NCBI GenBank assembly: GCA_016748015.1
Contig: JAAOMT010000503.1
Coordinates: 41,881-105,880, forward strand
Source of the DNA: Geosiphon pyriformis
Lineage: Eukaryota; Glomeromycota; Glomeromycetes; Archaeosporales; Geosiphonaceae
Direction: 5' to 3'
Length of the DNA stretch: 64,000 nt
Position numbers and translations under genes: made by a program. This document shows, one piece after another, positions 1 through 64,000 of this stretch. Under the pieces are notes generated by a model. That model was not told the origin of the DNA. It ran no database searches and was given only the letters and a program-made list of their open reading frames with translations. Every line of letters begins with the position of its first letter. The stretch's first letter is position 1.

Positions 1-2985
1 TGACATTCTTTGTGAAGACAATTTTTCTGTTTTAAAAGACACAAAAATGCAATCTTCTATTTTCGCCATTGGTTTTGTGGTTAAAGATGTCTTGGAGAAG
101 AACTGAGAACTTTGGCTAGTTTTACAAGACATACACAAAGCTTATGACTCAGTTGGTTGGAAACATCTCAAGAGGAGTCTGGTCAGAATCAAAATATGTG
201 ACAAGTTTATTAGATTTTTTGGTAGTATTCACAATGGTCATGTCAACAGAGTGATGATGGACTTTGGTTTGACTGATGGGTATCTAGTTCATGATGGGCT
301 GAACCAGAGAGAAGTTTTCTCGCCTCTTTTTTGGTGTATATTCTACAATTCACTTTTATGTGAGATTAAAAAACAGAAGAATATGAGTGATTACAGATTG
401 AATTCCCATTTTATCTCCAAAAATGGTCAGGTAGATCCTCAGGCTGGGTTCACTTCTTTTCTCATTGCCAGTGCTTTTGTAGATAATATGATTTGAATTG
501 GTAACAGCCAGGCTGCTACCCAACACATTTTTGATGTTGCTAGTGAATTTTTCAGGTTTAATAACATTTCCATAAACACCAACAAAATGGTGGCCATCCC
601 TATCAACTGTCAGGTTACAAACCCCAATCTGACTATTTGTGGCTCACCTATTTCTATTGCCAAAAGAAGAAAATTTCACCAATATTTGGGTATCTTCTTA
701 TTAACTGATGACTTGTCGAAGTCCAGCTTGGCTAAGACTCATTCAGATGTATGGTTCTTTATGAATCTTGTTTTGAGGAAGGCGGTTTTGGACAAACAGT
801 TTGTGTATTTGGTATCTGCTGTCCTTTTTTCGATTATTTGTTACAGGACTCAGTTCAGTTATGTTCCTTTCAGTGTGTGTGATAAGTGGAATGCCATGGT
901 TCACAAGGGCTTGAAGTCGAAGTCTGGACTCCTGCTTGATTTTTCCAGTGATGCACTTTATCATCCCTCTTTGTATGGTCTAAAAACTTTTAAACAGATT
1001 CAGGCTGAGAGCAAGTCAGCTTCTGTCATCTTATTTGCAAATTTTGCTGGGATTTTAGGCTGTTTATTCTCTTACAGATCTTATGATCTCCAGGTTTTTA
1101 GTTGGTGGCCCCAATACCCACTGCAGTTTCCAGCTCATATTAGTGTTTGTTCTTCAAATAATTTTTTAGCCAGGGTGGTCCATGTTTTTTCTGGATGTGA
1201 TTTGTCTCTGGACAATTCTCTGGCTGGTGCTTTTCATTTTTATGGTGACACTTCTATGTCTCTTGTTCTTGGTAAGCATTATTTCTTCAAATGTGTCTCT
1301 TCTCTCTGTCACTATAGTATTGCTTTTATGGAGCAACTCTGTAACCAAAATGGAGTTGTTTTTATTTAGAAGACTTTTAAGAGGTGAAAGTGGTTGGATC
1401 CATATGGCCCAGTTCCTGTATGGTTTAAGACTTCTGTCTGCTTTCTTGATGGTGTAATGTCTCCTCCTGTTAGCTTGCTGCTTGTGAATGTTTGTGCTTC
1501 TTCCGATATTTTGCAGTCTCATGTGTTTGATTTTATTGGCAAAAGTTTGTTGCGTGTTGATGTTGCTCATCTTTCTGTGTTCACGGATGGATCTTTAAGT
1601 GGCTTGAGGACTCTTAATATGAAGGCTGGTGCTGCTGCATATTTTAAAGATGTGGATTTGGGTTTGGGAGTTAAGGTTTCTGGTTTGGTTTCATCTACAA
1701 TAGTGGAGTTGCAGGCAATTGCTTTGGCTCTCGAATGTGTTCTCCCCTCTTGTTCAGTCAATCTGTTCTCGGATAGCCAGACAGCTTTGAATGCATGCAG
1801 ATCTGAATCTTCTTTATTCAGACCAAACTTCAGGAATCAGTGTTGGGTTGAACACTACCATATAGTAAATATCATTTGTCAGAAAAATTTAGATGTTAAT
1901 TGGGTTAAAGTCAAGAGACACTCAGGTGTTTTGGACAATAAGCAAGCTGATGGTTTTGCTAAGGCTGCGGCTCTGTTGGATTGGCGCTTGCCACATTTGG
2001 TTAATGAACACTTTTTGAAGACTGGTGATACTGTGGTTTTTGGTAATTTTAGACATTTTGTTTGTGATATTTTCTGGTCAGTTCTTTGTGCATGTTGGAA
2101 GGTTGGTTTTGGTTCCCAGGTTGTGACTAATTGTTTTCATGCTGATATTGATTGGTCCAGGTTGTTTTTGGTTTGGCACCCAGATTTCCACCTGGCTGCT
2201 GGCTTTACTAGTTTGCGAACTACTGACATCTGTTCATATTTTATAAAGGCTTTGCACTGCCAGCTCCCAGTTGCTGTGCACAAGCATCTTTATAATAAGT
2301 ATTATCCTAGTGTATTATGTTTGTTTTGTGGAGATGTTGAGGTTTTGGACCATGTTTTTTTTTGCTTATTTGATGCTGATGATCAGGCTTGTTTAATAAA
2401 TGCTTATGCCTCTGCTTAGGAGATGTGTTCTGAGTTGTCTCATTTGTTCTTGTGTGTTTCACAGTTGCTGGCTACTTGTGCTTCTGATGCAGCTATTTGT
2501 ACTGCTCTGTGTAAAAGCTTTGTTTTCATTAGTTGGTTTAATAAGGCTGTTTCTGTTTTCAAAGATTCTAAGGTTGCAAGTCTAAATGTTGCTAATTTTG
2601 TGCACAATTTGTGCATCGCTTTCTGGGAAGATTTTTGGCTAGTCCACACCAAGCACTGGGCTTTTATGGAAAAAAGAGGGCTAATCCCACATGATGGCTC
2701 CATTTCTGCCTCAATTTCTGGTCCTCTTTTGGTGCTTTCATCTGGTATTGTTAGATTGCTGGGTATTGTCAAAGCATATGGTGTGGGTTTTGGGTTTTGT
2801 AAATCTTGTCTTTTCTTTTCAGGTATCAGGGACATAGTTTCTGTTCATATAGGTGTTTAGTGTTGTTTTGATTGGTCTGAGTGGCTAGTCACGTGTAGAA
2901 AATGCATGATTTATACTTAGTTTAGATTATTTGTATGAAGTATAGTATTAGGTTGCATTTGAACTTTACTTGTTAAAATAAAAAA
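1..2985 (+). mobile_element. LINE retrotransposon copy A, 5' part outside window
   Basis: Non-LTR retrotransposon entering from the left edge and running to an A-rich 3' end near 2985. It carries the second half of ORF2 (reverse transcriptase, RNase H, C-terminal zinc motif), then a roughly 125-bp 3' untranslated tail (2861-2985) ending in an adenine-rich stretch. The same tail closes copy B at 26146-26275, which fixes the element end. It is one of the two least decayed members of the family here, with one continuous reading frame broken only by stop codons. The combination of RNase H and APE endonuclease (seen in copy B) resembles the fungal Tad/I group; that clade assignment is inferred. 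The 5' boundary and any target-site duplication cannot be seen. Confidence 0.9.
2..2860 (+). pseudogene. LINE ORF2 fragment: reverse transcriptase, RNase H, zinc motif, with nonsense codons
   Basis: A single frame runs from the window edge to 2860 with stops only at 104, 494, 1367, 1391 and 2417. The RT palm is visible (Q-x-E-V-F-S-P-L-F-W near 305-335; F-V-D-N at 476-487). RNase H lies at about 1575-1990 with F-T-D-G-S, E-L-Q-A and F-S-D-S-Q-T-A. A CCHC-like motif C-L-F-C...H-V-F-F-C sits at about 2325-2370. Four stops look like Trp codons changed to TGA or TAG, and the one at 104 looks like CGA to TGA. The RNase H loop reads K-R-H-S-G where K-G-H-S-G is usual, and the second catalytic Asp of the RT is Asn. 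All of these fit C:G to T:A change. The copy is almost certainly dead. Confidence 0.9.
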
Positions 2986-3880
2986 AAAACAATTAAAATA
3001 AAAAAAATTTTTTTTAGATAATTACAAATTATATATATAAACAGTAATATTTTAATTTTATTTAATAATAAAATTTTTAAATAAAATTTTTTTAAATTAT
3101 TTTTCTTAAATAAAATTCACAGTAAGTTTTTGTTCTTATTTTATAAAAACTTTGTATTGTTATTTGCTTATTGCTATTTAAAAATAGTTATATTATAAAA
3201 AATATTATAATGTTTTATGTTTTTATTGTAAGAAAATTAAATTTTTTGATTATTTTTTCATGTAAAATAAATTTTAATGTTTAAAAAAAATTGTTAAAAA
3301 TATGTGTTGTTTTGTAAAAATTAATATTAAATCTGTATTTATTATTAATTTGTATTTTATAGCTGTTTTTTTTATGTATATTTAATAATATATTATATAC
3401 TGCTTTATACAAAGATTTTGTTTTTAAAAAATAATATTTAAAAGTTTTATTTGTTTTTAGTAATATTAAAATTGTTGTTGATAAGATTATAAACTTGTTA
3501 TGTAATTTGAAAATAAGTTACTATAATAGAATATAATTAATTTGATTCAGATTTAAAATATTTTTAAAAAAAAATAATTTAATATTTTGTAATAATTTGG
3601 TGTTTTTTGTTGTTTGTAATCTATTATTATTGCTTTTTAATAGTATTATAAAGTTTTTTAGAATTGTTAAAATATTTGGTATTTATTTTGGTTTATATAA
3701 AATATATATATATTTTTTAATATTAATTATAATGTTTTTATTAAGATAAATTTGTAGTATTGTTTTAATTGGTCTAAGTAACTGATTATATATAGAAAAT
3801 ATATAATTTATACTTAGTTTAAATTATTTAGTTTAATGTATTATACTAAGTAGTATTTGAATCTTATTTATTAAAATAAA
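2986..3880 (+). mobile_element. Decayed 5'-truncated LINE relic of the same family
   Basis: Directly downstream of copy A, in the same orientation, lies an A+T-rich sequence that aligns by eye with copy A from about 2230 to its 3' end. Segment 3138-3270 matches 2250-2370 (zinc-motif coding), and 3751-3880 matches the family 3' tail with nearly every C read as T and many G as A. No open frame of useful length survives. This is a head-to-tail pair, an old relic abutting a younger copy. The left boundary is approximate. Confidence 0.75.
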
Positions 3881-6800
3881 AATAAAAAAATATTTAATAT
3901 TTAATAAAATATATTAGCCAATTATATATTAAAGTTAGTAAAATAATATATTATTAAAAAGTTTAAAAATATTAATAATAATATTAATAATAATTAAGAA
4001 AAAGAATAAAAATATTTAAAAATACCAGAATATTTTATATTATTAAAAAGATATATATATAAAAATAGTATTAAAAATAAAAAGCCATTTTTAATTTTAC
4101 TTTAACAAATTAGTTTAAGTTTTATTTACTTAAATAATTTTAAAAATTTCACTTTTTAAATTAATAAAAATTATTAAATAAAAATCAAAAAAATTACATA
4201 ATATTTATTTTATTTAAATTGCTTTTTAAACAATTAATATTAAAAAAAACATACAAAAATTTTAATATATTAAAAACAATAATTTTTAATTATAATTATT
4301 AACAAATATGATTTTTTATTTTTTTATTTTGTTTATTTATTTATTTATTTTGTTAAACTAATTAATTAAAAAATAAATATTAAAATTATAATATTATAGA
4401 TAATCTGATAAAAAATACAAAAATAGACATAAAATTAATTTATTAATAATTAAATAATTTATTAAAAAAAAAATATATTGATTGTTATATTATTAAAAAA
4501 TTTTATTATTTTTTAATATTATTAATGCCAAATTATTATTTATTTAGTTGTTAATAAAAATTATTAAATTTTTAATAAGCTTATATATTTTCAAAATATT
4601 TTTTATATTTTGAATTATTTGTATTGTTAAACTTAAAATAAAATGATCAATTTTATGTTAATTGTTTTTTTTTTAATATTTTATAAGTGAAACCCAAATA
4701 CCACCTAATACATTAATTATTTAAAATAGTTATTTTATAGTAAAAATTAAATTTTTTATAAAAATTTTTAACTATAAACTTTTTAATAGTATATAGTTAT
4801 TTTGCTATAAAAATCAACTTTTTTACAAAAAATTTCAACTGTAAACAACTTAATAATATAAAAAAATAAAATAAAAATAAAAATATATAAAGAAAATATT
4901 TTTTGTTTAAGTTTAGAATTAACTAAGTTGTTATTAAAATTGGTAGTTAATTAATTTTAAAATATTTGTCAAAATTTATAAATTTTAACCAATTTTATTT
5001 TATTTGTAATATCTAATTAATTAATATATTTTATTTAAAGTAAAATATATTTTTTTAAAAAAAAAAGCCTTTTGGTTTTTTTTGGTTTAAAATTAATTAT
5101 CAAAAACAATATTAAGCTTTTTTATATAAAATTTACATCTTAAGTTTTTTTAAATATTATTATATAAATTAAATTTATTAAATTATTATTATTATTATTT
5201 AACTTTTAAAATTGCAAAATTTTTTGTGGTTTTTATATTTAATTTTGTTTTATTGTTATTATTTTTTATAATGTTTTTTTAAAACTATTATAAATAATAT
5301 TAATAAGGATTAATATTTTTTTTTAATTAAAAAAATAATTGATTCAAAAAATAATTTTAAAACCAAACTAATAAATTTTTATTTGGTTATATTGCTTTTA
5401 AAATTAATAAGCCGGTTTTTTAAATATATAATTACTATTTGCTTTATTTTTTAATTTTTTAATTCTGTTTAATAATTAAAAAACTTTAATTAATAGTGTT
5501 GTTTTAAGTATTAAGATTTAAATTATTTCGTTTTAAATTATAAGATATTTCTGTTTTTTTTTTTAAGATTTTGACAAAATTTGTAATTGATTACAAATTT
5601 TTACAAGTTGTTTTATTAATATAAAATTATATATAAAAGCTACTGTTTTTTTGGTTATTTTTAAAAAAAACTGTTTAAAAATGTTAATTTTAAGAAAATA
5701 TAATATAAATAGATTATTTAATAATAATATGTTTAATATTAATTTAAAAATATTTTAATAAAAATATTTTGCTAAAATAATAATTTTTTAGAAGTTTTAA
5801 GCTTTTAATATTAAATTTAAATACAAATAAACCTATTATATAATTAACTAATTTGGTTTTTAATAATAATAATAATAATAATAATAATATAAAAAATTCA
5901 TATTTAATAAATCTGCTTTAATAAATTTAATTTAAATTAACTTAAATAATTAGTTATATATAAAAAACACATGAATTATAAGATTTTAAAATAACAAATT
6001 TTTTAAATATTATTATATAAATTAAATTTGTTAAATTACTTTTTTTATTATTTTAAAAATTGTAAAATCTGTTAAAATTTTTTAAATGTGTTGTTATTAT
6101 ATTTTGTAATAATTTATTTTAATATATTTTTAAAATATTTTATAAAATTGTTATTTTTTAATTTAAGTTTTAATAATTTGTAATAATATTATATTATTTA
6201 ATTTAAAAATCAGTCTTGTTAACTTTAATTTTTTAAAAAAAACAATTTTAAAATTTTTTTAAATTAAATTAATTATTTTGGTTATATGTAAAATAATATA
6301 TAAACTGTATTTAATTTAAAGCTTTTAATTATATTATACTCATTAATATAAAAAAAATTATTGTTTTAAAAAACATTTTGGTTATAAATAATAATATTGC
6401 AAATGTTAAAGTTTAAAAAAATAAAAAAAACTTGTTTTTTTAAATACTTAAATTTAGAATTTAGCTTTAGTTAAAAAAATTTTTATTTGTTATTTTTTAA
6501 AAATATAAAGTTCTTTTAAAATACTTATTTGTTAATTGTAATAATATATTTAACAATATATTAAAACATATTTTTTTTAATAAAATTAAGAATACTGTAA
6601 AAATTTTAATCAACACTTTTAAGTATTTTCTAAATTTAAAATAATTTTAATATAATTATAGCTTATTGAATTAAAAAAAACCTATGTTAAATATTTAAAA
6701 CTATTAAGACTAAATTTAGCAATAATTAGGTTTAATCTTAACATATGTTTAAACATATATATATATATATATTGTAACTTGTTGGATCACACTTTGTTAA

Positions 6801-7115
6801 AACATTTCAAATATTTTTGCGAATTTCAAATCGATTCAAGATAAAAAATAAAAAATTAAATTTTATTGAATTGCCAAAAAATTGTTCTATAAACATTTGC
6901 TATTTTGACAAAATGTATTTGCACATTTTTTAAGATTCAAATATCTTTTTTTAGGATTCTATAAAGCAATTACAGAAAAATAAAATTATAAAAAATCTTT
7001 CTAATTACTCTTTGACACGAAAACCTAAAAACCAGATTTCTGATTCTTTACATAACAATTGTCCAGAATTTATCATAAAAACCCTTCAATATGTCCTTGA
7101 ACAGGGGATCAAAAA
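3881..7115. other. AT-rich block, probably decayed transposon sequence
   Basis: About 3.2 kb of almost pure A and T with no gene-like open frame. A short segment at 4686-4740 resembles the LINE 3' tail read on the minus strand, which suggests at least one inverted relic. An AAT repeat lies near 5864-5890 and an AT repeat near 6754-6772. Normal composition returns at about 6775, just before the sirtuin gene. The rest could not be assigned by eye. Confidence 0.5.
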
Positions 7116-7180
7116 ATGCCCGATTCTGCAGCAAATTCTACTTTAGCGATTGTTCCTCAAAATGTTCGATTTAGCCGAAT

Positions 7181-8065
7181 TTATCTAGTTTTTTGCCCTA
7201 TTGGCATGTTGGTGATATTTTCATCTTCTCTGAAAACCTTTTTGCCCTTTTTTAATTTGGGCTTAAGTGATTCTGTAAATCGGGGAAAGGAAAAGAATAA
7301 AGATTAATAAATATAAAGAATGGAGATAAAATAAAAGGTTCACATCATTGGAGAGATACTAACTCTGGAGATTTTTTCCTCTTAGCTCAGTATCCAAATT
7401 TTTTAAGGGTTTATCAAAATCTTGCCCCAGGGGCTCTGCACTTTCGTCTTCATGTTCCGGGTTGACTTTTTTGCGCCAAATCTTGGTATTCTTGATGGGT
7501 AGTTTGATAACTTTTGATTGTATTGTGGTTTGCCTTATAATGTTTGTTCCAAAATCGCACAATTTTTTAGGCTTCTTATAATTGTGTTCGGATTCAATCT
7601 GATCCTCTTGATCGGATTCATGCTTGGTACGCTTAAGACAATTTTTCCGAGGCCTTAAGGTGGTAACTGTGGGTGTTTGAAGAAGAGTTGTTTGTTTTTT
7701 GTCCAACCCGACAAATCTTTCACAGATCTCTGCCCATTTGTCTGCTTCAGCCAAAATATGATAATCAAATACTTCATTCCATTCTTTTCCAACATCCGAC
7801 ACGTTTACTAGAATTGCATGTCCTCCCTTCTCATGGACTGCTTGAGCCACCTTTTTTATTAAATTTTTTAGTCCATAGACTTTAAGACTGGTCCCGAGTA
7901 CTAGCAAAAAATCTGGCTTCTTCTTGAGATCAGCTTGAATACACTTTTGAACATGTGTTCCACGGCCATAATCCTCAATATCATTATAAAGCGTTATGTT
8001 GGGTTGTAAAGCTCCAACTTGATGTCGTCGTTTCCCTTGCGCTTTTCTTGTTGTCTCTTATATTG

Positions 8066-8100
<35 letters not shown>

Positions 8101-8805
8101 AAAATTCTCTCGTTAATAATTATCAAAGGGCATATAATTAAATAAAGCCAAGACTCAGTCTACGCTCCTACCACGTATTTCGCATTCCGGACATGTCGGA
8201 GGTTCACCACTTTTGAAAATGTCTGTGTGTTCATTTGTGAACTGAGTTGTATACCTGCAAATGTTGCAGAATACCTCGGCCATATTTCCATGCAGTTGAA
8301 CGGCTTCAAGGCCAATGATTGCCTCTAAATTATCTACATTTTGAGTATAATAACGTAATAGTGTCTTGTTTTCAGCGAGACGTTTGAAAAAACAGTGTGC
8401 TTTGGTCGGTTGGGCGTATGTGATTACGTTCCGTAGTTCCCCCATAAATGTGTAGAAAATCTTTGCCGTTCTATGGTTATTCAAGGAGACTCTATCAAAA
8501 AGCTGTTGGCCAGTGATTTTTTCGTTAGGAAAGCGTCTTTTGATCAGTTCGTGCAGCCCGTCTTTTGATCGGAAATCCTGTTTCAAAGACAAATTAAGTT
8601 GAGGAAAAAAGACCAAAAGTAAAAATAAAAAGGCGCGCGTCTTTTTTCTTTTACAATTTTCTAATCAAGACAACGGAATTACCGGAATTCCAGAACCGGT
8701 CGAAACACCTGCTCCAGTAACAATGATAATTTTTTTTGCACGATTAAGCAACCAAGAAAGTTCTTGGATTGTTTTATGGTTCTCGACAAGGGTTAATTTC
8801 TCCAT
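7181..8805 (-). CDS. Sirtuin NAD-dependent protein deacetylase, Hst3/Hst4-like
   Basis: Four exons on the minus strand: 8805-8683, 8577-8172, 8041-7364 and 7272-7181, giving 432 aa with phases consistent at each GT-AG junction. Visible motifs are GAGVSTGSGIP joined across intron 1 to DFRSKDGL (NAD binding), TQNVDNLE (119-126), the catalytic His in QLHGN (His137), and zinc cysteines 145, 148, 170 and 173. The later GTSLKVYG motif and the basic, low-complexity C-terminal extension resemble the Hst3/Hst4 branch, which in yeasts removes acetyl from histone H3 Lys56; the subfamily call is an inference. Intron 2 holds a GAT/ATC trinucleotide run. If the last intron is not spliced, the protein would end at 7359 after a few more residues of exon 3. 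It lies in tandem downstream of the complex I gene. Confidence 0.9.
8066..8096. repeat. Trinucleotide microsatellite (GAT)n in a sirtuin intron
   Basis: About ten units of a GAT/ATC repeat inside intron 2 (8042-8171) of the sirtuin gene. Length is likely to vary between nuclei or strains. Confidence 0.85.
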
Positions 8806-9264
8806 AACAATTCAGTAAAAAAAATTATTTTTAAAAGTTATACGAATAAAGGTACGAACTGATAGCGTGGTAGTGTGGTAGTTGAATAGTTTTAGTTTTT
8901 CTTTAGAGGGATAAATAGTTCTACGAAAGCAAAAGTGCCACGAGAAGGTATCCTGCGAGGAAGTTAGTTAGCAATAGACAGGACGCGTCTTGAAATTTAT
9001 TCAAGTTCCATAATACAGAAAATAATGCTAGACGATCTTTCAGATTATCGATATCGTTAGCCTAATTATTATTTATCGTTTTTTATTGAATAAGAGGTGC
9101 AAAAGGTTTTGTTTACAGAATTCCTGTATACCCAATTAATATGACTAGTTAAACCAACAAAATGAGCCAATAGTTAAATGAATTAATAAAGAGGCTCAAA
9201 ATTTCCCGGTTAAAAATAATTACAAGAGTATAATAATTTTTTGAATCATTCACTCATTTAGAAA
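8806..9264. other. Intergenic region between sirtuin start and NDUFV1 stop
   Basis: 459 bp between two minus-strand genes. It must hold the sirtuin promoter and the NDUFV1 3' end. No further coding segment or recognisable element was seen. Confidence 0.6.
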
Positions 9265-11374
9265 TTACAAGCCCGGAGCGGCTATAGAGAACTTTGAAAT
9301 ATCTTCATTAGGATGTTCAAACGCGTATTTTTTCATCCGATCTTCTATTTCTTTTCTAAAATGTCGAATTAGACCTTGGACAGGCCATGCTGCAGCATCG
9401 CCCAAGGCTTCAAGTGAAAATAGTGTCCGGAAGATTAGCTTTCTCAAGTAATTGATCATTTTTGAAATCAAAATTATCCAGATTAAAATTTCGACTAACC
9501 ACAAATAGTGTGCCCTTCAATTTGTTTCGTCAATTCCTCAATCATATCAATCTCTCGTGGGAAAGCGTATCCTTTTTCAAAGCGAGACATGATATTCATT
9601 AACCATGTAGTTCCTTCTCGGCAAGGTGTGCACTGCCCACAACTTTCATGCTTATAAAAAGCAGATAAACGAGAAATCGCGGCAACGATATCTGTTGATT
9701 TATCCATCACAATAACGGCAGCAGTTCCCAATCCAGATTGAACATCTCGTAGAGCATCGAAATCCATCCTTTGGAAAAAAGTCAAAGTAAGGTTAAGAAA
9801 TTGATAATGTAATGAGAAGAAGAATAGTAATAGGATTGAAAAATCTAAATACAAAACGTCATCACAGATGTGTTTAGGGAGAACAGGAACAGAAGATCCA
9901 CCAGGTATAATGCCAAGTAAGTTATCCCATCCACCAAGAACTCCTCCACAATGCCGTTCGATAAGTTCCCGTAAGGGGATGCTCATTTCCTCTTCGAGGG
10001 GGAAAGAACAACGTTGATGAAGAACAGATATTTAAGACGAAATTTCAGTATTCGATAGAAAAACTAACCAACTAACCTTCGACAGTGCATGGATTATTAA
10101 CATGGCCGGATATGCAAAATAATTTCGTTCCAGCGTTCTTTTCCCGACCAAAACTTGCAAACCATGAACCACCACTGTTTAAAATCAGGTTTTAGGATTT
10201 AGATAAATCAAATTTTACGTTTTAAGGAGTGAATCAACATCATGGCATGATATTATACCGTCGACAAATGGTGGGCGCGACGGCGACAGTTTCTACGTTA
10301 GTGACCGTAGTCGGACAACCAAATAAGCCAACGTCGGCCGGGAAAGGAGGTTTTAATCTAGGTTTGCCTTGTTTACCTTCGAGTGATTCGATCAATGCTG
10401 TTTCTTCGCCACATATGTAAGCTCCGGCACCTCGATGAAGATAAATGTCAAAATCATAACCGGTATCGCAAGCATTTTTCCCAATAAGGCCAGCTAAAAT
10501 AAAAGTTGATATTTTTCCAATTATTGATTAAGCAAAAAAAAAATTAAAGTTCAAAATTTAAAAAAAAAAGAAGGCAAACCTTCATATGCCTCATTAATCG
10601 CTTCTTGCATGTTCGAAGCTTCATTATAGAATTCACCTCGAATATAAATGTAAGCTATTTGAGAAGAAATTGAGAGAGGGAGGAAGGGATGGATGGATGG
10701 ATGGATGAATGAATGAATAAATATAGTGTATATATGATTTTAGAAGCCTGAGCAATGACAATTATGGCAACCAAATTTACCAGCACTGGCATGCATTGCC
10801 CTCCCAGCTATCAGGCAACCTTCAACAAGTTTATGAGGATCTCCACGCATTATCTCACGATCTTTACAAGTTCCAGGTTCCCCTTCGTCAGCATTGATTA
10901 CAAGATAACGAGGCCTATTGAAAAAAAAATAGGTCAGATGTTTAATGGGAAAATGATTTAAAGAAAATCGATGATTCAAAAATGCTTTGAAAGTTTTTGA
11001 TCTCACCGTCCATCAGGGGGTTTATTCATAAAGCTCCATTTTAGACCGGTAGGAAATCCGGCACCACCACGTCCTCGTAAACCAGAGGCTTTCATCTCTT
11101 GCAGAATCCATTCGTGGCCTTTCAATAATATCTCCTTTGTTTTGTACCAATCACCACGTTTTAACGCGCCCTTTAACCGAAAGTCATGACGTGAATAGAG
11201 ATTAGTGAAGATACGGTCTTCGTCTTTAAGATTACCATAGGTACGTGTGGTGGAGGGTGGGTTGTGAACAGTTGCAAAAGTAGCTCTTGGTCTTATAATA
11301 ATTGGTTTTATTATATTCAGTAACGGCCTCCGACGCGTTGTTTGCAGTGTGATTTCTGTAAAGTGACGGATCAA
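9265..11374 (-). CDS. NDUFV1: NADH:ubiquinone oxidoreductase 51 kDa subunit (NDUFV1 / NUO-51)
   Basis: Eight exons on the minus strand: 11374-11007, 10914-10781, 10654-10580, 10493-10259, 10174-10077, 9991-9853, 9768-9500 and 9407-9265. They give 486 aa with every phase consistent, the usual length for this complex I subunit. It binds FMN and NADH and carries the N3 Fe4S4 cluster in the matrix arm. Seen: an Arg-rich mitochondrial presequence, the flavin loop [13 protein letters not shown] (101-113), the [14 protein letters not shown] and [14 protein letters not shown] segments, and cluster ligands Cys393, 396, 399 (SCGQCTPC) and Cys439 (HTIC). An upstream mini-exon (ATG near 11501, donor near 11473, acceptor at about 11357) would also join in frame and give a different presequence, so the start is not settled. 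Confidence 0.95.
10683..10728. repeat. Tetranucleotide repeat (GGAT/GAAT)n in NDUFV1 intron
   Basis: Run of GGAT units grading into GAAT units inside the second intron of NDUFV1. Confidence 0.75.
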
Positions 11375-11987
11375 ATTAGTTTTTCATGAAGATCCGTGGG
11401 ATTTTCAAAAAGTTATTTTTGGATGAACAGAGATTAGTGAAAGGTCGAGTTGAATTTTTTTTTAAAAAAAACTTACTTTTAATTAATTCTTGATTCTTTA
11501 GCATTTTAAGCAAAGCTCTTTTGTGGGAAAAGAATAGAAAATAGAAAGTAAAGAGTAGGAATTATAAAAGGCAGGTGTTTTAAGAAATTATCGACGATGA
11601 GAAAGACAGCCGATCGATTTTCCGAACAAAAATTTGTAATCAAATCACATGTATATGTTTTAATTTTAGTGGTTAATTAGTTTTTTTTATTAAAAATAGA
11701 TTTTTTTTATGATTAAATAAATAAATAATGAATGAATGAATGAATGAAATAAGGGATAAAAATGAATTCAATTTAATATTTAAATTTATAAAAAAGTAAC
11801 AAAAAATGTATATATATATATATATATAAAGAAAAATATTTATTTAAATGCTTTCACACATGCAACACAGAAATATTAGATAATAAAAATAGCTTACGCG
11901 CTTCTACATGTGATCAGCCAGCAAAAACCAACTAAGAAAAAAAATATATATAATTTAAAAAATGGTTAATATTTAAAAGCAATTATA

Positions 11988-12035
<48 letters not shown>

Positions 12036-12278
12036 GGTTTTATTTGAATCATAAAAATAAATTCTTTTATTATATATAATAATGAATTGAAGTTATGAAT
12101 AAATTTTATTTCAATTAATTTATTATCTATTAAAAATTTTAAAATAAATGAACCATTTGATTTTTTTAATAAATTTTCAAAAGTTAAGAAATGACTTTAA
12201 AAGGTGTTTATCCCGATCTTTAAAGCTATAGCGTCTCATTTGTAGACTTATTATCATGCATGTCCTTCCATAATCCAA

Positions 12279-12400
12279 CCATCCATTCATTCATTCATCC
12301 ATCTATCCATTCATCCATCCATCCATCCATCCATTCATCCATTCATCCATTCATCCATTTATCCATTCATCCATTCATCCACACATCCATACATTCCAAT
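12279..12400. repeat. Interrupted CATC/CATT tetranucleotide array
   Basis: About 120 bp of CATC and CATT units with occasional TATC and CACA variants. The array is imperfect throughout, which suggests age. No gene overlaps it. Confidence 0.85.
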
Positions 12401-12743
12401 TTCTTTTAACTTTGTTTGGCAGTAGACCAAATACTCTTCAATGAGTTTAGCGTAGCAAGTAAGAATAAGGGGAAAAATAATCTTAGGTTTACCACCATTA
12501 AAAACGATATCTATCACGAGAAAATAATCCCTAAACTATCGATTTTAATTCAAAGGTCTTCAACATTCACGATGAGCCAAACTAGAATGAATATCATTAA
12601 ATTTATGAGTTATATATTACACGTGATACCTAATTTATTAGATCAACTCGTAAAAATAAAAATCAAACAAACACACTACTATTACAAATTCACATTCTAT
12701 TGTTTTAGTTATCCTATTATTTCAGTGATATTGAAAATATTCT

Positions 12744-12780
12744 GATTATTATTATTATTCTAATTATTATTATTATTCTA

Positions 12781-12873
<93 letters not shown>
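12744..12873. repeat. Long (ATT)n microsatellite
   Basis: Near-continuous ATT repeat of about 130 bp, with two TCTAATT interruptions at its left end. Confidence 0.9.
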
Positions 12874-12875
<2 letters not shown>

Positions 12876-13402
12876 AGAGTTTTATTACGAATTGTGTGTC
12901 ATAAATTTTATTATTACTTTCCAATTTAATCACGATTTATTATTAATTTTTCTTTAAATATATTTATAAAGTACTTTTTTTAAATTAATCTTTTCATTAA
13001 TCCATGTTACTTTATAAATATTATCGAACCCTCCTTTGAAAATCTTTGAAATTATAAGTTTGCATAAACTATGCATAAATTAATTTTAATATGTAAAAAG
13101 CTTTAATTTAAACATTAAATAATCTATAATATATATTTTCATTTAACCCAACCACGCAAACGCATTTTCTTAAAGATACGGTTTTTATGTACCATTTTGG
13201 GAACTTTGAAATGAAATTATAAATTTCAATTCATGGATAAAAACCTTTTTTTCTATTTAATCTTTGACAAAAGATTCTATCCCACTTTATTAAAACTTAT
13301 TAAAATATTAGATCTTAAAAACTCTACCGTGAAATTTTGGCTTTAATAATTCAGTTTTTACTTTAGGAAAAGAATTAATTCCAAGAATCACGTTTGAAGG
13401 AA

Positions 13403-14965
13403 TTATGAAGGTAGAGGGTAGAATTGTCTGCAATTAGCAAATCTGGTACCTAGGTAGGGTCCCCAGTGAGCTAATTGAGCATCCTCAAGTGAGGTATCAG
13501 CTGAAAGACTACATTCCTGTAAATAAAATAAAATAAAATTAAAAATTAAAACCTAATTAAGGGTTTCTCCATTGATTAAAAAATTTAATAGAAAAGATCA
13601 AATACATACTGTACTCTCATCAGCATATAATGAGATATCTCCTATAAAACCGGGACATTCATAAAGCTTAAAAGTATCGGTTTCTAATGCGAGTGTACGA
13701 CATTCACAATTATTTTCAGTAATCCAATATTCCCTTTCATGATGACCAAATCGTTGACCTTTTGTTTTCTTTGGCAAATGAACAAATGGATCATTTTCAT
13801 TGGTAACTCGATAAACTTCCAAAGCTCCATTAACCAATCTGGCAAAGGGTAAATTACCGACTCGTGGTTGACCAAAAGTAACAACTTTGAATTTTAAATT
13901 GTATTTTCTTGACTTTTTTTTCAACTCAAATAACAAAGATTGGTTGGTCACAATTTTCATTGCTAAAAGTATTGCGTATACTTTTAATTTTAAAAAATCA
14001 TAGATTAATCTCTTTTATAGATGAAAAAATTTTGACTTTACAAAAGCTTTGAAATCGAAATCGGAAAAAATAACTTACCACCACCGACTCCATGTCCGGT
14101 AAAAATTATATTAATCTCATTTTTAGTTATATTACTTAGTTTTTCGGCAATCACATCTACAGTCTTTGTCCAAATAATTGGTTTATTTATGACCGAATAC
14201 CAATTTTTTTCAACCATTGCCTGATCATTGCCCCATTTCGTAAAGCCAAAACTTATTTTCCCAAAAGTTATTGGTTCTATAATTGATATGATTTTAGAAA
14301 AAATAAAATAATAATAAAAAATAAAAAATAGGAAAATGAAGAATCAAATTGTCCACAAATGGGAATACCTCGAAAAAATACCACAACATCAAAGGATACC
14401 TCATCTATAACAGCATCTCCTAAAAGAAAATGTTAATATTAAAAATCGACTAAAATAAATAACTGCCAAAAATTTTTGATTTGATAAATTATTTACCTTG
14501 AAATCTATTTTCAAGTTCATCCTTTTCATAATCTGCGTTCACTTCATCTTTACCGTTTTCATCCACATCGATTTTATCATCTCTGCCAATTGCATTTAAA
14601 TCATAACAATAAGGCATGTTGGCGATATGAGCTGTTCGCTTTAAAAAATCCAATTTTAATGAATCCTCGATGAGAATTTTATTAGGATCTCTCATATCAT
14701 TCATGGCAAATTTCACTAAATCTCTTTTATTTTGAAACTTTTCAAATGAGCCTGAACTCGTTTTCGTTTTATCCGATACTGCAAATTTTTTCCATTTAAA
14801 AAATTTTTGGATTTTTAAGAGAAATTGACTTCTAATTGATTCGTCCTCATGAGGACTCAAGAAAAAAGTCAAAAGGATTAAAATGAATATTGAAACTAGC
14901 CACCAAGAGTTTCGGTAACTTCTATGAAAAGAATAAAATCTAAGAATATTTTGAGCTCTATACAT
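13403..14965 (-). CDS. Class 3 lipase-like alpha/beta hydrolase, nucleophile Ser replaced by Gly
   Basis: Five exons on the minus strand: 14965-14497, 14419-14369, 14276-14079, 13962-13610 and 13516-13403, giving 394 aa. A hydrophobic segment at residues 21-36 looks like a signal anchor. The C-terminal half matches fungal Lipase_3 proteins: FTGHGVGG (232-239) at the nucleophile elbow, VTFGQPRVGN (267-276), TNENDPFVHLP with the expected Asp297, and FGHHEREYW with the expected His (313 or 314). The elbow normally reads G-H-S-L-G-G, and here the Ser is Gly236, read from GGA in the middle of exon 3. Asp and His are kept. As written the protein should lack normal triacylglycerol hydrolase chemistry. 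It may be a non-catalytic relative, or carry a sequence error. Confidence 0.85.
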
Positions 14966-15652
14966 ATTTCAGGATTTTAAAAAAAAAAAAAATTTCATCA
15001 GATTAAATCAGATCAAAAAAGTTATTCATCAATTTGAACAGATTGTTTGTTCCTTTATTTCCTAAAAGAAATTCTTATAATCTTAAAAATATCATGATCA
15101 ACTCACAATTAGTTAAGAATATATATATTATTTTTATTTATTAAAATATTAATTGTTTTGAACTCGGCGAATTCTTTACTACTAAATATTTTATTTGGTT
15201 AGCAAGAGTTTCAGATAAGTTATTTTTTTCTTATAACGAATAAAGTATAATCAAGAGATTTCAATTTATTTTGTTTAAGTTTTCTTTATAATCAATAACA
15301 GATATTATTTTCATATTTATAATAACCTTTTTTGTCATATGAATCTCATTAATTAAATTCCTTTTAGGAGTTTTTTTTCTGTCCAATATTACTTTTTTAA
15401 AAAAAAAAATTTATGGTGCAAAGACGAAAGAATCATTTATAATAATTTAAAAGGTTTTTCTAATTAATAATTCAATATCTTTTGTATTTATTATTATTTT
15501 TTTCTATTAATTTTAAAGCAAATGTGTTTTTTTCAGATACCAATTATATCAAAATATAAAATCTTATTATTTAATCATTTGTTAATTAAATCTAATTTGA
15601 ATAAAGTTAAAATAAGATAATATAAATAGTAATACTTGATTTATATTATAAA

Positions 15653-15691
<39 letters not shown>

Positions 15692-15887
15692 TAATTAATT
15701 AATTTGGAAAATATATTTAAGAATTAAAGTTAATATTTCAGTTACAATAAAAAATTCACTGAGAAATTTTAAAAAATTTTTTGCATAAAATGTTTTTTTT
15801 TTAATTAATATATTATTATAATAAATACAAATTTCTACATTTCAATATATATATATGTGCATAAATAGAATTTACGAATAAAAAAAA

Positions 15888-15929
<42 letters not shown>

Positions 15930-16054
15930 ATTTTATTAAATCCATTTTGATATCTATTATTTTCTCTTGTTGCACATTTCTTTAAAATAAAAAAATACTA
16001 AAAAGACTCTTGATTAATTCAATAGATAATTGATTGGTGTACTTTATATCATTT
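14966..16054. other. Divergent intergenic region between lipase-like and F-box genes
   Basis: About 1.1 kb, AT-rich, between two genes that point away from each other, so both promoters should lie here. It holds ATT runs at 15654-15690 and AAT runs at 15890-15928. No coding segment was seen. Confidence 0.65.
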
Positions 16055-17695
16055 ATGATTAAGTGCCACTCAAAATCTGGCATCATCATGCATAAAACAT
16101 GTAACGTGAGACCCAAACAATTCAAAAAAATCCCCATGCCACCTTTTTCCTTCTCTGACCGTCCCGCCTTGGCGAACTACCCAAAGAACGCTCCCATACC
16201 AAATGCAGCCACTTGTTTACCGACTGAGTGTCTTACCCAAATAATCGAAAATTTTACAAGAAACGATTTTGCCTCTCTTCATACCGCACTTTTAGTTAAT
16301 CGACACTGGTGTAAGGTAGCTGTGATTTATCTATGGCAGGCCCCATTAACAATAGAAAATCTTGCTTTAAGACGTCAAGAGAGACTGATTTCCGCTTATA
16401 TCAAGTCTCTTAATGATGATGAAAAACGACAGTTGATTGAAGAGAGTAAACTATCTCTACCAGAAAATTTAGGTGTTGGGAAGTCTACTACATTTAATTA
16501 CGCTTCCTTTTTACGAGACCTGGATATGGAAAAGCTATATAAATCGATCGAATTTTGGTGGGAGGAATTGCACAAGTTCGAGGAAAAAGTGGAGGATGGT
16601 GCCTCTACTACCCTTACACGATGTATTCCACAATCTACCCATAGAGTCAAGACCTATTATTACAATAGTAGTAGTAGTAGTAATGACGAAACCAGTGAAA
16701 GTGAGAATGAAAGCGAAATTGAAAGTGAAGGTGCTGGAGATGAGTCTCTCGCTCATTCCCATGACTATGAAGATCAAAATGAACAAACATCGCATTCACG
16801 ACATACCCACTCTCCAACTGGTAAAACTCTGGAAGAGATACAGGAAGACCGAGATAGAATTCAGCAAAAACGAGAACGAGATCGTGCTTTTCACGAAATA
16901 AAATCTAAACAAACTCGTTTAATAATGTTGGCGCTATGGCGACTTTTTTATCGATCGGCACAAATACATAGTTTTCGTTTTAATACTACCTGCGGTTTAT
17001 TTCCTTCATATTTTCGTATGTCTTCCATGTTGATACCCTCGACCCACCCACCAAATACGAAAGAATCAATGTTTTTTAGACGCATTCAAACTCTAGAGAT
17101 GGGTGAACGTACCCCGGAAGGGATGTTTAAATTGATTGCTGAACATAATTCCCAAGAAATTCAAACGATGAATGTTAAATTTCCAGTCACTGATGGAGGA
17201 GTCACTGATTTCGCAAAATTGGTCTCTATTCAACGTGCCCTTGCTCGTCTATCGCTGCACGGCTCTAACGGTGGTATGCGACAAATTGTTGATGCTTTAA
17301 AGCATCAATTATCTTCATTGGTCCGTGTAGATTTTTACAAGACACATATCACCCAATCATTATTGGTGGAACTTGGTCGAGCACCAAATTTATCAATCGT
17401 AGTGTTTGATCGATGTCGTGCTTGTTTCTTGCCGCATTGGAGACCAATGCCGAACAAGTTTGCATGGAAGTCATTAGAGAAATTAGTTGCTGTTGAAACT
17501 GATCTTCCTGATGAAATTTTGAAAAACATTATTGAGAGTGCACGGAATACTTTGGTTGGATTATGGGTAAAAACACATGAGGGAAGATTTGGTCAGATCA
17601 ACCAGAATATCATGAATTATGCCCGATCACTATGTACAAATATATCCAGTGATCCGGAATTGCAGCCTAGATTGCAAAGGTTGAATTTTGATTAA
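16055..17695 (+). CDS. F-box protein, intronless
   Basis: Uninterrupted frame of 546 aa from ATG 16055; in-frame ATGs at 16088 and 16136 are also possible starts. An F-box-like motif sits at about residues 55-95 (LPTECL...LVNRHWCKVAVIYLW), the Skp1-binding helix arrangement of SCF ubiquitin ligase receptors. A Ser/Glu-rich acidic segment follows at about 195-240, then a charged helix, then a Leu-rich C-terminal half suggestive of divergent leucine-rich repeats. Such single-exon F-box genes form large families in arbuscular mycorrhizal fungi. The substrate cannot be inferred. It is the only long single-exon host gene in the window. Confidence 0.85.
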   Translation: MIKCHSKSGIIMHKTCNVRPKQFKKIPMPPFSFSDRPALANYPKNAPIPNAATCLPTECLTQIIENFTRNDFASLHTALLVNRHWCKVAVIYLWQAPLTIENLALRRQERLISAYIKSLNDDEKRQLIEESKLSLPENLGVGKSTTFNYASFLRDLDMEKLYKSIEFWWEELHKFEEKVEDGASTTLTRCIPQSTHRVKTYYYNSSSSSNDETSESENESEIESEGAGDESLAHSHDYEDQNEQTSHSRHTHSPTGKTLEEIQEDRDRIQQKRERDRAFHEIKSKQTRLIMLALWRLFYRSAQIHSFRFNTTCGLFPSYFRMSSMLIPSTHPPNTKESMFFRRIQTLEMGERTPEGMFKLIAEHNSQEIQTMNVKFPVTDGGVTDFAKLVSIQRALARLSLHGSNGGMRQIVDALKHQLSSLVRVDFYKTHITQSLLVELGRAPNLSIVVFDRCRACFLPHWRPMPNKFAWKSLEKLVAVETDLPDEILKNIIESARNTLVGLWVKTHEGRFGQINQNIMNYARSLCTNISSDPELQPRLQRLNFD

Positions 17696-19030
17696 GTAGC
17701 ATTTAAGGTGGATTAAAAATATGTATGATCATGCAATCATTGTAGTGGATCAAAAATTACCAATTTTGGACAATTGGATTGATTATAGTTTTTAATTTAA
17801 TATTTGTTGTCACTTGTACAATAATACCGAGGCTTTATATATACATATATATATATATATTTGAAAATAATTCAACGAATAATACACGGTTGTATTTAAT
17901 TCACTCCTTTGAATTTTTTAGAAAAACATGTATAAGAATTAAGGTGCTGTTTTCCTCAATTTCATAAAGAAACTTTCTAATGATCGAAACAGATGCTTTT
18001 TTTTCAAAAATTTAATTAGGCAGCTAGAAGAAATACTATAATTAGATTGAAAGATGGGAAACATGCTTGCTTTTGGAATATTACTATTTGTTTTTTATTA
18101 GCAACCATTTTCAATAATGTCTTGTCAGTTTTTTTTTTTACATGTGCCTTTGATTAAAGATGATATTTCAATAGGTTGTAATTAATGTAATAATTAATTA
18201 TTGTTGCAATTTCAAAATTATATAAACACAATTAATTACAATCTATATAATACTATTTATTAAATTTGTAATTCTTTTTTTTCTTTCAATTTATTTTTTA
18301 TTTTTGGTTATATTATTTTTAAATTTTAATGTTTTTAATTCTTTTGATAAAATTATTTTTAAGATAAGTATTTTTTTTTTTCAAATTTTTTATTATTTTT
18401 CGAACTTTTTAACATCTGAATTTTTTTTTTAATTAAAAATTTAGTCAAAAAAAAAGTTTTTATATATTGTTTGTTTTATATTTATTGGTAAAAAAAATTA
18501 AAAATTTTATCAATTGTTTAAATTATTTAAGACCAAGTCTATTAATAACTTTAAAATCAAAAATATAATTAACAAATATATAAATATTTTTTGTAATTAA
18601 TTAAAATTTAAAAAAAATTTCTTTAAATTATAAATAATAATATTGTTTTAAACTTTGTTAAAATTAAGTTAAAAGTTAATAAAATTATCATAAAATAAAT
18701 ATAAAAGCACAAAATACTTAAATTTATATTTAATATTTATTAAGTTTTAAAAATAATATAATCAGTTTTTTTTTAATAAGTATTTAATTTGTAAAAAAAA
18801 TTTTAAGCTTAAAAAAAAAAATAATTAAATTATTATAATTTTTAAGTTTTATTATAAAAAAAAAAGTTTTTATTAATGCTTAATTAATCTAATTAAGACA
18901 ACAACAAAAAAAATTGTTTAATTTAAATTTCTATTTTTGTTGTTGGTTTTATAATTAAAAATATTTAAAAAAAATGAAAAAAATTTAATTTGTTTTGTTT
19001 TGTAAAATATAAAAAAAACTTATAATTTTT
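17696..19030. other. F-box 3' region grading into AT-rich block
   Basis: The first few hundred bases have ordinary composition and must hold the F-box transcript end, with an AT repeat at 17836-17862. From about 18250 the sequence is nearly pure A and T, like the other decayed transposon blocks. No gene seen. Confidence 0.55.
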
Positions 19031-19405
19031 TTATTAATAAATATTTAATAAATATAGTTTAATTACTATTTAGTATATATAAACAAAAATAAATATTTAT
19101 AATTAAATATAACTTACATATTTATTATATATAATTAGATATTTAAACTAATTAAAACTATATTATACATTTATTTTAATATTTATTCTATTATTTAAAT
19201 TAAAAAAAAAACATATATTTACTATATAAACCAAAATTTATTGCAAAAACTTTAATAATATTAAGCATATAAATTACTTTATCAAATAAACTACTAAATA
19301 AATCAGGTAAATTATCAAAAATAAAGAGATTATTACTAATTAAATTTTTTTTTATTGTAATTTTATATTTAAATCTATATAATTACATTTTTTTATAATC
19401 TATTA
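19031..19405 (-). mobile_element. Truncated minus-strand LINE relic
   Basis: Read on the minus strand, 19170-19031 matches the family 3' tail (compare 26741-26870), and 19400-19200 matches the coding end of ORF2 just before the tail in copies A and B. The relic stops where LINE copy B starts on the other strand, so copy B probably inserted into it or beside it. Strongly depleted in G and C. Confidence 0.65.
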
Positions 19406-19511
19406 TTAATTATACAATGAAAGCTTGGAGTTGTTAAAGAGATAGTCTTCTTTATCCTTTTTTCCTTTTGTTCCTTTCATTATTTCTTCAAACGTATCTC
19501 TATTTGTGCAT

Positions 19512-21469
19512 ATGGATCTAGTGGGCTTTTCTGCTGGCACTTCGAGTTTGAATTTGGCTGGGTTGGAGTTCTGGTCTGACAGCAAAAAAATTAAAGCACG
19601 CATTGAGAGTATATACTCGCATAGTCTTTCATACAAGAAAATGAAGTTGCCTGGTGTCTCTGGTAGTGTTGTGAACTCATTGGATGGCCTACTCTCGGTG
19701 GGTATACTACATGGTGATGGTGTTGGGCTGCAGAGATCTTGGGGAAGTGAGATAGATAGTGAGAAAGTAGGTGTTAGTGAAGTGTTAGATGCCAAGAATT
19801 TGGAAAACATAGTTGCTAAAGAGACAAGTTACATGGATCCCAACACTTCCGAGATTGATGAAATAGAAGACGATGCAACTCTTAGAAAAATGCAAACAAG
19901 AACATTTGTTTTGGAATGGCCACCAAAGACAATTTTTTTCGCAAGCATGAGTGACAATGATACTGAATTGGTGTTTCCTAGAGCTAATTTGCTAGATCCA
20001 ATTGGCTGCCGCCTGTGATTTCATGTGTTTTAGAACATCACACCTTTGAACCAGTTAAATTGTTCATCTTGGATGTAGAGTTGTCAAATGTGTCTGGAAA
20101 GACTAATAGTAATAAGCTGATTTCAATTAAAAAAATTTTTTATCGAGTGGATGGTTTTGGAGGAGCTTCTACTTCCTCAAAGTTTTCTGAGATCATTAGA
20201 TCCTTTTTTACTTTTGAAATCAGTTTGAATAAGGCTAGAGAATTGACTGTCAATAGGAAGATTTTAGTTAATGATAATCTGAGAAAAGCAAATATTTGTT
20301 TGAATCAGAAGATAATTGTTAAGGAGATTCTGGTTAATCTTTTGAAAGTGGCTGTGGAATCAGTTTTTTCCAAATTTGGCAAGATTATTTCAATCAAAAT
20401 GCAGCTTATTGGCTTGTGGCAAAAAGCTTTAGTGGAGTTTGATTCATCGGAAATAACTAGCTCAGTTGCGTCTATGTGATCTGTTCTTATGGATAAGGAT
20501 TTGGTTCATGTGGCATTGGTTGTTGAAGATAAACAAATATGAGTATCAAAGGATCAGCATTGAGCCTTGCTTTATATACTGCCTGTGGGAACCACGGCTC
20601 ATGATCTTTCTGATTTACTAATGTCTTATAATAAAAAGACGTGCTTCATTGGTTACAATCCAAATTCATATGTTTGTAATAAGTGTGCAGTTGTTTGTTT
20701 TGAAAATAAGGCTGCCAAGTTGGCTGCAACTGGTTCAGTCCCAGTTTTTAGGGGTGTGAATTTGTGCTGGACTGGTCTTTCTTTGGCTTGTTGTGCAATT
20801 TGCAAGCATTTTGGTTATGTTGGTGGTGATTGTTTAGTGGGTGAGAATTCTGGCAGTCATAGGAGACGAGTGGTAACTGATTAGGATCGTGTTTGTTTGG
20901 CTGGGATTTATAAGAAGAAATTGGTTTCTGTTGCTCATCTGGTTTCTTTTGGTGGCAAAACATGGACCCAAATTGCTGGTGGCTCTTCCTCTTATGTGGT
21001 GTCTTCAGGTCTTCATGGTGCTGATGCATCCTCTGGTGCAAAGGTCCTCTTGATAGATTTTTTTTCTCGTGATGTTTCTGGTCTAAATGACCATTTGGCA
21101 GTATTGGAATGCTCCTTAGAGCTTTTGGCTGATCAAGTCTCTGACATTCTGAAAAGATTGAGTGGTGTTGAGTTGGTGCCATTGGCAGCCTTCTCCCATG
21201 TCTTTCCATTGAAGGTTTCTGCATTTGATGTTCTAATTTCTGGTTTGAATATGGCTGTAGACACTTCATTGCCCTCTTCCAACTCTTCTCATCTGGTTTC
21301 TGATGGCCCTATTGCTGAGCTTGGCCCAAGTAGTTCAAAGATTCTGACCTCTAAGATCAGTGGTCTGGAATCTAAGTTGTTAGCTTTGGAAGCATCAGTT
21401 GGTTCTGTGTTGGCAAAATTGGATCTCTTGTGTTCTGGTTCAGGTTTGGTTGTATCTTCTTCCTCTTAA
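19512..21469 (+). pseudogene. LINE ORF1 (gag-like nucleic-acid-binding protein), broken
   Basis: Starts at ATG 19512, changes frame near 20010, then runs to 21469 with stops at 20477, about 20540, about 20558 and 20882. The middle part (about 20300-20460) has RRM-like character. A zinc knuckle lies at about 20790-20835 with three cysteines in place, C-x2-C...C, but Tyr (TAT) where the conserved His (CAT or CAC) should be, a single C to T change. The C-terminal part (about 21060-21430) is Leu-rich and probably coiled-coil, as expected for ORF1 multimerisation. Most stops look like former TGG or CAG codons. It would bind element RNA if intact. Confidence 0.8.
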
Positions 21470-21483
21470 TAATTGAGTTGGTC

Positions 21484-24400
21484 TGGAAATTTGCTACATG
21501 CAACGTTTGGGGTATCAATGTTCCTGTAAAACAAGCAGATGTTGTTTGCTGACATGTGAATTCTGGGAATATGGTGTTTTTTATTACTGAGACCAAGTTG
21601 AGATCTTCTATTGGTTCATGGATCAAAAATGAATATGATGGTGTTCGTATCTTCATTTCTGGTTTGGAGGTTGGTTTTCTTAGCACTGGTGTTGCCATTA
21701 TCATGAACAATTCTTTGGCTTGTTATGTTTCTAAGATTGAGGAGGTGCCTGGCCAGATTGTTGTGGTACGGCTTTTGTTTAAAAACAAGCTTTCGGTTTC
21801 TGTTGTTGGTTTGTATGCTGGTGCCTCTCCCAGTGTCCGTTTTGGTCAGGCTTCTGAGGTTAACTCTTTTATTCCTAAGGCTGCTAATTCTAGCACTTTT
21901 GTCATTCTGGGCAGGAACTTCAATGAAAATAGATCTGGGAGGAGTGCAAGCTTCAAGTTCTGCTCGAGTTTGGGTTTGGTTAATTCGTTCGCTGGTCATT
22001 TTTTAGTTGGGGCTCCTACATAAAATAATTCTAGAGGGGTTGAGAAAACTATTGATTTCATTTTTGTCAGTGAAAATTTAGCTTCTGCTGTTGCTAACCA
22101 TGGGTTGAGCTCTGTCTCAGGCTTCTTCGACACTGATCACAATGCTGTTATGGTTTTAGTCGGATTGGGTGGGCTTTTGGATGTTCATTTAAATAGTTTG
22201 CACAAGCATGCTAACAAAAATTGTTGGAAGTTTAATATCAAGGATGTGGATGAAGCTAAATGGTCTTGTTTCAGAGACTGCGCCTCTGCTGCAGTTTTAG
22301 ATATTATGGATAGTTTTAGTGCTGCTGCTGCTGATTGTGATTTGGACATTATGTGGTTTCTGTTAGAAAAGGTTTTGGTGGATTCTGCAGATGTGACATT
22401 TTCCCAGCGTTGGTTTAGTGAGTTTTATTGTTCAAAAAATAAACAATCTTTTAAATTTCTGGGTTTGGAGTTGCTGATTGTCAAAATTGTCAAAAAATTT
22501 GACTCAGCTGATACCTCTAATTTTGACTGTTTGGTGAGGAAATGGTCTATGTTGGATGTTGATAAGGCTCTTGTGTTGGTAGACATGGTTGATTTTGGTT
22601 GGAAAAAAACCAACATTCTTAAGTTCTTATTGGTTGTCAGAAGAGAGTACAGGAAATCCAAGATGTATGAATCGAAATTGGCATAGAAGACTGCTATCAG
22701 AGAGGCTATTAAGAAGTGCATGAAAAAGTTTTGCTCTAACAAGGGCAGCATGATCAGAAGTGTTTTAGATCAGCCATTTTGGAAGGTAGTATTGGATTAT
22801 TTAGTGGTTGATAATGAGCTTGTTTTGGAGCCTGAGAAGGTAAAGTTGAAAATTGACAGGATTATGAAGGGTTGGACAAGGAAACAGATGGTGTCTTCAG
22901 TGCTGTCTAATCTTTGAGCTCATCAATATGCCCCTTTGGTCTATGTCAGGGATGATGCTTTTTCTGGTGTTATGGATACTGTTAGTTTAAGTGAGTTGCT
23001 CCTGGTCATTGGCAGTCTTCTTGATGACAAAGCTGCTGGGTTATCTGGCATTACTAATGAACTTTGAAAGCATGGTGGTGAAAAGATAATGGAATGCCTC
23101 TTGGTGTTGTTGAATGTGTGTCTGTCTGTTGGTTCTGTGTCTGCTTTGTGGAAGAGAGCTTGGGTTTTAATGATTTTGAAACCTTATGATTGGGATGAGG
23201 TTCTAACAAATACTCATTCTATTGCCTTGATCGAAATGGCCAGAAAAATTCTTTCCAAGATTCTTTTGGACAGGATTTTGTTTGTGTGCAGCAAGTTTAA
23301 CATTCTCCATAGTGACAATTTTTCAGTGCTAAAGGGTACTTCCACTCAATCTCCTGTGTTTGCTGTTGAATCAGTGGTGGAGAATACTCTTGAAAAAAAT
23401 AGGAAACTTTGGTTAGTGTTGCAGGATATGCACAAAACATATGATTCTGTTGGTTGGCACTACTTGAGAACTAGCCTGCGTTGTATCAAGATGTGTGACA
23501 GATTTGTTGAATTTTTTGGTGGGATTCATGAGAACAGGGTTAATAGAATGATGACTGATTTTGGTCTCTTAAATAGTTACAGGGTACATGATGACCTTGA
23601 TCAAGGTGAGGTCTTTTCGCCTCTTTTTTGGTATATCTTCTATGACCTGCTCTTGTGTGAGGTTAAAAGACATGAACATTTGTGTGGATATCATATTAAT
23701 ACAAAGTTTGTGGCGAAAACTGGCAGGATCAAAAATAATGGTGGGATGTTTTCATTCTTTGCTGCTGGTGCTTTTGTGGATAATACAATTTGGGTTAGAG
23801 ATTGCCAATCTTCCATGCAGTATGCTTTGAATATTGCTAGTGATTTCTTCTCTATCAATGACATCTCTATAAACAATAAAAAAATGGTGGCTATACTAAT
23901 TAATTAGGGTGTTAGATTTGCTTCTTTGAGTATAAGTGATCAGCTAATCTCTATCACCAAGAAGGGCAAAGCTCACAGATATTTGGGTATTTTTTTATTA
24001 ACTGAAGGGTTTTCTAAACCAAGTTTGGCCAAGGCTCACTCAGATGTTTGTTTTTTTGTCCACACAGTGCTAAGGAAAACAATTACGGATAAGCAATTTC
24101 TTATTTGGTCTTGGCTGTTTTACAGCCCATTGTTAGTTACCAAACACAGTTCAGTTTTGTTTCATCTGGTGTTTGCTGCAAGTGAGATGTTTTGGTTAAG
24201 AAGGGCTTCAAGTCCAAGGCATATTTACCCTGTGATTTCCCTGATATTGCTCTGTATCACTCTTCTCTATATGGCTTAAAGTTTTTTAAGCAAGTGCAAT
24301 CTGAGGCAAAAGTGGCCTCTTTGATTTCCTTTTTTAATGACCCTAGCATCCTTGGTTGCTTGTTTAAACATAGGTGTTTGGACTTGCAGGTCTAGGGGTA

Positions 24401-26148
24401 GGCTCCCTTAAATCCTCTTCAAGCTCCTGTCAAGCTGCGTGTTAGTCCAGTGAACAATTTTTTGGTGAGTGTAATGAAGATTTTTTTGAACAATAGTCTC
24501 TCTTTGGTGAACAACCTCCTTAATGCATTTCATCATCCTGGTTGTTTTCCAATGTCTTTGATTCTTGGGGAGTCTTTGTACTTTGATTCTGTTCGGTCTC
24601 TTAAATGTTATAATGTTGCTTTTGGAGATTGGATCTTCGATAAAAAGAGTGTTCTGTTGGATTGAAAGACTTTTTGTCATTGGAAATGGTTAGATCTATG
24701 GGGCCCAGTGTCTCTTTGATTTGTGGCTGCTTCTAAGTATTTGCTGAATAAGAGTTTCTTCTCTTTTGGTTCTTCTGGCACTGCTTATTCTTGTGGTTTG
24801 AACATTTTGGAGTCTGATGTGTTTTCCTCTGTGTGGGATGGTTTACATGGGGTCTGGTCTGGCTGTTTTGAAATTTACACAGACAGGTCTTTGATGAGTG
24901 CTGGTTCTGCTGATGTGTCGAGTAGTGCTGCTGCATATTTTCTGGCTTTGAATTTGAGCATTGGTGTCAGAATTTGTGGCCTCTTATTTTCTACTATGGC
25001 TGAGTTGTAGGCTGTCGCTCTTACTTTGGAATGTGTTCCATCCTCTTGTTCAGTGTTCTTGTTTCTTGACAGTCAAGCTGCTATTGATGCGTGTGTCTCT
25101 GAGTTGTCATCTGGGGTTCCAGATTTCTGCAACTGCTGTTGGGTCAAGTATAAGCATGTTTTTAATTTGATTAAGGATAAGGATCTTAGTGTGAGTTGGG
25201 CCAAGATCAAGGGCTATGCTGGTGTTTCTAGTAATATAAAAGCTGACAGATTTGTGGATGAGGCTGCTGGCTCTTTTTATGTTTTACCAGTAAGGGTCTG
25301 TGAATGTTTTTTGGTGGCTGAAGACACTGTGGTTTCAGGCAATGCTTGTCACTTCATCAGGAATTTATTTAGGTCTGTTTGTCATGCTCGTTGAGAAGCT
25401 GGTCCAGGCCATAATGTGGTTTTTGTTGAAATGTTGAGGAATTTTGATTGGGTTGCTTCTGTGAGGGTCTGGCATTCTGACTCACACTTGCTTGCTGGGT
25501 TTACCAGCCAAAAATCAGTGGATCTTTATATGTATTTGATGAAAGCTTTGCATAGGAGGTTGCTGGAAAAGATTGTATGATAGATGTTATCTAAGTGTTC
25601 AATGCTTGTTGTATGGGAAGGTGGAATTGCCTGACCATGTTTTCTTTTGTCCACAAGATGCTCACACTTGTGAGAAGATTCTATTAGAGGCTTCTGCACA
25701 TTGGGTTTCTCTGATTGGCGTTTGCGATCTGTCTTCTTTTTTTGTTCTTCTGAATCTTAATTCTTGCCTTTTGAATGTTGGCAGATATTCGGTTTTATGT
25801 AAGGGATTTGTGATGAAAAATTGGTGTGCTAAAGTGGCTGGTGTTTTTGATGATGTTAAGAAAGCTTCTTGTGTAGTTGTTGATTTTGTAAGGTTCTTGG
25901 TTGAGTTGTATTGTTCTAGGGTGTAGTTAATTAGATTTAAGTTTAGGTCAGATATGGAGAGAGCTGGCTTGGTCAGTGACAATAACTTGATATTGGATTT
26001 ATCACATGATATGTCTTTTGTGCTTTTTGACAGTGTGATTAGGTTGCTTGGCATTGCTGAGTCTTTTGCTATAGGTTTTGGTTGTCACAGGCCTTGCCTT
26101 TTTTTTTCGGGTTTGGATGGTAGTCCTTGTATTTGTGTTAGTGCATAG
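21484..26148 (+). pseudogene. LINE ORF2: APE endonuclease, RT, RNase H, zinc motif, broken
   Basis: Endonuclease at about 21490-22170: A-T-C-N-V, I-T-E-T-K-L, G-R-N-F-N-E (usual G-R-D-F-N), I-D-F-I-F-V and D-T-D-H-N-A-V. RT at about 22900-24000 with D-Q-G-E-V-F-S-P-L-F-W and F-V-D-N-T-I-W (usual F-V-D-D). RNase H at about 24880-25270 with Y-T-D-R-S-L, a TAG where copy A has CAG (about 25008), and L-D-S-Q-A-A. C-terminal zinc motif at about 25600-25650, where one Cys is Tyr (C-L-L-Y). The frame shifts near 24105 and again near 25560, and nonsense codons include those at about 21550, 22021, 22684, 22915, 23065 and 23905. Nearly all differences are C:G to T:A. Inactive as written. Confidence 0.88.
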
Positions 26149-26275
26149 TGTTGCCTTGTTTGGCCTAAGTGGCTAGCCACATGTAGGAAGTGCGTGAGTC
26201 GTATTTAGTTTGAGCCACTTAGTCTGGCTCTATGTACTAGATAGTGGTTGGGCTTCACTCATTAAACAGTTAAAA

Positions 26276-26740
26276 AAAAAATTAAATATAAATAAATTAG
26301 TTTAGTATATTTAAAAATTAATATAGTTTTAGCAAATTATATTTTAATATTAAAATTTTTATACAAAATAATATATATAAAAAATTGTAAAACCAAAAAT
26401 AATAAAAACAAAATATTAATAAATAAAATTCAAAATTTAGCTAAATTTATTAACAATTTATGTAAATTATTATATTTAATTTGTATATAAAAATGTAATT
26501 TGAATTTTTATTTTTTTATAATAAAAACAAAAAACTTTAAAATATTGTTTATTATATAAATATTAAATAACAATAAATAATTATTTATAAATTATTTTTA
26601 CCAAATAAGTATATAAACTAATTATAAATTGCTAATAAAACTTACATAAAAATTAAAATATAAAATTAAAAATATATAATTTTAAGTTTAATTTTTATTA
26701 AATATAATACACTATTTTTATTTTTATTTTATAATTATTT
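26276..26740. other. AT-rich spacer between LINE copies
   Basis: About 460 bp of A+T-rich sequence between copy B and the tail of an inverted relic. Nothing recognisable. Confidence 0.4.
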
Positions 26741-28060
26741 TATGAATAAAGTTTAATTACTACCTAGTACATAGAATCAAATTATATAGTTTAAATTAAA
26801 TATAATTTACATTTTTACTATATATAATTAGCTATTTAGATTAAATAAAACTATACTATATATTTATATAAATTTTGACTTTATTACTCAATTTTGAAAA
26901 AAAAAGCACAATATGTATTTATTAAAATTAACTACAAAAGACTTAATTATATCTAACATATATATTATACTATTTAAAAATTCAGTCATTATTATATATG
27001 ACAATTCAAATACTAAATTATTATCTTTAATTAAACTGGTTTTTTTTATATTTGCTCTGTGCTTTAATCTAATAAACTAAATTTTTAAATAATATAATTC
27101 AACCAGATACTTCACAAAATCTACAATAATCAAAACAGTTTTTTTTCTATCTTTTAAAATTTTAGCCATTTTTAAAACTATTTTTTTAGCACAAAACTTT
27201 TAAAAACTGTAGTATATAGGCCCAAATCCAATAAATATCAAGAAACAGTACACAAAACAGCAGAAAATAAATAAGTACAAATACTTATCAATAATATTTA
27301 CAGTTTCAAAAAAATTTTTGATATTTTTTCATACATATTAGTGTTTTTTAAACAAGTAAACACATAATTTAACAGCTTTACTTTATTACACAATAAACAC
27401 AAAACACTTGAATAAATTCTATTATATAATTTTTTTCCAATTATAATTAAGAATTTTTTGTATATAATTTTTATTAAATACATATGCAAATTAGCTGTTT
27501 TTTTACTTATAAATTTAAATAACATATGTAAGTCAAGATACTAAATTTGTATAATTAGCAATTAGTCTATATTTTATATTAACAAGCAAAAAATTATATT
27601 ACAATTAGAACTAGCTTTTTAATAAATATAGCAAACAGATTTGTATATATTTTAAACAAAATAATAAATATTATTAGACATTACTATATTTTTAACCATA
27701 ATAAAATATTTATGTATTTTACTTAACAAAAATAAAAAAAAAGTGGTCTTACTTACTAACAAATTTATTCTATTATTGTCCAGAATTTCTGAATAATTCT
27801 TAACATTTATCTACTTAACTAAGAAATTCTTATTCTTAATTAAATTTACAACATGTTTTTTTTAATTTAACACTAATCCTAAAAGTCAGATATAATAAAG
27901 TTGAATTCAGAAATACATTTTAAAAACAGAGTAATAGCTTGTAATTTAACCAATATAGAGAACAAAAGTTTTTAAATTTCAATACTTATATCTATATTAA
28001 TAACTGAAAAATAAGCAATGACTTTACAAACAACTTTAACAAAATTCATATTTTTTAAAA
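26741..28060 (-). mobile_element. Decayed minus-strand LINE relic (RNase H to 3' tail)
   Basis: On the minus strand, 28060-27700 matches the RNase H coding region of copy A (about 1690-1960). The segment 27525-27298 still translates as 75 open codons matching the zinc-motif region, with S-S-V-L-C-L-L-C and L-L-N-Y-V-F-T-C where copy A has P-S-V-L-C-L-F-C and V-L-D-H-V-F-F-C. The tail lies at 26870-26741. G and C are largely replaced. Points toward copy B from the right. Confidence 0.8.
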
Positions 28061-31000
28061 ACTTATTAATATATATTTTAATATTATTTAACCAAACTTT
28101 ATGTAATCTTTCTTACATATTAACAAAATTTTCAGAATTTAAAACACTTAAACATGTGGATTACTGATTTAATTACAACTAATATTATTTAATACATATT
28201 ACAAACAAAATTATTATTATTATTTAAAATAGTATATTATTAATTTAAAAATATCTTTTACAAATTGAAACAAAAAAATATAAAAATAAATAAGTAGTTA
28301 TATTAGCCAAATTATTAACAATAAATTTATTAATAATTTTTAATTTTAGACCAAATAACTAAAATGTTTTTTTTATAAATAAAATTAACAATCTATTTTT
28401 TTAATTTAATAATAATTATAAAAATTCAATAATCTCAAATCAAATTTAAAAATATAAATAATTTTATAAAAAAAAACATAACTAAAATATTTAATTAATT
28501 AAAACACTATTATTAAAATCCAATTTTTAACAATATAATACTTTTTAGTATTTAATTAATATTATAATAAAAACAAAATTAAGTAATAAAATCAACAGTT
28601 TATTTAATAAAGTAAAACATAATATAAAATATTAATTAAACATATTAAAAAACCAAAAAGTAATAGAAAATTTAAAAAAGTAATAAGGAATATATATATA
28701 CTTTAAATATTAATAAGAAGTATTTAAAGCTTAAAAAAAAGAAAAAAAAGAAATATAAGAAAAAAATAACTAATTGCTTACTATAAAGCTATAAAAAAAA
28801 GTTAATTAGTATAAAACTAATATTTTTTTTAATAAGTTATTTATAAAAATATTAATAATAAATAAATTTGTTTTTATTAAATCATTTTTTAATTACAGAA
28901 AAACCATATAAATTATGTATACCTTAACTTATTTTAAAGAAATTTAATAACAATATTAAATTATTAAGATATAAATTCTTTTGAATTTAGTCTTTTTTAA
29001 TAATAAAAAGTTTTTTAATTAAAATTTTAATCATATTTATTAAGCAAATATTTACTAAAAATTACATCAAATTTTTAAAAAAATTAATTACTTTATATAT
29101 AATAATATATTTAAAATGTTTAATATAGAAAAACCACTTACAAAACAAAATAATATAAACAAAAAATTTATAAAAATAACATTATAATTCAATAAAATTA
29201 TGATTATATTAACCAAAAAATTGTTAATTAAATTGACTTTTAACTTAATAAAAAACTATAATGAATTTTTAAAAGTCTAATTTGCAATTTACAAATTTAA
29301 AAATTAGTAATTAAAAAGCTAATTAATAATATTAAACTATTTAAAAAAACCAGCAATAATGTAATTTTACTTTTATTTTAAATTTGCTTAAAGAATTAAA
29401 GAATTATATTTATTTTTAACACATATTTTTAAAAATAAAAATAAATTAAAATCTGTAATTAAAAATTAGATATAATAACAAAAACCAAATACAAAATTTG
29501 TTTATTTAAAATATTTTTTTTTAAGATTATATTAATAAAAATTTGATATTAAAATAAGTATTGATTAAACTAAGCTTAAAAAAAATTATATATTAATAAA
29601 AAAATGTTTAGTTATCTGTATAACTTTTTTTTGGCAATTACAATAAATAATTTATAGCCAAAAATAATATAAAATTTGTATTTAATCTATTTTGGTTATA
29701 AATTTAATATTAATATAATATTTACAGAATTGTTTATATTTCTTAATTTTATATAATAAAAGTTATAAAAATTTGTTATAACAAAGAAAAAAAACTTTAT
29801 TTTAATTCAAACTATTATGTATTTTATATTTGTAAGTTTAAAATTTGTTATAATATAGTTAATAAATATTATTAAAAACTTATCAAACTTATTACATATC
29901 TTAATTTTTTATAAATTTTTTATTATATAAAACTAATTAACCAAATTATATGTTTTATATATATCTTATAAAACCAATTATAGTTTATGATTTTTTTTAA
30001 AATATCTTTATAAATTTTTTAATATTTAGTTTAGGTTAATTTAAATTCCATTGAATTATTAAATTAAATTAAACTTAAACTGAATTTAAAATCATTGAAT
30101 TAAACTAAACTCAAATTCAAACAACAAATTTAATTCAAGTTTAGTTTAAAGTTTATAAATATATTTAGGTTTAATTATTAAAAATTATGTTATATTATTA
30201 ACTAATTTTTTTTAATAATTTTTGTATTTATAATTAAAAACACTAGTATTATAATTGTATTTATTTTAAAATAATATTTAATTAAATTTTTTATTGTTAT
30301 TTTAGCTATTATAATAAGTAATAAATCTAATATTAAATATGATAAAATAAATAAATAAATACAATTAAAATTATAATGCTTTACTAAATTTATTATTATT
30401 AACTGTATTTTTAACATAATTAAAAATAATATTAAAAAAAAAATAATCAAAAAAACAGTATTATTTAAACTAATTAATATTTTGATTATAATATTTTTAA
30501 ATAATTCGAAAAATTTAGCAATTTTATTAAAAACAACTCAATAATTGTATAAAATAACATATTAATAAAATTAATATAAGTACTAATAAAAGTATTAAAT
30601 ATTTATAAATTTATAATTGGAATTTTTGTATTTAAAATATATAAAATCAGAAATAAAAACTTGCTAATTTAAAAATAATTCATTTTTAATTATATTATAA
30701 GTAAAATTCTATTAGATAAGATAATTTAAAATGAATTTATGATATTTAATTTGACATGTATTACAAATGTATTCAAAAATATTAAAATATTAAAATTACA
30801 AAGTTAACTTTTCTAATTTTAAATTATAGAAAGTTTATATTAAAAAAATTTTAAGTAAATTATATTTGGTTTAAATTTTTAACAAATATTTTAAAAACAT
30901 TATTTTTTTTTATCTAAAACTATTTGTACTGTTAAGTTAAAAATATAATTAAAACATTAAAATTAAAAATGTTTTGAATTTTGTTAAATGTTTTTTTCTT

Positions 31001-31209
31001 TTAATTTTCTTTTTAACTTTTTATAAAAGTATTATTATTTATAATATTATCTAAGATAATAGCAAAAAACTGTTAAAAAAAATTAGTTTAATAACTAATA
31101 AAATTAATAATAAAATTATATAAAAAAAATAAGTATAACTCTTTTTTAAACTGTTTTTTTAATTTTTTTGAATAAAAATTTAGCTTAAAACAATAATAAA
31201 AATAACTTA
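28061..31209. other. AT-rich transposon graveyard, unassigned
   Basis: About 3.1 kb of extreme A+T with no gene-like frame. The left part probably continues the inverted LINE relic. Homopurine and homopyrimidine drift makes assignment by eye unsafe. Confidence 0.4.
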
Positions 31210-31965
31210 TACTTATTTTATAAAAGTGATTTATAAAAAGTTGTCTGTTGTGGTTAAAAAAAAACTTTATAACAAAAAATACTCAAAAGTTTTGTGTTTA
31301 TAATGTAAAAAGATTAAATTTTCTAATTATGTATTTATTTATATAGATAAAACTAATATTTACAAACAGATAATACTTAATTATATTGTAATATAAAAGT
31401 CTTTAATAAAACTTTGTGGTTTGTTATTTTCTGTAATAGTGGAGTTTTTTTTTATATTTCTTAAATATAGATTGTATGTACTGCTTTATAAGAACTTTAT
31501 ACTTAATAATTAGTATTGTAAACTATATAAGTATTTAATAATCAAAAAAAAGTTATTTAGGTATTAATTAATTTTGTGTATAAGTTGGGTAAGCATTATT
31601 ATTTTGAATTATAAAAGCTTAAATCTAGATACAAAGTTAATATAAAGAAATATAATTTAGTTAATAATAATAAGATAATATCTAATGTGTTTTATATTTT
31701 AGTATTAAGTTTATTAGATAGAATAGTCAAAATAATTGGTCTTAATAAATTATTTGGTGTTAATTTTGGTTTTTATAAGTCTTGTTTGTTTTTTTAGTTC
31801 TAAATAATAAGATTTCTATTTACATAAGAATATAATATTATCTTAATTGGTTTAAGTAACTAGTCATATATAGAAAAAGTGTAAATTATGTCTAATTAGA
31901 ACTTCTAATTTTGGTTTTGTATATTAAATAGTAATTGAACTATACTTATTAAACTTAATAATAAT
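31210..31965 (+). mobile_element. 5'-truncated LINE relic
   Basis: 31240-31380 aligns with copy A at about 2260-2390 (zinc-motif coding), and 31830-31965 matches the family 3' tail, with C to T and G to A changes. It is followed at once by another relic in the same orientation. Confidence 0.75.
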
Positions 31966-32039
31966 AAAAATTAATTATTAATAATCTGCTAATCTTAATT
32001 ATTAAAAAAAATATTATTATTATTTAAGTATTTATTTGT

Positions 32040-34250
32040 TTACAAAAAGTATTTAAACCAAGCTTAATTAAAATACATATTAATATTTGGTTATTTTTTT
32101 AATATAATGCTTAAAAAAACTGTATTAAATAAATAATTTTTGTATTTAATCTTAATTTTACAGTTTATTTTTAGTTATTAAACTTAATTTAGTTTTGTTT
32201 TACAAAGTATATGCCAAAGTAAAATGGTTTGATTAGAAAAAATTTAAAGTTTAAGATTAATTTACTTAAAAATTTTTTCAATAAAGTTTTGTATTATCTT
32301 TTATTATATAATATAAAATCTTTTAATTAGTTGTAAGTTAAAAAAATAGGTTTAATTTTAGTTTTTTTTAATGTTTTTGGTATTTTTTGGTATTTGTTTT
32401 ATTATAAAATTTTATATTTGCAGATTATTAATTGAATTTTAAAAAATTTATTGCAATTTTTTATTAAGTTAAAAATTAATTTTATTAATAATTTTTTAGC
32501 TAATATTATAAAAATTTTCTTGGTTTGTAAGATCTTTTTTGTAAACAATTTATTTAATGTTTTTTAATATGTTAATAAATTTTTAATATTTATTATATTA
32601 GATAATTTTTTATACTATAATATGATTAGATTCTTAAAATATTTTAATATTGTATTTAAATGCAAATTTTTGTATAAACATAATATAATTTTGAATTATT
32701 AAATATTTTAACATTAAAAAAAATTGAATCTAAAAAGACTAATATCTTTTTGGTTTATTTTATATTTGTTTTTATACAATAATAATATAATTTTTGTTAA
32801 TTGTATAATAAACAATTTTAAAATATCTTTAATTTAAATATATTTTTAGTAATAAATAATAATTTATAAATAATAGATTTATATATAATTAATATTTTTA
32901 CAAATAGCTTTTTAAAAAAATTGTTATTAACAGTATAATAGTATTTTTTACAAAGCTAAATTTAAATATTAAAGTTAAAGTTTACAAATTAGTTTTTTTA
33001 ATACTTACTAAATTGCAAACTATTATATTAATATTAAAATATGTTTTTAGTATAATAATAATATATTTAAATAGTCAAATTAATTTAAATATATATATTA
33101 TTAAATTAAGTTTGAATATATTTAATTTTTAAATTTGTTATTAAAAAAAAAGATATTATATTATTAATTTAAATTTTAATAAAATTTTTTAATTATAATC
33201 AAAAGTTAAAAACTATTTTAATATTAATAATAATATTTAAGCTAATATTTTTGTTAATAATATTGTTTTTTTGTTTATATATATAAGTAATATATTTTAA
33301 TAAATAATATTATTAATTTTGATAATATTTATTATTTTATTTATAATATATGTAGTATTATGTATTATATTTATTGAAAAACTAAACCAAATTTAAATAT
33401 AATTACTAATTTTTTGTTTAAAAAAATGAATTGAATTTGTTTTTTATTAATTTGGTATTCTAATTTATACATATAATTTGGTTTTATAAGTAAATTTATA
33501 ATTAGTTTACATATTTATTTTATAAAAACAATATATAAAAAATTGTCAATAATAATTAAAAAAACAACTATATAATAAATTTTATTAGAATATTTGTTGT
33601 TTATATTATATTAAGACTGAGTTTTTTAATTATGTTTTTATATATATAAAAAACATCTATATTTATAAAAAATTATTATAAAAATATTTTAAGTTTTAAT
33701 TATTAAATTTTAATTGTTTTAATATTAAAAAATATTGTTTTTTTGTTATTTTAATAATAAATTGTATATTATATTATATAAAAGTTTAATATTAAAAATT
33801 TAAATTATTAAAACTAGTATAATTTTTAAAGATACCAAGAAAATACTCTCTAAATTAATTTGTTTTGTGTATTATTTGGCCATATATTATTAAAATAAGA
33901 TTTAATTATACAAATTTAATAATAAAACAGTTATAAAAAAAACAAACCAATTATTAATAGTGGTTTTATATTATATATATTATCTAATTTATTAATAAAA
34001 CTTTCTTTTAAAATAGTTTATATGTTAAATATTATTAAAATTTTTGTTATTAATTTCGATTTTTGTAAACATTGTTTTTTTTTTACAGATTTAAATAGCA
34101 AAATTTTAATATATATTAATATGTAATAATGTTTTAATTAATTAAATAGCTAATTATATGTAAAAAATATATAAATTGTATTTAATTGAAAATAATTAAT
34201 CTATTTTTATATATACTAAATAGTAACAAAATTTTATTTGTTAAATTATA
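32040..34250 (+). mobile_element. Longer LINE relic, RT C-terminus to 3' tail
   Basis: 32040-32240 aligns with copy A at about 700-910 (end of the RT domain), including the stretch reading caagcttaatt where copy A has cagcttggct. The family tail lies at 34120-34250. Length over this span is close to that of the matching part of copy A, so the relic is largely collinear though almost devoid of G and C. It forms a head-to-tail pair with the relic at 31210-31965. Confidence 0.75.
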
Positions 34251-34987
34251 AAAAAACAAAAAAAAACAAAATTAAATAATTAGTATTAAAAAATTTATAA
34301 AAGACTAATTATAGTTTAAACTAAAACTTTTAATATTAAAAATCTTGTAAAATTTAAAATTTTTTAATATATTTAAAAGTTTTTGATGTTTTTTTTTAAA
34401 TAATTTATTTGTAAAAAGATTTTTTTATAAAAAACAAAAATATTAAAGCTTATTTAATATTGGTATTTATAATAATATATTTATTAATTGTATTTAACTT
34501 TAAATAAAAAAAGATAAATAAATTTTAATAATAAAATTAGAATTTTAATTCATGGATTTTGTGAGTTTTAATGATAATTTTATTGAATTACAAAGATAAA
34601 AATATAATTAAATTCAATTATTTTAATTAAATCTTAAATACTAATTCAGAAAATTGAATTTACAGTAAAAAATACCTTTTTTTTAAATTAAAACTATTTT
34701 TATATATACCAATTTTCTGTTTTATAAGATAGTATTTAAAAACTTGATATTTATGGTTATTATTCTGTTATTCTATTATCGTTAGTTATAATTTTGTTAT
34801 TTTATGTTATTACTAACTATTTGGCATTATTATGTTATTGTGTGCTATTACATATTAATCATAGTTTTATGAAGAAATCTAAATTACATAATAGAATTTT
34901 GATGTGATTCACATTGGAACCAATTAACAGGTGCAGCCCAATCTCAAATTTATTGATCACAATCAGTTTTTTCAGAAACCTTTTCAA
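34251..34987. other. Transition from AT block to PDA1 upstream region
   Basis: AT-rich to about 34700, then mixed composition. The promoter of the pyruvate dehydrogenase gene must lie in the last few hundred bases; no specific element can be named. Confidence 0.5.
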
Positions 34988-36556
34988 ATGTTGTCTATAA
35001 CCTCACGTTTTTCTTTAACAGCACGCTATGTTTTGCGTTCAACATTGCTTGGGCCAACGCGGTGTTTTGCTTCTCAAGCGCCTGGCGCGTCTGAAAGTTT
35101 GTCATACACACTTCCTGAAAACAGTTTTAAACCTTACAATATAGAGCCCCCTTCAAGAGAAATATCAGTGAATAAAGACGATTTGGTTAAGTTTTATAAG
35201 CAAATGGTCACCATGCGGCGAATGGAAACTACTGCCGATGGACTTTATAAGTCAAAGTTAATCAGGGGTTTTTGTCATTTGTGCACCGGCCAGGTCAGTC
35301 TGAAACTTTATTCTGATTGTTTGAAAAATCTATGTCTTTCGTTAAGTATGATCTTCAAGACATTGTACTCAATTTTAAAGGAGGCTGTGTCGGTAGGCAT
35401 GGAGGCGGCGATTACACCAGAAGATCATATAATTACCGCCTACCGTTGCCATGGTTACACTTATGTTCGTGGAGCATCGGTACACGCGATCTTGGCTGAA
35501 TTGTTGGGTATGGGCTGTAAATTCAGATAAAACTATTCCCTAAAGTCGCTATACTCAACTATCAAGTTCTTGATTTCAGCAAAAAAAACAGGTGTCTCAA
35601 AAGGAAAAGGTGGCTCTATGCACATGTTTGCAAAGAACTTTTATGGGGGAAATGGTATTGTTGGTGCTCAGGTATAATGACGATTCACTTTCTATGAATT
35701 TGCCTGGAATTTGGTTAATTTTGATCAAGTGTGTTTACGTCACTTTTAGGTTCCTGTTGGTGCTGGTATAGCATTCACACAGAAGTATCTTGACACTGGA
35801 AATGCCACCTTTATTCTATACGGGGATGGTGCTGCAAATCAAGGGCAGGTTTTTGAGGCCTATAACATATCTAAATTGTGGGATTTGCCGGCAATATATG
35901 TCTGCGAGAATAATTTCTATGGTATGGGCACCTCAGCCAGCCGAAGTTCCGCAAATGCCAACTATTATACACGTGGTCATTATATTCCCGGGCTTCAGGT
36001 CCATATGAATTTTATTTTATTTCAATCTATGAAAAAAATTTAAATCGTCTGTCTTTTAAACTATGTAGGTTGATGGGATGGACGTCCTTGCCGTACGACA
36101 AGCATGTAAATGGGCTAAAGATTGGGTGGTTTCAGGCAAGGGTCCTCTGGTGCTGGAAATGGTCACTTATCGTTATGGTGGTCATTCTATGTCAGATCCT
36201 GGCACCAGTTATCGAACTAGAGAAGAAATTGCAAACATGAGAAGTAATAAAGATTCTATTACTAGCCTGAGACAGCGACTTCTGGACTTTGAAGTTTTAA
36301 CGGATGTCGAGCTCAAAGTACGTTCTTCAATTAAAAGGGGGATTTTTTTTAAATAATATAGTTATTTAATTGTCAAATTTTACATTTAAAGCAAATCGAT
36401 AAAGAAGCTCGTAGCATTGTGGACGAAGCTTCGAAGAAAGCTCAAGATGATCCTCCACCGCCTCTTTCGGAATTATTTACAGATATATATGTTAAAGGAA
36501 CAGACCTGCCGTTTCACCGTGGCAGAGAGCGAGAGGAAATAGGGCATTCGGAATAA
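34988..36556 (+). CDS. PDA1: Pyruvate dehydrogenase E1 component, alpha subunit, mitochondrial
   Basis: Six exons: 34988-35293, 35381-35507, 35580-35671, 35750-35998, 36069-36317 and 36392-36556. All junctions are GT-AG and in phase, giving 395 aa. It decarboxylates pyruvate with thiamine diphosphate in the mitochondrial pyruvate dehydrogenase complex. The N-terminus is a Ser/Arg/Leu-rich presequence ending near RCFASQ. The ThDP/Mg motif is G200-D-G-A-A-N-Q-G-Q with C-E-N-N at 227-230. The phosphorylation loop [11 protein letters not shown] puts Ser298 at the position of the kinase-regulated site 1 serine of mammalian E1 alpha. The start at 34988 is the first ATG that gives a good targeting sequence. 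Confidence 0.97.
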
Positions 36557-37718
36557 CTGGGTCAATTCATTGAGCTGATCAAGATTGTTGCAAATTGTTA
36601 GAAGCTATTTAAATTGAGGAGGTGGACAATTGGAATTTAGATAACGCTGATTTTGCTACTGATCACAGTTGTCATTTCTCAATTTTGATAGTTTATTTAT
36701 TTGAATCATTTATGCCTAACTTTAGTTTATTTATAGATCCAACAAAATGATTACAAAATTTCCTTTAATATAAAATCCCATCTTCAAACCTTGACACAAC
36801 TATGAAAATTCCATGTGTCAACAGAATAAAATGAGTTTGGCCAGAGAGCTGAATAAACTGAGATCAAGCTTTATCTTCAATGTTTAATACTTAATCCCCA
36901 TTTTTGCTAATACATAGAAAAAAAAATTACTTTAAATAATAGAAATAATAAAGGATTATCATTAAACTTCCAAGTTTATCAGATAATATACTGATTTACA
37001 TTTTTAGAACCAATAATGTATTAATAACAATTATTGATTTTTTGCTTATAAAAATAAATAAAAGTTTTTATGTTATTTAAAATATTTATTACCAAGTTAT
37101 TTCTAAATTAATTAATTTTGTAATAAAATAATAAATTTAAGTTTTAATTAATAATAATAATATACTTAAAAATTACACTATTGCTAAATATTTAATTTTG
37201 GCAATAATGTTTTTTACATACTTTAATATAAAAAAAAATACCTAAAAAATATTGATATGTTGTTAATAATTAAACCCACTTTTAAGAAAGTTTATTATAT
37301 TTTTTACTTTATTAATAATAAATTTAGCAAAAATAACATTTTATGCAAAACTTATTTTTAACACAAAAAAATAAAAAGCAAAATAAAATAATAATTCAAC
37401 TGAAAAGATCGAAGTTGTTATTTCTAAAAATACAACCAAAAAAAACCAGATTATATAACTATTAAAGCTAAAACCCCAATTGTTAATAAATTTCCAGTTT
37501 TTTTAGCAAGATTGATGAACAAACCTGATTTAATACATGGTTCTATGGAAACAAATGCATTGCATGATCCTGAAGGCTATGCCAGAAAAAAATGAACCAA
37601 CGTTGAATAATGAAAGGCAAATAAGACGTTAAATAAAAAATTTATACAGCTGAAAATCGAATCTCTAAAGAAAACGCAATAAATTATACACTAAAAATTA
37701 TTTTACATGATATACGTG
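36557..37718. other. Convergent intergenic region, partly AT-rich
   Basis: About 1.2 kb between the 3' ends of PDA1 and the VTT-domain gene. From about 36900 to 37480 it is A+T-rich like the relic blocks, with a short island of ordinary composition at 37480-37600 that shows no coding similarity. No gene seen. Confidence 0.55.
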
Positions 37719-39379
37719 TTATGGCTTTTTCTCGATATATCGGAACCAAGAATACAAGGGAACGCAAACAAGGACATTAAGAAGAGCCAATGTAAGCATG
37801 AAATAAAGTACAAATTTCTCCGTTCGTGTGAGATTTCCTATAGATGAGCTCAAAGGCTCTTCTTCTATCACCAAGTTGTCTGGGTAAAGATTGAGAAATT
37901 AAGTAAATGTCAAAGCTTCGAAATCGAGATTTTTCAATATGGTCTAGGAAAACCTACCCGATGAAGGTGCGACGATGGGTTGGGGATCTTGATCTTCTTG
38001 ATTGATGGAAAGGTCTGATTCTTTAGAGGCCTCCAATTTCAGTGTCGCTTTCCTTAAGGATCGCTTACCAAAAACAGACAAACTAACCACGCAGCATCCA
38101 ACAAAAATAAAGTTCATTGCAATCACAACTATGTCTAAAAAGGATATGATCACCAAAAGATATTCAGTTATAAATTTCTCTTTAAAATTCAATCATGGTT
38201 TTGCGGTTTTTTAAAAACCTAGATGGCCTTTACCTTTATTTTCTAGTTTCGGTCGATCAATTCCACTTAAACTCTTTACTAACGATCCAATCCAAACAGC
38301 ATTGAAGGTGCCTGGTAAGACACCAATCACAGTTGCCCAGAGGAAAGGAAATAGCTTTGATGATTGGTAAAAAATCCCACTTATTTAGAGACGCGCTTTG
38401 CACCGCATCAAAAGAGTATATGGATCAAGTAACCAACCTCAATTGAGCTTACGGAAAAGAAGAAACTGATCAAGTTGAAGGGTAATGGAGTCAATCTCAA
38501 CATAACGACGATCCTCCAACCTAAGAAAACATATCGAATCAAAAGATTATAAACAAAATGAGAATCAAAGAAAGGTTATAATTGGTTCATAAATGTGGAT
38601 TTTTATATATAAGCACTTCACTTAAATCACCTTCTTCAGCAATGACATGATTAAGAGCCAAAAAAATTGGCCGTTTCGAAATTTGTGCACGTACCCAATC
38701 TGAAAATATGTATCGGCCAAAAATAAATGTTCCAAAAGCACCCAATAAATCACCAAAAATAATGACAGCACCGGCTAGAATGAGTGGTTTGAAAAGAAAT
38801 CCGGATGCAATGCTAATTATAGACCTTGCGAAAAGCAACAAGGATTACATTATAGCGCAACATTGTTAAGTGACTTTAACGAAAATCTTCCTTTACCCTG
38901 GTAAAAAGGTCCAAACGCAAAGTGTGTATACACCGATATAGATAAGTATTCCATATTCGCGATGTTGCTGGATATATTTCAAAACTTCCTTGATATGATT
39001 TTGTATGTGAAACACCTTGATTCAAAAAAGCACTTGTATAAATTAAATTCGAATCCCGAGAAAACGATTCAGATACTGGATTCAAACTTACATTTGCGAG
39101 AACTACTATCAAAGAAATAAAAGATATCAGCAATACTATTTTGAAAAAAGTTCCCCAGCAAACCTCTGTGGATCTCAACCATAGTTTCTTTAGCCACGAA
39201 GAATTCTCTGTTTTCGAGAGCGGGCTCACTTCGCCAAGAAGTCCTGAGGTTTCCTCGTGATCTATATCATCCGTAGGATAATCACCCGAGTTACGGCCAT
39301 ATGTCTGTGGTGGTAACTCGGCAGGCACATCAAGCGCAACGACCACTTCATCAACTTCGCGATTGGATATAGTTGTCAT
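37719..39379 (-). CDS. TVP38/TMEM64-type VTT-domain membrane protein
   Basis: Seven exons on the minus strand: 39379-39092, 38988-38897, 38824-38622, 38520-38438, 38354-38234, 38179-37958 and 37879-37719, giving 389 aa. The N-terminal 75 residues are acidic and cytosolic-looking, followed by a membrane segment. The VTT (SNARE-associated) core follows: WTFLPGSIISIASGFLF, FGDLLGAFGTFIFGRY, then a conserved LRLTPLPFNLISFFF stretch and VIGVLPGTFNAVWIGS. Two more membrane segments flank a charged loop. Relatives such as Tvp38, TMEM41B and TMEM64 sit in Golgi or ER membranes, and some act as lipid scramblases; which applies here is not known. The first intron was placed by a GTAAGT donor and restored homology. 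Confidence 0.88.
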
Positions 39380-40367
39380 ATTTTTGGGGAGTGGTGGTAT
39401 ATAAAGAATATTGAAAAAATTTCAATATTATCTCCAATAACGTGATTTCATGCTGGACTTTCATTTCTTATGATTTGATCATTGTTAGTTTTTAGCTAAT
39501 CTATTATTTTTTCATTTGTAATCAAAAAATATTTTTTAGTTTTGTTTCAGCGCTTGAAAGTTTAGGTCATTTAGAAACGGAATTTGTATTTTTTTTTTTG
39601 ATGGTTCAAATATTTTAATTTTAATGGTTGCGATACCATTAATGATACTGGCGTACCAAATATTTATTCTATTTATAAAAGTAAATCAGTTATAATTTAC
39701 TTAACTCATTTAAAGCATATGGATCTACAAAAATATAATGTTATAAAAGAAAACTTAAAAATTATTACTTTAAATAAATTATTATTTGACAACACATTAT
39801 ATCGACGTTTGATGATGATGGTAAAAAATTTTTAGTGATAGCCGCGTTCCAGAAGAAACGCACTCCACGAGGAGAGAGGTGAAGAAACGCATTCAAAGAG
39901 CGATGGACGTAGTCCATGAGAAAGAAAATTTGTTTTTTAAAAATTCTAAATTAACGTAAATAAAATTAATTAGAATCATTAATTATTATTATATTTTTTA
40001 TAATTTAAGAGTTTAATTATAATTTTGTATTATTATTATTAATTAAAATTAAATTTGAAAAAGTATTTCTAAATTTTAAAAAAAATAATGTCAATAATCA
40101 TATGATGTTATTTGTTTAATCAAAATCGTATTAGATTATAATGGAACAAACCTTTTTTTGGAAAAAACTAAAATTTGGATTATGGTTTGGGTAAATATTA
40201 CGTTGTTAAGAAAATTCGATTTGAGCATTTGATTACTTAATCGTTTCGGATTTAATTGATGAGTTTGAAGTTTTTATATTTGATTTTTTATAAAAAAAAT
40301 AGGTATTATAAATTAAAAATTTTCAAGAGGTCAAAAATTTCCCAAAATATTCGTGATATTAGAAGAA
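39380..40367. other. Divergent intergenic region with a small G+C-rich islet
   Basis: About 1 kb between the VTT gene and the SET-domain gene, which point away from each other. Mostly AT-rich. One stretch at 39838-39930 is unusually rich in G and C and contains ATGGAC-GTA-GTCCAT, a perfect hairpin. No coding match. Confidence 0.6.
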
Positions 40368-42595
40368 ATGGACAATTCTGCGAATGAATATTTTTTCAAA
40401 ATGTCAAACTTTCAAAAATGGCTAGTAAGCAACGGCGCAGCAATGGAAAAAGTGTTTTTTGATCAAGGTATCCAAATATATTATATATCAAATTTAATAG
40501 AGAATTTCTATGTTTAAAACTCGAAAATTGAGAAAATTTTTAATCAGATAGCAATGGTCTGGGTGGAGGGTTCGCTAAAGAGCAAATCAATCCCGATGAA
40601 GTTTTCGCTACCATTCCATTCAATATAACGTTAAATAGAGAAGTTGCCTTGAAGAATCTTCCATCTTTGGGTGCGATGAACTTTTCATGCCGCACATTGT
40701 TGGCCACATTTTTGATCAACGAAAAATCACGAGGCTCGAAATCTTTTTATTATCCATATATTGATATTTTACCTTCACATGTTCCAACACCCCTTTGGTT
40801 TGATGAACATCAGATGAGGTGGTTGAAAGGGACCAACCTAGAGAAAGGTGTCCATAGCCGCAAGGAAATGTTAATTAAGGAATATCAACAAATTAAAAGA
40901 TACTTACCAGAAAATTTGTCCAAAGATATTTTTACCTGGTACACCAAAATCTTGGGGGGGGGGGGGAGTTTTTTTGAAGAATTTCGGGAATACTTTATTG
41001 ATCATTATATTCAAATTTTATATATCAAGGGAGGCGTATCTATGGGCATGTGATATTTTATCCTCACGTGGTTTTCCTGGAAAATTGGTCATGTCAAACA
41101 CATGTGATCAATCATCTGAGGTGCTCCTCCCTCTTGCCGACTCATTTAATCATCGATCAAGACAAAAAATCACTTTAAGCATACATAATGAGACACTAAA
41201 ATTGGTTGCCGGGGAGAAGATCTTGCCTGGATCACAAATTTGGAGTAACTATGGACCAAAGGTGCTCAAAGTTCATTTTCTCAAAATATTCTGTTTTAAA
41301 TATTTAAAAATATCATAAGTTAACTTGTCCTTTTTCTTTGACAATCGGGAACCTAACCTCGAACTGTGTGATCTCAGTCAAATGAGGAGTGTATGTATGC
41401 TAGATTTAAACCAATTGGTCCAAAGATTAAATTGAATAAAGAGAAATCTAATCAGTTCTATTCCAACAGTGCTTTTGGGATATGGGTTTTGTTTACCGAA
41501 TAACCCCGATGATTGGGTTATTGTGAAAGTAAACTTTTCCCATGATCCCCAACGCGAAATTAAACTCAGAATCCTTGAGCAAACAAATCTTTTAGATCTG
41601 GTGCATTTCATTAAGCCCAATTTCATCCCAACAAAACTACTATCGCAACTAAGGATCCTAGTTATGACAAGTGTCGAGGCTGCACGATATAAAAATATTG
41701 CAGTTGATCATGAATTTGAATTTATTGGGTACCGCAATGAGATAGCAATGTTGGAGTCATTAAAGTTATTGCTAAGCAAAAAACTTGTTGGCTTAAATGA
41801 TAAACTGTTGGGGGATGCGATTGATGGGATGCCTGAACCCATTAAAATATATAGAAAAGGTTAGTGAGAATCAACCAGAACTCATTCATTTTTTATTGCT
41901 TTGTTAATTATCACCATAATTTAAACATCACAATAGGTCAAAAAGAAATTTTGAAGTGCGCATTGGACACTATAGAAATTTTTCGAAATTCAATTCTAGC
42001 GCGAGCGTTTGTTGATTTTCAATCAAATCGAATTTCAACACCTCCATTTCTCCAAATTGATAACCGAATGTTAGAAAATACAAATCTGATTGATGATCTT
42101 AATCATCAATCTAAAACAATGGCATTAGCATCTGACTTATTTATCAACGTCCCAGAAGCGCTTAAAATTAATCCCGAATTTTATAAAGTCGTTAATGCAT
42201 TATTTCAAGATCCACAAGAGGAGGAAGATACTGTATTAATGCTGTACTTAATTGCTGAAAGCCATAACTCTAATTCGAAATGGGCATCATTTTTCACCGC
42301 CACCCAAGCATTTGCTGAAACAAATATGTATGTAACAAATACCATAGTTTTTCAATTTCTAACTTCTTTTTTAATAATCTCTACGAACTTTGACAGAATC
42401 CAACACGAAAGATTACAAGATCTAAACGAATTGTTCTTAGATATAGGACCATCATTAATAGGTTTATCATCTAAATTGTTTCCCCAGCAAATTGTGACCT
42501 TGGAAAAGTTTTTATGGAGTGCGACCGTATTAGATACATTTTCAGTAAATTTCTTTTATGAAGGGGATCAGCGCATTGGAATAGTGCCTTTATAA
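40368..42595 (+). CDS. SET-domain protein lysine methyltransferase (SETD/RKM/Rubisco LSMT type)
   Basis: Six exons: 40368-40467, 40548-40938, 41030-41261, a 13-nt microexon 41378-41390, 41470-41859 and 41937-42595. All phases agree, giving 594 aa. The SET core is split as in the Rubisco LSMT/SETD3/Rkm class: DSNGLGGGFA near the N-terminus, a long insert, FTWEAYLWACDILSSRGF, the cofactor-pocket motif LLPLADSFNH (196-205), SNYGPK (236-241) and SNEELLLGYGF, with the microexon supplying SNEE. Such enzymes methylate lysines of ribosomal or cytoskeletal proteins. The C-terminal 219 residues include a stretch (FPQQIVTLEKFLWSATVLDTF...GIVPL) that looks like part of a second SET unit, ending where a further NH motif would be expected. 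Confidence 0.9.
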
Positions 42596-42779
42596 ATATA
42601 TAAAGAAGTCGGAATCAACTACAGATCATTAAACAGTGCTAAGCTGGTGGGTAAAAAATTTTTCGAGTGTTTCGTGGAATATTCCATGATAAAACTAAAG
42701 TAATTTATGATGGATGAAATGCATGCGAAAAATAAAATCTAATTAGAATTTTGATCAGAAAACGTGTATCTCAATTTGC

Positions 42780-45700
42780 TTATGCAAAGCGATCGAAATA
42801 AACGTCAATGTGTCGCCCGCCGTATGAGTAGCCGTTAAATTTTTCTGAATCATAAAAAGTGTTTTAAAACTTCATAAAACTTGTTTCATTCACACAAAGT
42901 ATTCTGATACGAAACACTTACCAACAGCAAGCCGAGCAGAGTCGTAGGTTTCGAATTGCACTATCCCAGCACCCTTGGGCCTGCCGCCCTGTTCCAAGAT
43001 TTCCGTTCTCATCACATTTCCTGAGGTAAGATTTGCAAATAAAAGGGTAAATTATAGAAATTTTGAAATCAAATCAAAATTGGATGGTAACTTACCGCAG
43101 TGCTTGAAGAGATCTCTTAAATCCAAATTGGTTGTGGTAAAAGGTAGCTAATTTCCCAAAGTGGAAACAACAAAAGAGAAGAATTCGTTGGTTTGTTAAT
43201 CCTAACAGTGTCAATATAAATCAATCTTTGATAGTTTTTTCGCTAATTGAAGTAAATGTCCCGCCGGGACATTATTTACTATAAAACTTTTAAGGTGTTT
43301 GATGCCTTTTGTCACTCTTTCTTAATCTAGACTTATTTACACAAAGGAAAGGCTAGTGAATTTGTCCAATATAAATTAGAATCCAAGTGAAAAACTCAAC
43401 GTAAAATGATGAGATTGTTCGAAAATTTCCCCCCAATATCCTCAAAGCACCTCGACCCCAACCTCATTCCTAATAGCTCTTCTGGCTCCTGAAACTCCAT
43501 GAACCTTACATTTCTGACAAAGATTTGTGAGCCACTCCCTCCTCCATTGGGATTAGTTGAAGCACCAGCGAAGAAACCTGATGATCCTTCAAAACTAGCT
43601 CCGCCACCGTATGGGCCACTGTAACCACCACCAAATCCGTTGCCACCAAAGTCCATTATACCGACGCCGGACCCAAATTCATTATAACTACCAGTTCCAT
43701 ATCCTTCGTATTGATCTGAAGGAGCGTTCAATGAAGATGAGTAACTCGAACCATATGCTGCCGTCGTTGAAGATCCATAGAATCCGCTGTTTGATCCAGC
43801 TCCACCATAAGATGACCCAGAAAATGGACGGGAATTCGGGCGACCGGCAAATCTAGGGGGAGGTGGTCCTCCAGCAAAGCGATCCTGCGTGTATGGGAAA
43901 TGTGAAGTTCGTGTAAAGAAAACCCACCATCTCAATTTAATATGATTAACCCTCATTTGATCCTCCTTATCCTTTTGAATTCATCACCAACGGCAGAAGC
44001 ATCAGAGCCAATGCTTAATAAGCCGGGTGAGCCAATCCTAATATCGGCCTTGTTTATCCCTTCACTTTAAACCAACCCAAAAAAGAGAACCAAACAACGT
44101 CCCACCTCTCGGACTTCAATCCTTCTATTATTCCATTCGTACCCATCGTACATAGCTAAAGGGAATCAATAGTTTAGCTCGTAAGTATTCTGACACAAAC
44201 CCAATACTCTTTTTCGTTCACATTGACCAGTTTTCTCGCTTATCCAAAAGATCAAAAGCGTCTCAGGTTTTCAAACACACAGACATACAAATTGAATTTG
44301 TCGCATCTCTTGGTGTTTCAAATAGAACAGTCCCCGATCCCTTGGAGCGACCATCATGACCGATGAGGATATCCGCTCGAATAACATTTCCTATCAAATC
44401 AAAATAGAAATATGAATTTCTTACGAGTGAAGGACCTTTAGAAAGTGAAAAATTTCTCCTTACCAGCATTTCTAAACAAATCTTTCAACTCTTGCCACCC
44501 TACAGAGTAAGGAAGCTGTGGAAAAGAAATTGATATTCCATCGTTTAGATTTACGCTTTTTCAATGAATAAGAAAAAGACAATAAGCCTCCGACAAAATA
44601 CTTGCATTTCCCACAAAAACTTGTCGGCCTGTATTTCCAGTATGATTATTAGTGTTATTATTATGATTATTATTGCTATTGCTATTGCTATTTTTATATC
44701 CACTACTGCTTCCTTGATGAGGAGCAGCTCTTTTTTCACTTCCCGTGGCCAAGTTGAGCCCATTCACAAATTTAGCTTCAAGCTCACGATCCTTAATTTA
44801 AAAAAAGAAGATTCGTAAGATGAAAGCGGGGAATAAATATAAACCATATAAAGAACTACCACTACCTCACGGATGAAAATTGGGCGTCCAAGAAGAAGCG
44901 TATCATTAAGAGTATCAATAGATCGTCTAGCTTCTTCTGGGGTACGGAATTCAACGACACTAGAAAGCAAAATCAACAATAGCATCTTTTGGTGGACTCA
45001 ATTAAAATTTGAGATTTTATTGCAAAACCTTACCCACATCCCTATTTTGGAGAAAGTGTATGAGCAATTATTTAAATCAGTGGTATTCAAAAAAACAGCT
45101 TGAGATTTAGAAATAGACTTCACTTTTGACATGCCATTGGCCTGCAATAGAACATCGGCAAAAACAACTTCACCAGCTGAGAAATAAAAAAAAATAAGTT
45201 GCAGTATAGGAGACTATTTGTGATTACCAATAAATAATACCTTGACGCATGAAATCTTTTAACTGCCCCCATTTCACTTCATACGCTAGGTTCCCAACAT
45301 ATACTCTACATTCTTTTTGAGATCTTTGAGATGCGGCTATAGCTATGAAAAAAAACAATCTGTGATTAAAAGTGAAAACCTCGAAATTCTACGAGGAATT
45401 TATTAACAAATAAAATACCCGCAGTTTCCCTAGGCGTTAACCTTCCACCATAGTTACGTTCAGAGCGAGAACTACTGCGATACTGTATTCGATCTCTGGA
45501 ATGAGTTCGTTCACGCCGATCACGATGACTCCGGTGGGATTCACGAATCCTTTCGCCATCCCTTTCACGCTTTTCAGGTTCATAATGATCAGTATTAGAT
45601 GCACGACGACTTGAGGGACGATAAGAGTCAGCCCCTTCACGTGCTTGAGGTCTATTTTGTAAACGAGGGGATCGAGAACGTCGATCTCGCCTAGGTGATC

Positions 45701-46028
45701 TTGAGCGACGAGGAGGAGTACGAGAACGTCGGTGCACTGGAGGTGATTGTGATCTACTACTGGTTCTTCTGGAATTAACAGTTGTTTGTGGTATCAGAGC
45801 TGTTATGGAAGGAATAATCTTTACTAAAATTTTGATTTTAACGTTTTACCTTCGCCGGTTTCTATAAGAATCTTCGTCATCTCCTCTACTGCGATGTCGT
45901 TCTTCGCTAGTGTAAAACTCTTCACCTTCATGTAAAACACCATCAACGGTGTCAACCACGATCTCATGAGTGACATTCATGGAATCATGGTCTTCTATTG
46001 GAGTGTGGGGACCTGAACCTGTTGACAT
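42780..46028 (-). CDS. Gbp2/Hrb1-like SR-type protein with three RRMs
   Basis: Fourteen exons on the minus strand: 46028-45850, 45768-45419, 45342-45241, 45176-45124, 45041-45034 (8 nt), 44959-44866, 44791-44606, 44515-44464, 44390-44289, 44155-44106, 43884-43510, 43147-43096, 43020-42922 and 42844-42780, giving 588 aa. The N-terminus to about residue 175 is rich in RS, RD and SR pairs. RRM1 (188-262) has VYVGNL and SKGCGVVEF; RRM2 (318-392) has VFVGNLPYS and SKGSGTVLF; RRM3 (511-588) has IFVRNLPF and PKGAGIVQF. A Gly/Tyr/Ser-rich linker separates RRM2 and RRM3. This matches Gbp2/Hrb1, shuttling mRNA-surveillance and export factors; animal hnRNP M is an alternative name for the same layout. 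Exon 7 ends in a GC donor. Confidence 0.92.
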
Positions 46029-46280
46029 AGCAACGAAGCTTCAAAGAATAATGAGAAAGGGTGAACCTCTATAAAATTTGACAGGAAGAGAATTGGTTTA
46101 ATACAGTGGACCAATTTTAAACTGTTAATTTTCGATGACATCATAGACATTTTAATCACGTAAACAGATACTTTGAGTTAAATGGATTAGTAAACTAAAA
46201 TTTTTTGTAATACAAAATTATATATACGAGCCCTAGACTCACAAAGTAAATAATATTTAATATTCTTCATTAAAACCGCT
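46029..46280. promoter_or_regulatory. Shared divergent promoter region of two RNA-processing genes
   Basis: 252 bp between the start codons of the Gbp2-like gene (-) and the U1-C gene (+). Both promoters must fit here together with both 5' leaders. No defined motif can be named. Co-expression of two pre-mRNA-processing factors is a reasonable inference. Confidence 0.5.
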
Positions 46281-47503
46281 ATGCCAAAATATTATTGTGG
46301 TGAGTTTTGTTCTTCAGTTAATTCGAACTGCTGAACCTTTTCTTGGCTCTAGCTAATAACCCCTTGCATTTGAAACTTTCTAACTGTCTTCCTGCAAAAG
46401 ACTATTGTGATGTATATCTTACTCATGGTAAAGTTCTAAATGTTGAATAAACATTTTACATGTTTTATAAAATTTTGACCTTTAAATTTTTCTCAAAAGA
46501 TTCGTCGTCAGTAAGAAAAGCACATAATAATGGTAAAAATCATATAATGAACGTTCGAAACTACTATGCGGGTCTGTATCAATTTTGAATCGTTTTCAGT
46601 TTATCTTGGTTATTCGATTTAGTGTGATACTTGATTAAAAAAAAAACTTTTTTGATCAACCCAAAAGAATTGGGACAGGATAAAGCCCAAGCGATTATTG
46701 ATGAAATTACAAAAGCTTATGAAAGAGTGGGACAATCAGGTGAGAAAGGATTATTCGAATTAGAGGAAATATTATGAGGAAACCATTATATCAAAATCTT
46801 CATTCCAATTGAAGATTTTAACTTGTAATTCCATAGGATTCCCACCACAATATGGCTATCCACCAGGTGCTGCTCCACCAGTAGCTGCCACTGCTGTTAT
46901 TCCGGGTCCACCTTTTTCTGGTAAGGCAATTGTAGAAATCCTTTCAAGACAAACAAAAATTTATCACCACTTCTATTATTAGGACCTCCTCCTGCTATGA
47001 TACTTGGTAGGCCACCTACATCAGGGGCACCAGGAACTACTGGTGCTCCTGGTATAGTTTCATCTGGACCCCCCCCTGGGATGTCAGGCCCACCACCAGG
47101 GATGGGAATGCCACCAGGTTTAGCTCCTCCGTCAATGATGAGACCACCAATGGTCATTACAACACCTGGTGCTCATTCAAACTATCCTACGATGCCACCA
47201 TCACCAACTCAATCATATACCGGAGCAGGAGGACCTCAAAATTCATCAATTTATATGAGATCACAACTGGTTGGCCAATATTCTGGTCCAACAGGTATCC
47301 CCCCCTCACAATATATCTCAGCTACAGGTATTGGTGGGCCTCCAGTTCCAATCAAAGCCGAATCTCCGACCTCACCATATCAACAATCATACCCAGTTGC
47401 ACCATCAAATCAATATCATCATCCTCCACCACTGGCTCCGACTGGTGGTAATCAACAACCAATATCCATGATTAGAGGAATAAAAAGACAGGCAGAAGAT
47501 TAA
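46281..47503 (+). CDS. SNRPC: U1 small nuclear ribonucleoprotein C
   Basis: Six exons: 46281-46299, 46401-46427, 46500-46571, 46668-46739, 46837-46920 and 46983-47503. All phases agree, giving 264 aa. The N-terminal MPKYYCDYCDVYLTH begins a matrin-type C2H2 zinc finger with Cys6, Cys9, His24 and His30 at the same positions as in animal U1-C. The helix VRKAHNNGKNH and the KAQAIIDEITKAYE segment follow. The rest is Pro/Gly/Met-rich, with GPPPGM-type repeats as in other U1-C proteins. U1-C stabilises base pairing of U1 snRNA with the 5' splice site. The zinc finger is spread over three tiny exons of 19, 27 and 72 nt. Confidence 0.96.
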
Positions 47504-47900
47504 AATTAAAATTCATGAAATCGTAAACCTCAACAACAATGATAATGAAAAAATTAGATAGATTAAAGAAGTATCGAATGAAATCGTAATAAATCCTTTC
47601 AAATAATGAATAAATGCTATCTCTTGTCCTCTCTTCTAGTAAAAGCTTCTCTATAAGAGTATTCTCAATTTTCTAATTCAATTAACCGCTTTTCTTGTTT
47701 TGTTTTATTTTGTAAAAGCAAGTCTTTAAAAACAAGTTATTGCCCCAATAAAAGATGGCCTTAACTGAAAAATTGGTTCAATTAACGATACCATATTTTA
47801 TTGAGATCTGAGATACCAAGCACTGTTACGTGAGAATTCAGGTGGTGCAATCGGATTAGTCTACTCGAAATATGAAGAAATTTAAGATTTAGAGAAAATA
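47504..47900. other. Convergent intergenic region
   Basis: 397 bp between the ends of the U1-C and NDUFA1 genes. An ATG-led stretch from 47754 is open only briefly and has no family match. Nothing else seen. Confidence 0.55.
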
Positions 47901-48263
47901 TTAACATATGATCATCTGGAAGAAATTACAAACACTCTGTCCACGCATGGTTCCTGTTAAGCAGCGGTCCCTTTCCATCATTTTTTTATCCCATATATCT
48001 AAAGCATATCTTGGTGGCTGAAAAATATAAGAAGTATTCAATTATGATAATTGACATCTCAATTATATTAGGAAAATTAAGAAAAACTACCTTTCCTTCG
48101 TTTTTGTATTTACTAACGAAGTCAAGTGAAGCACCAGTTACTCCATACATAGCAACGATGAACCCTGCAAAAGTATTTCCATTTCAAAAGTTTTGGCAAA
48201 ATACTTTCAATTTGGCTGAAAATAATTACCGAAAGGAATAAGAGCCGTGAAGGGAATTGGCAT
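47901..48263 (-). CDS. NDUFA1: Complex I MWFE subunit (NDUFA1 homologue)
   Basis: Three exons on the minus strand: 48263-48230, 48164-48091 and 48017-47901, giving 74 aa. The fungal form of this small subunit starts MPIPFTALIPFG, then one membrane span (FIVAMYGVTGASLDFV), then the conserved PPRYALDIWDKKMMERDR and LTGTMRGQ block. It is a single-span accessory subunit of the membrane arm of mitochondrial NADH dehydrogenase. The length fits the family (about 70-90 aa). The first 11 codons form the first exon, so the gene is easily missed. It stands head-to-head with NDUFB7. Confidence 0.9.
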
Positions 48264-48488
48264 GTTTTTTCTTGAGCAGCAGAATGAATAATAGTTATCA
48301 GAGGAAACCCAAGTCTTCGAATGAGTGTTGATTATATTCTAAATCTCTGATATGGCAGATCATTGGATAAACCGTGTAACGGGATTCAAAGATTCGCGTT
48401 TTATATAAATAATAAATAAAGGGAAGCAACTTCGCTTTAATACTTTTCCCTTCAGTATTTTAATTTTTCCTATTAGCTTTTTAAGATA
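48264..48488. promoter_or_regulatory. Divergent promoter region of NDUFA1 and NDUFB7
   Basis: 225 bp between the start codons of two complex I subunit genes on opposite strands. The space forces shared or overlapping control sequences. No specific factor site is identified. Confidence 0.6.
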
Positions 48489-48759
48489 ATGGATAAGGAT
48501 GATGAGGCTCCGGGTATATATAAAGTTTGGTTCACTTTTTCAAACTTTAGATATCCTTACAGTTCAGACAATCTTTTTCCCTCTAGCAATGCAATTAACA
48601 GAGGAAGAAATGGCAGCTGAGGGCATTCCACTTAACTTTCGTGATTGTTGTGCCCACCTGCTAGTTCCTTTAAATAGATGTCGTAAAAAGAATTACTATT
48701 TACCTTGGAAATGTGTGGACGAAAGACACATATATGAAAAGTGTTTGTTTGAAGAGTAG
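48489..48759 (+). CDS. NDUFB7: Complex I B18 subunit (NDUFB7 homologue)
   Basis: Two exons: 48489-48513 and 48587-48759, giving 65 aa. It carries the twin CX9C motif of this intermembrane-space subunit: C-A-H-L-L-V-P-L-N-R-C and C-V-D-E-R-H-I-Y-E-K-C, each with exactly nine residues between cysteines, a Mia40-type disulfide substrate. An upstream acceptor at 48562 would also stay in frame and add eight residues. The frame stops at TAG 48757, soon after the last Cys. Animal and fungal relatives carry a longer basic helical tail, and the same frame downstream of the TAG (48760-48888) contains a matching LLRRKRVFQKRKQEEAAKK stretch. Either the tail is added by a splice event I could not place, or it has been lost. 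Confidence 0.85.
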
Positions 48760-49138
48760 GTATCTTCACAGCCAAATTTTCTTCCTCTTTCATCCACAAG
48801 ATTATTAAATTCATATCACAATAGCCTCTTACGACGAAAACGTGTTTTTCAAAAACGAAAACAAGAGGAAGCAGCCAAGAAAACTTAAATTCGAAATTTG
48901 AAATAAATGGCTGATATGTTTCAGTAATCCAAAAAGTTCCAGATTAAACAATTGAATCAAAAAATGACAAGACTCAGAATAAGAATTTGATTTATTTAGA
49001 TTCATCTAATGAAATGAAAATTTTTGAGAAAGGCATATAAATTAGACCGTTCATTGTAGTTTTACCTTCCAGTTTACAGATATGAAATTCACGCACAGGT
49101 TCTACAACTCGAACCAAAAGCCCCTTATTATTATTGCT
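48760..49138. other. Convergent intergenic region with possible lost NDUFB7 tail
   Basis: 379 bp between NDUFB7 and bL33m. The first 130 bp hold the in-frame basic helix described under NDUFB7, ending in TAA at 48886-48888. No other feature. Confidence 0.55.
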
Positions 49139-49562
49139 TTAATTTCGTTTCAATTTCTGCTCCAAAAACAAAACATGCGTATTCACTTTCATTATAAAAA
49201 AAAATCAATCATGAGGATTGGCCGGATACGATGAAAAAAGTTACCTATTTTAATTATAAGCACTTACCAGTTGGGTCGTGTTTCATTAGAGATAATTTAG
49301 GTGACAACCTAGGACGTCGTCTTGTATAAAAAAACCCAGTACCGGCTGTTGAAACGAGCTTGACTATAATTACTCTAAATAAAGGAAATAATTCAATGAT
49401 CAAATTTTTTTATACACTAATACATTACCCAATTACTTGTTCTTGAACTCTCTCTTACCTTGCCTTGGTTTTTTGGGCCACTACATCGTGAAAAAGGTTA
49501 ACCAGATTAAAAAGTATAAAGCACAAAGCAGAAAACAGAAAACAGAAAAGCCCAAACGTACT
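49139..49562 (-). CDS. Mitochondrial ribosomal protein bL33
   Basis: Four pieces on the minus strand: a single coding base at 49562, then 49480-49459, 49374-49268 and 49185-49139, giving 58 aa. Sequence features are AQKTKARVIIVKLVS, TAGTGFFYTRRRPRLSPKLS, LMKHDP and THVLFLEQK, the full bL33 fold, the small zinc-free type of the large ribosomal subunit. No ATG exists in frame upstream of AQKTK within its exon. A GTACGT donor preceded by A and a TAG acceptor followed by TG rebuild an ATG exactly, so the start codon appears to be split between two exons by an 81-nt intron. The length fits bacterial and mitochondrial bL33. Confidence 0.88.
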
Positions 49563-49879
49563 TCCTGGAAATATTAGACTACCAGCCCATGAATTAACTG
49601 ACGAAGTGATTATTTAAAAGAAATATGATGTCATTTAAGATTTACCAATTATATATGTTTAAACATATTTATACAGTAAATAATATTTAGAATATTTATA
49701 TAAAATTAAAGTATTAGACTTAATTAATTATAATTGAAATATTAATAATTTAAAAATATTATAAACCATTTAAAAATTATAAAAAAAATCTCTTTTTATT
49801 TCTTAGTTTTTAGATTTTATGTTTACAACCAAAGCAAAAAAAAACTATTTTGCTATTAAAACTGAGAAAACAATAATCT
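49563..49879. other. bL33m upstream region grading into AT block
   Basis: Short stretch of normal composition (promoter and leader of bL33m), then A+T-rich from about 49620. Nothing else recognised. Confidence 0.5.
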
Positions 49880-52690
49880 TATTTAGCTGTTAAAGCATAG
49901 GTTAATGATACGATCTGGATTGGCAATTACAAAACTACAATTCAACATATCCTAGATATTATAAATGAATTCTTTGGCATTAATAACATTTTTATTAATA
50001 ATAATAAAACTGTAATCATTTTTATTAATTAAGAAACTTAATATACTTTTTTAAATATTAATAGATTACTAATTTTAATAGCTAAAAAAAATGAATTGTA
50101 CAAATATCTTGGTTTTATTGTTAATAGAGAATTTTTTAAAGCTTAGTTTGGCTAAAGCTTATATAGATATCAAATTTTTTACAAATAAGATAAACAATTT
50201 TTTTACTTGGTTTCTGTAGTTTTTTAATATATTATTTATTATAAAATACAATTTTGTTTTGTTTTAAAGAATATTTATGTTAAATAAGACACTATTATAA
50301 AAAAAGCCTTAAATTTAAAATAAAATTACTTAAAAATTTTTCCAATAAATTCATCTTTTTATAATTCAAAACAGTTTAAACAAATTTAAACTGAGAATAT
50401 ATTGGCTTTTGTTATGTAGTTTTTAAATATAAAAAGCATTTTGAATAGACTTTTTAATTACTGTTATTTAAATTTGTAAATTTTTGTTTGAATATTATTA
50501 TATCTTTTTTAATAGTCTATTAAGTTAAATATTAATTTCAAACCCAATTTTTTGGTTGGTATTACAAGCATTTTTTTAAATAATAATATTTTTTTACTAA
50601 TTTTATAATTAATATATTTTGTTTTATTAAAAAAATACCAATATTAATTGTTTTAAATTGGTTTATTTTTTTTTGGTTCCTTATTTTTTAAAAAATTTAG
50701 TATTGTTTTTGTAAAACAGCTTTTAAATAAAAAGTCTGTATTTTAACTAATTAAGTTTTTATTATTAAAAAAAACTGGATTTAAAAAACCCAATTTTTAG
50801 ATAATTTATATTAATAATTACTTGTTTTATTTACTTTTAAAAACTTAATTACAATATTACTAAGTTTTGTGGAAAAAAATTCTCTGTTAATTCTGATTTA
50901 AAATTAGAAAACAAAAAAAATTTAAAACCTAGTTAAACAATTTTTAATACTTTAAAATTATTGCTAAATACTTGTAAATATTTAAACAAAAAATTAATAT
51001 TAAACTATTATTTTTTTTAGTTTTACTTGCTTAAACTTAAACATTCAATTTATTACTTAATCAATTTTTAAAACCAAAAAACTTTAAACCAAAATAAGCA
51101 TTCAAAAACATTAGCAAATAAAAAAAATGTTTTTAAATTAATTAAAAAAAATTCACAAACAATAAAAAATAATAATAATAATAATAACTGCATATATTGT
51201 AAAAATTTTTAAATTTACAAAAAAAAATATTAAAACCAGTTCTTAAAAATAACTTAACAAAGTTATCAAAGCAAAAAATATTAATAAATAAAATACAATA
51301 AAAATATTAAAAGCAATTTCTTATTTTTTATAAAAAATTATTAAGAAATAATTTAAAAATCTTATTTAATTTTTTAAAAATTAACAAACATTTAGAATTG
51401 CTTTTTTCGAGCAATTTATTGACAATAATATCTTAATTACTTTTCAAAATTGGTTTTAAAATATCAAATAAAAACCAATTAAATCTGTTATAATTTATCT
51501 TAAAAAGTTTAACAAACATTTTATATAAATTTAACAATTAAAAACAAATAACTATTATTTTAATACACAAATATTAGACTAATTTATTGTAAAATTAAAA
51601 AACAAACTGATCAAAAAAGTTTATTTACATATTTTAAAAAATTTAACTATTATTATTTACTATACTAGAGTTTATAATATTTGTTAAAATACCATACTGG
51701 TTTCTTGTTATTGAAAAAAAAACCAGTTTCTGAAAATGCTTAATATTTTATTAGACAGCTATATAAAATTGTTGGTTTTGTCAACTGAAAATTCAAATAC
51801 ACTAATAGTATTGTAAATATAACATTTTATAATTTTTTCAATATATATAAAACCTTTGGTATATAGTATTTTAATAGTTGTGTTAAATTTGGTTTCACTA
51901 GTTTTGCTTCTGTAGTATTTTGATCCTATTTTATGAAGATTTTACATTACTATTTGTCTATAACCAAGAGAAAAAAACTATATAACTCAAATTATTTTAG
52001 TGTATTATGTATTTAATATAGACTAATTAAAGACTCTGATTATATATTTTTAGGTATTCATAATAATTGTACTAAAAAAAACCTAATCTTAAATACTATC
52101 TAAAAATAAATTGATTTACTGTATATTTGTATTGCTAATTGTAAAGTAATCTGATTTTTGTATAAAGTAGAATCTTTTAATTACTTATATATATTATTGG
52201 TTAAAAGTTTTATATTAAAGAAATAAATGACTAAGATAGTATGCTTATTAAATATTAGGTTTAATAATGATGTGATAGTTATTAATTTAATTAGAAATTT
52301 TGTTAAGGATTATAGAGCTGCTATTTGGTTACCAGACACATAATTAAGAGCACATTATAAAAAACATAATCTTTTGCTTTATGATAGATTAGTTGCTTTA
52401 TCTATTTCAAGATTGTTATCTATATGAATTCTTAAAATAATTTATAATTTTAATATCAAATTAGATATATATGTTTGTTTTAGATTATACTCTCTTTTGA
52501 TTAGTTTTTATTTTATTTTTATATAGGATTTTTTTGTAGTAAATAGTGTAAGTATATAGTGTTGTCTTGATTGATCCAAGTTGCTGGTTATATGTAAAAA
52601 AAGCATAAACCATACTTAATCTAAAATCTTCTTTAATTGATTGTTTTTAAGTAGTAATTGGACTGTATTCATAAAACTTAATAAAAAAAA
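49880..52690 (+). mobile_element. Decayed LINE relic, RT motif to 3' tail, with AT-rich insert
   Basis: 49895-50570 aligns with copy A at about 470-1190. It still reads V-N-D-T-I-W-I-G at the RT active site (49901-49924) and follows copy A through the region reading cttggttttattg against tttgggtatcttctt. The segment 51900-52080 aligns with copy A at about 2200-2390, and 52555-52690 is the family 3' tail. Between about 50900 and 51640 the sequence becomes A-rich and does not follow copy A, so another element has probably inserted there on the other strand. The retained second Asp at 49907 matters for judging the younger copies. Confidence 0.78.
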
Positions 52691-55600
52691 GCTTATAAAA
52701 TAGCAATAAAAAAAGCCAATCAAATTAAGTTTATTAATTTAGTAATAAATAAAACAAGTTTAATAGCTAAATAAAAATTGATTAACTTATTAAGAAAGTT
52801 AAAACTTATTTTACTAATTAATAGCAAAAATACTAATTACTACAATAATAAAATAAAGACAACTTTTTATTATTATTAAATAATTAATTATAAGACTTAA
52901 ATTGTTATTATTATAGAATTTTAGAATACTAAAAACGTAATTGCAAAAAATACAAAAAAATTAACAAAAACAAAATAATTAATATTATTTAATTATAATA
53001 ATTATAATAATTATTAATTATTTTTTAAGATTTTAACTTAATTATTATTAACTTATTTTATTATTAATTTAATAATATCATTACCAATTATCTTTAATAT
53101 AAAATTATTAACTATTAATAAAAAGATTGGTTTAATTCAACCAATTTTTATTACAAAATTATTTTAATTTAACAATAATAAAATTGGTTTTAATAATTAA
53201 TTGGTATTTTATAATAATAATTAACAATTACCAAAACATTTTTATATTTACTTCAACTATTTTACAATATTTAAAGACCAATATTTTATTATATTGTATT
53301 TTTAAAAAATAAAATTATAATTACAGCAACAAAATTTTTTAAACAATAATATTATAATTTTATTTACAAAAATAACTAAAAATACCAATTTATCTGATAT
53401 TTTTTTTTAAATTTAAAGTTTACAAATTATTATTTCTATTTAATAATATAATTATTATAAAACAAAAAGCAATTATTATAATATACACTAAAATTAAAAT
53501 AAAAAAAGCATTTTAGTTAATCTTAAATAATAGATTGGCTGAAAATATTATTATTTATTAACTAATACAAAAGTTTATATGAAATATAAACTAATTTGCT
53601 TAAATTATAATTGTTATAGTTAATAATATAAAAAAACACTAATTAGAAAAATTGATAACTTTTTTTTTATAATTAATAAAATTATTATTTTAATCAAAAT
53701 TTTTATTATATATATACTCTAATATTAAGCTTTTGTTAAAAATAATTGGCTTTTAAAGCCAATATCAAATTAAATTAATAAATTTAAAAACTAAAGATTT
53801 TATATTAAGAATAATAAATTAGAATATTTATTATTTGTGGTATTTTTAATAAATAATCTAAAAAAGCTTTTGTATTTAAATTTAAGAAAAAAAAACCAGT
53901 TATCAAAATTTACATAATATTTAATTATAATTTAATCAAATTAAAGAAATATAATAATAACTATTTGAAATACTTAAATTATAATCTATTTTTTATGATT
54001 TAAAAATTTAAACAATAAATTAATATTATTAATTAAACAAATTAGTAGTAAATATATCATTTATTCAAAAAAAACAAGTTTATATATTATTTAAATACAA
54101 AAATTGTGATAAAAAACTCTTATTTATAAAAACTTATATATTATTTAAAAAAAATATAGAAATTATATTTGTTATTATTATAAAGTTTATTATAATAAAT
54201 TATATTTTATTTGTAAATAATTATTAAATAAATATAATTAAATTAATATTGTAATAAAAAAAATTTTGTAATTAAATCTATTAATATATATTAATAATAT
54301 TAAAGAAAGTAAAAAAAAAAATGTTTTTTATAGTAGTATATAATAATACTTTTAATAAATTACACTATTACTCTTATAATATTAAAATAATTTATAAATT
54401 AACAATTGTTATTATTAATAAAAAAACCCAATAATATATTTGACAGATAAAAAAAGCTAAATCTTAAAATTTGCTAAATTTGACTATAAAAACAAAGTTA
54501 AATTATATTATATAATATTTAATTATGCATATTTTTTAAAAAAAAACTTATATTTAACAATTAAAACAAATAAATATTCAACTTTGTAAAAAATATATCA
54601 TGTTTTATAATAACTAATAGTATTTAAAATATTATGCTTTTAATATATTATTATTTATTAAAAATAATAAAAACAAAATTAAATTTGAAAAACCAGAATT
54701 AAAAAAATTTTTAATAATTTAATCTATTTTATTAAAAACCAATTTGCATTATAACTTAAATATTTTGATAATTATATGCAAGAAATTAAACCAAAAAAAG
54801 CTTATAAAATTAATATTTAAAAAAAAAACTTTGGTTTTATAACTAAAATTATTAAAAAAAATCAACTTGAAAATTGCTCTTAAAATTTTTTTAAAAGCAA
54901 TAATACAAATTGCTTTTTAATTATTATTAACAAACAAAAAAATCAATATTAAAAAAGAAGTTATAAATACAAAATACATTAAAAATATTACAATTATGCT
55001 TTAAAATAAAACAAAAACATTATTTAAAATTAAATATATTAAAAAAATTGCTTAAGTTATTTATTTGTTTTTAATTAATATTTCAAATTTGCAATTAATA
55101 AAAATAAAAATAAACTTAGAAAAAATAAAAAAAACCTAAAAATTTGAATTAATTAAATTATTTATATAAGAATTTAATAAATTAAACCAAATTAAACTTT
55201 AAATACTATTTAAGTTCAGTTTATATTATAAATCAAACCAAATTTTTAAAATAAATTTAATTTAAGTTTTAAATTAAAAATTTTTGACAAGTTTAAATTT
55301 AGTTCAAATTTGGATTAAAATTTATAAACTTGTTTAACTTTAATAATTAATTAAAAAAGTATATAAAATTATATATATATAACAATTTTACTTTTTAATT
55401 TATTAAAATAAATTTGTTGTTTAATATTATTAAAGATTTAAAATTCAAAATAATAAAATTTGATAACTTAAATAGTTCAAAAATTAATATTTTTAATAAA
55501 TATAATTTTTAGAGTAAAATATAAAATTATTTTAATAAATTTAAGTAAATATAAAAAAAAACAGCTAAATATTTAAAATATATACATAACTTTTTTTTTT

Positions 55601-56899
55601 ATAAAATTATAAGTATTTATAGTATTATTTAGAGACTTTTTATTAAACAATATATATTTAATAAAAAATATTATAAAAAAAAACAAAATATTCAAAAAAA
55701 TTACAAATTAATTAAATAAATATTTTAAATTACTATTTTTTACAATTTTTTGGCCAATTTAACTAAAAAACTGCATTTAAATTATTATTATTATTATTAA
55801 AAATTTGATATTTAAATACATTAAAATACAATTTTTTTATTTTATACATATATTTTGTAATTACTTAACAATTTAAAAATTATTTGTTGTTTTTAAATAT
55901 TTTTTTTTACAAATACAAATATAATTACAAATATAAAGTTTTGTTTAGTGTTTAAAACTATAAAAACAGCATAGTGTTTTTGATTATAGATATAAAAACT
56001 ATTAAAAAAAATTAGTTAATAATATAATATAATTTTTAATAATTAAATCTGAATATGTTTATAAACTTTAAATTAAACTTATTATTTAGATTTGAATTTG
56101 GTTTAAATTTAATGATTTTAAGTTCAGTTTGAATTTAAGTTCAAAATTTAGCCAAAATTTTTGTTTAAATTTGATTTAATTTAATAATTTAATTAAATTT
56201 AAACCAAACCAAACTAAATAACAAAGTCTTAAATTTACAGTTTTAGTAAATATAGTTTTTAATATACAAAATAAATTTTATTAAATCTTTAAACTACTAA
56301 AAATAATTATTTTTTTATTATTTAAAGAACTTTATAAAGTATATATTTGTTTAAAACTAATTAATACTTAACAAATTTTTGAATAAATTTATAAAAAACA
56401 TAAAATTTTAATTTTAAACATTTAACTATTCAAAAAAACAAAAGAATTTAATATTATTTTTTACAATTTTTAATAATTATTTTATAATATTAGTAAAACA
56501 ATTGAAAATTAAAATTATTTATAATAATATTTTTTAATAAGCAATATCATAATAAGTTTCAAATTTTACAAAAATTAAATATTTATTCTTAAAATTTAAT
56601 TTAATTTTTATTTTTAAGAATTATTATATTATTATTGAAAAACTATTACGAATTAACATAAGACAATTGGAACCATAACAACAAAAACTACTTAAATAAT
56701 TTATTACAAAATATATAAACATATTTATTAAAGATAATAATAATAATTTAAAAAGAATAAATTTAATTTAACATTAAATTTATATTAATAATATTTAACC
56801 AAAATAACAATAAATCTATTAAGTACTACTTATTAGTTATTAATTATTAGTTTATTAAAAAAAAAGTCCAAAAAAAACTCAAAAAAGACTTATTTAATT
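52691..56899. other. AT-rich block, unassigned transposon remains
   Basis: About 4.2 kb of nearly pure A and T, A-biased on the plus strand. It probably includes the upstream part (gag, protease, LTR) of the gypsy element that follows, but I could not recognise these. No gene-like frame. Confidence 0.4.
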
Positions 56900-56959
56900 A
56901 TTAAAAAGCCTATAAACTTTATTAATAATTCTAATAAAAAAAAACTAAAAAAAACCAAT

Positions 56960-58440
56960 TTTTTATAAATGATTATTAATTTAACAATATAACAATTAAA
57001 AATGCTTATTTCTTATCACAAATTAATAATATGTTAAATATTTTTTCATATTAAATTTAGAAAATAAATATTAATAAGTAGTTATAAATTTTAAAAATTA
57101 GTTAAAAACAGTATTTATTACATAAAAAAAAATTATAAGTTTAATATAATGTTTTTTAAATTATGTAATATATTGGTAATATTTTAATATTTTATAGATA
57201 TTATATATAATAAATTTTTATAACAACTAATAGTTGTTTATCTTAATAATACTAATGTTTATTTTTTAATATTTAAAATTTATTTAATTTATTTACAAAA
57301 AGTTTTTTAATAATTACAAGAAAAAAAATTAAAATATAATATTAAAAAATATTATTTTAATAAACAAATTAGTTATATTATTAGTAAAAAAAAAATTAAA
57401 CTTGATTCAGAAAAAATAAATACAGTACAAAATTTTAAAATTCTTTAAAACATAATTAAATTAAGAAAATTTATAAGATTAATATTTTATTATTAAAAAT
57501 TTATTAAAAAATTTTCAAAAATTACCAAATTTTTCAACTATCTGGTCAACAAAAATATAAAATATTAATAAATTAAAATTCAATAAAAAGTTTTTAATAC
57601 TTTTAAAACAAGATTAATAACTGTTTTAATTTTTGTCTATTTTAATTTTAACAAAAAATTTCAATTAATTACTAATATTTTTTATATAATATTTAGTATT
57701 ATTTTATTATAATTAAATAACTAAAACAATAAAAAACAGTTATTTATATAACTTTTAAACCAACAGAAACCAAATAGTTGTTTATTAAATTAAAAATAAT
57801 AACAATTATTTAAATTTTAAAACACTTTTAATAATATTTAAAAAAAAATTAAAAATTTAATAATAATATTAATAATATTAGACTTAAATTATTCAAGAAA
57901 AAAAATCAAAGCTCAATATTAAACAGTTATAAAAAACTGATTTCTTAGTTAAATATATTTATATTGTATATTATAAACCAAAAAAAATTACACACAAATG
58001 TAAATAATTTTTTAAGAATAAAACAAAATTAATACAAAACCAACTTAATAATTTAAATAAATTAACAAACAATAAATTTTAACAAATACAACAATATTAA
58101 AAATTATTTAAAAACACTTACAATGCCAAAAAACTGGATTTTAAATAAAAAACATTAGTTATAATATTAATTAAAACAATATTTTATATACAACAATTTA
58201 AATAATCTATTTAGATTAATATAAAAACATAAAAAAAAACAAATTTAAACAATATATATTTAAATTTATTATTAATATATTTGAGAAAAAACAACACAAT
58301 TTAAAAAATACTAAAATATTATTTTTGGCCCAAAATAAAAAAATATATATTAAATTTTGTAATAATTATTAAAAAAAAACACATTTTATTAAATCTTTAA
58401 CAATATTAATAATAATAATAATAATAAAATCAACTAATTT
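56960..58440 (+). mobile_element. Decayed Ty3/gypsy LTR retrotransposon polymerase
   Basis: Plus-strand translation, with stops and frame changes, follows Ty3/gypsy pol in order. An N-x-I-T-I-K-N-x-Y-x-L start of RT lies near 56988. N-I-M-F-F-K-L-C-N-I-L (usual V-M-P-F-G-L-C-N-A-P) is near 57142. V-V-Y-L-N-N (usual V-Y-L-D-D) is at 57233-57250. L-K-Y-N-I-K-K and D-S-E-K-I follow, then L-R-K-F-I-R-L-I-F-Y-Y and F-I-K-K-F-S-K-I (57455-57530). An RNase H start of the type F-x-L-I-T-x-x lies near 57655. An integrase zinc-domain segment F-W-P-K-I-K-K-Y-I-L-N-F-V is at about 58320-58360. Catalytic Asp codons read Asn and several Trp, Arg and Gln positions read as stops, again C:G to T:A decay. LTRs were not identified. 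Confidence 0.82.
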
Positions 58441-59054
58441 TAATATTATAATAAACTTAACAATCTTAAATATTATTATTAATTAAAACTTAATATAAAA
58501 TAATTTAGACTTTTATTATTAATTTAACTTATATTATTGTTTTATATTTTAATATTAATTAATTAATTATATTTATTTAAAAAAATTTACTGAAATTTTT
58601 GTAAAATTAACAGTATTAAAACTCAAAATAACATTACTTAAAAATAGATAAAAAACCTTTTTTTAAAAAATGTATTTTAATTAAAATTAATAAATAGTTT
58701 AAAAGTTTTAATATTTAATATAAATATTATTTACTAAAACAAATATTAAATATATTAAAGTTTTTTAAAAACAACAATAAATACTTTTTAAGTAATAAGA
58801 AAGTTTATTTTAATATAATAATAGCTAAAAAAAAGTTAAGCAAATATGCATTATAAATTGTTTCTTATAATTTTATTATAATTATACCATTTCATAGGGA
58901 TTTATCACGTGACCATGAATTTTTTATTAAAGGACCCTTTTTCTTTTATATTTTGTCAAGTTCAAAAACCTGACTTCTATCACAATCTTTTATGCCGAAT
59001 TTTCCCTCAAAACATAAAGTGACCAGATCTATAAACCGTTTTCTCTCTTTGAAC
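58441..59054. other. End of AT block and PCMT upstream region
   Basis: AT-rich to about 58890, then an abrupt return to ordinary composition; the PCMT promoter must lie in the last 160 bp. An AAT run lies at about 58409-58426, just before this stretch. Confidence 0.5.
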
Positions 59055-60288
59055 ATGGCGTGGCTTTGCTCAGGTTTGCATGAATTCTACACAAGTACTA
59101 TAATAAATTTGGGTATTCGAATGATACTTGGTAAAGCTTGTCGAACTGGATTTTACTCATAGGTAAAAGCAACGAGGACCTAGTGAACAACTTGAAACGG
59201 GCGAAAATCATAAATAATCCTCGAGTCGAGGAAGCTATGAAGGCCGTTGACAGGGGGAACTACATAGATCATGAACCTTATCACGATTCACCCCAACGAT
59301 TGGGTTATGGGGCTACAATCTCAGCTCCGTCAGTAGTAATTTCAGACTCGATGCTTTGATATATAAATAAAATTTATTCCGAAAAGAATGAAGAAAATAT
59401 ATACATCTTTTTTTTAATAGGCACATGCACGCTTATGCTCTCGAGTATTTAGAAAAATATCTATTACCTGGGGCTAAAGGTTGTTTTAATTCCTCGGAAT
59501 CAAAACTTTCTTATAGGATCTGAATTACAAAACTCCAGAGCCGATTGTTATCTTTGATACAATTTCTAGTTCTCGACGTCGGTTCGGGATCGGGATATTT
59601 GACTGCTTGCCTTGCCCATATGGTAAATATTTGATATTTCACATTTACAAAACTCTGATCATAATTCTGCTTCAAACAGGTTGGCCCTACGGGAAAAGCT
59701 ATTGGTGTCGATCACATCCCCCAACTAGTAAAACATGCGGAAAAGAATGTGAAAAAAGATCATCCTGAATTCCTTGAATCTAACAGAATAATTTTTATCG
59801 AAGGGGACGGCAGAGAAGGATATCCCCCATTAGCACCATATGACTGCATGTATGGATAGTCCTATTGCCCATGATATAAATGCATTTGTTTTTTAATTTA
59901 TCCTCACATGAAAGTTTTTTAAAAGCCATGTTGGGGCAGCAGCGGGAAAAACACCTAGAGCTTTGATAGATCAATTAAAAGCTCCTGGGCGGTAGGTTAA
60001 CTGCTCGAAATGGTCAAATAGCTTTATTCCGTATTGAAATGGTTTTTTTTTGTGTGGAAAGATTATTCATCCCTGTAGGAGTATACTCTCAAGATATTTA
60101 CGTGATTGACAAGGATGTTGAAGGGAATATAAAAGAGCAATCTTTAATGGGAGTGATGGTATCATAAGTTTCTTTTAAAATCTGACATCTGTTGATTTTT
60201 TATAAGTAATATATTGATCTTGGTTTCTATTTCTTCCTTTCAGTACGTTCCTCTCACTGATGCACAGAAGCAATTGTATGGACACTAA
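59055..60288 (+). CDS. PCMT1: Protein-L-isoaspartate O-methyltransferase
   Basis: Eight exons: 59055-59073, 59163-59328, 59421-59479, 59570-59622, 59680-59849, 59926-59991, 60062-60158 and 60244-60288. All phases agree, giving 224 aa, the family length. It transfers methyl from S-adenosylmethionine to L-isoaspartyl residues in damaged proteins, starting their repair. Seen: [37 protein letters not shown] (read across an exon junction), the SAM-binding motif VLDVGSGSGYLTACLAH, IGVDHIPQLV, and HVGAAAGKTPRALIDQLKAPGR. The first exon codes only for MAWLCS and one base. It is convergent with the gephyrin-type gene, 145 bp away. Many budding yeasts lack this enzyme. Confidence 0.96.
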
Positions 60289-60433
60289 CATTGGGAGTCG
60301 ATTTGTACCATCAATTTTTTTATTTTTGCTTGTTGGCTGGGCTTTTTCTTTGAAATTCTGCAAATAATAAATAAAAAAGTAATATCTTATAATAAGAATA
60401 ATTTGAAGATCAATAGTCCACTTTAGACTGTTG

Positions 60434-63400
60434 TTAATTCAATTGTCCAATAAGGATAGCATTAACAATTTGTCCCTGATTCAATTCCCTTAATTGATTG
60501 GTACCAGCTGGTAGAACTAATAAAGCGTTACAGCTTTGGAAACTTTGCATTCTACTGCTTTGCTGAAGACCGGTGGATCTTGCAATCAATTTTCTAGTCA
60601 AATGATCAAATGATATTGTGGCGCGTTGATACTCTGGTCGAGGGTCAAGAATTACTTTATGGGAAAGCTAAGAATTTCCAAAATCAGTAGGTAATAAATG
60701 GCTCTGTGACCAAACTGAACATAATAAAAAAGTACCTCGGCTGAAACAATTTTCCATTTCCAAGTTTGATACCCAGCCATTTTCCTCAAGGCCGGCAAAA
60801 CAAAAAAGTAGAACATGACGATAGCCGAGACAGGATTTCCTGGCAGAGAAAAAATAAGTTTATGAAATTTGTGTAATGATTTTGGTTCTTGCAAGGTGGC
60901 AAAAGTTGTCGGTTTTCTGTAATGTACAAATGGTTCAGTCTAAAATATGAAAGTATGATCGGAAATGAAAGTTGTGATTTTACCCAGGTTTGATTTTGAC
61001 ACGGCCAAAATGTATTTTGGCACCCAAGGAATGTTCTAGCGTTGGTTTCAATAAATCTTTTTCACCCATCGATACTCCTCCCGTTGTGATGAGAACATCC
61101 ACTTGGGATAGTGCCAATCGGAGTCTACGTTCTATTTCTTGAGGGCTGGAAAAATACGAAGGAATAAATGGCGCTTTAAAAATCGGGTACATTTTATTAA
61201 ATGATATGGGAGGGATTAGTATGAAAGCTTATCATAATATTTGGAGACATACTTATCTGGAACGATTCCAAAATCTATCATTTCGAATCCTGTTGCTTTC
61301 GCAATCGCCAAGAGAGTAGGTCTATTGCAATCTCGAATTTCTCCATTTTTAAGCTGCACGGAATTATTATAATCAACGACTTCATCACCAGTTGAAAGAA
61401 TCCCTAATTTTGGATGTTGATACACAAGTACCTATATTATTTAATAAGTTTATTGAACATATTTGGGATAAAGGAGGTATAGAAGTGATCATCTTTCACG
61501 AACCTTTGTGATTCCTACTGATGCCAAAACACCAATCTCCCCACCAACAGCAGATGCAATTTCATTTGCGTGAACTACTGTTTCCCCAATTTTTGTATCT
61601 GACCCAACTTCTCTGATATTTTCCCCATTGCAAGATTGAACAAGAATTTCGACTAATTCTTCTTGAATACCATCTAAAGTGGCTCTTATGAGATTAGTAT
61701 CTTCTACCATTACAACAGCTGTTGCCCCATTAGGTATTGATCCTCCAGTGGTTATTCGGACAATTTGGCCCGACTCGAGAGTCTCGTTATAATCAGATGC
61801 GTCAGCTAATGACACAGATTTCACTTTATATATCCCAGGCCCATCACTCGCTTGAGAAATTGAACATATTGGGAAAAGCAAATATCAGGTGTTACCATAA
61901 AGAAGATAAAAGAATATCGCCTTGGGTTATCATTATCGAAGATGACTGCCAGGGTGGTCCAAAAAATTGTCGACTACCGACCAACCCACAAATCCCCCAG
62001 TAATAACCTCCGGTTTTACGTTGAGTTTGATATTAGGAATAGGACGAGGAAATTTTAACGACACCCAAAGATCGTCTCGCATAATTTTCGAAAATTACGA
62101 ACTCTTAAATTGATCGAGATGCAAGACTATTGAAATCGGTATAAATTCATCCCCAGAAAAGTAATTACTTCCCAGATAAATAGACCTATTTTCAGATGTC
62201 AATTCCCCCAGACACATTTCAAAACAAGTTCCAAGGATTAATTCGTCTTACGGATTGTTTACCTAAAGCTCTAAAATGAGTTGAGGTCGATTTCTGACAT
62301 CGGTGGGATGGCGGTTTGCCGAGAAAATTTGGACTACCCAGGATTATTCTTGGACAATGATTACTCTAGGATTGTTCGTTTATGGCTTTTTCATCAATTA
62401 GGATAATCATGAGGATTGATTCGCACCAATTACAGCATAACCGTCGACGATAGAAGCACGATATCCTGGAACATTTTCTAATGCAGGAACATCTTTAGCA
62501 AAGACATGTCCGATCAAATTATTATCGACAGGGAGCTCTATCGTTCCAAGGACATTGGTATAACTATCTATAATGCTCATCGCTTCTTCTACGCTCAACA
62601 TTGGATAAGGTGATTGACGATGGCGTTGTGAAACTAGTTGTCATATTATGGTGTTATATGTAATGAAAGGCGTGAATCAAGATTTTTTTTAGTTTGATTC
62701 TTTACCAGGAGTAGATGGAGATTTTGACAGAATTAATTCTTTCTGATCTCCATTTCTGTGATTATCGTCGTGTTCGTGACGCTCGCGATGAACACAACGA
62801 TGATTGAGGACAACAGTGTTGTCTCCTGGAACAGAGACCACACGCTCTGAATCCTTAAATCCAGAATGAATATTTTCTCCGGATCCACCATTGGCTAGTT
62901 CAATAGCATGGGGCAAAATATTCAAGACCGCCTGCAAGTTCTCTTTGGCTCCTTTAGGACTGCCAGGGACCGTCAATATTATGGTATTACCACGAATTCC
63001 ACTTACGGGACGACTTAGGGCAGCAAATGGGGTGTTTAGCAATGAGGCAGAGATCATGGCATGAGTAATACCCGGAGAATGTTTTTGTATTAAGGGATTA
63101 ATTGCCTATATTTTTTAAAGTTGAGAGTAAAATAAAATTGTATGGCAAGGAACTTTTTCGCATTTTATTCAAACTATTATGATTTCTCGCTTTACTTCAG
63201 GGGTGATGTCTCTAATACCAAAGCCAGTCCCTCCAGTTGTGATCACTAAATCCAATTTGATCGTATCACACCAAGTCTTGACAACTTGCTGAATTCTTTC
63301 AAGTTCATCAGGGACACAAGCAGTTGCTGTAACGCAAAAAACGGTTTTATCTGTTCTATATTCTTCCAAAAGATTCTTTAGCGCCGGACCGCTAAGATCT

Positions 63401-63621
63401 TTACTTGGGTTGGCTGTTGCAGTATCGCTTACTAAGAATTATAGTTTGAGACTTGGAGTTGATTGTTTAGTGAACTGATAATAAAACTTCAAAAGCATAA
63501 AACATACTTGTTAAGACACCAACTTTCACTTTAGTCTCTGGAAAAAGGTTTAATTTTAATAAAAAAAATTTCCGAAAAAGAGAATTCTAGACAGTTCTAC
63601 TGAATAACCTTTGGTAGTCAT
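60434..63621 (-). CDS. Gephyrin/CnxE-type molybdopterin adenylyltransferase and molybdenum insertase
   Basis: Ten exons on the minus strand: 63621-63609, 63537-63508, 63431-63196, 63105-62706, 62633-62427, 61850-61504, 61431-61253, 61145-60984, 60916-60736 and 60667-60434, giving 662 aa. It has an N-terminal MogA-like G domain (about 1-165; [29 protein letters not shown]), a linker rich in His, Arg and Glu (about 170-225), and a C-terminal MoeA-like E domain ([65 protein letters not shown]). The two activities adenylate molybdopterin and insert molybdate to make molybdenum cofactor, needed by enzymes such as nitrate reductase. The G-then-E order is that of animal gephyrin and opposite to plant Cnx1. 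The intron at 61851-62426 is much longer than the others and contains a MITE-like element. Confidence 0.95.
61922..62372. mobile_element. MITE-like element with imperfect terminal inverted repeats
   Basis: Inside a gephyrin-type gene intron. The left end (about 61925-61985) and the reverse complement of the right end (about 62305-62370) share TCATT.TC.AAGA, then C.GGGT.GTCCAAA and TCG.C in the same order and spacing, apart from a 1-2 base offset. The roughly 450-bp length and lack of coding capacity fit a non-autonomous DNA transposon, possibly Tc1/mariner-derived. Ends and target duplication are not exactly defined. Confidence 0.5.
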
Positions 63622-63920
63622 TCCCAAAAAGGTTCTTATTGTCAAAAAACAGTGGTTGGAAAAATTAGAAGCTGTCAAAAAAAAAAAATTTGAATGGTAA
63701 AACGCAATATAATATGATGAGATTTTTAATTTTGGTAATATTTACTAATAAACAATCATAAATATGAATATAATAAATTTGATTTTGATTTATTAATTTG
63801 ATTTGATTTGATTTGATTTAAGAAATATTGTTTTTGTAAAATATGCAAAAAAATAAATAAATAAGATTAAAATAATTAATCATTTTTAATTAATAATTAA
63901 ATTATCATACTGATAAAAAT
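63622..63920. other. Upstream region of the gephyrin-type gene
   Basis: About 300 bp, A+T-rich towards the right, with a TTTGA repeat at 63799-63822. It must contain the gene's promoter. No other feature. Confidence 0.5.
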
Positions 63921-63921
63921 A

Positions 63922-63922
<1 letters not shown>

Positions 63923-64000
<78 letters not shown>
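63923..64000. repeat. Poly(T) run to the window edge
   Basis: Unbroken T for about 78 bases to the end of the window. It could be the A-tail of a minus-strand retroposon or an assembly artefact in a homopolymer. Confidence 0.95.

Follow-up and report, generated by a model that had tools for sequence, protein, structure and literature searches.

Two LINE copies and their relics

The window, i.e., the whole 64-kb stretch of DNA analysed here, contains inactivated LINE copies of two families. Copy A (1..2860, + strand) is the RT and RNase H part of an element whose 5' part lies upstream of the window, recognised by its ORFs, an RVT_1 match below the Pfam cut-off and RNase_H. Copy B of the second family (19446..26242, + strand) was delimited from ORFs, RVT_1 and genomic copies, with an uncertain 5' limit and a 3' end taken from alignments. 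The single frame of copy A is interrupted at 104, 494, 1367, 1385, and 2417, as judged from its ORFs and the codons of its relatives, and that of copy B by C>T stops and frame changes. Because the two copies are only about 61% alike in their alignment, their direct comparison gives no direction of change; it was dropped as a test, and each copy was instead compared codon by codon with 29 other copies aligned per family, which supply the direction.

A first-pass annotation of this DNA had read most stops of copy A as former TGG codons, and this holds for TGA at 494..496, TAG at 1367..1369, and TAG at 2417..2419 (all + strand), where 26, 24, and 23 of the 29 relatives, respectively, have TGG (one row has N at the last site). 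A further such stop had been placed at 1391, which is itself TGG; the change is real but lies at 1385..1387 (TGA, + strand; TGG in 25 of 29 relatives). The stop at 104 is also real, but its proposed origin from CGA is ambiguous and cannot be asserted, with CGA found neither among the commonest 8 codons at this site (27 of 29 rows of relatives) nor in the full codon list of the core alignment (30 rows, 6 gaps). For copy B, TAG at 25008..25010 (+ strand) replaces the CAG of 24 of 29 relatives and lies opposite CAG (1712) in copy A, and the TGG at 23791, shared by 26 of 29 relatives, lies opposite the stop at 494; both correspondences had been pointed out before and are placed by the offset of the A–B alignment rather than by codon alignment.

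Other LINE remnants in the window are more decayed. AT-rich relics lie on the + strand at 3586..3916 (GC 0.118), 31209..31923 (GC 0.171; 145 of 261 aligned C:G positions now T:A), 32010..32758 (GC 0.121; 166 of 265), and 49877..50780 (GC 0.164; 164 of 300), and on the − strand at 19068..19343 (GC 0.105), 26689..27929 (GC 0.167; 255 of 441 aligned LINE C:G positions), and 29173..30008 (GC 0.112); another relic at 52496..52706 (+ strand) has a GC content of 0.213 with 17 of 44 aligned positions changed. Pooled over the relics, C:G>T:A changes affect 926 of 1605 aligned positions (58%), compared to 116 of 2686 in the reverse direction, and decay goes on to 15% GC. Dead LINE copies end as AT-rich deserts between genes.

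Substitution spectrum of the genomic LINE copies

The best 40 of 2031 and the best 40 of 2497 candidates were scored and 30 loci kept from each, so that our sample is not random but consists of the loci that best match copies A and B of the window. Terminal-branch spectra were obtained for 30 A and 29 B copies, with the partial match L066 left out of every full-length B spectrum; L067 and L068 were also left out of the per-copy strand and clustering analysis, and L069–L072 entered only the core-region run of the terminal-branch spectrum. We further defined “close” sets of 16 A copies (without L009, L010, L011, L013, L019, L020, L022, L024, L027, L028, L030, L033, L034, and L035) and 25 B copies (without L043, L054, L066, L067, and L068). 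Copy A of the window (L009) falls outside its close set because it has no close sister; it shows C>T plus G>A at 67 of 371 positions, reverse transitions at 44 of 705, and transversions at 18 of 1076. L033, L043, and L054 are rich in transversions, with clustered C>T changes in the latter two, and are probably mosaic copies or affected by local misalignment.

These spectra confirm the C:G>T:A inactivation of LINE copies, and more strongly than a single window could reveal. Terminal branches of family A carry 2141 transitions and 142 transversions, an excess far beyond chance that rules out what the first-pass annotation had named as refuting its view, i.e., substitutions showing no transition excess. 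The full A set has 1634 C>T, 486 T>C, and 140 transversions on terminal branches (878, 175, and 35 in the 16 close copies), and the full B set has 2479, 602, and 528 (2049, 376, and 117 in the 25 close copies). Per context, C>T rates are 0.080 at CpA, 0.090 at CpC, 0.073 at CpT, and 0.239 at CpG in family A, and 0.102, 0.121, 0.092, and 0.310 in family B. All contexts are thus dominated by C:G>T:A (8% to 10% at non-CpG and 24% to 31% at CpG sites on the terminal branches of both families), including CpT besides the CpA, CpC, and CpG contexts noted earlier, compared to less than 1% for C>A plus C>G. According to bootstrap intervals, the CpG rate is about 3 to 5.7 times that of other contexts, and TpC sites mutate about twice as fast as other non-CpG sites; this 5' T effect is not clearly seen at CpG.

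CpG decay of methylated transposons is known from vertebrates, plants, and Basidiomycota, and CpG is the most mutable context here as well, but most changes fall on cytosines outside CpG. The excess of non-CpG C>T over C>A in family A (0.080 versus 0.0017) argues against simple CpG methylation decay, in line with the earlier proposal that CpG deamination alone is insufficient. In Microbotryum, transposons undergo TpCpG-biased C>T mutation (PMC4352252); as far as that report describes it, this bias resembles our LINE spectrum in involving CpG and a 5' T, but here mostly non-CpG sites are mutated and the 5' T acts at these rather than clearly at CpG.

The TpC preference could be the work of an AID/APOBEC-type cytidine deaminase that edits LINE DNA, e.g., as cDNA at insertion. 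Editing of single-stranded cDNA would be one-sided, though, and our test for one-strand bias found that in every copy listed the rates of C>T and G>A differ by less than a factor of two, with strand runs being rare. Together with the strongest effect at CpG, where a 5' T makes no clear difference, and the heavy decay of old relics, this strand symmetry leaves such editing very improbable.

Changes of C>T are mostly unclustered along the LINE copies, and private C>T rates are alike at the three codon positions. In counts pooled over copies, there is a mild deficit of stop-making C>T changes, and transversions favor third positions, so that selection acted during part of the history that was counted. 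We grouped copies into clades by hand from nearest-copy identities, which takes in 21 of the 30 A copies and 25 of the 30 B copies, and C>T counts are even among copies in 5 of 6 clades tested, at levels that vary by clade. Differences between clades, which we take as the record of lineages that kept moving, show only 2 to 4 transitions per transversion in 14 of 16 clade pairs and, in family A, an excess at third positions. Still-moving LINE lineages are thus largely spared and show the C>T flood only weakly. Neither a normal excess of transitions nor selection favoring synonymous substitutions fits private C>T changes that are similar over codon positions when the between-clade differences are not.

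Genes and introns compared to LINE DNA

Gene regions have CpG observed/expected ratios of 0.85 to 1.10, compared to 0.14 to 0.16 for the window's LINEs and 0.05 to 0.42 for the deserts, and across 30 A-type copies this ratio ranges from about 0.5 down to 0.02. TpC depletion is strong in the deserts and mild in the LINEs, and none was seen in the composition of gene regions or of 12 introns of two genes. Both footprints are largely missing from the composition of genes, these introns, and the fourfold sites of the two genes in this one strain. That neutral single-copy DNA might share the spectrum, the other outcome that the first-pass annotation had regarded as refuting, is therefore disfavored by this single-strain comparison of composition.

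For a close gene duplication, we compared two copies of a methyltransferase gene that are separated by about 31 kb and differ by 50 transitions and 22 transversions over 1145 aligned bases (89% to 90% identity); the transitions lean 31:19 in favor of the first copy having C:G. This one close duplication examined escaped the C>T flood. The distant gene pair L002/L006 is too diverged to serve as a control (transition:transversion counts of 41:69 and 10:4 in pieces of 68% and 79% identity). Searching the assembly for COX1 as a mitochondrial-insert control gave no match, and the window's F-box gene as a gene-family control matched only itself. Rfam gave 0 matches on the 64-kb window, and neither an AMF primer motif nor a near-universal fungal SSU rRNA motif has an exact match in the assembly, from which rDNA is probably missing. 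Comparing one NDUFV1 exon with solved structures did not place the genome taxonomically.

An AT-biased mutation pressure acting genome-wide and without repeat specificity would suit a window of GC 0.265 whose deserts (GC 0.10 to 0.13) come close to the GC content at which the LINE spectrum would equilibrate (0.14 to 0.16). It is disfavored in this single strain by the GC content of 12 introns (0.27) and of the fourfold sites of two genes (0.31 and 0.35), the lack of TpC depletion in genes and introns, the spared gene pair, and the ordinary third-position pattern of between-clade LINE differences, and seems highly improbable. Base-callers can misread methylated C, and the long contigs suggest long reads, so that methylated cytosines read as T might be considered as an assembly error; this is hardly credible given the clade-specific levels and relics that have 58% of C:G converted and match the composition of the deserts.

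RIP-like hypermutation and its possible cause

Resident LINE copies suffer a hypermutation resembling repeat-induced point mutation (RIP), and we consider it about an even bet (probability roughly 0.5) that its cause is heavy methylation of their cytosines in every context. After insertion, a copy would be marked as a repeat or as heterochromatin and would acquire methylated cytosines at CG as well as non-CG sites. Deamination of methylated C, either aided by the methyltransferase or not corrected by repair, would then replace C:G by T:A at a rate far above that of ordinary mutation. Both strands would be hit, most strongly at CpG and with a 5' T preference of the non-CG component, and source lineages still transposing would largely escape; dead copies, with their frames broken, would approach the 10% to 13% GC of the deserts. 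The mostly even accumulation within clades, the clade-specific levels, and the decay to 15% GC are explained by methylation-linked decay no less well than by RIP, and the C5-methyltransferase genes of the assembly also suit this reading. The 5' T preference is not an obvious product of methylation and counts against this reading, as do the uneven counts in clade B4 (p 0.003) and the borderline ones in clade B3 (p 0.052).

In a purely passive form, all-context methylation, spontaneous deamination, and poor T:G or U:G repair in heterochromatin would suffice without a dedicated mutator. Even counts at clade-dependent levels and the prominence of CpG suit this version, as does a single marginal match to the UDG superfamily, though from an exon-by-exon search that may miss genes. 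Passive deamination of 5mC usually gives a smaller excess over ordinary mutation, and this form is therefore strained by spectra like that of clade A1, whose 4 copies have 454 C>T changes alongside 10 private transversions; as it also leaves the 5' T preference unexplained, we regard it as improbable.

Strict RIP, in which a RID-type enzyme scans duplications premeiotically and mutates all copies, here in contexts unlike those of Neurospora, would account for the RIP-grade spectrum with C>T in all contexts (the sister pair L045/L047 differs by 367 transitions and 5 transversions at 0.913 identity) and for the sparing of moving lineages. RIP is usually indicated by TpA/ApT above about 0.89 and (CpA+TpG)/(ApC+GpT) below about 1.03. 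The LINE copies examined fall outside this range with 0.67 to 0.76 and 1.32 to 1.56, and values inside it (1.07 to 1.12 and 0.79 to 0.88) are confined to the deserts and copy A's AT-rich tail. Against strict RIP also stand the missing CpA preference in both families, the gene duplication that was not hit, mostly even counts that differ by clade instead of being hit-or-miss among copies, and relics decayed well past the identity that RIP needs. The first-pass annotation had advised searching for a RID/DIM-2-type methyltransferase, and C5-methyltransferase genes are indeed present in the assembly, among which RID could be told from other classes only with RID references; a stand-alone methyltransferase in two copies, for which a scan of two upstream pieces gave no match to BAH, would suit RID. 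One paper states that RID is present in the AMF clade, but a sexual stage is not established in the presumed lineage, for which another paper argues asexuality. Overall, strict RIP seems unlikely, if less so than passive decay. The resemblance to RIP that had been remarked on thus stands for the C:G>T:A flood, but not for RIP proper: the LINE decay is RIP-like, not canonical RIP.

Like RIP of Neurospora and other Ascomycota, which depends on RID, the decay floods repeats with C:G>T:A on both strands, destroys their frames, and leaves AT-rich stretches of dead transposons with genes largely spared. Unlike it, TpC and CpG are preferred over CpA, one gene duplication was spared, and the lineage presumably lies outside Dikarya, with any role of RID and premeiotic timing being putative. 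In Rhizophagus irregularis, to which this genome is presumably linked, transposons are silenced by CG methylation and small RNAs, with low mCG in old degenerate copies (PMC8647823); most TE families are described as highly CG-methylated. Methylation silencing would be the parallel here, but C>T decay is not among the results in the portion of that study considered. Published totals for this fungus (32.5% to 49.5% of all cytosines methylated, with CG sites making up 13.8% of cytosines) exceed what CG sites seem able to hold, which by our own reading implies non-CG methylation.

RIP signatures are reported to be absent from Gigaspora margarita, as cited in PMC8647823, and a 2025 kingdom-wide k-mer screen reported RIP-like signatures in Ascomycota only. 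RIP signals outside Dikarya have been proposed for Entomophthorales with stated caveats (PMC10515909), there from dinucleotide indices and here from direct polarised substitution counts with controls; our literature search found no report of comparable decay in the lineage to which this genome appears to belong. If our preferred reading of methylation-linked hypermutation is right, the AT-rich, gene-poor compartment gains a testable origin, and the age of RIP-like defence and sex in these fungi become testable. True RIP, driven by RID and acting on the transposons of an arbuscular mycorrhizal fungus with a TpC/CpG specificity peculiar to it, is doubtful, slightly more so than strict RIP as such. 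It would make RIP older than Dikarya and the AT-rich compartment a RIP graveyard; with known RIP being premeiotic, recent changes would also speak for cryptic sex in fungi whose asexuality has long been argued. Direct substitution counts reveal a RIP-grade LINE spectrum that composition screens could miss, because LINE copies fail the RIP indices and fully decayed ones resemble other AT-rich non-coding DNA.

The two LINE copies and their substitution spectrum

The assembly containing the window (124.7 Mb, 406 contigs) gave no match to COX1 or to exact rDNA motifs in our search. The window itself has a GC content of 26.5% and carries LINE copy A (1-2860; a reverse transcriptase match below the Pfam cut-off plus an RNase H match) and LINE copy B (about 19446-26242; a reverse transcriptase match), whose proteins we take to be Rhizophagus-like. 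These proteins, the window's low GC and its mitochondrial complex I and PDH genes, and an assembly of about 125 Mb make an arbuscular mycorrhizal fungus the likely source. The two are only about 61% identical and belong to separate large families, with the nearest other genomic copy at 79% identity to the A query (among the best 40 of 2031 candidates) and at 89% to the B query (among the best 40 of 2497). The stops that the first-pass annotation had attributed to C:G to T:A changes do exist in the sequence, except that one lies at 1385 instead of 1391. Five of the six named changes are backed by relatives, 23-26 of 29 of which have TGG or CAG at the site, while the sixth (at 104) is ambiguous. 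The A-type copy L036 has private C>T changes, yet its frame is still open over 1165 codons, and its family may be active now or have been so until recently.

The counts show a strong, LINE-associated and nearly strand-symmetric C>T process that is active on resident copies. For terminal branches, 30 copies of each family were aligned (one, L066, was excluded from the B counts), and a change was scored in a copy only where its three nearest copies share the trinucleotide. Family A has 2141 transitions vs 142 transversions, with C>T at 719/8977 CpA, 374/4165 CpC, 488/6680 CpT and 74/310 CpG sites, compared with 33/20132 for C>A and 8/20132 for C>G. Family B has 3081 transitions vs 528 transversions, the latter raised by a small number of copies that are mosaic or distant (non-CpG C>A 0.0052, C>G 0.0021); its 25 close copies show 2049 C>T, 376 T>C and 117 transversions. 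Parallel C>T in the neighbouring copies is read as T>C, so the T>C figures probably represent maxima. An unpolarised count of copy pairs of at least 0.87 identity gave median transition:transversion ratios of 14 over 62 pairs in family A (minimum 1.8) and 22 over 68 pairs in family B (minimum 10.2), exemplified by L045/L047 (367:5) and L060/L061 (462:7). Three copies (L033, L043 and L054) have many transversions relative to their nearest copies and are probably mosaics, formed by gene conversion or template switching, or locally misaligned.

C>T is about 3-5.7 times as frequent at CpG as in other contexts (intervals over four sets 2.86-5.66), and non-CpG C>T is roughly twice as common after T (ratio intervals 1.88-2.24 in A, 1.70-2.07 in B). 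At CpG the effect of a 5' T is unclear (TCG 25/126 vs ACG 22/54 in family A, 15/41 vs 5/19 in family B), and this gives a hint of two components.

Timing of the changes

The C>T changes in LINE copies arose mostly neutrally and after insertion, at similar rates of 0.129, 0.096 and 0.109 at codon positions 1, 2 and 3 (G>A: 0.090, 0.097 and 0.095). Speaking against full neutrality, stop-making C>T is depleted (79/1364, compared with 577/6236 for synonymous and 1146/13573 for non-synonymous C>T), and the transversions, few in number, are commonest at the third position (53, 49 and 164 at positions 1, 2 and 3); some of the history therefore went through functional copies.

In clades chosen from nearest-copy identities, private C>T, T>C and transversions number 454:81:10 (A1), 366:59:27 (A2), 373:88:21 (A3), 452:46:20 (B1), 495:102:60 (B2), 551:120:31 (B3) and 438:55:35 (B4), with private C>T at positions 1/2/3 of 180/115/158, 142/116/108 and 144/115/114 in A1 to A3. 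The C>T level varies between clades. Within them, private C>T per copy is Poisson-like in five of the six clades tested (p 0.05-0.83; B3 0.052), and clade B4 departs from Poisson (p 0.003). Among 57 copies (30 A, 27 B), only L010, L035, L050 and L059 exceed a strand-run |z| of 2, and only L016, L018, L065, L043 (6.3) and L054 (15.5) a clustering z of 2.

Differences between clades, on the other hand, arose largely while the elements still transposed, and the moving lineages look as if they followed an ordinary mutation pattern. By unanimous within-clade states, 14 of 16 clade pairs lie at 1.9-2.4 transitions per transversion (e.g., 202:103, 247:119 and 107:47), exceeded by two closely related pairs (51:9 and 30:5). 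Since unanimity removes more C:G than A:T sites, majority states were also counted, giving 2.8-4.2, and 7.5-11 for the two close pairs. Between-clade differences peak at third positions in family A, the only family split by position. Because exchanging C and T at a third position leaves the amino acid unchanged under the standard code, C>T flooding of the whole genome would be expected to have left its mark at these sites.

AT-rich deserts and controls outside the LINEs

Eight decayed LINE pieces in the AT-rich intergenic deserts, 5263 bases together at a GC of 0.147, match LINEs at 56-69%. Across their best alignments (4291 positions overall), 926/1605 LINE C:G positions are now T:A and 116/2686 A:T positions are now G:C, and the equilibrium GC of the LINE spectrum is 0.14-0.16, with desert GC at 0.10-0.13. 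The AT-rich compartment is therefore at least partly LINE sequence decayed by the C>T process almost to completion, and from its composition we infer the same for the remainder.

Genes in the window include matches to mitochondrial complex I and PDH genes, and a stop-free frame of 553 codons (16034-17695) with a weak F-box match, single-copy in the genome by DNA search. Twelve introns (838 bases) of two genes, named NDUFV1 and PDHA from profile matches and our own reading, have a GC of 0.27, a CpG observed/expected ratio of 0.72 and no TpC depletion, and the fourfold sites of these genes have a GC of 0.31 and 0.35. The CpG ratio is 0.85-1.10 in gene regions, 0.14-0.16 in the window LINEs and 0.42, 0.05 and 0.09 in three deserts. 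The share of C after T vs after A is 0.04-0.07 vs 0.13-0.17 in deserts, 0.34-0.35 vs 0.42 in LINEs and 0.31-0.32 vs 0.30-0.31 in genes. At their usual thresholds, RIP indices are passed by the deserts and failed by the LINE copies.

A further control is the duplicated stand-alone C5-cytosine methyltransferase gene L001/L005 (copies about 31 kb apart, near 788 kb and 821 kb of G000:C318), which over 1145 aligned bases at 89-90% identity shows 50 transitions and 22 transversions, in one partly coding pair, with the C:G in the first copy at 31 transitions and in the second at 19. L005 looks degenerate (gaps, broken frames) and seems free of a C>T flood.

Candidate mechanism and methyltransferase genes

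All-context cytosine methylation of resident LINE copies is the best candidate for what drives C>T, because CpG is most mutable, non-CG sites are also hit and the presumed relative R. irregularis has a 5mC content seemingly beyond the capacity of its CG sites. Deamination would be either enzyme-assisted (RIP-like), which the size of the C>T excess favours, or passive with weak repair. The even spread of changes and the very late decay speak for a process that is ongoing and independent of homology. A genome search for the UDG superfamily returned only one, marginal, match; any true reduction in uracil or thymine-mismatch repair would be relevant to how C>T arises.

In the available text of the sources, R. 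irregularis TEs are generally highly CG-methylated (PMC8647823), LC-MS gives 32.5-49.5% of its cytosines as methylated, and AMF carry DNMT1, DNMT2, DNMT5, DIM-2 and RID (both PMC8298701). This 5mC level lies far above what the CG calls of PMC8647823 apparently allow and seems to exceed CG-site capacity, going by the portions available. A 2026 review, in its available part, counts Glomeromycota among fungi with 6mA nearly replacing 5mC (PMC13297926), and the sources are at odds. For G. margarita, available passages describe RIP as undetected (PMC8647823, citing Venice et al.) and, from other authors, a genome without RIP (PMC7082362). The literature covered also includes PMC10515909, PMC7862722, PMC7928374, PMC10246852, PMC11414155 and PMC12543289. 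Searches of largely open-access literature turned up no account of transposons in Glomeromycotina being hypermutated by C>T.

A PF00145 profile search of the genome gave 10 matches, among them the two-copy stand-alone methyltransferase on C318. BAH had no match in two pieces upstream of this gene, and a missing BAH is the expected state of RID/Masc1 in the available text of PMC4352252; its apparent absence would thus fit RID/Masc1, as expected, but falls short of proof. A BAH match adjoins the C355 methyltransferase, and C327 has a weak one below the cut-off. The best solved-structure relatives of the C327 and C96 gene pieces and of the C318 gene include DNMT1 chains, and the C307 gene is, by its motifs, presumably DNMT2.
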